A stretch of 33,557 nucleotides of DNA, taken from Terriglobales bacterium. GTDB taxonomy: Bacteria > Acidobacteriota > Terriglobia > Terriglobales > Acidobacteriaceae. Positions 1-33,557 of this stretch are shown here, in pieces; within the stretch, counting starts at the first letter, position 1, and each line of letters starts with the position of its first letter. The notes below the pieces were generated by a model. That model had not been told where the DNA came from, ran no database searches, and was given only the letters and a program-made list of their open reading frames with translations. Both the position numbers and the translations under genes were made by a program. The stretch spans positions 1-33,557 of the forward strand of contig JASHOU010000064.1 of assembly GCA_030038475.1 (NCBI GenBank), written 5' to 3'.

Positions 1-955
1 GATGCAGATCGAGTTTGCCCGCCTTGAGCAGCGCGGTCATCTGGTACCAGGTCTGATACATGCGCCGTCCGTTGATACCCTGAATCGTGATCCCTTTAAA
101 GATAATGTCTTCGGAGAAGTTGACGGGGATGGGTTTGGAGGTGAGGCCGAGCAGCGACATGCGTCCGCCGCGCCGCACAATGTCGAAGGCGATTCGAATC
201 GCGTCGGGATGTCCCGCCATTTCGAGCACCACATCGACGCCGCGTCCCTCGGTTTTTTCGGCGACGATTGCTCGCACGTCTTCCTTCGAAGGATCGAGGG
301 CGTAGTCGGCGTGCATGTCGGTGGCGATCTTGCGGCGGTGTTCATTAACTTCGATGGCGAAGATCGTGGTTGCGCCCACGGCTCGCGCCACCGCGATGGA
401 GAATAATCCAATCGGGCCGCAGCCCGTGATGGCTACGGTTTTCGCCGCAATTTCTCCCGCCAATACAGTGTGCACCGCATTGCCCAGCGGATCGAGGATC
501 GACGCGTATTCCTGCGGAATGGCGGGATCGAGTTTCCAGATATTCGACTCGGGAATGACAACGTACTCGGCGAAAGCACCGTTGGTGTCGACGCCGATGA
601 TCTTCACGTTCTGGCAGATGTGAGCGTCGCCGGTGCGGCATTGCAGGCACTTGCCGCAGGCTACGTGCATTTCCGCTGATACGAAATCGCCTTCCTTCAC
701 GCTGGTGACTTCGTCGCCGAAGGCAGCCACTTCGCCGCAAAATTCGTGGCCGGGAATCAACGGCGGATGAATGCGCCCCTGCGCCCAGCGGTCCCATTCG
801 TAGATGTGCAGGTCGGTACCACAGATGGAAGCGGCTTTGACTTTGACCAGAACGTCGGTGCGGCCAAAAGCGGGAATCTTGACCTCGCGGATTTCCGCGC
901 CGGGCGCGGCTTCCGGCTTAACGACTGCAAGCATGGTGTTTGAAGCGCCGGGCAT
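1..955 (-). CDS. tdh: L-threonine 3-dehydrogenase, cut by the left window edge
   Basis: Zinc-dependent medium-chain dehydrogenase that oxidises L-threonine to 2-amino-3-ketobutyrate with NAD, the first step of threonine catabolism to glycine and acetyl-CoA. About 318 codons are visible; the last 25-30 residues lie outside the window. Seen in the translation: the catalytic zinc region ASICGTDLH followed by the GHE motif (PGHEFCGEV), a structural-zinc cysteine cluster (CGKCLQC, then C in DAHIC), the Rossmann motif GCGPIGL, and the Tdh-typical stretches DPLGNAVHT and GINGRRMYQTWYQM. These follow E. coli Tdh closely, which separates it from other zinc alcohol dehydrogenases. The ATG at 955 has a good ribosome site (AAGGGGG) just upstream; an in-frame ATG at 934 is the alternative. 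Whether kbl lies next to it cannot be seen. Confidence 0.9.
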   Translation of the reverse strand, partial: MPGASNTMLAVVKPEAAPGAEIREVKIPAFGRTDVLVKVKAASICGTDLHIYEWDRWAQGRIHPPLIPGHEFCGEVAAFGDEVTSVKEGDFVSAEMHVACGKCLQCRTGDAHICQNVKIIGVDTNGAFAEYVVIPESNIWKLDPAIPQEYASILDPLGNAVHTVLAGEIAAKTVAITGCGPIGLFSIAVARAVGATTIFAIEVNEHRRKIATDMHADYALDPSKEDVRAIVAEKTEGRGVDVVLEMAGHPDAIRIAFDIVRRGGRMSLLGLTSKPIPVNFSEDIIFKGITIQGINGRRMYQTWYQMTALLKAGKLDLH

Positions 956-1034
956 CAAGCCCCCTTATGAGTTCCGATTCGAAAGAGCAAACGCTTTATC
1001 TTAGCACCACCGGCGGGACGTTCGTAGACGTGTA

Positions 1035-1062
1035 GTGTCATCCTGAGCGCAGCGAAGGACCC
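1035..1062. repeat. Dispersed motif of the CCTGAGCG...CGAAGGA type
   Basis: The intergenic gap upstream of tdh holds GTGTCATCCTGAGCG followed by CAGCGAAGGACCC. I recognise this as a motif found scattered between genes in many environmental bacterial genomes; its function is unknown to me. Only one copy was noticed in this window. Confidence 0.5.
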
Positions 1063-1129
1063 ATGCAACCTGCAAGCAGCGCCGATGCAGTCAAAGTCAC
1101 TCCGTTGGCCCCAACTGCGGGCGCTCATT

Positions 1130-1717
1130 TTAAAGCACGCGCCTATTTGGAGTGCACGCCGATGCTTTGTACGTCCCGCGGGAGTGCGTCTTCGGGCTTG
1201 CCGTTTTGTATTCCTCCGACTTCCCCCGCGGAATGCTCAACGTCTGCCATTGTGAGGATCGCAAATGTTTGGCAAGGAACACGATCTGGCCGATGTGCTG
1301 CGCGTAGTGCGCGAGCGAGCGGTTGAGCGCCTGCATGACGGTGTGAGGCTCGCCGCGAATCGTTACTATGCGCTGGACATCGTCAGGCCGGAGTCCGTCC
1401 AGCGTGGAAAAGACTTGGGTCCACGCCTGCTCCCACCAGCGCATTACCTCTTCGCGCGTGGTTTTCTCCGAGACCTCAAATTCCCGATCGCGAAAACGGT
1501 CCGGCTTCTCGCCGTCGCTGGTGAGAAAGTCGGCGAAGCGTGAGCGCGCGTTGCCAGAAATGTGCTTCACCAGCGTTGCCACAGAATTCGATTCCGCATC
1601 AAGCACGACAAAAAAGTCCTTATCTTCGAGTTGAGCCATCGCCGCTTCGCCCATGCGCTTATGGCCGCGGAATTGGCGCTTCATTTCTTCCAGGTAGTGA
1701 GTAGCAAGGTCGGTCAT
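1130..1717 (-). CDS. DUF1572 / DinB-like putative metalloenzyme
   Basis: A 195-aa protein of the DinB/YfiT-like four-helix-bundle superfamily, DUF1572 branch. The start MTDLATHYLEEMKRQF, the helix with LVKHISGN, and the later motif AHYAQHIGQIVFLAKH carry the usual three-histidine metal-binding pattern (one His near residue 52, two near 138-142). Family members bind a divalent metal; some relatives act as thiol-dependent transferases, but no substrate can be assigned here. The family core ends around IPRGKSEEY; the remaining roughly 25 residues look like read-through into non-conserved DNA. The gene stands alone, separated from the FGE-fold gene by an inverted heptad-repeat pair. Confidence 0.75.
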   Translation of the reverse strand: MTDLATHYLEEMKRQFRGHKRMGEAAMAQLEDKDFFVVLDAESNSVATLVKHISGNARSRFADFLTSDGEKPDRFRDREFEVSEKTTREEVMRWWEQAWTQVFSTLDGLRPDDVQRIVTIRGEPHTVMQALNRSLAHYAQHIGQIVFLAKHLRSSQWQTLSIPRGKSEEYKTASPKTHSRGTYKASACTPNRRVL

Positions 1718-1734
1718 GCGAATCCCAATTGCAG

Positions 1735-1825
1735 AGTCTGGTGGTTAGATTGCAGAGGTCAAGGCGCGATGCAGCAGAAATGCCCGAAAACTCGAGGCTC
1801 TCACCTCTACAATCTGACCTCTAAA
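1735..1825. repeat. Inverted pair of 7-bp-period arrays
   Basis: Five heptads at 1791-1825 (units such as CTCTCAC, CTCTACA, ATCTGAC, CTCTAAA) face a shorter set at about 1735-1765 in the opposite orientation. The best-matching arms, 1743-1759 and 1803-1819, pair over 17 bp with two mismatches around a 43-nt loop. The pair fills the gap between the DUF1572 and FGE-fold genes. It is not a classical terminator because no T run follows. Confidence 0.6.
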
Positions 1826-1834
1826 ATCGGGCCG

Positions 1835-2584
1835 CTATTCTAAGTTGCACGCCACTCTGAAGCCGTAGTCTGCGTACTTGAACTCCGGAGGAATGCTTGA
1901 CCGGGCCGCGCAGCGCGAGATTTTAATGTGGTGCCGCCACGATCCTCCGCGCGAAGCCCGCCGCGAGCCGCTTTCCGGTCCTCGCGGGTTGCGCTCCGGC
2001 GACACCGCATAATAATTGGCCGCATACCAGTCGCTGCACCACTCGTGCACGTTGTCACACATGTTGTAGAGACCGTATGCATTGCTTTCCCCGCGGCCCA
2101 CAGGTTCGGGGCCAGTTTTCCAGTCTCCCGCGCAACGATCGGCGTAATTCGCCAGCGCTTGCGGAGGCTCATCGCCCCAGGGAAACAGCGCGCCCTCGCG
2201 GCCTCCGCGCGCCGCGCGTTCCCATTCCGCCTCCATGGGTAAGCGAAAAGGTCTACCGCTGGCTGCGGTGAGCCATTCGCAGTAGGCAGCCGCTTCATAC
2301 CACGATACTCCCACCACAGGCTGCTCTGGATGGTTGAACGCGGGGTCATCCCAAAACGGCGGTGGAAGCGATGCGGTGCCCCGCAGGAAGCGTCCGTAGT
2401 CGGCGTTCGTCACCTGGTAGGCGGCTAAAAGGAATTCGTCAGTCCAGACACGATGCGCAGGCCTTTCGTTGTCTCGGCCGGTATCGCAGCCCATCAAGAA
2501 CCATCCCGCGGGAATGTGGACGAGTTTGGGAAGTTCTTCGACTCGCAGGAAGGAGAGCATTTGGGTTGAGGCTATTGGCTCCAT
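1835..2584 (-). CDS. FGE-sulfatase (SUMF1/EgtB) fold protein lacking the catalytic cysteines
   Basis: About 249 aa of formylglycine-generating-enzyme fold. Typical landmarks are present: IPAGWFLMGCD at the start, ADYGRFL, PVVGVSWYEAAAYCEWL, RLPMEAEWERAARGG, FPWGD, GLYNMCDNVHEWCSDWY, and RGGSW followed by YGFRVA near the end. True FGEs have two active-site cysteines just after RGGS(F/W/Y); here that stretch reads RGGSWRHHIKISRCAARS, with His in place of the first and no clear counterpart of the second. Sulfatase activation is therefore unlikely and another FGE-fold role is more probable. The ATG at 2584 follows the thiE stop by only 4 nt. A TTG at 2623, inside thiE, has a stronger ribosome site (AGGAG, 7 nt away) and would add 13 residues; the start is undecided. 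Confidence 0.82.
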   Translation of the reverse strand: MEPIASTQMLSFLRVEELPKLVHIPAGWFLMGCDTGRDNERPAHRVWTDEFLLAAYQVTNADYGRFLRGTASLPPPFWDDPAFNHPEQPVVGVSWYEAAAYCEWLTAASGRPFRLPMEAEWERAARGGREGALFPWGDEPPQALANYADRCAGDWKTGPEPVGRGESNAYGLYNMCDNVHEWCSDWYAANYYAVSPERNPRGPESGSRRASRGGSWRHHIKISRCAARSSIPPEFKYADYGFRVACNLE

Positions 2585-2588
2585 ATTG

Positions 2589-3269
2589 TCAGAGTGCCCG
2601 CAGCGCACGAACCACGTCCTCAATTTTATTCTCCTGGAACAGGCGAATGCCGGCCACTCCCGCCGCTCCCGCTTCCAGGCACGATGCGGCGTTCTCCATC
2701 GTGACTCCTCCCAGTGCGAGCACTGGGATTTTCGCGCTGGTGCAAGCTTCGCGCAACGCGGCCAATCCGGCAGGCTGCGCGCCGCCAGCGCCGGTTTTTC
2801 CGAATACCGGAGCGAAGACGACGAAGTCAGCTCGCTCGGACTCGGCGCGCAAGACGTCGGCTGTAGTGTGGCATGAGGCAGCGATCAGAAACTGGCGAGC
2901 CTTACCGTGATCGGAAGAAAGCTTGAGCACTCGCCGCACATCCTCTGCCGCAACATCGTCCGAGCGCAGATGAACGCCGTCGGCTCCCGCAGCCAGCGCC
3001 ACGTCGGTGCGGGAGTTGATAAGAAGAAAAGTTCTCGGTTCTCGGTTCTCAGTTCTCAGTGAAGCGCCGTTGCGCACAGCCGCCAGCGCATCTTTGGCCA
3101 GCGTTTCCAGATCTCTCGCGCTCAGATCCCTTTCGCGAAGCTGGATGTAATCGACGCCGGCACCCGCAGCTTCAGCGACTTTCGCGAGCAGCGCCCGACG
3201 GCGCGCGTTTTCGCCGCCGGGAAATTGGCTTCGGTCGGTGATGTAGTAGAGCAGAAAGCGGTGAGCCAT
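2589..3269 (-). CDS. thiE: Thiamine-phosphate synthase
   Basis: Joins HMP-pyrophosphate and thiazole phosphate to give thiamine phosphate in the cytosol. The 226-aa TIM-barrel protein shows the family signatures: YYITDRS, DYIQLRERDLS, LLINSRTDVALAAGADGVHL, the pyrophosphate-loop region with FVVFAPVFGKTG, and PVLALGGVTMENA with the phosphate-binding end GAAGVAGIRLF. Residues about 70-80 (SLRTENREPRT) are an extra loop between the helix ending AAVRNGA and the strand FLLINS. Relatives normally pass straight from one to the other, and this loop is encoded exactly by a heptad-repeat array. No other thiamine gene is nearby; the FGE-fold gene follows directly, so the two are probably co-transcribed. 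Confidence 0.92.
   Translation of the reverse strand: MAHRFLLYYITDRSQFPGGENARRRALLAKVAEAAGAGVDYIQLRERDLSARDLETLAKDALAAVRNGASLRTENREPRTFLLINSRTDVALAAGADGVHLRSDDVAAEDVRRVLKLSSDHGKARQFLIAASCHTTADVLRAESERADFVVFAPVFGKTGAGGAQPAGLAALREACTSAKIPVLALGGVTMENAASCLEAGAAGVAGIRLFQENKIEDVVRALRAL
3032..3059. repeat. Four tandem heptads inside thiE
   Basis: On the minus strand four 7-bp units (two CTGAGAA-like, then two CCGAGAA-like) run in tandem without interruption. They encode the extra loop of ThiE, residues 70-80. The same CTGAGAA unit recurs in front of ftsZ at 31310-31323. Confidence 0.8.
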
Positions 3270-3324
3270 CCATTCTCAGCCTACTACGAGATTCGCACCA
3301 TCTGGTTTGTACTATCGAGCCGGC

Positions 3325-4749
3325 TTATTTCTTGACGGCAACCTCAGAAGTCGGCGATCTCTCTAAACCCGAATACAGATTGGCCTGCTGACAAGGCGGC
3401 ATGAATAGTTTCAGGTTCTCCGCCTTCCAGCGCATGGAGGCGTAGATGCGATTTCGTCCGCTGGGGTGATCGAAAAAGATCCATTCCTCGATCGGACCCG
3501 GGTTCATCTTGCGGTATTCGCCAAGATGAATCGCCGCCTGTGCAAACCCGTCCGGCTGCCGCGCCGTGTTCAGCCCGAACATGTCGGCTTCGTACTCCTG
3601 CGTCCGCGTCGTAGTGTTGTTGATGGGCGTATAGAAGAAACCAAAAATAGAAACGAGCAGCACCACCAGCGGCAAAACTGCCGTGTCGCCGACGCCGCGA
3701 ATCTGCAATTTCTCGCCCCATCGCTGGAGCGCCCATCCCAGCCCCCAGTACAAGTAGGCGAAAGCCACCACAATCACGATCGAGATGAACGTGATGCCCT
3801 TGTAGATGTGGTTCATTACGTAGTGGCCCATCTCGTGTCCCATGACCGCTTGAATTTCCTCCGGTGAGCCACGGCGCAAAAGATTGTCGTTGAGCGTAAT
3901 GCGCATCGTATTGGCGAACCCACTCACGTTGGCGCTCATCCGCGTCGTTTGCCGCGAAGCGTCGATCTCGTACACGTCTTTAGCTGGGATTCCGTTGGCC
4001 CGCGCCATGCTCAGAATGGGGTCGACAATCTTCGGATCGTTGAGCCGAGTGACCTTATTGAAAATCGGAACGATGTAGACCGGCGCGATCAGCGCCGTGA
4101 AGATCCCAAACAGAATCGTCACCACCGCGCCCCAAATCCACCAGGTGCGCGAGAGCCGGCGAACAATACCGAAGAGAACCACCGCCAGGATGCCTCCCAG
4201 CACCAGCGCCACTCCAAGGCCTTTCAATTGATCCACCATCCACGGCCCGAAGGTTTGCGTAGCCAGCCCGTACTTGTGCTCGCGGAAATAATCTTCGTAA
4301 ACCGTCAGCGGAAAAACCATGATGGTAGTCAGAATCAGGTATTGCAACCAGTACACGAACGTGTGAACCGGCTTAAAACGGGTCACGCGCTCCGCCAGAT
4401 CTCTCATACGCGCCGACCAGCGTAAATTCAGCAACAGCAGGCAAACCACGACGCCGTAAAGAAAGTCCCAGAGAATCATCCAGTACCCGCCTTCAAAATA
4501 AGCGTCGGAACGCGCCATTTTGTCGGCTGGAATCTGCGCCAGATAAGCATTTGTCGCAGCAACCGCGTCGAAATGCTCCGACGGCTGCGCTTCAGGAGGA
4601 ACCTGGATCACCGACGGCATCTCGTTCGGTCCTGGTGGCTGTGCGAACGCCGCAGTGGCGGAAAACGCAGCGGAGAAAGTCGCACAAAGAATTGCGCAGA
4701 AAAAAATCGAGTTAGAGACTATCGCCCAAAATGCTCGTGAGGTCATCAT
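3325..4749 (-). CDS. M48-family membrane metalloprotease (Ste24/CaaX protease-like)
   Basis: A 474-aa zinc endopeptidase anchored in the membrane. A signal-like hydrophobic stretch (residues 8-36, ending ATAAFAQ) is followed by an M48 N-terminal region with transmembrane segments near 91-108, 131-150, 175-197 and 202-225. The catalytic motif is HEMGH at 305-309 and the third zinc ligand is Glu385 in EYEAD. Two more hydrophobic segments lie at about 319-340 and 357-375. This matches Ste24-type proteases rather than the shorter HtpX. Bacterial members are thought to act in membrane-protein quality control; CaaX processing should not be assumed. Two ATGs stand in tandem at 4749 and 4746, with GGAGGG 8 nt before the first. 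It is separated from its neighbours and probably has its own promoter. Confidence 0.88.
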   Translation of the reverse strand: MMTSRAFWAIVSNSIFFCAILCATFSAAFSATAAFAQPPGPNEMPSVIQVPPEAQPSEHFDAVAATNAYLAQIPADKMARSDAYFEGGYWMILWDFLYGVVVCLLLLNLRWSARMRDLAERVTRFKPVHTFVYWLQYLILTTIMVFPLTVYEDYFREHKYGLATQTFGPWMVDQLKGLGVALVLGGILAVVLFGIVRRLSRTWWIWGAVVTILFGIFTALIAPVYIVPIFNKVTRLNDPKIVDPILSMARANGIPAKDVYEIDASRQTTRMSANVSGFANTMRITLNDNLLRRGSPEEIQAVMGHEMGHYVMNHIYKGITFISIVIVVAFAYLYWGLGWALQRWGEKLQIRGVGDTAVLPLVVLLVSIFGFFYTPINNTTTRTQEYEADMFGLNTARQPDGFAQAAIHLGEYRKMNPGPIEEWIFFDHPSGRNRIYASMRWKAENLKLFMPPCQQANLYSGLERSPTSEVAVKK

Positions 4750-5363
4750 TGCGGTTTCCCTCCGGAAATGCAGACCAGTAGAAGTGTATACGCGGATCGG
4801 GTGTTCGAAGTTCTAGTCTTTCACCACGGAGTCACGGAGAACCCAACTCCTTGGCTGCATCTTCCATTTCTGGGTGTGTGAGGAGTTAAGGTCTTCTCTA
4901 CTCTGTTGCTCTGTAGGGAAAAGAGTCAAATTAAGATGCCACTCAGCAATAATGGCGCTTGACCGCCGACTCGCGGCAGAGGGCGATTGCACCTTCTGGT
5001 ACAAGCAAGAGTACAGCGACGGCGGCTTCAACTGGCAGTCGCACGTAATCTCGTTCAAGTTCACGAGCTGCGAATAACGGAAAATCAATCGTGACGTACA
5101 GCCCGCCCGCAACGGCAGTCTGTACCATGTTTACCGCTCTCGCTTCGGGTAGTGGAGGTTACAGGCCGGGCTGCACTTCGACGGGTTCAAGCTCGATTTC
5201 TGCCTTCCCCTACCAGAACGTCCTATATGGATCCTACGTTCGTGCCATTCCCCGGCTGGCGGCCAGGAAGTAGATTGGTGGTGAGCAGACTTCGGGGGAG
5301 GGCTGTTCGACGAGCGTCCGCTGACTCTAACCAGAGTCCGGGCGCTTTCGTTTTGTGGTGAGA
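4750..5363. other. 614-bp gap without a convincing gene
   Basis: The gap lies between the M48 protease start and the end of the reductase gene, both on the minus strand. It holds a class-2 repeat at 4820-4843 and a small hairpin at 5313-5346. A 61-codon minus-strand ORF (4943-5128) and a plus-strand ORF (4874-5077) exist, but neither has a ribosome site or a recognisable protein pattern. The promoter of the protease must lie near 4755-4850; I could not place it. Confidence 0.5.
4820..4843. repeat. Class-2 short repeat (CACGGAG type, period about 9)
   Basis: Contains CACCACGGAG followed by TCACGGAGAA. Related degenerate copies lie at 23339-23368 and, in the opposite orientation, at 26862-26891. 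I recognise the pattern as the loosely conserved 'accacagagacacagag' kind seen between genes in several environmental phyla. Confidence 0.45.
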
Positions 5364-6269
5364 TTAACCGCGAGCGGAATCTTTAGCCTTGAGGTCGGTC
5401 TTAGTCTCTGGCGGTTTTTTCTTCGGTTTCATCATCTGCCACTCCTTTTCCGTCAACTCTCGTCCCAGCGCGGTGAATTCGCCCGCGCCCTGCAGCCATT
5501 CGCCACCATCCATGGTTACGACATCCCCGTTTACATATCCTGAACCATCGCTGATCAGAAATGCGGCCAGATTGGCGAATTCTTCGGGTGTGCCGAAGCG
5601 TCCCAGAGGAATTCGTTTTTGGGCCGCATGTTCGAACTCTGCGCGCGGCAGCAGACGGGAGAACGCGCCCTCAGTCGGAATCGGCCCGGGTGCGATGGCG
5701 TTCATGCGAATGCCGCGGTCGCCCCATTCGACGGCCAGGCTCCGCGTAAGCGCCTGCACGCCGGCTTTGGCCACGGCCGAGGGTACAACATAAGCGGAAC
5801 CCGTCGTCGTGTAGGTGGTCGTGATGTTCAGCACCACGGCTGCATGGTTGGCGGCGAGCCAGCGCCGTCCGCACGCCAACGTGGTGTGCAGCGTTCCCAT
5901 CAGGACGATTCCAATGACCGATTGAAACGCGCCCAGCGAAAGCTCTTCGGTGCGCGCCAGAAAATTTCCTGCGGCGTTGTTCATGAGTACATCGAGCGGA
6001 CCGTCGGCCCAGATACTTGCGATCATGGCTTCAACCGCCGCGGCGTCGCGCACGTCGCAGGCGTGGGAGTGGATCTTTTTTGTTTCGCCGCTGCTCGCAA
6101 CGCGCTGGCTCAACTCCTGCACGGTTGCTGTCAGCACTTCCTGCCGGCGTCCGCAGATGTAAACTTCGGCGCCGAGTTCGAGAAAGCGCTGAGCTGATGC
6201 CTTGCCCAGTCCGGTGCCACCTCCCGTGATGAGGATGCGTTTGTTGTGGAGCAGATCATTGCGGAACAT
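5364..6269 (-). CDS. 2,4-dienoyl-CoA reductase-like SDR oxidoreductase
   Basis: An NADPH-dependent short-chain dehydrogenase of about 301 aa resembling the mitochondrial DECR1/peroxisomal reductases that remove conjugated double bonds during beta-oxidation of unsaturated fatty acids. Seen: the nucleotide-binding motif ITGGGTGLGKA, the NNAAGNF motif, and the segment TTTYTTTGSAYVVPSAVAKAG, which parallels DECR1 and supplies the catalytic Tyr and Lys in that family's arrangement. The block PGPIPTEGAFSRL and the end VTMDGGEWL with a GEF motif also follow DECR1. The ATG at 6269 was chosen because GGGAGG stands just upstream and it leaves the standard SDR start (MFRNDLLHNKRILITG). Longer in-frame starts up to 6407 would overlap queG and add sequence unlike the family. 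The lysine-rich tail (KPKKKPPETK) is probably flexible. Confidence 0.85.
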   Translation of the reverse strand: MFRNDLLHNKRILITGGGTGLGKASAQRFLELGAEVYICGRRQEVLTATVQELSQRVASSGETKKIHSHACDVRDAAAVEAMIASIWADGPLDVLMNNAAGNFLARTEELSLGAFQSVIGIVLMGTLHTTLACGRRWLAANHAAVVLNITTTYTTTGSAYVVPSAVAKAGVQALTRSLAVEWGDRGIRMNAIAPGPIPTEGAFSRLLPRAEFEHAAQKRIPLGRFGTPEEFANLAAFLISDGSGYVNGDVVTMDGGEWLQGAGEFTALGRELTEKEWQMMKPKKKPPETKTDLKAKDSARG

Positions 6270-6364
6270 TGGTCCTCCCATGGAGACAATCGCCGATTGT
6301 AACGGACCGGTTAGCAGGGTAGTTTTTACGTGGGCCTTGAAAGAGACGCTGCATGCCGGTGTCT

Positions 6365-7474
6365 CTACGAGTACTCTGGGCTTTCCTCCAGAGCTGCCAG
6401 CGCCCAACGCGCGCCTTCCGCGACTACCGGGTCGGAATCGTCGCTGAGCTTTCTCAGCGTCGGGACGAATTTCCTGTCGCCGCTGTTGCCCATGGCGATC
6501 ACTGCGTTGCGGCGCAGGCCCGAGAGCTTGGCGCGGCGCACGGGCGATCCGCGAAACGCTGAACCAAATTCTTCCTGCTGCATTTCAGCCAACCAGTCCA
6601 GCGCTGGATTCACCAGCCCTTCGCGGGCTTCGAACTCGGGCGCGAGAGTCGCCGGCGCTTTGCGATTCCACGGGCAGACATCCTGACAAATGTCGCAGCC
6701 GAAAACGTGGCGTCCGATACCGGCGCGCAGTTCTTCGGGAATCTGGCCGCGTTTCTCAATGGTGAGATAAGCAATACAGAGCCGCGAATCGAGCTGGCCG
6801 GGCGCAGTGATTGCTTGCGTAGGGCAGGCGGTGATGCAGCGGGTGCAAGTGCCGCAACGATCGGGAGCGGGGAGGTCGGCTGAAAGCCGATTTTCCGCAA
6901 GATCGATCGAGGTGAGGATCACTCCGAGAAACAACCACGACCCAAGTTTCTGGTTAATGATGCAGGTATTTTTCCCGATCCATCCGATGCCTGCATATTT
7001 CGCGTAGATGCGCTCGATGAGCGGGCCAGTGTCGACGTAAGAGCGAAGATGCAGATCGCAGGTCGCCAGCGGCCGATTGCCAGCGGAGTTGAGTAACTTG
7101 CGCAACTCATCTTCTAGTCTCTGCAGGCGGCGCAGAACTGCGTCGTGGTAATCCTCGCGGGACCAGGCGTAGCGTGAAATCCAACCTCGGCTGTTGTTTG
7201 GGAATTGCGTCGAATAAGGATGCGCGGTGTTGTAGTTGATGGCGCAAACGATTACGCTGCGCGCCCAAGGAGCGACGCGGGCGAGGGACGAGCGCTTGAG
7301 TTCTCCAGCATTGTCGCGCGCTGCCATGTACTGCATTTCACCGTGCTTGTCTTCGGCGATCCAGGCGGGAAAGGCGCGTAGCTCGGCGAACTCGCAGACG
7401 GGCGCAATGCCGCAGAGATCGAAGCCGGCGTCGCGCGCGCATCGCTTGATACGGGTTGTCAGGTCAAGGGACAA
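6365..7474 (-). CDS. queG: Epoxyqueuosine reductase
   Basis: Catalyses the last step of queuosine synthesis, reducing epoxyqueuosine in tRNA to queuosine with a cobalamin cofactor and two [4Fe-4S] clusters. The 369-aa protein has the conserved acidic motif YVDTGPLIER (Asp148), GWIGKNTC, and ferredoxin-type cysteines at 207, 210, 213, 217 (CGTCTRCITACP), 233, 260, 263 and 267 (CDICQDVCPWN). The C-terminal 70 residues form HEAT/PBS-lyase-like helices (GLRRNAVIAMGNSGD), as in the tRNA-binding tail of known QueG proteins. The start is a TTG at 7474; no in-frame ATG or GTG lies upstream before the frame becomes implausible, and the ribosome site is weak. Other queuosine genes are not in the window. 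About 95 nt separate it from the following reductase gene. Confidence 0.93.
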   Translation of the reverse strand: MSLDLTTRIKRCARDAGFDLCGIAPVCEFAELRAFPAWIAEDKHGEMQYMAARDNAGELKRSSLARVAPWARSVIVCAINYNTAHPYSTQFPNNSRGWISRYAWSREDYHDAVLRRLQRLEDELRKLLNSAGNRPLATCDLHLRSYVDTGPLIERIYAKYAGIGWIGKNTCIINQKLGSWLFLGVILTSIDLAENRLSADLPAPDRCGTCTRCITACPTQAITAPGQLDSRLCIAYLTIEKRGQIPEELRAGIGRHVFGCDICQDVCPWNRKAPATLAPEFEAREGLVNPALDWLAEMQQEEFGSAFRGSPVRRAKLSGLRRNAVIAMGNSGDRKFVPTLRKLSDDSDPVVAEGARWALAALEESPEYS

Positions 7475-7545
7475 GGTCGAATCAGCTTCCCGGATCCATT
7501 TCCTTGAATGAGGCTATCACTTTTGCGGAGACGATTCGGCAAGGA

Positions 7546-7585
7546 TTGCCGAGAGAGCCAAACTATGTATTACACTGTAGTGCAT
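7546..7585 (+). promoter_or_regulatory. Putative vapBC promoter with a 21-bp operator-like palindrome
   Basis: Positions 7565-7585 form an imperfect palindrome around the central C at 7575: half-site ATGYAYTACA against its complement, 8 of 10 pairs matching. It touches the vapB start codon (7584). A TTGCCG at 7546-7551 and TATTAC at 7568-7573 give a plausible sigma-70 promoter with a 16-bp spacer, so the message would have a very short leader. No ribosome site precedes vapB, which fits near-leaderless translation. The likely ligand is the VapB-VapC complex. Confidence 0.5.
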
Positions 7586-7865
7586 GAAGACAGAGGTGTA
7601 TAGCTGGCGTTTGTCGGGCGAACTTAAGTCAGACCTGGAACGGCAGGCACGCCTGCGCAAGCTGCCGGTTTCATCGGTCCTGGAGACTGCGGTGCGCGAT
7701 TGGCTGAAGAGAAGCGGCGTGGACGGATCGGAAGACGAAGGCCAGCGCAGGCTTCACAAAATGGCATCCGAGTGCTTTGGAGTGCTGGCGAGCGGCAATC
7801 GTCGACGGGCTGAGACTGCGCGTGACGCGATGCGCCAGCGCTTGAGACGGCGTCATGGTTGCTAA
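7584..7865 (+). CDS. VapB-like antitoxin, ribbon-helix-helix type
   Basis: A small basic protein of 93 aa. The N-terminus MKTEVYSWRLSGELKSDLERQARLRKLPVSSVL has the ribbon-helix-helix pattern: a short beta strand, then two helices with the SVLETAVRDWL second helix. Such antitoxins dimerise, bind their own promoter and cover the partner toxin's active site through the C-terminal part, which here is rich in Arg and Glu. The stop overlaps the start of the PIN-domain gene by 11 bp, the usual toxin-antitoxin arrangement and a sign of translational coupling. The symbol is left empty because antitoxin families are assigned mainly through their partners. Confidence 0.8.
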   Translation: MKTEVYSWRLSGELKSDLERQARLRKLPVSSVLETAVRDWLKRSGVDGSEDEGQRRLHKMASECFGVLASGNRRRAETARDAMRQRLRRRHGC

Positions 7866-8280
7866 TGCGCTCATCGACACGGGCGCGATTCTGGCCCTGC
7901 TCGACCGCACTGATCGCTGGCACGACGCTTGCGTAAGCGCATTTCGAGAGTTGCGGCTGCCGTTGTTGACCTCTGAGGCGGTGCTCACGGAGTTGTTTCA
8001 TCTGGTGGGCGACTCGCGCGCCGAGATGGAATCGGCCTGGAAATTCGTGCGTTCGGGGGCGCTCATTCTGGGCACAATCGAACAGGAAGAGTTGGCCCCG
8101 GTGCATGGATTGATGGCGCGCTATTGGGATCGTCCGATGAACTTTGCGGACGCTACTCTGGTGTACCTTGCGAAGCGTGAATCGCTCTCCGTGGTTCTTA
8201 CCGTCGACCAAGCGGACTTCACCACCTATCGAATCGAAGGGAAACGGCAGTTTCGAGTGTTGCCGAGCAAGCGGGTTTAG
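7855..8280 (+). CDS. PIN-domain ribonuclease toxin, VapC family
   Basis: A 141-aa PIN-fold endoribonuclease, the toxin half of the pair. The metal-binding acidic residues are visible: Asp8 (ALIDTGAI), Glu46 (LTELFHL), Asp99 (MNFADATLVYLA) and Asp118 (VLTVDQADF). VapC toxins cut specific RNAs, often initiator tRNA or 23S rRNA, when the labile antitoxin is lost; the target here is unknown. All catalytic positions look intact, so the toxin should be active. It ends 43 bp before the convergent diguanylate cyclase gene. Confidence 0.87.
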   Translation: MVANALIDTGAILALLDRTDRWHDACVSAFRELRLPLLTSEAVLTELFHLVGDSRAEMESAWKFVRSGALILGTIEQEELAPVHGLMARYWDRPMNFADATLVYLAKRESLSVVLTVDQADFTTYRIEGKRQFRVLPSKRV

Positions 8281-8323
8281 TCTGGCTGAAGAATGTTGGC
8301 GTGGGAGTGTCCGTCGTGCTGGG

Positions 8324-9271
8324 TTAGCTCTTGCGCGCGCGATGGACCTTTTTGGAAACTGGAAGCAGGTGCTCGATCCGGTTGCGGCCTTTTTCCTTGG
8401 CTGCGTAAAGGCCGGCGTCGGCCTGCGCCAACAAGCCTTCGATTTCGTTTTTTCCCTCGCAGGCAGAGACTGTGACTCCCATGCTCATGGTGATAAGCAG
8501 CTCGTCGCCGGAAAACGAGATGGGCGTGCTGGCAACAAGTCCACGCAGATCATTGGCGCGCAGCAAAGCACCGGGCAGATCGCAATTGGGCAGAACCAGA
8601 AGAAATTCTTCTCCGCCATAGCGCCCCACGCCGTCGTAGGGGCGGAGTTGCGCGCGCAGCCGGCGGCCAATTTCGCGTAGCGCCTCGTCGCCAAAGAGAT
8701 GGCCGAGGGTGTCGTTGACGCGCTTAAAGTGGTCAATATCGGCAAGAATCACTCCCAGCGGCTTGTGCTCGCGCCGGCCGCGTTCCAATTCACGTTCCAG
8801 CATATTGAGAATCTCACCCCGATTCAGCAGTCCGGTGAGGCTGTCGTGAGTGGCCGCGTGACGCATCGATTCACGGGCGGAGACCAGTTCGTCCTGCAGA
8901 TCGAGGATGCGCTTACCGACCAAGAGGCGCGCTTTGAGTTCGTGCTCATCGAAGGGCTTGGCGAGGTAGTCGTCGGCGCCGGCTTGCATGGCATTGAGCA
9001 TGTTCTGGCGGCCTTCATTGCTGGTGAGCAGAATGACATAGACGTAAGGCGCGGAGGCACCCGCTTGGCGAATACGCCCGCAAAGCTCGATGCCATCGAG
9101 ATCGGGCAGCACCCAATCGAGCAGAACGAGCTTGGGTGAATCCGGTTGCTGCAGGATTTGCCAGGCGTCCGAGCCGCTCACCGCAAGGGTGACGCCAAAA
9201 CCCCAGCTGCGCAGGTGATCGCCGACCAGCTTGCGGTAGACAGCGGAATCGTCGACCACCAGAGCCTGCAT
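8324..9271 (-). CDS. Response regulator with GGDEF domain (PleD-like diguanylate cyclase)
   Basis: A 315-aa signalling protein that should make cyclic di-GMP from GTP when phosphorylated. The receiver domain (residues 1-120) has acidic pocket residues Asp7/Asp8, the phosphoacceptor Asp52 (LLDWVLPDLDG), Thr83 and Lys105 (LAKPF). A short coiled linker leads to the GGDEF domain from about 140 (HDSLTGLLNRGE). The active-site motif is GGEEF at 219-223, a functional variant, and RPYD at 210-213 is an intact inhibitory site for product feedback. The ATG at 9271 was chosen because GGAGG lies 10 nt upstream and the receiver starts immediately; a longer start at 9355 adds 28 unmatched residues. No histidine kinase partner is adjacent. 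Confidence 0.9.
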   Translation of the reverse strand: MQALVVDDSAVYRKLVGDHLRSWGFGVTLAVSGSDAWQILQQPDSPKLVLLDWVLPDLDGIELCGRIRQAGASAPYVYVILLTSNEGRQNMLNAMQAGADDYLAKPFDEHELKARLLVGKRILDLQDELVSARESMRHAATHDSLTGLLNRGEILNMLERELERGRREHKPLGVILADIDHFKRVNDTLGHLFGDEALREIGRRLRAQLRPYDGVGRYGGEEFLLVLPNCDLPGALLRANDLRGLVASTPISFSGDELLITMSMGVTVSACEGKNEIEGLLAQADAGLYAAKEKGRNRIEHLLPVSKKVHRARKS

Positions 9272-9934
9272 GGGTTTTGTGCCTCCGACTGCGGAAGCGC
9301 CACATTGCGAATCGCCGCTCACGTATACCTCGCCAGATCGGTTAATGACGGCCACTAATTCATGAAATTATGTCCAGACTTAGATTTACTTAGCCTATAA
9401 GGCGATTTAAGGAGGGCTCGCAATTGGCTGGCAGATCGCTTCAGCACCGCTGTTTGAAGCATCGGCAAACCCAGCCAGATACTTTAGCGGCGATGCCGGA
9501 CTGAAAAAGCCCTGCCCTTAACTATGGGCCGCCGTAATCAATTATGGTGAACCGTAATCGTAACGGAATTGGAACCGTGCAAAGATTACTCCAACGGCTG
9601 CGGCTTAGGCAAGTGACTTGGGTGACGCACGCTTGCTGGCTTCCGCAAGGGGGTGTGCGTGTGAGGCCGAGTGTGAATGGCAAGCGAAAATTTTGTTATA
9701 TAAAGAGATTCCAGAAGCCTCAGTGCATCGCCGACAGTCTCATAGATTCGCGAACTTGTTGTTCAAGGGGGTCGTATAAGCTTAAGAGGGAGCGCGGGCT
9801 TCGATATCGACGAATGGTCTCGAGTTCCGGCGGTTGACTTGCCGGAATGCTCCGGCCTAACATCGAATCTCGCCCGTCGAATTTCGGTCATCGGATTTCG
9901 CAGATCGGGATTCGCCCACAGGAGTGTCCCCCGA
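9272..9934. other. 663-bp divergent gap with some RNA-like structure
   Basis: The gap separates the divergent diguanylate cyclase and kinase genes and should hold both promoters. A TTATATAAAG at 9696-9705 could be part of a -10 region for the kinase transcript, but no clear -35 accompanies it. Positions 9459-9520 can fold: GCATCG (9459-9464) pairs with CGATGC (9491-9496), and the loop holds GGCAAACC. A 97-codon ORF (9544-9837) is very basic and has no protein-like pattern, so I do not call it. Confidence 0.4.
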
Positions 9935-12802
9935 ATGATCGGGCAGAGCGTTTCGCACTACCGCGTCCTCGCGCAATTGGGCGGAGGAGGCATGGGCGTC
10001 GTCTACGAAGCCGAGGACGTCAACCTGGGACGTCATGTCGCGCTCAAGTTTTTGCCGCTGGAGACGGAAAAAGATCCGCTCGCGCTCGACCGCTTTCAGC
10101 GCGAGGCGCGAGCCGCTTCGGCGCTGAATCATCCGAATATCTGCACTATCTACGAGATCGGCGAAGATGACGGACGCCACTTCATCGCCATGGAACTGCT
10201 GGAGGGCGAAACGCTGAAGAGCAGGATTCATGGCCAGCCAATGGAACTGGAGCCGTTGCTAAATCTAGGCATTCAGATTGCGGATGCGCTCGACGCGGCC
10301 CATGCCAAGGGAATCATCCATCGCGACATTAAGCCTGCCAATATTTTCGTGACCAGCCGCGGCCAGGCGAAGATTCTCGATTTCGGATTGGCCAAGCGCA
10401 CGGCGAAGTCTTCCCTTCATTCCCAGGCCACGCTCGATTCGGCGGCGACGGTCGACGACCCATTCCTGACCAGTCCGGGATCGACGGTGGGGACGGTGGC
10501 GTATATGTCTCCGGAGCAGGCGCGGGGCAAGGACCTTGACACTCGCACCGACCTGTTTTCGTTCGGCGCGGTTCTTTATGAGATGGCAACCGGTACGACG
10601 CCATTTCATGGAGATACTTCGGCGGTGATCTTCGATGCGATTCTGAATCGTCCTCCAACGGCGCCGCTGCGCCTGAATCCGGACTTGCCGCCGCATTTTG
10701 AGGACCTGCTGAATAAGCTGCTGGAAAAAGACCGGGACTTGCGCTACCAGAGCGCGGCTGATGTGCGCTCTGACTTGAAGCGCATGAAACGCGATTCGGA
10801 ATCGGGGACGATGATGGCCGCGGCTTCGGGCTCCAGTTCGACGATTCGGAGCTCTACTGTGCGCAGCGATGCGGCGCATAAGGCGGCAACATCGCGCAGG
10901 CTGCCGGTGTGGGTTATTCCCGCGGTAATCGTTGCCATCGTTGCGGCGGGCATTGGCTTCGTATTTCTCAAGCGTGGCCACGCGCTCACGGAAAAAGATT
11001 CGATTCTGGTCACGGATTTCGTGAACACGACGGCTGATCCGGTGTTCGACGGCACGCTGAAGAAAGCGCTGGCGGTCGATCTGGAGCAATCTCCCTACTT
11101 GAACGTCTTCCCCGACCAGAAGATTCGGCAGACGCTGCAGTTCATGGGGCGGAGTCCCGGCGACCGCATCACCACCGATGTGGGCCGCGAGATCTGCCAG
11201 CGCGATGGTATCAAAGCGATGCTGAATGGCAGCATCGACAGCGTCGGCGGACAATATGTGATCACGCTCGAAGCGACCAACGCTTCCACTGGCGATTCGC
11301 TGGGGCGCGAGCAGGCAGAGGCGGACCGGAAAGAAGATGTGCTGAACGCTCTGCACAGCGCCGCAACCAAATTGCGGAGGCAGATGGGCGAATCGCTGGC
11401 GATGGTGCAGAAATACGATATACCGCTCTCGCAGGCGACGACTTCGTCGCTCGATGCCCTCAAGGCGCTGAGCCTTGGCGATGCCAAGCACAGCATGGGC
11501 GACGAATTCGGGGCTCTGCCTGACTATCAGCGCGCCATTGAAATCGATCCTAATTTCGCGATGGCCTATGCGCGGCTCGGCACGGTTTACAGCAACCTGG
11601 GGCAAACCGAGTTGTCAGAGCAGAACCGGCAGAAGGCCTTCGAGCTTCGCGACCGGGCAAGCGAGCGCGAGAAGCTCTACATTACGGCGCATTATTACAC
11701 CGACAGCGGGCAACTCGACAAAGGCATCACCGCCTACGAACTGTATTGCCAAACTTACCCGCGGGATGCGACTCCGTTCAACAATCTAGCCATCATTTAT
11801 AACCAGTTGGGGCAGTTCGACAACGGCCTGCAGAACGCCAAGCGCGCCATGGAAAACGATCCCGACATGCTGAACGCATACGGGCAGGTAGCCAAATCTT
11901 ACGCGGGGTTGAACCGGCTGGACGAGGCGCGCGCCACGATCAACAGCGTGTTTCAGCGCAAGGGTTCCACCAAGGCCTACCATGTTTGGCTGGCGTCGTT
12001 GGATTGGAACACGGGCAAGCAGGGCGAAATCGAAAAAGAACTGGAAACCGGCTCCGAAGAGACCGATGGCCTCTTGCAGGCGCTGCAATTTCGCATAGCC
12101 ATGGCTGCCGCTCGGGGACAAATGCGACAAGCGCGGGATTTCGCACAGCAGTTCGGAGACGAGACCGATCGTCTTCACTTGAAGGGCCGAGCCAATATCG
12201 AGGCGTACGTTTCCATGAACGAGGCGGTGGTGGGCGAGCGAGCGGAAGCCGACAGTGATGCCAATGATGCATTGCATCTCTCGCAAACTCTGCAGGTGCA
12301 GGAAACCGCGGCGACGACCTTTGCCATCCAGCGCGAGGATGAGAAGGCTCTGGCTCTGGCCAGCCAAATCGAGCGCGAGCATCCGAACGATACGATTGCG
12401 ATCAACGTGACGGTTCCTGAGATTCGCGCCATCGCGGCGCTGCGACCGGCCAATTCGGCCAAGGCAGATTCGAGCAAGGCGATTGATTTATTGAACGCCG
12501 CGGCGGTATATGCTCGCGCCGACCAGGGCGTTTTCTACGCCCGCGCGCTTGCCTACGAAGAGGCTCGGCGCTATGCCGATGCGCAGCAGGATCTGGAAAA
12601 AGTCTTGAACATGGGATCGTACTACGGTCCCGATCTGGTGTTCGCGTTCGCGCAACTGGAGTTGGGACGCGTGTTTCAGAAAGAAGGCGATCTGCCCAAG
12701 GCTCGCATTGCGTATCAGAATTTTCTTGCGGATTGGAAAGATGCGGATCCCGATGTGCCGTTTCTGCATGAGGCGAAAGCGGAATACGCGAAGCTGCAGT
12801 AG
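9935..12802 (+). CDS. Membrane Ser/Thr protein kinase with extracytoplasmic TPR region
   Basis: A 955-aa Hanks-type receptor kinase of the kind expanded in Acidobacteria. Cytoplasmic kinase domain, about residues 8-275: glycine loop [13 protein letters not shown], Lys38 (VALKF), catalytic HRD at 129-131 (HRDIKPANI), DFG at 149-151, and [13 protein letters not shown] in the activation segment. All catalytic residues are present, so it should be active. A Ser-rich linker leads to one transmembrane helix at about 323-345 ([19 protein letters not shown]). The outer part begins with a domain often seen in such kinases ([20 protein letters not shown]) and then TPR-like helical repeats from about residue 510 to the end. 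The ATG at 9935 has GGAG upstream and begins directly at the kinase; a TTG at 9839 is less likely. The ligand is unknown. Confidence 0.9.
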
Positions 12803-12828
12803 AAGGATTTACGAGTGGGTGCAAGAAA

Positions 12829-12854
12829 AGCGGCGGGCGAAGACGCCCGCCGCT
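12829..12854. terminator. Bidirectional rho-independent terminator
   Basis: A perfect 10-bp GC stem, GCGGCGGGCG (12830-12839) and its complement (12844-12853), encloses an AAGA loop; an outer A-T pair extends it to 11 bp. It is preceded by AAAA, so the minus strand continues with TTTTCTT. On the plus strand the hairpin is followed by TCCATTTT. It lies between the convergent kinase and aldehyde dehydrogenase genes and should serve both. Confidence 0.85.
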
Positions 12855-12905
12855 CCATTTTCCGGCAATACTTCCCCGCCAACTGCGCGGCGTGTTTATG
12901 CCCGC

Positions 12906-14411
12906 TTAAATTCTCGCGCAGACGGCTTTTGTCTGCGTGTAGAGGCTCAGGACGTCTTTGCCCATTTCGCGGCCCCAGCCCGATTGTTTGTAGCCGCCAA
13001 ACGGCAGCGCGGCGTCGAAGATGTTGTAGCAGTTGATCCACACTGTGCCAGCGCGCAGAATGGCGGCCATGCGATGCGCCTTGGAAATGTCCTTGGTCCA
13101 GACGCCGGCGGCCAGACCGTAGACGCTGTCGTTGGCGCGGGGCGCGAGCTCCTCGGGATTGTCGAAGGGGATGGCGGCAACGACGGGGCCGAAAATCTCC
13201 TCCTGCACGACTTTCATGTTGTCTTTGGTGTTGACCAGGACGGTGGGCTCGACGAAATATCCCTTGTCGCCGATTTTCTTTCCGCCGGCGACGGCTTTCG
13301 CGCCTTCGGAGAAGCCGCTTTCGAGATAGCCGCAGACGCGCCGCAACTGCTCTTCGCTGACGAGCGGACCCATGGAAGTATTGGGTTCGAGGCCCGGTCC
13401 GACGCGGATTTTCTTGGCGCTCGCCGCAACGCCTTCGACCACGCGATCGAAGATGGAACGCTCGACGAAGAGACGCGAACCGGCGCAGCAACATTGTCCG
13501 TGATTGAAGAAGATGGCGCTCGCGGATTCGGCGATGGCGGTGTCGAGATCGGCATCCTTGAAGACGACGTTGGGCGATTTGCCGCCGAGTTCGAGAGAAA
13601 CCTTTTTCAGATTCCCGGTGGCGGCGTGGACGATGAGCTTGCCGACTTCGGTCGATCCGGTGAAGGCGATTTTATCGACCTGATCGTGGGCGGCGAGAGC
13701 CGCGCCGGCAGTTTCGCCATAGCCGGGGACGATGTTGACGACGCCATCGGGGAAACCGGCTTCCTGAATGAGTTCGCCCAAACGCAGCGCGGTAAGCGGG
13801 GTTTGCTCGGCGGGCTTGAGAACGACTGTGCATCCGCAGGCGAGCGCGGGCGCGAGCTTCCAGGCGGCCATGAGCAGCGGGAAATTCCACGGGATGATCT
13901 GGCCGACGACACCAACTGGCTCGCGGAGGGTGTAGGCGTGATAGTTGGCGCCGGGCGTGTAGTGGACGGAGAGCGGAATGGTGGTGCCTTCGAGTTTGGT
14001 CGCCCATCCCGCCATGTAGCGGAACATTTCGACGGCGAGCGGGACATCGGCGGCGCGAGCGATGGTGAGCGGCTTGCCGTTATCCAATGTTTCTAAAGTC
14101 GCGAATTCTTCGACGTTGCGTTCGAGCAGGTCGGCGAGTTTCCAAATCAATTTGCCGCGTTCGGAGGCGGTCATGCGCGGCCATGGACCGCTATCGAAGG
14201 CGCGGCGCGCGGCTTTGACGGCGAGGTCGATATCGGCTTTATCGCCTTCGGCGATTTGCGCGAGAACTTCTCCGGTGGCGGGGTTGTAAGTGGGGAAGGT
14301 TTTGCCGGACACGGAATTCACCCATTTGCCGTCGATCAACATTTTGCGCGGCTTGGAGATGAATTCGTTGGCATTGGAATCAATCTGAATCGGAGACGGT
14401 GCGATGCCCAT
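12906..14411 (-). CDS. NAD(P)-dependent aldehyde dehydrogenase
   Basis: A 501-aa member of the classical ALDH superfamily, which oxidises an aldehyde to its acid through a cysteine thioester. Catalytic residues are intact: Asn176 in PWNFP, Lys199 in VLKPAEQTP, the general base Glu274 in [10 protein letters not shown], and Cys308 in [11 protein letters not shown]. The cofactor motif FTGSTEVG and the C-terminal [15 protein letters not shown] are as in ALDH1/ALDH2 and phenylacetaldehyde-type enzymes, so substrate is not settled; a general or aromatic/aliphatic aldehyde is likely. A near-perfect ribosome site (AAGGAGG) stands 5 nt before the ATG at 14411, suggesting high expression. It is monocistronic, with the shared terminator downstream. 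Confidence 0.92.
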
Positions 14412-14540
14412 GTTTCCTCCTTGGGACGAAATCTCAGAGCGGTCTTTTTGGCTTGCGGTGAAGTGGCCCAGAAAAATAGTAGTCCTCAGGGATGGCGGAA
14501 GGCAAATGCGGGCGTTAATCGGCGGTGAGGGTTTGCCAAG

Positions 14541-15041
14541 CTACTGGCTGTGAAGAAGGTAGCCGGGTTCAAGGGGAAGTTTGCCGTCGATCTTCAAGAC
14601 CTCGACGTTGCTGTTGATGGAGTAAACGTTCACCAGTCCGATGGCGGAGGGATTGGATTGCAGCGCCTTCAGCACTTCGTCATCGTTCGAAACCACCAGG
14701 AAAGTCGGCTTGGTCTTGTTGGCTGCGTCGATCAATTTTCTGAACTCGTCGGCCGTGACGGACAAAAGCTTCTCAGCAACAATGCGCATCTCCGGCGATG
14801 ATGGGTTGGTGACGATCAGCGTCAAGTCATCATGACCGGGCTGCTTGCGGGCGGTCTTGATCATTTTTTCCAGGTCGACGGCTCTCATTACCTGGACGGG
14901 ATTTTGTTTGCTCGTAACAAGGGCAACATCGCGCGCGGCCGCGACCGGGGCGCAGATGAAAATACAAGCGAACGCTAGGGCTGCGTTGGTCAGCATCCGG
15001 TGGGCATGGTGGTTGAGTCGCGTGATCGTCTGAAACCTCAT
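14541..15041 (-). CDS. Secreted PstS-like (type-2 periplasmic-binding-fold) protein
   Basis: A 166-aa exported protein. The signal peptide runs to about residue 36 (LTNAALAFACIFICAPVAAA). The mature part has features of short phosphate-binding-like proteins: an N-terminal strand DVALVTSKQNPV, a middle helix EFRKLIDAANKTKPTF, and the ending LKALQSNPSAIGLVNVYSI followed by VEVLKIDGKLPLEPGYLL, which resembles the closing segment of PstS-type proteins (asn-pro-x-ala-ile-gly). It is much shorter than true PstS, so transport of phosphate is not implied. The ATG overlaps the stop codon of the upstream TPR gene by four bases (ATGA), indicating translational coupling and a likely joint role. Confidence 0.6.
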   Translation of the reverse strand: MRFQTITRLNHHAHRMLTNAALAFACIFICAPVAAARDVALVTSKQNPVQVMRAVDLEKMIKTARKQPGHDDLTLIVTNPSSPEMRIVAEKLLSVTADEFRKLIDAANKTKPTFLVVSNDDEVLKALQSNPSAIGLVNVYSINSNVEVLKIDGKLPLEPGYLLHSQ

Positions 15042-16666
15042 TGCTTGGACCTATTGTCAGAGCTCACTGTCGGAACTCGATCGGAACTCGGTCTAAACTC
15101 GCGGACGACGAGCCAGTCGTCGAGAGCGGTGGCATAATCGGCTTGCAGGAGCGCTCTGGTGACGACCGCATCCTGAGGATTGCCGGTTTCGGCCTGCAAT
15201 TTGGCGAGTTTCGCCAAGGCAAAGGGATCGACGGGATCCTCGCGCAGTTCTTCGATGGCCGGGCCGGGTTTCGACTCGGCAGCCAGCAGAGCGCCATTGG
15301 CGCCGTGGTAGGCGCGTTCGACCGCATTACTGCGGCTGGCCTGAACCATTTTCTGCAAGCGCAGAACGGCGGCCCGGGCAATTTCAAGTTTTCCGTCTTC
15401 CACCGCCAAACGGGCTTTCATGCACAGGGTGCGCGCCAGCAGCGCGTTGCGGACCGCTCCCGAGACATGGCCGGGCTTCTGCAGGACCGCTTCCGCTTCA
15501 TCCAGATGTTGAAAGGCGGCGGCGGGAGATTCTGCCAGCAGCGCCAGATACTGATGGATGGAACCGCGATAAGCGCTCAGCTGCAACTTGTTTGCTTGCG
15601 CCAACACTTCCGCCAGTTCGGTCCGGGCTTGCTTCAAATTCCCTTCGCGGGCGTAGGTTATTGCGGATTGAATCTGACAGTTGAGTTTGTCCTGGGGTGT
15701 GAGCGCCATGGGAAGCGCCAAGGCATATTCCTGGCGGGCACGGTCTTCGTCGCCGAGCAAGGCATAATCGTTGCCGAGACCGAGCTGCGAGGTGAAAAAA
15801 CTGGGATCGAGCTTCAGCGCTTCATGGTACTCGGCGAGCGACTCCTGCAGGCGGCCGGCCTGCTGCAGAATTTCGGCCAGGGAGTCATGGGGGTTGGGAT
15901 CGTCGGGTTCCGCTTCGACGTAGCGCCTCAAATAAAAGATCGCCTGATCGTAGTCATGCAACAAAGCGAGGTCATAGCCCAGAGTATTCAAAGCGCCAGA
16001 GAAATTGGGGTCAATCTCGAGCGCGCGCCTGGTGAGCTTCACAGCTCCTTCATAATCGCCCTGAGATTGCAGCCAAAGCCCAGCCTCGTAGTGGAGTTGG
16101 GCGTCGCGCGGATAGGCCGCTAAGAGATCGTTCATGGCGGCGATGGCAGGCAAAAAATGCCCTTGGTTCGTAGAGATCATCCACTTGACGAGAAGCTTCT
16201 CTCCAGGCGTAACGCCCTTTGCTTTTGCCGCAAGCTGCGCCTTCTCCGTTGCTTGCTTGATTTCCCCGGGATCAAGTCCGATGCGGACGATGTAAGCCCA
16301 GGCTTGGGCGAAATTGGGGTCCTTGATTGCGGCCTCGCGCCATTTCGCGAGAGCCTGCTCAATGTGATAGTCGTATCGAAAGCGCAATCCCTGCTCGAAG
16401 AGCTGGGCGGCTTCCGGCGACCGCGTGGTAAGGGGAAGGCGATCGGGATTAGTCTCGGGGATCGAGGCCGAAGACGAAGTCTGTGCCAGTGCGCTCGTCG
16501 GGCTGAGGGTGAGCGGTATACCCAGCGCGAGTCCCAGAAACAAGTTTGGAATTATCTTCCGATATAGGGAATATATGTTCGGAAATACACCCGAAGTCAT
16601 CGTCCGTCGAAACATGCGGGCGTAAGAGATCTCGCCGAGGCCGCGCAAAGCAATAGGAATCCGCAT
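15038..16666 (-). CDS. Exported tetratricopeptide-repeat protein
   Basis: A protein of about 542 aa with a hydrophobic export segment (IIPNLFLGLALGIPLTLSPTSALA) and then TPR repeats through most of its length. Clear repeat units include GDYEGAVKLTRRALEIDPNF, HDYDQAIFYLRRYVEAEPDD, GRLQESLAEYHEALKLDPSF and GDEDRARQEYALALP. It probably serves as a periplasmic scaffold; no catalytic motif is present. The ATG at 16666 is preferred over a TTG at 16702, but the export segment then starts about 37 residues in, so an internal ATG at 16615 or 16600 is possible. The stop overlaps the next gene's ATG by 4 bp, so the two are one operon. Confidence 0.75.
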   Translation of the reverse strand: MRIPIALRGLGEISYARMFRRTMTSGVFPNIYSLYRKIIPNLFLGLALGIPLTLSPTSALAQTSSSASIPETNPDRLPLTTRSPEAAQLFEQGLRFRYDYHIEQALAKWREAAIKDPNFAQAWAYIVRIGLDPGEIKQATEKAQLAAKAKGVTPGEKLLVKWMISTNQGHFLPAIAAMNDLLAAYPRDAQLHYEAGLWLQSQGDYEGAVKLTRRALEIDPNFSGALNTLGYDLALLHDYDQAIFYLRRYVEAEPDDPNPHDSLAEILQQAGRLQESLAEYHEALKLDPSFFTSQLGLGNDYALLGDEDRARQEYALALPMALTPQDKLNCQIQSAITYAREGNLKQARTELAEVLAQANKLQLSAYRGSIHQYLALLAESPAAAFQHLDEAEAVLQKPGHVSGAVRNALLARTLCMKARLAVEDGKLEIARAAVLRLQKMVQASRSNAVERAYHGANGALLAAESKPGPAIEELREDPVDPFALAKLAKLQAETGNPQDAVVTRALLQADYATALDDWLVVREFRPSSDRVPTVSSDNRSKQ

Positions 16667-16766
16667 GCTTCCCACTCTAGCGATGGAGTAACCTGCCCTC
16701 AAATTACGGAGGTACTAGCCTTCGATGGAAGTTGGGTGGGGGGCGCCGCGGGCAAGCTGGCTGGGG

Positions 16767-17822
16767 CTACTTGATTTCCTTTATGGCGAGGAGGGTACCG
16801 TAGTCGCGGCCGGAGGGTTCGGTGGCGCGGGCAACGACGCCAGCGAAGGCGTCGCGGAGCTCCGGGTATTTGGCGACGAGGGTTTTGATAACAGCCGTAT
16901 TTTCCTGAAACGCGCGCCCGGTGTCAGAGACGTCGGCAGCTTCGTACCTTATGACCACATCAAGATCGTCGCTGACGACCAGAGGGAAAATAGCGGTGAG
17001 ATGGTAGGTTTTGCCGCCAGCGGATAAGTCGACGGTTTTTCCGTCGGCGGGCATGTCGGAGGGTTGAGCAGCCTGGGATTCTTCGTAGAGTTTGTCGGTA
17101 GCGAGTGTGCTCATGAAGTCGACAGGAGCGGAGAGCGCAATGGCCTCACGGTAATAGAGCCAGGCGTTGTGAATCTGCGATTTCGATTTAAAAGTCTGGG
17201 CGTGATCGATGAACCAGGCGGCCTTGTGTCCGGCGGCGTTCATATTTTTTGCGTAAAAGCCCGCTAGCTTCCAATCGGCGCCTACCTGCTGCAGGACGAG
17301 AGTCAGAGTGATGTCAGTCTTGCCGTTGTCGGCGTCGAGGATGGCCACGCCGTACTTGCCTGGGGGAAGATTGTTCAGCACAAAGACAGCGCTATCTTTG
17401 GTCTGGCCGGAGGCGCCGAAGACTCCGCAGAGAAATTCGGCACGCGGGAGCGGTGCGGAGCTATTGGCATCAAGCAGGAATGGCGGGCGACCGGTGGCTT
17501 GCCCGCCGGCGAAGGCAGACTGGTTATCCTTGACCGCAGCTTCGATGCCGGCGAAGCTGGCGGCGACGCTGGCAATGGAATTCTGCTTGAGGCTGGCGGT
17601 ATCGCCACGGGCGGCCATGTCAAAGTATCGCTTGGCGGTGGATTCGAGCGCGGCGCGGGTTGAGGCATCCATATCGGGCGCGCTCTGGCAGGTCTGCGCG
17701 TGAGAGGATGCTGCCAGCAGCAGCAAGCACAACCATGCGCGGGATCGCCATATTTGCCAAGACAGGGAATTTAGAGCCCTCGATTTTGAAGCTGAAGCCA
17801 AAGCCAAAGCCTCCGCTGGCAT
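16767..17822 (-). CDS. Secreted protein of unknown function
   Basis: About 351 aa. The N-terminus has an Arg-rich region and a hydrophobic core (RSRAWLCLLLLAASSHAQ), a signal peptide with likely cleavage after SSHA. The mature part begins with helices (STRAALESTAKRYFDMAARGD) like those of SnoaL-type or TPR-like domains. It then has a beta-rich section (FVLNNLPPGKYGVAILDAD, ITLTLVLQQVGADWKLAGFY) that reads like a carrier or sensor fold, a helical part (NAWLYYREAIALSAP), and a final strand-rich part (YHLTAIFPLVVSDDLDVVIRYEA). I do not recognise a named family. The ATG at 17822 was chosen over a TTG at 17903. It runs divergently from the STN-domain gene with about 170 bp between them. Confidence 0.65.
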   Translation of the reverse strand: MPAEALALASASKSRALNSLSWQIWRSRAWLCLLLLAASSHAQTCQSAPDMDASTRAALESTAKRYFDMAARGDTASLKQNSIASVAASFAGIEAAVKDNQSAFAGGQATGRPPFLLDANSSAPLPRAEFLCGVFGASGQTKDSAVFVLNNLPPGKYGVAILDADNGKTDITLTLVLQQVGADWKLAGFYAKNMNAAGHKAAWFIDHAQTFKSKSQIHNAWLYYREAIALSAPVDFMSTLATDKLYEESQAAQPSDMPADGKTVDLSAGGKTYHLTAIFPLVVSDDLDVVIRYEAADVSDTGRAFQENTAVIKTLVAKYPELRDAFAGVVARATEPSGRDYGTLLAIKEIK

Positions 17823-17992
17823 TTTACGCGCTCTCGGAGCAGAGCGTGGGTGATATTGTTCTAATGCCGGCGAAGGCAAGAGACCTTTGTAATCATCATG
17901 CAAGAATAAGGCCCTCCGGCGTTCTACCCAGGGGTGGTAAAATCAGTCTGCGGCGCAATTTAGTCGGCCTGCCTGCAGAAACGGAGTATTCG

Positions 17993-18910
17993 ATGCCGGG
18001 CACACGCGGGTGGATTATTTTGGGGCTTTGGCTGACAGCTCTGGCGCTGGTCGCCCAGGCTGCCGACACACCTGCTCCGCCTGCCGCTCCAGCTCCGACT
18101 TCACATGCGCATCATAAATCCCATAAAACAACGCTGAAGCCGCTGGCCCTTCCCCCGCTGCCAAGTGGACCGCTGAGCCAGTTGCCAATGGACCAGCTTC
18201 CGGCGGTGCCAGCGCAGGTGAGCTATCAAGGCGGGTTACTGAGCATTGCGGCGCAGAACTCAACGCTGAGTGAAATTTTGGGCGATGTTCGCAAGCTGAC
18301 CGGAGCCACGATTGACATTCCTCCGGGATCGGGCGCCAATGAACGGGTGGTGGTCAGTCTAGGGCCGGGCGAGCCCAGGGATGTTCTGGCGCGACTCCTG
18401 AATGGTTCCTCGTTCAATTATGTGATGGTGGGATCCAATTCGGATCCGAAAGCGGTTGCGAGCTTGATTCTGATGGTGAAGCCGGCAACTTCGGGCGAGC
18501 CTCAGCCCGCCCCGCCGGTCGTTGCCGCCCAATACGAGACGACACCGGAGCCGCCGAGCCCATTTCGCAACGGCTTCAGGCCGCCCGAGAGATTGCATGC
18601 TTTCCCGCCACGCTCCCCAGGGGCACAGCAGGCTAACGCACAGCCGCCGAACGCCAACAACAACGCCAGTAATGACGATAAGGACGACGACGACGATAGC
18701 TCGGACGATTCCGACGATTCAGCGCAGGCGCAACCGGGTCAGCCGACGCAACCGCAGATCAACAATCCCAACAGCGATCAATCCTCAGATCAGAATCAAC
18801 CGAATGCGGGTCCGAAGACTCCGGAGCAGATTATGCAGATGTTGCAGCGGGCGCAACAACCCGGAGCTGCTCAACCCATCAATCCCAACCAGCCGCCGCC
18901 GCAGCAGTAG
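17993..18910 (+). CDS. Exported STN-domain protein with acidic, Pro/Gln/Asn-rich tail
   Basis: A 305-aa protein. The signal peptide is MPGTRGWIILGLWLTAL followed by ALVAQAAD. After a Pro/His-rich linker comes a secretin/TonB N-terminal (STN)-like domain at about residues 77-160: LLSIAAQNSTLSEILGDVRK, TGATIDIPPG, VSLGPGEPRDVLARLLNGSS and FNYVMVGS. STN domains usually sit at the front of secretins or TonB-dependent transducers; here the domain stands alone. The second half is low-complexity: a run of Asp and Ser (DDKDDDDDSSDDSDDS), then Gln/Asn/Pro-rich sequence ending NQPPPQQ, probably disordered. GGAG six nt before the ATG supports this start; the open frame extends back to 17660 only because it runs opposite the neighbouring gene. 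Confidence 0.75.
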   Translation: MPGTRGWIILGLWLTALALVAQAADTPAPPAAPAPTSHAHHKSHKTTLKPLALPPLPSGPLSQLPMDQLPAVPAQVSYQGGLLSIAAQNSTLSEILGDVRKLTGATIDIPPGSGANERVVVSLGPGEPRDVLARLLNGSSFNYVMVGSNSDPKAVASLILMVKPATSGEPQPAPPVVAAQYETTPEPPSPFRNGFRPPERLHAFPPRSPGAQQANAQPPNANNNASNDDKDDDDDSSDDSDDSAQAQPGQPTQPQINNPNSDQSSDQNQPNAGPKTPEQIMQMLQRAQQPGAAQPINPNQPPPQQ

Positions 18911-18966
18911 CTGACCTACCGTCTGGGCAAAAGAGACTAAGTTACATAAGTTGAGGTCGCGAGCGT

Positions 18967-19143
18967 TTAGTCGCCGCTGGCTGCGCCTTGACGCGCAACG
19001 AGTGCCTTGAGGGGTTTGGCTGGCCTAGAGGGATTGACTACCGCCAGAACGGCGCCAACGGCACAATATGCGCCGAAAATGCCAAGAATTACACTTAAGA
19101 TTGCAGTACTGCCGATCAAGAAACTCACAAAAAGTTCGTTCAA
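18967..19143 (-). CDS. Small membrane protein, 58 aa
   Basis: A short gene that falls below common length cut-offs. It starts with TTG at 19143, four nt after a strong ribosome site (CCAGGAG). The product begins MNELFVSFLIGSTAILSVIL and continues GIFGAYCAVGAVLAVVNPSR, giving one long or two short hydrophobic helices. The tail is short and basic (PAKPLKALVARQGAASGD). The clean hydrophobic-then-basic layout with positive-inside character and the ribosome site argue that it is real. It is transcribed divergently from uvrA. No family is recognised; similar short membrane proteins would be expected in related genomes if it is conserved. Confidence 0.65.
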   Translation of the reverse strand: MNELFVSFLIGSTAILSVILGIFGAYCAVGAVLAVVNPSRPAKPLKALVARQGAASGD

Positions 19144-19212
19144 TTTACTCCTGGCCCTTGCTCGCGGCGGCCTGTGATGCGCACGCCTGCAAACAATTTA
19201 CTGTATCCGCAT

Positions 19213-19242
19213 TTGACCGCTGTTGCTGTTAGCAACTAAGAT
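19213..19242 (+). promoter_or_regulatory. Candidate uvrA promoter with an operator-like hairpin in the spacer
   Basis: TTGACC at 19213-19218 and TAAGAT at 19237-19242 are separated by 18 bp, close to a sigma-70 promoter. The spacer contains the perfect dyad GTTGCT-GTT-AGCAAC (19222-19236), where a repressor could bind. It does not match the E. coli or B. subtilis LexA boxes. Transcription would give a leader of about 75 nt before uvrA. Confidence 0.4.
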
Positions 19243-19326
19243 ACAGAGATCGGACTGCGTTTTTCCACTCTCCAACATTTCTTAGGACCCGTCCACGTTA
19301 CGGAAGTCCAGTTTAGATTGCGGTAA

Positions 19327-22320
19327 ATGGCCATCACCACGATTTCGGTGCGCGGCGCGCGCCAGCACAATCTGAAGAATATTGACGTCGAGATTCCTCG
19401 CAACACTTTGACGGTCATTACGGGTCTGAGCGGCTCGGGGAAATCCTCGCTCGCCTTCGATACGATTTATGCCGAGGGCCAGCGGCGCTACGTGGAGACG
19501 CTTTCCGCCTACGCGCGGCAGTTTCTCGACCAGATGGAACGGCCTGACGTGGATGCGATCGATGGACTGAGCCCTTCGATTTCGATCGAGCAGAAAACCA
19601 CCAGCCGCAGCCCGCGATCGACGGTCGGCACGATCACAGAAATCTACGATTATTTGCGGCTGCTTTACTCTTCGATTGGTGTGCCGCATTGCCCAAATTG
19701 CGGCAAGCCAATTACGCGGCAGACGGCCGAGCAGATTGTGCAGCGAGTTATGGCGCTTACACCCGATGACCGGGTGATGATTATGGCGCCCATCGTGCGC
19801 GGGCGCAAGGGCGAATTCAAAAAAGAGATGGAGAAGCTGGTGCAGCACGGTTTCTCCCGCGCGCGCGTGGATGACGAGCTAGTAAATCTTGAGGATGATC
19901 TGGCGCTCGACAAGCGCAAGAATCACACCATTGAAGTAGTCGTGGATCGATTGCTGGTGAAACCCGGCATCGAACATCGCCTCGAACTTTCGGTTGGGCT
20001 GGCGATGAAGCTCGGCGGCGGGCTGGTTCTGGTAGCGGTCGTCAACGGCGACGAGACGCTTTATTCGTCGCGGCTGGCGTGTCCCGATTGCGGCATCAGC
20101 GTTCCGCAACTGGAGCCACGCTCATTCTCGTTTAATAGCGCGTATGGAGCGTGCCCCGAATGTCACGGATTGGGGAGCCGATATGATTTGGATCCGGCGA
20201 AGGTGATCGTCGACTGGTCAAAGCCGCTGCTCGATGGCGGATTAGGCCCGGGATCGGGTTCGCAGAATCTGATCCGTGGTTTGCAGTTGGTCGCGCAGGC
20301 ATATGGCCTCGATTTGACGGCACCGTTCGAGAAATTTCCCGACAAGATTCAGAACCTGCTGCTCTATGGCGAGCCGGAGCGCGGAGGCCAGCGAGCGGGA
20401 AAGACAGGGTTTCTGGGAATTCTTGGGCATCTCAAGCAGAATCTTGAAGCGTCGACCTCCGATACCTATCGCGAATATCTGCTCGATTTCATGTCGGCGA
20501 CGGAATGTCCAGTATGCCACGGCAAACGTTTGCGTCCGGAAAGCCTGGCGGTGAAAATGAACGGGATGTCGATTGCGGATTTCACCGATCTTCCGATTGC
20601 GCGTGCGCTCGATGCCGCGCGCGCAATCAAACTGACGGGCAGAGAACTGACAATAGCGGGTCGGATTGCCCACGAGATCGCCGAACGGCTCGAATTTTTG
20701 CACAACGTTGGATTGGGCTATCTGTCGCTGGGGCGATCGGCGGCGACACTTTCAGGCGGGGAGGGCCAGCGCATTCGTCTGGCCACGCAGATCGGATCGA
20801 AGCTGCGCGGCGTGCTTTACGTTCTCGATGAACCTTCGATTGGTCTGCATCACCGCGACAACGGGCGTTTGCTGGCTGCGCTCGAAAATCTGCGCGATCT
20901 GGGCAATACGGTGCTGGTAGTGGAGCACGACGAAGAAACCATCCGCCGCGCCGATTATGTGATCGATCTTGGTCCCGGCGCCGGCCGTCATGGCGGAGCG
21001 CTGGTTGCGAGTGGAACGCCGACGGAGATCATGGCGGCTGCGGGCTCGCTGACTGGAGCGTATATTTCCGGACGGCAGAGGATCGCGATGCTCGATCAGC
21101 GGCGAAGCCCGAATGGAAAAGCCATCGCGGTTTTGGGCGCGCGTGAGAATAACCTGAAGAATCTCGATATCGTGTTTCCGCTCGGCGTGATGACCGTGGT
21201 CACAGGCGTTTCCGGTTCCGGCAAATCGACTTTGGTGAATGACATTTTGTATCGAGCGCTGGCGCGGCAGCTGTATCGTTCGCGCGAAGAACCGGGTGCG
21301 CACAAAGCCATCAGCGGCGCGGAGCTGATCGACAAAGTGATTCGCATCGACCAGTCACCGATTGGGCGCACACCGCGCTCGAATCCGGCGACGTACACGG
21401 GAATTTTTGCGGCGATTCGCGATTTGTACGCGATGCTGCCGGAATCGCGCGAGCGCGGATACAAGCCCGGACGCTTCTCGTTCAACGTCCCCGGTGGACG
21501 GTGTGAGGCTTGCCAGGGCGAGGGGCAGCGGCGGATCGAAATGAATTTTCTGCCCGACGTCTATGTGCAGTGCGAAGTCTGCGGCGGACGCAGGTATAAC
21601 CAGGAAACGCTCACCGTTTGTTACAACGGCTATTCGATTGCCGACCTGCTGGAGATGCCAGTGGCAGACGCGCTGAAGATCTTGGAGAACATTCCGCAGG
21701 TTAAGCAGAAGCTGCAAACGCTGGTCGATGTTGGCCTGGGATACATTCATCAGGGGCAATCTGCGGTGACGCTTTCGGGCGGAGAGGCGCAGCGAATCAA
21801 GCTGGCGCGCGAACTGGGCAAACGGCAAACGGGAAAGACGTTGTATTTGCTGGATGAGCCGACGACGGGTTTGCACTTCGACGACGTCCGCAAGCTGCTC
21901 GACGTGCTGCATCGGCTCACCGATCTCGGAAACACGGTCATTATTATTGAGCACAATCTGGATGTGATTCGGAACGCGGATTGGATTCTGGATCTTGGCC
22001 CCGAAGGCGGAGAAGAAGGCGGACGGATTGTTGCGCAAGGCACGCCCGAGCAAGTTGCGCGCGTGAAAAAGTCATATACAGGCCAGGCGCTGAGCGCCTA
22101 TTTCCATAGCTCGGAAAAGAATGGTTCAGACAAGAATGGCTCGGAGAAGAATGGCTCGCGCAGGAATGGCGCAAAGAACGGACACGAGAAAAATGGGACG
22201 GCGAAAAATGAACTGGCGAAGAGCGACGCATTGAGGGATAAGTCGGAGAAAAATGGAACGGAAAAAGATGGCTTAGTAAAAAGCGCGCTGACACCGGATG
22301 GCGCCGGAGAATCGGCGTGA
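19327..22320 (+). CDS. uvrA: Excinuclease ABC subunit A with a repetitive C-terminal tail
   Basis: DNA-damage recognition ATPase of nucleotide excision repair, working with UvrB and UvrC. The 997-aa protein has both ABC modules: Walker A GLSGSGKS at 33-40 and [10 protein letters not shown] in the second half, and signatures [12 protein letters not shown] and [12 protein letters not shown] each followed by a Walker B region ending LDEP. Zinc-finger cysteines are seen as CPDC with CPECHGLG, and CEACQGEG with [10 protein letters not shown]. The usual protein is about 940-950 aa; here some 65 extra residues follow SAYFHS. They consist of degenerate repeats of E/D-K-N-G-S/T (DNA unit of 15 bp), highly charged and probably disordered. 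The ATG at 19327 begins the conserved sequence; its ribosome site is weak. The stop overlaps the next gene's GTG. Confidence 0.97.
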
Positions 22321-23240
22321 ACTCACTGCCCAAAGATCTGCCCGAGGAGACGCCTGACAATACGCCCGGGGATACGCTCAACGCTACGACCGAGAATCGC
22401 ACGGCGCTGCCGCCGGGTATGGATACGACGCCGCGCGCCGAAGTCGGCCAGCCGTGGGAAATAGGTTCGGCTGAGCGTATTCCAGCTGCGATGATTTCCG
22501 CCGCGGTTCCAGATCCGGTGTGGAATGGCTGGGACATCGTTCGGCTCACGATACTGGCTCTGGTCGCGCTTTTCGTCGGCGTGTTTGCTGTATTATTCGC
22601 GGCGCACTTCTGGTTGTTTCCCAAGAGTGGGTTAGGCGATATCGCGCGCATGCCGTTGGTGATCGTTGCCGGACAATCGGTCGCGTACCTACTGATTCTG
22701 GCGTATATGTATGTTCTGGTGACGCGCGAGCGGCGGCGTCCCGATTTTTGGCGCGCCATTCACTGGAACTGGCCCGCGAATCTTTTGGCCTACGTGTTGG
22801 CGGGCTTTGTGCTGGCGGTGGGGCTGCAAGGCCTGGCGCATCTGTTGCCGATTCCGCGGCAGTTGCCGGTCGACGCCTTTTTTCAAACTTCGGCCGAAGC
22901 GTGGGCGCTAAGTCTCCTGAGCATTACGCTCGCGCCGCTGATGGAAGAGCTTTTTTTTCGCGGCTTTCTCTATCCCGTGCTGGCGCGGAGCATCGGCGTG
23001 CCAGTAGCCATTTTGCTAACCGCGTCCGGCTTCGCGGTGCTGCATGGCGCGCAGCTGATGTTCTCCTGGGGACCGGTGCTGGTGATTTTTCTGGTCGGCG
23101 TGGTCTTGACCATGGTGCGAGCGAAGACAAATTCGGTGGCTGCCAGCGTGGTGGTTCACATGGCCTATAACGGGACGATTTCTGTGGCTATGTTCGCGGC
23201 AACGGATGGATTCCGGCATCTGAACAAACTGAATCAGTGA
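22317..23240 (+). CDS. CPBP-family intramembrane metalloprotease
   Basis: A 307-aa membrane protein of the CPBP/Abi (type II CAAX protease-like) family. A hydrophilic N-terminus of about 70 residues precedes hydrophobic helices near 75-100, 112-136, 154-176, 195-208, 226-242 and 252-266. The glutamic-type catalytic motifs are complete: EE at 210-211 with Arg215 ([12 protein letters not shown]), His243 (VLHGAQL), and His281 with Asn285 (VHMAYNG). Such proteins cleave peptides or proteins inside the membrane, with roles from bacteriocin immunity to signalling; nothing here narrows that. It starts with GTG inside the uvrA stop (GTGA overlap), so it is translationally coupled to uvrA. A functional link to repair is not obvious. 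Confidence 0.88.
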
Positions 23241-23245
23241 AAAAG

Positions 23246-23449
23246 GCAGGTCTCATGTGTTAGGTCTTAGTTCTTAGTGTCAACCGAGTTGTGGCTTACC
23301 GGCGGCTTCCGAATTCGCATTGGGCGCAGAAAGGCGGAAACCACAGGGTACACGCGGTTCACGGAGCGAATCGGAGACTTAGTCGGAGTTGTCCTAAGAC
23401 CTAACATCTAATATGTGAGACCTAAGACCTGACACCTGATACCTGATCT
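23246..23449. repeat. Composite repeat: inverted heptad arrays around a class-2 repeat
   Basis: Five 7-bp units at 23246-23280 (TTAGGTC, TTAGTTC and similar) are matched in inverted orientation by eight exact-period units at 23394-23449 (consensus CTAAGAC/CTGATAC). The 113-bp spacer holds a class-2 repeat at 23339-23368. The right-hand array stops 3 nt before the pyrE ATG. The whole CPBP-pyrE gap consists of this structure. Confidence 0.75.
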
Positions 23450-23452
23450 TTC

Positions 23453-24052
23453 ATGTCTACTGCGCGACAAGAACTGTTGGAGATGCTGGCGCACCAATCG
23501 TTTCGCCTGGGCGAGTTTCAGTTATCATCGGGCGGGACCAGCGACTATTACATCGACTGTCGCACCACTACGCTCGACGCCCGTGGAGCGCAGTTGACAG
23601 GTCAAGTCTTTCTCGACGCCGTTCGCGAGCAGGGATGGGACGCTGAGGCTATCGGCGGAATGACGATGGGCGCCGACCCCATTGTTGTCGCGGTGGCTGT
23701 GACCAGCGGAACGCTGCACGGGTTTCTTGTGCGCAAGGCGGAAAAGCAGCACGGCACGGGACAGCGCATTGAAGGCTTCCGCGAAAAGGGCGCGCGGGTG
23801 GTGATTGTGGATGACGTCTGCACCACGGGATCGTCGACGGTGCAGGCGATTGAAGCGGCGCGCGAATTTGGTTTTGAGGTGATCGGCGCGTTGTGCCTGG
23901 TGGAGCGTCAGGAGGCGCGCGGGCGTCCGAATGTGGAGAAAGCTGCGTCGCCGGCGAGATTTATTTCGATTTTCACGGCGAACGATGTACGGAGAAAGCA
24001 TTTGGCGGCTGTCCCTAACAGCGAACGACTAGCGACCAAAACTAACGACTAA
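23453..24052 (+). CDS. pyrE: Orotate phosphoribosyltransferase
   Basis: Converts orotate and PRPP to orotidine monophosphate in pyrimidine synthesis. The 199-aa protein shows the N-terminal substrate region FQLSSGGTSDYYIDCR, the catalytic-loop region VRKAEKQHGTGQRIEG with its conserved Lys and His, and the PRPP-binding motif VVIVDDVCTTGSST. The family core closes with SIFTANDVR; the last dozen residues (NSERLATKTND) are encoded by a heptad-repeat array that runs over the stop codon, so the tail is probably neutral. The ATG at 23453 is the first start after the upstream array, and no ribosome site is evident. Other pyr genes are not adjacent; mtnA follows after 10 nt. Confidence 0.95.
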   Translation: MSTARQELLEMLAHQSFRLGEFQLSSGGTSDYYIDCRTTTLDARGAQLTGQVFLDAVREQGWDAEAIGGMTMGADPIVVAVAVTSGTLHGFLVRKAEKQHGTGQRIEGFREKGARVVIVDDVCTTGSSTVQAIEAAREFGFEVIGALCLVERQEARGRPNVEKAASPARFISIFTANDVRRKHLAAVPNSERLATKTND

Positions 24053-24062
24053 CGACTAACTC
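24015..24062. repeat. Heptad array spanning the pyrE stop and ending at the mtnA start
   Basis: Seven tandem units, six of 7 bp and one of 6 bp, with consensus CTAACGA. The last unit ends immediately before the mtnA ATG at 24063. The pyrE stop codon (24050-24052) lies inside the array. Confidence 0.8.
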
Positions 24063-25115
24063 ATGATTCAAACTTTAGAATGGACCGAATCCGGCGTCGT
24101 CTTCATTGATCAGACGAAGCTGCCTACAGAAGAAATTTACGTAACTTGCGCCACGCATGAGCATGTCGCGGATGCGATTCGCAACATGGTTGTGCGCGGA
24201 GCGCCAGCGATTGGCGTGGCGGCGGCGATGGGCATTGCGCTCGGCGCGAAGAATTCGCAGGCGCGAAATGCCGCCGATTTCAAAAAAGAGTTCGATCAGA
24301 TTTGCGAAACCATCCGCCGGACGCGGCCGACTGCGGTCAATCTGTTCTGGGCGATCCGCCGCATGAAGGAGAAATTTGAATCGGTGCGCAGCCGTCCCGT
24401 GACGCAGATCCAGCAGGCGCTGATTGAAGAAGCGCAGCGCATGCATGCCGAAGACATCGCGGCGAATCAAGCGATGGGGCGGCACGGCGCAACCCTGATG
24501 CCGGCGAGCGGAGGCGTGCTCACGCACTGCAACGCGGGCGCGCTCGCGACCGCAGGTTATGGCACTGCGCTCGGCGTGATTCGCGCGGCGGTCGAGCAGG
24601 GAAAGAAAATTCATGTTTATGCCGACGAGACGCGTCCGTTTCTGCAAGGCTCGCGGCTGACGGCGTGGGAGCTGACGAAAGACGGCATCCCGACGACCGT
24701 CGTCTCCGACAACATGGCTGGAGTCATGATGCAGCAAGGCAGAATCGGAGCCATCGTGGTTGGCGCCGACCGCATCGCCGCCAACGGAGACGTAGCCAAT
24801 AAAATCGGCACTTACACCGTGGCTGTGCTCGCCCGGGAGCACGGCATTCCGTTCTATGTGGCTGCGCCGATTTCGACGGTCGATCTCGAATGCCCCGACG
24901 GTAGCAAGATTCCCATCGAGCAGCGCAACAAGAAAGAAGTCACGCACATTGCCGGCAAGCAAATGACGCCCGACGGTGTCGAAATCGAGAACCCCGCGTT
25001 CGATGTAACGCCCGCAAAATACGTAGCCGCCATCATCACTGAGCGCGGCATCGCACGTGCCCCGTATGAAAAATCACTGCGCGAGCTGGCCGCAGAGATT
25101 CCGACGCATGCCTGA
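24063..25115 (+). CDS. mtnA: S-methyl-5-thioribose-1-phosphate isomerase
   Basis: Isomerises methylthioribose-1-phosphate to methylthioribulose-1-phosphate in the methionine salvage pathway. The 350-aa protein has the family marks: [13 protein letters not shown], the catalytic cysteine Cys156 in [37 protein letters not shown], the catalytic Asp236 in [19 protein letters not shown], and [12 protein letters not shown]. The length agrees with the bacterial enzyme and distinguishes it from the related eIF2B and ribose-1,5-bisphosphate isomerase families. The start is the ATG right after a heptad array; no ribosome site is seen, so translation may be coupled to pyrE, whose stop lies 10 nt upstream. 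Other mtn genes are not in the window. Confidence 0.94.
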
Positions 25116-25725
25116 AGAGTGCGGACCCCTGTCACCGCCCGGTCCCGAAGCCGAATCATTAACCGAATAATCCAGCGAGCGTGCCGGACGAGCGCGGCAA
25201 TGTCCAAAAGCCGCATCCAGCGCCAGTTTGAACCCGGAACTGGAAATCTCAATTGACACTAAGGTCTATAATAGAGATTAAGTTCATCATGACAATGGAG
25301 CAGCTTTACCGATATCTCCTTTTCTCACCATAACTCCTTGACTAAATGGCGTACGGCGCACTCAGCAAGATTCAAATCGGGATATCGCTGTAGAAATGGC
25401 CGCTTTGTTTTCAATGTTATTGAGGCTCTTTTTAATAAGTCATTTGGAATCTATATTTTGCCGAAGTGCTGGCACGTAAATCGTTGATTCTAAAGATAAA
25501 TCTGTCGACAGTTTTTGCATAACTACTTTAGAATCAATACTTTGAAATTAAGTCATTTAAAATGAATATTTTGAACAAAAAGGGGGGGGAGGGGGGGGGT
25601 ACCCCCGAAGCACAACCATCATTCCAGATCATGCGCCCCGCCAACCGGCCTGAAGGATTCAATCTCAATCCCACTCAATCTACAGTTCGGTTTTCCACCC
25701 ACCCATAAAAGGCGCAAAGAACTTC
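25116..25725. other. 610-bp gap, partly AT-rich, upstream of murG
   Basis: The first 140 bp are GC-rich and featureless. From about 25250 the composition changes sharply to AT-rich. TTGACA (25253-25258) and TATAAT (25267-25272) occur with only 8 bp between them, too close for a normal promoter pair. A 14-codon open frame (MTMEQLYRYLLFSP, 25290-25334) follows; another frame then stays open for about 50 codons without a start codon. The repeat island 25437-25610 is listed separately. The murG promoter is not evident. Confidence 0.45.
25437..25610. repeat. AT-rich repeat island ending in long G runs
   Basis: Two direct repeats of 24 bp (25437-25460 and 25550-25573, 20 of 24 identical, sharing AAGTCATTT and ATATTTTG) flank a perfect 12-bp inverted repeat, TTGATTCTAAAG at 25484-25495 and its complement at 25526-25537. 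The loop contains the palindrome CTGTCGACAG (25502-25511). The island ends with G8-A-G9 (25582-25599) and the palindrome GGGGGTACCCCC. It has no coding sequence and stands out by composition. Confidence 0.6.
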
Positions 25726-26799
25726 ATGCGCATCATCATTGCGGGCGGCGGAACGGGCGGGCACGTTATTCCGGCACTGGCCATCGCTCAGCAACTCAAG
25801 AAGCAATTTGACGCGGAGATTCTATTCATCGGGACGGCGCGCGGCATTGAGACGCGGCTGGTGCCGCAGGCGGGGTTTGCTCTGGAGTTGATTCAGGTGG
25901 GCGCGCTGAAAAATGTCAGCCTGATGACTCGCGCGAAGACAATGTTGGATTTGCCGCGCGCGATTGCGGCTTCTTCGCGGATGCTTTCCGAATTCGATCC
26001 TGAAGTGGTGATCGGAGTCGGTGGTTACGCCTCTGGGCCGGCGATGGTGGCGGCGATTCGGCGACGTCTTCCGACGCTAGCGTTTGAACCGAACGTGGTG
26101 CCGGGATTTGCCAATCGCATGATCGCTCGCTGGGTTTCGGCGGCGGCGGTGCATTTTGAAGAAACTTGCCGTTATTTTCCCAACTGCAAAGTGACGGGGG
26201 TTCCGGTGCGGGCGGCATTTTTTTCCATTCCAACAGGAGACTTTTCGGCTAGCGGTGCGCCTACGGTGCTCGTTTTTGGAGGCAGTCAGGGTGCGCACGC
26301 CATCAATCGGGCAATTTTGGAATCACTGCCAGGATTGCGCACCAGGGTTCCTGGACTCCATATCATCCATCAGACGGGCCAGCGCGACTATGACCACGTG
26401 CTGGCTGCTTACCGGCAGTCGGGGATTTCGAGCGAAGTGCACAAGTTCATCGACGACATGCCGGCGATGTTTGCGCGTGCGGATCTGCTCGTCTGCCGCT
26501 CGGGTGCAAGCACAGTAGCTGAGATTGCGGCGGCGGGCAAGCCGGCGATTTTTGTGCCGTTTCCGGCTGCGGCCGACGATCACCAGAACGTGAATGCGCG
26601 GGCGCTCGAACGAGCCGGGGCCGCGGTGGTGGTGGAGGAAAACAATCTGGAAGCGGCGTATCTGGTGGATACAATTGCGGCCCTGATTGGCGATGCGGCG
26701 CGGCTGCGGACGATGGCGGCGGCGGCAAAGTCGCTGGCGCATCCGAAGGCGGTAGAGGAGATTGCGGAGATGGTGAGAAATCTAGCCAATCCCGAATGA
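25726..26799 (+). CDS. murG: UDP-GlcNAc:undecaprenyl-PP-MurNAc-pentapeptide transferase
   Basis: Adds N-acetylglucosamine to lipid I to form lipid II on the inner face of the cytoplasmic membrane. The 357-aa GT-B glycosyltransferase has the N-terminal [13 protein letters not shown] loop, the second glycine motif [22 protein letters not shown], the glycine-rich [12 protein letters not shown], and the UDP-binding C-terminal region [20 protein letters not shown] followed by [12 protein letters not shown]. All expected motifs are present. It heads the visible division/cell-wall block, but ftsW, its usual upstream neighbour, is missing. The start at 25726 places the family sequence [12 protein letters not shown] directly at the N-terminus; the ribosome site is weak. 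Confidence 0.96.
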
Positions 26800-26861
26800 G
26801 ATCGTGAACGCCGGAGATCGCTGACCGCGCCAGGAAATTTCAGAAGACCAGCTTAAGGTTT

Positions 26862-26891
26862 CCTCGGCGCTCTCTGCGTCTCGGCGGTGAG
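26862..26891. repeat. Class-2 short repeat, reverse orientation
   Basis: CTCTCTGCGTCTCGGCGGTGA and flanking bases follow the period-9 pattern of the copies at 4820-4843 and 23339-23368. It fills the middle of the murG-murC gap. Confidence 0.4.
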
Positions 26892-26911
26892 ATCGTCTAT
26901 CATCAGTTCTC

Positions 26912-28342
26912 ATGTTTGCCAAGATTCAGCGCATACATTTTGTGGGCATCGGCGGCATCGGCATGAGCGGCATTGCCGAAGTGCTGCTCAACCTTGGCTA
27001 CCAAATCTCCGGCTCCGATCTGAAGAGTTCGGCGGTTACGCAGCGGCTGGCCGCCCTGGGCGTGAAGGTTTTCGAAGGACATGCGGCGACGAACATCGCC
27101 GGCGCGGAGGTGATCGTCACCAGTTCGGCGGTCCCTGTTGACAATCCTGAAGTGGTGGAGGCACGACGACTGCATGTGCCGGTGATTCAGCGGGCCGAAA
27201 TGCTGGCTGAACTGATGCGGCTGAAGTACGGAATTGCGATTGCGGGGATGCATGGGAAGACGACCACAACTTCGATGGTTGCGGCGGTGCTGGCTGCGGG
27301 GGGCCTCGATCCGACGGTGGTGGTTGGAGGGCGCGTGGATGCGATGGGATCGAACGCGCGCCTGGGCAAATCGCAATACCTGGTGGCCGAAGCAGATGAA
27401 AGCGACCGGTCGTTTTTGAAGCTTTCGCCGATTTTATCGGTGGTGACGAATATCGATCGCGAGCACATGGATTGTTATCGCGATATGCGCGACGTTCGGC
27501 GGACGTTTCTGGAATTCATGGAGCGCGTGCCGTTTTACGGCGTGGTGGTTGGATGCAATGACGAGGAGTCGCTGCGGCGGTTGTTGCCGAGAGTGCATCG
27601 ACGCGTGACCACCTATGGAACCAGCCAAGGGTCGGATTTTCTGGTTCGCAGGGCGTCGGTGTCGCAGGTTGCATCGCCGTCTGGCGGGTCGGGTTTAGCG
27701 GGCGGAGAGCATAGTCCGCTGGTTCGGTTTCAGGTCAGTTTCAAAGAAAAAGCTCTGGGCGAGTTCACGCTGCACGTGCCGGGCGCACACAACGTGCTGA
27801 ATGCGACGGCGGCGATTGCGGTCGGCACCGCGCTCGATATTCCCCCCGAGCAGATTCGTTCCGCGCTGGCTGGTTTTCGCGGCGTGGATCGCCGCTTTCA
27901 GCTTAAGGGCTCGGCCGCGGGCGTGAGCGTGATCGACGACTACGGGCATCATCCGACGGAGATACGGGCCACTCTGGCTGCGGCGCGACAGTGCGGATTT
28001 GGGCGGGTGCATGTGATTTTCCAGCCGCATCGGTTTACGCGCACCCGCGATTTGATGGATGAGTTCGCGACTGCCTTCGGCGACGCCGACACGCTTGGCC
28101 TGATCGACATTTATCCGGCGAGCGAGAAGCCGATCCAGGGGATCACGGCCGAAGCGCTGGTCAAGCGTATCGCCGAAGCGGGGAACGTGAGCGTGCGGTA
28201 TGCTCCGTCATTTGCCAATGCCGTGGCTTCGGTTACAGCGCTGGCGCGGCCTGGCGATATGGTGCTGACGCTCGGAGCGGGGAATGTTTCGCAGCTGGGT
28301 GGGATGATTCTGGAATTGCTCGAGGCGAGGAAACCGAAGTGA
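26912..28342 (+). CDS. murC: UDP-N-acetylmuramate--L-alanine ligase
   Basis: ATP-dependent ligase adding L-alanine to UDP-MurNAc, the first amino acid of the peptidoglycan stem. The 476-aa protein has the UDP-binding N-terminus HFVGIGGIGMSGIAEVL, the ATP loop GMHGKTTTTS at 112-121, EADESDRSFL, TNIDREHMD, the HNVLNATAAI motif and the C-terminal DDYGHHPTEI and FQPHRFTRT. All three Mur-ligase domains are complete. An extra Ser/Gly-rich stretch (VSQVASPSGGSGLAGGEHS) sits in the central domain near residues 250-268, where relatives have a shorter loop. It lies 112 bp after murG in the same direction and is probably co-transcribed. Confidence 0.96.
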   Translation: MFAKIQRIHFVGIGGIGMSGIAEVLLNLGYQISGSDLKSSAVTQRLAALGVKVFEGHAATNIAGAEVIVTSSAVPVDNPEVVEARRLHVPVIQRAEMLAELMRLKYGIAIAGMHGKTTTTSMVAAVLAAGGLDPTVVVGGRVDAMGSNARLGKSQYLVAEADESDRSFLKLSPILSVVTNIDREHMDCYRDMRDVRRTFLEFMERVPFYGVVVGCNDEESLRRLLPRVHRRVTTYGTSQGSDFLVRRASVSQVASPSGGSGLAGGEHSPLVRFQVSFKEKALGEFTLHVPGAHNVLNATAAIAVGTALDIPPEQIRSALAGFRGVDRRFQLKGSAAGVSVIDDYGHHPTEIRATLAAARQCGFGRVHVIFQPHRFTRTRDLMDEFATAFGDADTLGLIDIYPASEKPIQGITAEALVKRIAEAGNVSVRYAPSFANAVASVTALARPGDMVLTLGAGNVSQLGGMILELLEARKPK

Positions 28343-28473
28343 CAGGCTGAAGATTCTTAGTCGAACATCCGACATTTAGATCAGTGCGAACCTAATTGAC
28401 ACTGTTTCCGTTGGCGAAAAGCGGTTATAGTATTTGTGCTCTGCGGTTTTCTGTCGACAACTGACTCGAACCA

Positions 28474-29928
28474 TTGGCGCGGAAGTCGAGTACCAGCGCG
28501 GTGCAGGAAGAATTGTATCCGCATGGCAGCGATATTTCCGAGCATCAGGCTCGGGAAAGCCAGGCTGCCACGCGCGAACTGTTCGACGACGCGCGTCTTG
28601 TCGATCTGGAAATGGAGCAGGAATCTCCATTTCTGCGCGGACAAAAGCGAGTTTCCGTCCGGCGCGGTTCCCTTCCCAAAAAGACGGCTACGCGGTTGCT
28701 GTCGGTGGTTGCGGCCCTGGTCGCGCTGGCGATTCTCGGAGCTGCCGGGATGGGTCTCTATCGCTACGGCGAGCGCTGCTGGCGTTTTCGCATCGATTCG
28801 AGCGACCAGATAGAAGTGAGCGGCTCGGAGCACGTCACCCATCCGCAAATCATGGAAGTGATGGGAGGGGATATTGGCCGCAACATTTTCTTCGTTCCGC
28901 TCGCGCAACGCCAGCTGCAGCTGGAGCAAATTCCGTGGGTGGAATCGGCCAGCGTGATGCGCTTTGTGCCAAACCGGCTGCGCATTGTGATTCAGGAACG
29001 CACTCCGGTGGCATTCGTCCGAATCGGCTCGCATATTTCGCTGATCGACGCCGGTGGAACGCTGATGGAGCTTGCGCCGGGAGGCAAGCAAAAGTATTCG
29101 TTTCCCGTAATTGCGGGGATGAACGCGGGCGAGCCGCTCTCCACGCGCGCGGCGCGGATGAAAAACTACAACGAGCTGGTTCGTGAACTCGATTCGGGAG
29201 GCGCGCACTATTCGCAGGAATTGAGCGAAGTGGATCTGAGCGATCCCGAAGATGTGAAAGTGCTTTCCTCCGATGCGAATGGCGAAGTGCTGGTGCATTT
29301 GGGTTCGGAAAATTACTTGCAGCGATACAAGACGTTCGTGACCCATGCGCAGCAATGGCGGCAACAGTTCGAGAAGCTGGATTCGGTGGACCTGCGCTAT
29401 GACGGGCAGATTATTGTGAATCCCGATCTTGCGGGCATGACGCGGCAGCCGGCGCTGACTCCAGCTGCGGCCAAGGCGGCGATGGCGGCGGGAGTGAAAA
29501 CCGCGGCGATCGTGAATTACGAAAAATATGCTATCCATCCTGCGGCGGTTTCGGCTAAGCCGGCCAAGAAGGATGCGAAGCTGAAGACGAAATCTGCGAC
29601 GAGGTCCGCAGCGCGCCGTAGTTCAACTAAATCGAGTGCGGCGAAACCGGCTGCGGCTAAGGCGATTCCAGTTAGGCCCGCTCCAATTCAACAAAATTCG
29701 GCGAAACAAAATCCAGCGCAACCAAACTTAGCAAAACCAAATTCAACTCCTGCAGCGACGGTTAAGCAGGCGGCGCTGAAAGAAAACGATAGCGCGGCGA
29801 CGACGAAATCCGCGAACGCGCCGAAGAATACTCCGCCGGCGCAGCCAGTTACGCCCGCACCCGCCGCGGTTGGCGTGGGGCAGAAGAAACCGACCGCTGG
29901 AATTCCAAAGGAGACGCCGCCGCACTAA
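28474..29928 (+). CDS. ftsQ: Cell division protein FtsQ with a long low-complexity tail
   Basis: Bitopic divisome protein linking early and late division proteins. A charged cytoplasmic N-terminus (1-72) is followed by one transmembrane helix at about 73-96 (ATRLLSVVAALVALAILGAA), then a POTRA domain from about 108 (DQIEVSGSEHVTHPQIMEVM) containing PWVESASVMRFVPNRLRI, and the FtsQ/DivIB beta domain with RYKTFVTHAQQW and SVDLRYDGQIIVNPD. From about residue 320 to 484 there is a Lys/Ala/Pro/Gln-rich tail (units like SAKQNPAQPNLAKPN) that most FtsQ proteins lack; it would lie in the periplasm and may bind the cell wall. The start is a TTG at 28474 with no clear ribosome site and is uncertain. 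The usual murB and ddl genes are not between murC and ftsQ. Confidence 0.88.
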   Translation: MARKSSTSAVQEELYPHGSDISEHQARESQAATRELFDDARLVDLEMEQESPFLRGQKRVSVRRGSLPKKTATRLLSVVAALVALAILGAAGMGLYRYGERCWRFRIDSSDQIEVSGSEHVTHPQIMEVMGGDIGRNIFFVPLAQRQLQLEQIPWVESASVMRFVPNRLRIVIQERTPVAFVRIGSHISLIDAGGTLMELAPGGKQKYSFPVIAGMNAGEPLSTRAARMKNYNELVRELDSGGAHYSQELSEVDLSDPEDVKVLSSDANGEVLVHLGSENYLQRYKTFVTHAQQWRQQFEKLDSVDLRYDGQIIVNPDLAGMTRQPALTPAAAKAAMAAGVKTAAIVNYEKYAIHPAAVSAKPAKKDAKLKTKSATRSAARRSSTKSSAAKPAAAKAIPVRPAPIQQNSAKQNPAQPNLAKPNSTPAATVKQAALKENDSAATTKSANAPKNTPPAQPVTPAPAAVGVGQKKPTAGIPKETPPH

Positions 29929-29943
29929 GGGTTCAGTTTCAGA

Positions 29944-29975
29944 AGAACGAACGATTATAAGAACGCACGATCATA
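29944..29975. repeat. 16-bp tandem duplication before ftsA
   Basis: Two adjacent 16-bp copies (29944-29959 and 29960-29975) agree at 14 positions; unit AGAACGMACGATYATA. They lie 16 bp upstream of the ftsA start. Confidence 0.65.
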
Positions 29976-29991
29976 TTTACTCTGTTAATTT

Positions 29992-31212
29992 ATGCCGGCT
30001 CACATACCCAGTTTCATCACCACGATCGACGTAGGCAGCGCCAAGACTGCCGTGCTAGTGGCCGAGTTGAGCGAGAACGGATTGCGCTATCGCGGCCACG
30101 GCATCGGCGAATCGCGCGGCCTGCGCAAGGGCGTGATCACCGAACTCGACAAGGCGGTCGGCAGCATACAGAAAGCCGTGGAACACGCGGAGGACGTGGC
30201 GGGGATTCCGATCGAGCATGCGCTGGTGGGGATTGCCGGGGCGCACATCCGAGGGATGAACAGCCACGGCGGAATTACTTTTGGCTCGCGATCGCGCGAG
30301 ATCGGACGGGAAGAAATCCGCCAGGCGGTGGATAAGGCGCGCACCGTGCCGTTGCCCGCCGACCGCGAAATTCTTCATCTGCTGCCGCAGGAGTTCATTC
30401 TCGACGATCAGCCGGGAGTGCAGGATCCGACCGGCATGATGGCCACGCGATTTGAAGTGCGGGTACATATTGTGACGGCTTCATCGAGCGCCACGCAGAA
30501 TCTGATTACGGCGGTGAACAAAGCCGGAGTGCACGTGGACGATACGATTTTTGAGCCGCTGGGCGCGGCGGATTCGGTGTTGCGTTCGGACGAACGCGAA
30601 CTGGGCGTTTGCCTCATCGATCTCGGAGCCGGGTCGTGCGATCTGATCGTTTTTCAGCAGGGCGCGGTGGCGCATACGGCGGTGATTCCGATCGGCGGCG
30701 ACCACTTTACGAGCGATCTTTCGGTTGGAATGTGCACTGGCCTGGCGGACGCGGAAACGCTGAAGAAAAATTTCGGCAACGCGGTTCCGACGCTGATTCC
30801 GCAGGGCAACGAAGTTGAGGTACCGTCGGTGGGAGACCGTCCGTCGCGCATGATGCCGCAGCGTTTGGCGGGCGAGATTTTGGGGCCGCGCGCTTACGAG
30901 CTTTTTGAGTTGCTGCGGGAAAACCTGCGTCACGCGGGCGTTCTCGAGCACTGCATTGCCGGATTCGTGCTGAGCGGCGGAGCTTCGCGGCTTCCAGGAA
31001 TTCTCGACGTGGCGGAATCAGTGCTGCGCAAAGCGGCGCGTTTGGCGTGGCCGGCGCCGATGGCAAAGATGCCATCATTTCTTGCCGAGCCGGAATTTGC
31101 GACGGTGCTGGGCATGGCGTATTACGGTCACCGTTCCCGCCTAGCACGCGGGTTGCAGGAGCCGGGGCTTGGTTCGCGCATGAAAGCTTTGTTTGCGCGG
31201 AAAGGCGCGTAA
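29992..31212 (+). CDS. ftsA: Cell division protein FtsA
   Basis: Actin-like ATPase that ties FtsZ filaments to the membrane. The 406-aa protein shows the actin-fold phosphate-1 motif TTIDVGSAKTAVLV, the 1C-domain region ALVGIAGAHIRGMNSHG, the phosphate-2 motif LIDLGAGSCDLIVF, and the adenosine motif GFVLSGGASRLPGI. The C-terminal GLGSRMKALFARKGA can form the amphipathic helix that binds the membrane. Length is typical. The ATG at 29992 begins just before the family's first strand. It follows ftsQ after 63 bp and precedes ftsZ by 130 bp, the standard order. Confidence 0.96.
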   Translation: MPAHIPSFITTIDVGSAKTAVLVAELSENGLRYRGHGIGESRGLRKGVITELDKAVGSIQKAVEHAEDVAGIPIEHALVGIAGAHIRGMNSHGGITFGSRSREIGREEIRQAVDKARTVPLPADREILHLLPQEFILDDQPGVQDPTGMMATRFEVRVHIVTASSSATQNLITAVNKAGVHVDDTIFEPLGAADSVLRSDERELGVCLIDLGAGSCDLIVFQQGAVAHTAVIPIGGDHFTSDLSVGMCTGLADAETLKKNFGNAVPTLIPQGNEVEVPSVGDRPSRMMPQRLAGEILGPRAYELFELLRENLRHAGVLEHCIAGFVLSGGASRLPGILDVAESVLRKAARLAWPAPMAKMPSFLAEPEFATVLGMAYYGHRSRLARGLQEPGLGSRMKALFARKGA

Positions 31213-31302
31213 GAGAAGAACGAGCGAGGATTGAGCATGTGCAGCTTTCTGGAAGAGCAGCTCCTTCGCTTCGCTCAGGTGAATTTTGTGGTTTGGTTTT
31301 TG

Positions 31303-31337
31303 CTGAGGGCTGAGAACTGAGAACTGGTTTGTGAGGT
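31303..31337. repeat. Heptad array in front of ftsZ
   Basis: Five 7-bp units (CTGAGGG, CTGAGAA twice, CTGGTTT, GTGAGGT) run up to 5 nt before the ftsZ ATG. The last unit supplies the GAGGTG ribosome site. The CTGAGAA unit is the same as that inside thiE. Confidence 0.65.
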
Positions 31338-31342
31338 GAATT

Positions 31343-32620
31343 ATGACTGACGATAAGGGACTCCGCATTTCGTTCCATGAAGAAGCGCGCAACGACGCTC
31401 GCATCAAGGTCATCGGCGTGGGCGGCGGCGGCAACAACGCGGTCAATCGCATGATTGACTCGGGGATGGAACATATCGAATTCATTGTGGCCAACACCGA
31501 CTTGCAGGCTCTGCGCATGTCTCGCGCGGGCACGAAAATTCAATTGGGAGTGAAGCTGACGAATGGACTTGGCGCTGGCGCGAATCCTGAGATCGGACGC
31601 AAAGCCGCGCTCGAGGATTCGGACAAGATCATTGAAGCGCTCGAAGGTGCGGACATGGTCTTTGTCACCGCCGGGCTCGGCGGCGGCACTGGGACGGGCG
31701 CCGCGCCGATCATCGCTTCGCTGGCCAGTGAGATGGGAGCGCTCACCGTCGCGGTGGTTACCAAACCGTTCGCTTTTGAAGGCAAACGCCGCATGCAGCA
31801 GGCCGAGCGCGGCATAGCCGAACTGATGGAGTCAGTCGATACCACGATCGTGATCCCCAACGAAAAACTGCTGGCCGTCGCGGAGAATGCGGGATTTTTC
31901 GAGTCTTTCCGCATTGCCGACGATATTCTTCGCCAGGGAGTGCAGGGCATTTCCGACATCATCACCATTCCGGGCATCATCAATCGCGATTTTGCCGACG
32001 TAAGAGCGATCATGGCGGGAATGGGCTACGCGGTGATGGGGACGGCTACTGCTTCGGGTGAGCATCGCACAGTGGAAGCGGCGCAACGCGCGATTGCCTC
32101 GCCGCTGCTCGAAGCGGGCGCGATCGACGGCGCGCGCGGCATTCTGATCAACATCACCGGATCGAATTCGCTGAAGCTGGCCGAGGTGCAGCAGGCTTGC
32201 ATCATCATTCAGGGAGCGGCTCACGAAGATGCCAATATTATTTTTGGCGCAGTTCTGGATGAAAAGATGAAAGAGTCGGTAAAGATCACGGTGATTGCGA
32301 CAGGATTCAGAGAATCAGGAATGCGGCGTTCGCGGCATTATGACAATTTCGATCCGGTCATAATCTCGCGGGAGGTATCGAGGACGGCGCGGGACGATTT
32401 CGACGATCCCGAGCCTATCGCGGAGCCAGAGCCGGTATTCGAGCCGGAGCGAGCTGGTGAGACCGATCCCGCGCCGGTAGCTTTTCAGGAGCCGGCGGCG
32501 TTCGCGGCATCGCACGCGAGCGAGGTAATTTCGCTCGATGCGATGCGGGCGGCTCCCAGCTATCCGGCTGAAGATCTCGACATTCCAGCGTTTCTGCGGA
32601 AACGCAGCGAAATCATGTAG
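31343..32620 (+). CDS. ftsZ: Cell division protein FtsZ
   Basis: Tubulin-like GTPase forming the cytokinetic ring. The 425-aa protein has the N-terminal GTP region [15 protein letters not shown], the tubulin signature GGGTGTG at 113-119, the T7 synergy loop [12 protein letters not shown] that completes the active site of the next subunit, and the C-terminal subdomain with [15 protein letters not shown]. After residue 325 an acidic, Pro/Glu-rich linker ([16 protein letters not shown]) leads to the conserved tail [11 protein letters not shown], which binds FtsA and other partners. GAGGTG stands 5 nt before the ATG at 31343. It closes the division block; an inverted octad pair follows. Confidence 0.98.
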
Positions 32621-32630
32621 GAAAAGACAG

Positions 32631-32716
32631 GTTTTCAGAGTTTCAAGGTTTCGAAGTTACCCACCAGGAAACATGCCCTTTCCCTTGCAACCCTGAAACG
32701 TTGAAACCTTGCTTTG
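32631..32716. repeat. Inverted pair of 8-bp-period arrays after ftsZ
   Basis: Octads at 32631-32662 (AGTTTCAA, GGTTTCGA and similar) face octads at 32685-32716 (CTGAAACG, TTGAAACC) in the opposite orientation, 22 nt apart. The arms share CAAGGTTTC and its complement. The structure is like the inverted heptad pairs elsewhere but with a period of 8. Confidence 0.65.
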
Positions 32717-32718
32717 CG

Positions 32719-33359
32719 ATGACCACGGCCTACAACCGCATCGCAGGACAAAGCGTCGAGCGGCTTGCGGCGCTCAGCGATGGCATCTTCGCATTCGCAT
32801 GACGTTGCTCGTGCTCGACCTGCGCGTGCCCGCGATGGAAGCCGTGCATAACGAACGCGACCTGTGGCAGGCTCTGACTGCGCTTTCGCCGCGACTGGTC
32901 ATGTACATGATGAGCTTCACGACGCTGGGAATTTTCTGGGTCGGCCAGCAAACGCAGCTCAATCATCTTGAGCGCTCGAATCGGAACCTTTCGTGGATTC
33001 ATGTTGGGTTTCTGTTTTTTGTCACGATCACGCCCTTTTCCACGGCGTTGCTGGCTTCGTTCACGAGCTATCGAATCGCTTTGATTGTTTATTGGTTGAA
33101 TATTCTCGGTCTCGGCTTCGCGCTCTACGCCAGCTGGGGCTATGCCACGCGCGCGCAACTGGTGAAGGATGACATTGGGCCCGAAGTGCCGGCGGCCGTC
33201 TGCCGCCGCATCGTGATTGCGCAGGCGCTGTATGCGTTCGGGGCGTTGCTGTGTGTCGTCAGCGCGCATTGGAGTATTGCATTCATCGTCGTAGTGCAAC
33301 TTTACTACGCGGTTGCGCCGCGACTGCCGGTTCCATGGCGGGAATCGGAGCAAGGATAG
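32719..33359 (+). CDS. TMEM175/DUF1211-family channel-like protein, frameshifted near the N-terminus
   Basis: A membrane protein of about 213 aa related to bacterial TMEM175 potassium channels. From the ATG at 32719 the frame reads MTTAYNRIAGQSVERLAALS then DGIFAFA and meets a TGA at 32800-32802. The next frame continues the family sequence exactly at that point (AMTLLVLDLRVP, QTQLNHLERSNRNLSWIHVG, FLFFVTITPFSTALLASF). Joining the two needs one inserted base near 32797-32799 and restores the family's SDGIFAxAxTLL first helix, part of the selectivity region. The gene is thus broken by a one-base deletion or by a sequencing error. As it stands, translation could restart at the ATG at 32799, losing most of helix 1. 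Helices follow at about 33-50, 75-95 and 105-130 of the downstream part. Confidence 0.75.
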
Positions 33360-33477
33360 CGTGGATGGCATTCCTACTGCGAGGAGTGTCACGAGTAAGT
33401 CGGTCAAGTCTTGCCATTATCCAGTAGTGCGGCAGAAGCCGCCGGGCGATTTGATAAACTAACAAAGCAGATCACAG

Positions 33478-33553
33478 GCCGACGTAGCTCAGTTGGTAGA
33501 GCAGCCGATTCGTAATCGGCAGGTCAGCGGTTCAAGTCCGCTCGTCGGCTCCA
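33478..33553 (+). tRNA. tRNA-Thr (anticodon CGU)
   Basis: A complete cloverleaf of 76 nt: acceptor GCCGACG pairing with CGTCGGC, D arm GCTC-GAGC, anticodon stem GCCGA-TCGGC with loop TTCGTAA giving anticodon CGT (reads ACG, threonine), and T arm AGCGG-CCGCT with TTCAAGT loop. The 3' CCA is encoded. The discriminator base is T. Confidence 0.97.
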
Positions 33554-33557
33554 TTCT

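What the first reader, a model, noticed from the sequence alone, without database searches (positions are those of the whole stretch)
1735..32716. Inverted pairs of strict-period tandem arrays in several gene gaps
In three gaps (1735-1825, 23246-23449, 32631-32716) a degenerate tandem array with a 7-bp (once 8-bp) period is matched by a second array in opposite orientation around a spacer. The unit sequence differs from gap to gap (CTCTACA, CTAAGAC, GGTTTCAA types) while period and layout are kept, as if structure, not sequence, is under selection or generated by one mechanism. Cyanobacterial STRR heptamers are a known parallel, but not as facing pairs. They could act as long RNA hairpins, recombination sites, or products of a templated process.
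Basis: seen in the sequence. Interest (0 to 1): 0.72.

Follow-up and report, generated by a model that had tools for sequence, protein, structure and literature searches.

The report
Facing seven-letter repeat arrays between genes
Some soil Acidobacteria carry, in many gaps between neighbouring genes, mirror-image pairs of short 7- or 8-letter tandem repeats whose spelling changes from gap to gap and species to species while the layout stays, which looks more like fast DNA-copying turnover than a conserved RNA signal.

Summary
Gap 23241-23452 is a facing 7-mer pair and gap 32621-32720 a facing 8-mer pair; gap 1718-1839 is an inverted repeat without a 7-nt period. In samples of five genomes (four of the genus, one of the class), intergenic lag-7 arrays number 99 against 0 in shuffles. 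Two arrays in one gap are inverted in 149 of 172 gaps, direct in 16, tied in 7. They favour co-directional genes. In the S10-spc-alpha ribosomal operon, 228 of 306 gaps of 40 nt or more carry arrays in 18 genus genomes, shuffled 10.8; sister genome G022 has 1 of 23. At the same gap, two species share the unit family in only 29% of pairs. An array also sits inside the thiE coding gene, with no partner arm. Arm mismatches show no G.U excess (254 G.T, 238 A.C), though that test has no positive control. I favour DNA-level turnover (slippage plus inverted template switching). Facing heptamer pairs are already published for Xanthomonas: new variant of a known kind. Function and any trans-factor remain open.

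The parts
23247..23274 (.). gap 2 first (T-rich) arm, AGGTCTC-type heptads, 6 nt after the upstream stop codon
23393..23447 (.). gap 2 second (A-rich) arrays, CCTAAGA/CCTGACA-type heptads; 23418-23445 pairs with the first arm; ends 5 nt before the pyrE ATG
32623..32650 (.). gap 3 first arm, AGGTTTCA-type octads, 2 nt after the ftsZ stop codon
32689..32715 (.). gap 3 second arm, CCTTGAAA-type octads
1743..1759 (.). gap 1 left arm of a 17-bp inverted repeat; not 7-periodic
1803..1819 (.). gap 1 right arm; Tandem Repeats Finder gives period 14 over 1799-1828
3030..3060 (-). heptad array (ACTGAGA... on the sense strand) inside the coding sequence of a thiE-like gene, about residues 70-80; no facing partner seen in the gene
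24024..24060 (+). ACTAACG-type heptad array overlapping the last codons and the stop codon of pyrE
31302..31326 (+). unpaired second-type array (CTGAGAA), 16 nt before the ftsZ start codon; no hairpin found in that gap
22317..23240 (+). CAAX prenyl endopeptidase (Rce1-like) gene, upstream of gap 2
23453..24052 (+). phosphoribosyltransferase gene downstream of gap 2; Pfam gives Pribosyltran, the name pyrE is my reading
31343..32620 (+). ftsZ (Tubulin and FtsZ_C domains), upstream of gap 3
32709..33359 (+). TMEM175-like gene, downstream of gap 3 (start codon uncertain; this ORF start overlaps the second arm)
1130..1717 (-). DUF1572/DinB-type gene beside gap 1
1835..2560 (-). FGE-sulfatase-type gene beside gap 1 (start codon uncertain)

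Best explanation
These are fast-turning-over heptad/octad tandem arrays maintained at the DNA level. A short array grows and is homogenised by slippage or unit-to-unit conversion of 7-8 nt. Polymerase template switching across a transient hairpin rewrites one arm from the other, so a second array in the same gap is inverted and of the same unit family. Canonical SbcCD, the nuclease that attacks DNA hairpins, is rarely detected in the relatives searched, which would let such hairpins persist. Selection mainly decides where arrays are tolerated: just after a stop codon between co-directional genes, less often between divergent or convergent genes, and occasionally in frame inside a gene. SHOWN here: existence, excess over shuffles, inverted relation, family match of arms, location rule, family change at orthologous sites, fast divergence of arms and spacer, near-absence in one sister genome, an array in a coding gene. 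INFERRED: slippage, template switching, the role of SbcCD absence and the lack of an essential function.
For: Arms of one gap match as inverted copies: mean score 26.9 against 11.9 for arms permuted between gaps and 8.5 in direct orientation; 27% of pairs exceed the 95th percentile of the permuted scores. Inverted beats direct in 149 of 172 gaps, direct in 16, 7 ties; at score 24 or more it is 109 to 1. No RNA-strand signature: 254 G.T against 238 A.C mismatches in 203 periodic tandem-gap hairpins, p=0.5. Arms are 0.47-0.69 identical between the six closest species pairs (spacers 0.20-0.51), while gap flanks are 0.70-0.82 and third codon positions 0.79-0.81. The same gap in two species has the same family in 29% of 677 pairs, different gaps of one species in 12% of 995, different gaps and species in 6% of 13728. 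An array sits in coding DNA: thiE has one in 16 of 21 genus genomes (by eye), of three unit types, and an empty site in 5. Called genes hold 15 lag-7 segments against 0-4 for lags 4, 5, 8, 10, 11, 13 and 16, and 12 for lag 14, the harmonic. In ribosomal gaps G022 has 1 of 23 with an array against 228 of 306 in the other 18 genomes, shuffled mean 10.8, yet keeps a residual lag-7 signal of 0.300 against 0.254 shuffled. SbcD model TIGR00619: 1 of 101 relatives over cut-off, no match in the own genome; 13 of 14 named control genomes ring, 8 over cut-off. SbcC Walker B PF13558: 5 of 101 over cut-off, no match in the own genome; 12 of 14 controls. Template switching is reported to homogenise inverted-repeat arms in yeast (PMC8604942, abstract).
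Against: Unit order is not clearly mirrored between arms: excess 1.46 with standard error 0.65, only 7 of 43 in the top 20% of orders; recent arm-to-arm copying should leave mirrored order. The G.T/A.C test lacks a positive control: ordinary, non-periodic hairpins show no significant excess either (tandem 59 to 48, p=0.33; convergent 24 to 24), and 8 periodic convergent hairpins lean the other way (6 to 19, p=0.015). Location bias is stronger than plain tolerance predicts: tandem 82 of 630 gaps, convergent 7 of 137, divergent 8 of 173. The T-rich arm comes first in 112 of 172 gaps, the reverse in 6, which a symmetric process does not explain. Occupancy of about 75% of ribosomal-operon gaps is high for neutral DNA. 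SbcD-like genes do not clearly track array counts: p=0.07 and 0.12. The thiE arrays keep similar length although slippage by 7 would break the frame.
Confidence: 0.45

Rival explanations
1. Intercistronic RNA hairpin. The pair folds in the mRNA right after the stop codon and insulates cistrons, couples their translation, or protects or processes the message; sequence is free so long as the arms pair.
For: Location between co-directional genes, T-rich arrays a median 5 nt after the stop. High occupancy of the ribosomal operon. Family match of arms. Predicted folds better than shuffles for gap 1 (z -3.1 on the gene strand, -2.2 on the other) and gap 3 (z -2.2 and -1.6). A-rich arrays towards the start codon.
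Against: No G.U excess (but no positive control there). Gaps whose two arrays do not pair, such as rplB-rpsS, by eye in 7 of 18 genomes. An array inside thiE without a partner. G022 lives almost without arrays. The 150-nt piece of gap 2 lacking the first arm folds worse than most shuffles (z +1.4; the full gap was not folded).
Confidence: 0.29
2. Binding sites for a repeat-reading protein on RNA or DNA, as proposed for the TAACTGA repeats of Beggiatoaceae.
For: Fixed 7- or 8-nt spacing. A recurrent C-Y-R-R core in second arrays (CTGA 238, CTAA 60, CCAA 44, CTAG 42, CCAG 21, CTGG 19, CCGA 15, CCGG 4). TAACTGA repeats contain the same CTGA-NAA heptad, also close to start codons (PMC4679880, sections 7, 9 and 10).
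Against: Unit families differ widely, octads included, at the same gap. I saw no motif common to all families. Arms diverge faster than flanks.
Confidence: 0.1
3. Transcription terminators.
For: Inverted repeats after stop codons. Some spacers begin with an A-run and end with a T-run: AAA in the first 10 nt of 25 and TTT in the last 10 of 21 of 74, against 5 and 12 the other way round.
Against: Convergent gaps, where ordinary hairpins are enriched (29 of 97), are poor in periodic pairs (4 of 97; tandem 63 of 491). Arrays fill the interior of the ribosomal operon.
Confidence: 0.06
4. Mobile palindromes of the REP/BIME type moved by a Y1 (RAYT) transposase.
For: Y1_Tnp count per Mb correlates with array matches per Mb (Spearman 0.48 over 101 genomes, 0.57 over the 75 at least 90% complete).
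Against: Four genomes with 20 or more array matches have no Y1_Tnp match (two of them under 85% complete), and seven with 4 or more Y1_Tnp have 0-2 array matches. Only 2 of 20 Y1_Tnp loci have an array nearby against 0.23 of random windows. Array counts also rise with genome size (Spearman 0.46).
Confidence: 0.04
5. Three-frame translation stop cassettes: period 7 or 8 shifts a TRA stop codon through all frames.
For: Second 7-mer arrays have stops in 2.04 frames on average, shuffled 1.65.
Against: Only 64 of 138 second 7-mer arrays stop all three frames; one family (TTCGTCG) lacks stops in its usual units (reading); arrays occur within reading frames.
Confidence: 0.03

Closest known systems
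GGGAATC / GGGGA(C/T)T heptamer repeats of Xanthomonas and Nostoc (PMC4692102; passages and sections 10, 13, 16 read)
   Same: Heptads with variable positions; mostly intergenic; close to the upstream gene; mostly between co-directional genes, few divergent; some inside genes; 70 and 75 facing pairs in two Xanthomonas genomes; [quoted passage not shown] no function found.
   Different: There one G-rich unit able to form G-quadruplexes. Here many unit families, octads too: 0 of 344 arrays have four GGG or CCC runs, and the family at one gap changes between species. The shared anatomy without G-tracts suggests that quadruplexes are not the cause of the layout (inference).
TAACTGA direct repeats of marine Beggiatoaceae, some Cyanobacteria and Bacteroidetes (PMC4679880; abstract, outline and sections 7, 9, 10 read)
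   Same: TAACTGA repeats contain the CTGA-NAA heptad found here; in the Beggiatoaceae genome they mostly end shortly before a start codon, like the second arrays here.
   Different: There 169 direct sets and one inverted repeat in that genome; one main unit; related heptamers rarely repeated.
STRR heptanucleotides of Calothrix and other cyanobacteria (Calothrix heptanucleotides mentioned in a PMC4692102 passage; the STRR name and the rest recalled)
   Same: Several heptameric tandem families.
   Different: Facing pairs not described in what I saw.
REP/BIME palindromes with RAYT transposases (PMC3733652, search listing only; RAYT link recalled)
   Same: Extragenic inverted repeats, many copies.
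   Different: No tandem units; a linked transposase, and that link failed here.
Rickettsia palindromic elements (recalled; only search listing)
   Same: Repeats that also sit in frame inside coding genes.
   Different: Longer palindromes of defined families, not tandem heptads (recalled).

Membership tests
Bacterial heptameric tandem repeats (STRR / Xanthomonas-Nostoc type) | tandem units of 7 nt in excess over chance in intergenic DNA | tested here: met
   lag-7 99 real against 0 shuffled over own, G015, G007, G003 and G097 samples; lag 8 24 against 0
Bacterial heptameric tandem repeats (STRR / Xanthomonas-Nostoc type) | close to the stop codon of the upstream gene, mostly between co-directional genes | tested here: met
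   43 T-rich arrays, median 5 nt after the stop (upper quartile 73.5); tandem 82 of 630, divergent 8 of 173, convergent 7 of 137
Bacterial heptameric tandem repeats (STRR / Xanthomonas-Nostoc type) | facing pairs | tested here: met
   149 of 172 two-array gaps inverted, 16 direct, 7 ties
Xanthomonas/Nostoc G-quadruplex heptamers | G-tract in the units, four or more for a quadruplex | tested here: not met
   0 of 344 arrays have four or more GGG or CCC runs; 292 of 344 have none
REP/RAYT | linked to Y1_Tnp (RAYT) genes | tested here: not met
   2 of 20 loci against 0.23 baseline; 4 array-rich genomes without Y1_Tnp match
REP/RAYT | short palindrome with GTAG or CGTC tag | not tested
   tags not searched; arms are tandem arrays instead
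Intrinsic terminators | enriched between convergent genes, not inside operons | tested here: not met
RNA-level conserved hairpin | G.U preferred over A.C at arm mismatches on the sense strand | tested here: not met
   254 against 238; no positive control, since ordinary hairpins showed no significant excess either (59 against 48)
RNA-level conserved hairpin | hairpin formed and processed in vivo | not testable with these tools
   no RNA data

The most novel reading that the evidence does not exclude
A dedicated trans-acting system (polymerase, recombinase or reverse transcriptase) writes or rewrites heptad/octad arrays, unit by unit and preferentially as facing pairs, into gaps after stop codons and sometimes into genes. 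The array-poor sister genome G022 would be a natural knock-out in which old arrays are decaying.
Probability: 0.1. Interest if true: 0.88.

Novelty: new variant of a known kind. Interest (0 to 1): 0.58.

Why it matters
Heptameric repeats are over-represented in several bacterial groups, and the papers I read give only a polymerase-footprint idea for why seven (PMC4692102). Here the same anatomy appears without G-quadruplex runs, with many unit families that replace one another at fixed sites, including the ribosomal operon and a coding gene, and with a sister genome that has nearly none. That makes the question testable: is the period set by the replication machinery or by a reader of the repeats? 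It also warns that intercistronic inverted repeats can be abundant and positionally conserved without showing an RNA-level signature.

Tried and rejected
Three-frame stop cassette: attractive because 7 and 8 are not multiples of 3, but only 64 of 138 second 7-mer arrays stop all frames.

REP/RAYT origin: rejected by flanks and by array-rich genomes without a Y1_Tnp match.

SbcCD as the switch: canonical SbcCD is missed by two models in nearly all of the 101 relatives, so its absence may be permissive, but it does not explain which genomes have arrays. The weak SbcD-like hit in G022 looks like a lone phosphoesterase among unrelated genes, as read from a 4.5-kb contig without a family search.

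Mirrored unit order as proof of arm-to-arm copying: seen in single examples (G097, rows; G006 pyrE gap), but not as a rule.

A shared spacer sequence: only a weak A-run/T-run tendency.

Errors corrected on the way: the first lag table counted three all-N contigs (corrected in 17); the first pyrE listing left reverse-strand loci unturned (corrected in 29); the listing was cut in the middle, full counts are. One search gave 229 arrays over 306 gaps because one array gap was shorter than 40 nt; the recount is 228. On that check I also noted that the G.T/A.C test has no positive control, and lowered the best explanation from 0.48 to 0.45 and raised the RNA rival from 0.27 to 0.29. Genes were called by my own crude finder, so starts and some gap classes are approximate, and some arrays 'in genes' may be gene-calling errors or ordinary coding sequence; only thiE was checked by homologues. 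The 76 'periodic' hairpins include a few short palindromes that pass 0.5 by chance.
Full report
WHAT IS IN THE WINDOW. The window is a contig of a 4.46-Mb, 98.4% complete genome. The closest PyrE homologues in named records are Terriglobia / Acidobacteriaceae metagenome-assembled genomes, up to 87% identical. Gap 23241-23452, between a CAAX-protease gene and a pyrE-like gene, holds a facing pair of 7-mers. Gap 32621-32720, after ftsZ, holds a facing pair of 8-mers. Gap 1718-1839 holds a 17-bp inverted repeat without 7-nt period. The hairpin scores of gaps 1, 2 and 3 are reached by 14, 2 and 8 of 1000 dinucleotide shuffles.

GENOME-WIDE EXCESS. In 583.5 kb of the own genome, lag-7 segments at threshold 12 number 24 against 1, 0 and 0 in three second-order Markov copies. 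Lag 15 is higher still (33), but lag-15 segments are mostly in genes (15 of 50 intergenic at threshold 10), where lag 7 is mostly not (31 of 39 intergenic). In intergenic DNA of five genomes, lag-7 segments total 99 against 0 in dinucleotide shuffles, and lag 8 totals 24 against 0. Hairpins of score 20 or more occur 211 times in 736 intergenic regions against 63 in shuffles. In the class of score 30 or more, the letters of the arms repeat at lag 7 (with 8, 14 or 16) above other lags in four of five samples; G003 shows no peak. In the class 20-30 the peak is clear in G015, shared with other lags in own, G007 and G003, and absent in G097. The pattern CTRAN3 x4 occurs in 71 of 101 relatives and 128 of 297 genomes sampled from the phylum; the own genome has 42+33 against 2+2 for the reversed control. 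The control is rarer in the genus, but some other genomes are richer in the reversed motif.

ANATOMY. Of 745 co-directional gaps of 50-400 nt (samples plus ribosomal loci, G022's ribosomal gaps included), 172 have two or more arrays, 145 have one and 428 none; shuffled gaps give 0.2, 23.4 and 721.4, and lags 9 and 10 together give 2, 31 and 712. In the 172, the two outer arrays are better inverted than direct copies in 149, direct in 16 and tied in 7; the T-rich array comes first with an A-rich one second in 112, the reverse in 6; the rest are mixed. The median distance between arrays is 27 nt. The 43 T-rich arrays lie a median 5 nt after the stop codon, upper quartile 73.5. Gaps with an array: tandem 82 of 630, divergent 8 of 173, convergent 7 of 137 (Fisher p 0.0015 and 0.0076). 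Ordinary, non-periodic hairpins show the opposite preference, 29 of 97 convergent against 79 of 491 tandem.

SAME PLACE, DIFFERENT SPELLING. Upstream of pyrE, 14 of 23 genus loci (own genome included; the 24th genome had only a fragment) show a facing pair by eye. Unit types include AGGTCTC, AGTTCTC, AGCTCTC, GTAGCCA and GTGACCT; the rest have one arm, a cut contig, a degenerate gap or none. After ftsZ, 5 of 21 loci show a facing pair by eye (L105, L109, L114, L115, L119); many others have a different neighbour or another hairpin. In the wider set of named genomes, 10 of 65 loci upstream of pyrE have a hairpin of score 20 or more with lag-7/8 fraction of 0.45 or more; several of these are the same genomes. 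In G015 a run of neighbouring array gaps turned out to be the str-S10-spc-alpha ribosomal operon; Pfam confirms ten of its proteins (L2, S3, L16, L3, EF-Tu, S7, RpoA, S4, SecY, S5), the other names are my reading. In 18 genus genomes, 228 of 306 gaps of at least 40 nt in that operon carry an array, 10.8 in shuffles, and 186 do at a stricter threshold, 0.4 in shuffles; per genome this ranges widely, for example 20 of 21 in G008 and 10 of 23 in G020. First arrays of the same gap in two species belong to the same family in 29% of 677 pairs, against 12% for different gaps of one species and 6% for different gaps and species. Some gaps keep two arrays of different families that cannot pair: rplB-rpsS has 8-mers first and 7-mers second in 7 of 18 genomes by eye (low-scoring pairs listed).

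INSIDE GENES. The thiE-like gene of the window (TMP-TENI domain) contains a heptad array at about residues 70-80. Of 21 aligned genus homologues, 16 carry an array there by eye and 5 do not (G020, G011, G012, G015, G022). In three carriers the unit is of another family: G023, G013 and G008. Over the samples (G022 included), lag-7 segments in called genes number 15, against 0 to 4 for lags 4, 5, 8, 10, 11, 13 and 16; lag 14, the harmonic, has 12. The last codons and stop of the window's pyrE lie in an ACTAACG array; the full-length genus matches reach residues 185-195 of 199. No facing partner was seen in thiE, so persistence does not need a hairpin.

DNA OR RNA. If pairing in the mRNA were selected, arm mismatches should favour G.U over A.C on the sense strand. 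They do not: 254 against 238 in 203 periodic tandem hairpins, with 555 other mismatches. But ordinary hairpins give no significant excess either (tandem 59 to 48, convergent 24 to 24, divergent 16 to 25), so the test has no positive control here, and 8 periodic convergent hairpins give 6 to 19 (p=0.015). Between the six closest species pairs the arms are 0.47-0.69 identical and the spacers 0.20-0.51, against 0.70-0.82 for flanks, 0.65-0.80 for gaps without an array and 0.79-0.81 at third codon positions. Arm agreement in family is strong on average (26.9 against 11.9 permuted), but unit order is not convincingly mirrored, so the copying model is only partly borne out. RNA folds of gaps 1 and 3 are better than shuffles (z -3.1 and -2.2 for gap 1, -2.2 and -1.6 for gap 3). 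The 150-nt piece of gap 2 without its first arm is not (z +1.4).

A SISTER NEARLY WITHOUT ARRAYS. G022, same genus and 95% complete, has no CTRAN3 x4 match, no periodic hairpin in 115 intergenic regions, 2 intergenic lag-7 segments in 29.5 kb and an array in 1 of 23 ribosomal gaps. A map-infA pair with lag-7 0.69 is still visible, and residual periodicity remains (0.300 against 0.254 shuffled). Its ribosomal gaps are of broadly similar length to the others, some shorter. This looks like decay, and shows that the arrays are not essential.

CANDIDATE FACTORS. SbcD (TIGR00619) passes its cut-off in 1 of 101 relatives and matches weakly in 22 more. SbcC Walker B (PF13558) passes in 5 of 101 and matches weakly in 13 more. 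Of 14 named control genomes, 13 and 12 ring. SbcD-like genomes (E at most 1e-9, 9 of 101) do not differ significantly in array counts. Y1_Tnp correlates with array density (Spearman 0.48) but is not always present and not adjacent.

PRIOR ART. PMC4692102 (passages and sections 10, 13 and 16 read) describes GGGAATC heptamers in Xanthomonas with a similar location rule and 70 and 75 facing pairs; it also cites a slippage idea for the choice of seven. PMC4679880 (abstract, outline, sections 7, 9, 10) describes TAACTGA sets near start codons. PMC8604942: abstract and outline only. My searches listed no paper on such arrays in Acidobacteria; only the listed top results were seen, and the library lacks most subscription journals.

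VERDICT. The finding is real, widespread and structured, but facing heptamer pairs are already on record. The new parts are the many families with no G-tracts, family turnover at fixed sites, the load in the ribosomal operon, the in-gene copy, the symmetric mismatch pattern and the near-free sister genome. I commit to DNA-level turnover at slightly under even odds, with an RNA hairpin role as the main rival.

Noticed in passing
L172-L236, just upstream of pyrE: A promoter-like TGnTATCGTAGAAATTTC stands directly before the pyrE ATG in many of the Terriglobia loci; it suggests a leaderless message. It is not visible in the window's own copy, where the array runs up to the ATG.
   Followed up: partly
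window 3030-3060: Heptad array inside a thiE-like coding gene, with empty sites in 5 of 21 genus homologues.
   Followed up: yes
window 24024-24060: The C-terminal codons and stop of pyrE are array-encoded.
   Followed up: partly
ribosomal operon gaps of several genomes among L272-L289; ftsZ 3' gaps L108, L116; pyrE gap L096: Other hairpin repeats, such as GTAGAGACGCGGCTTGCCGCGTCTCTAC and GGCATCGCTAAAGCGATGCC types, replace the arrays in the same gaps in some species.
   Followed up: no
101 relatives: Canonical SbcCD is missed by the SbcD and SbcC Walker B models in nearly all of them.
   Followed up: partly
L187 (SbA1), L195 (Sulfotelmatobacter), gap before pyrE: Single-orientation heptad arrays (GTCCGAG / GTCTGAG) without an obvious partner arm.
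   Followed up: no
G000 contigs C50, C170, C200: These contigs read as all N and were left out of the counts.
   Followed up: no
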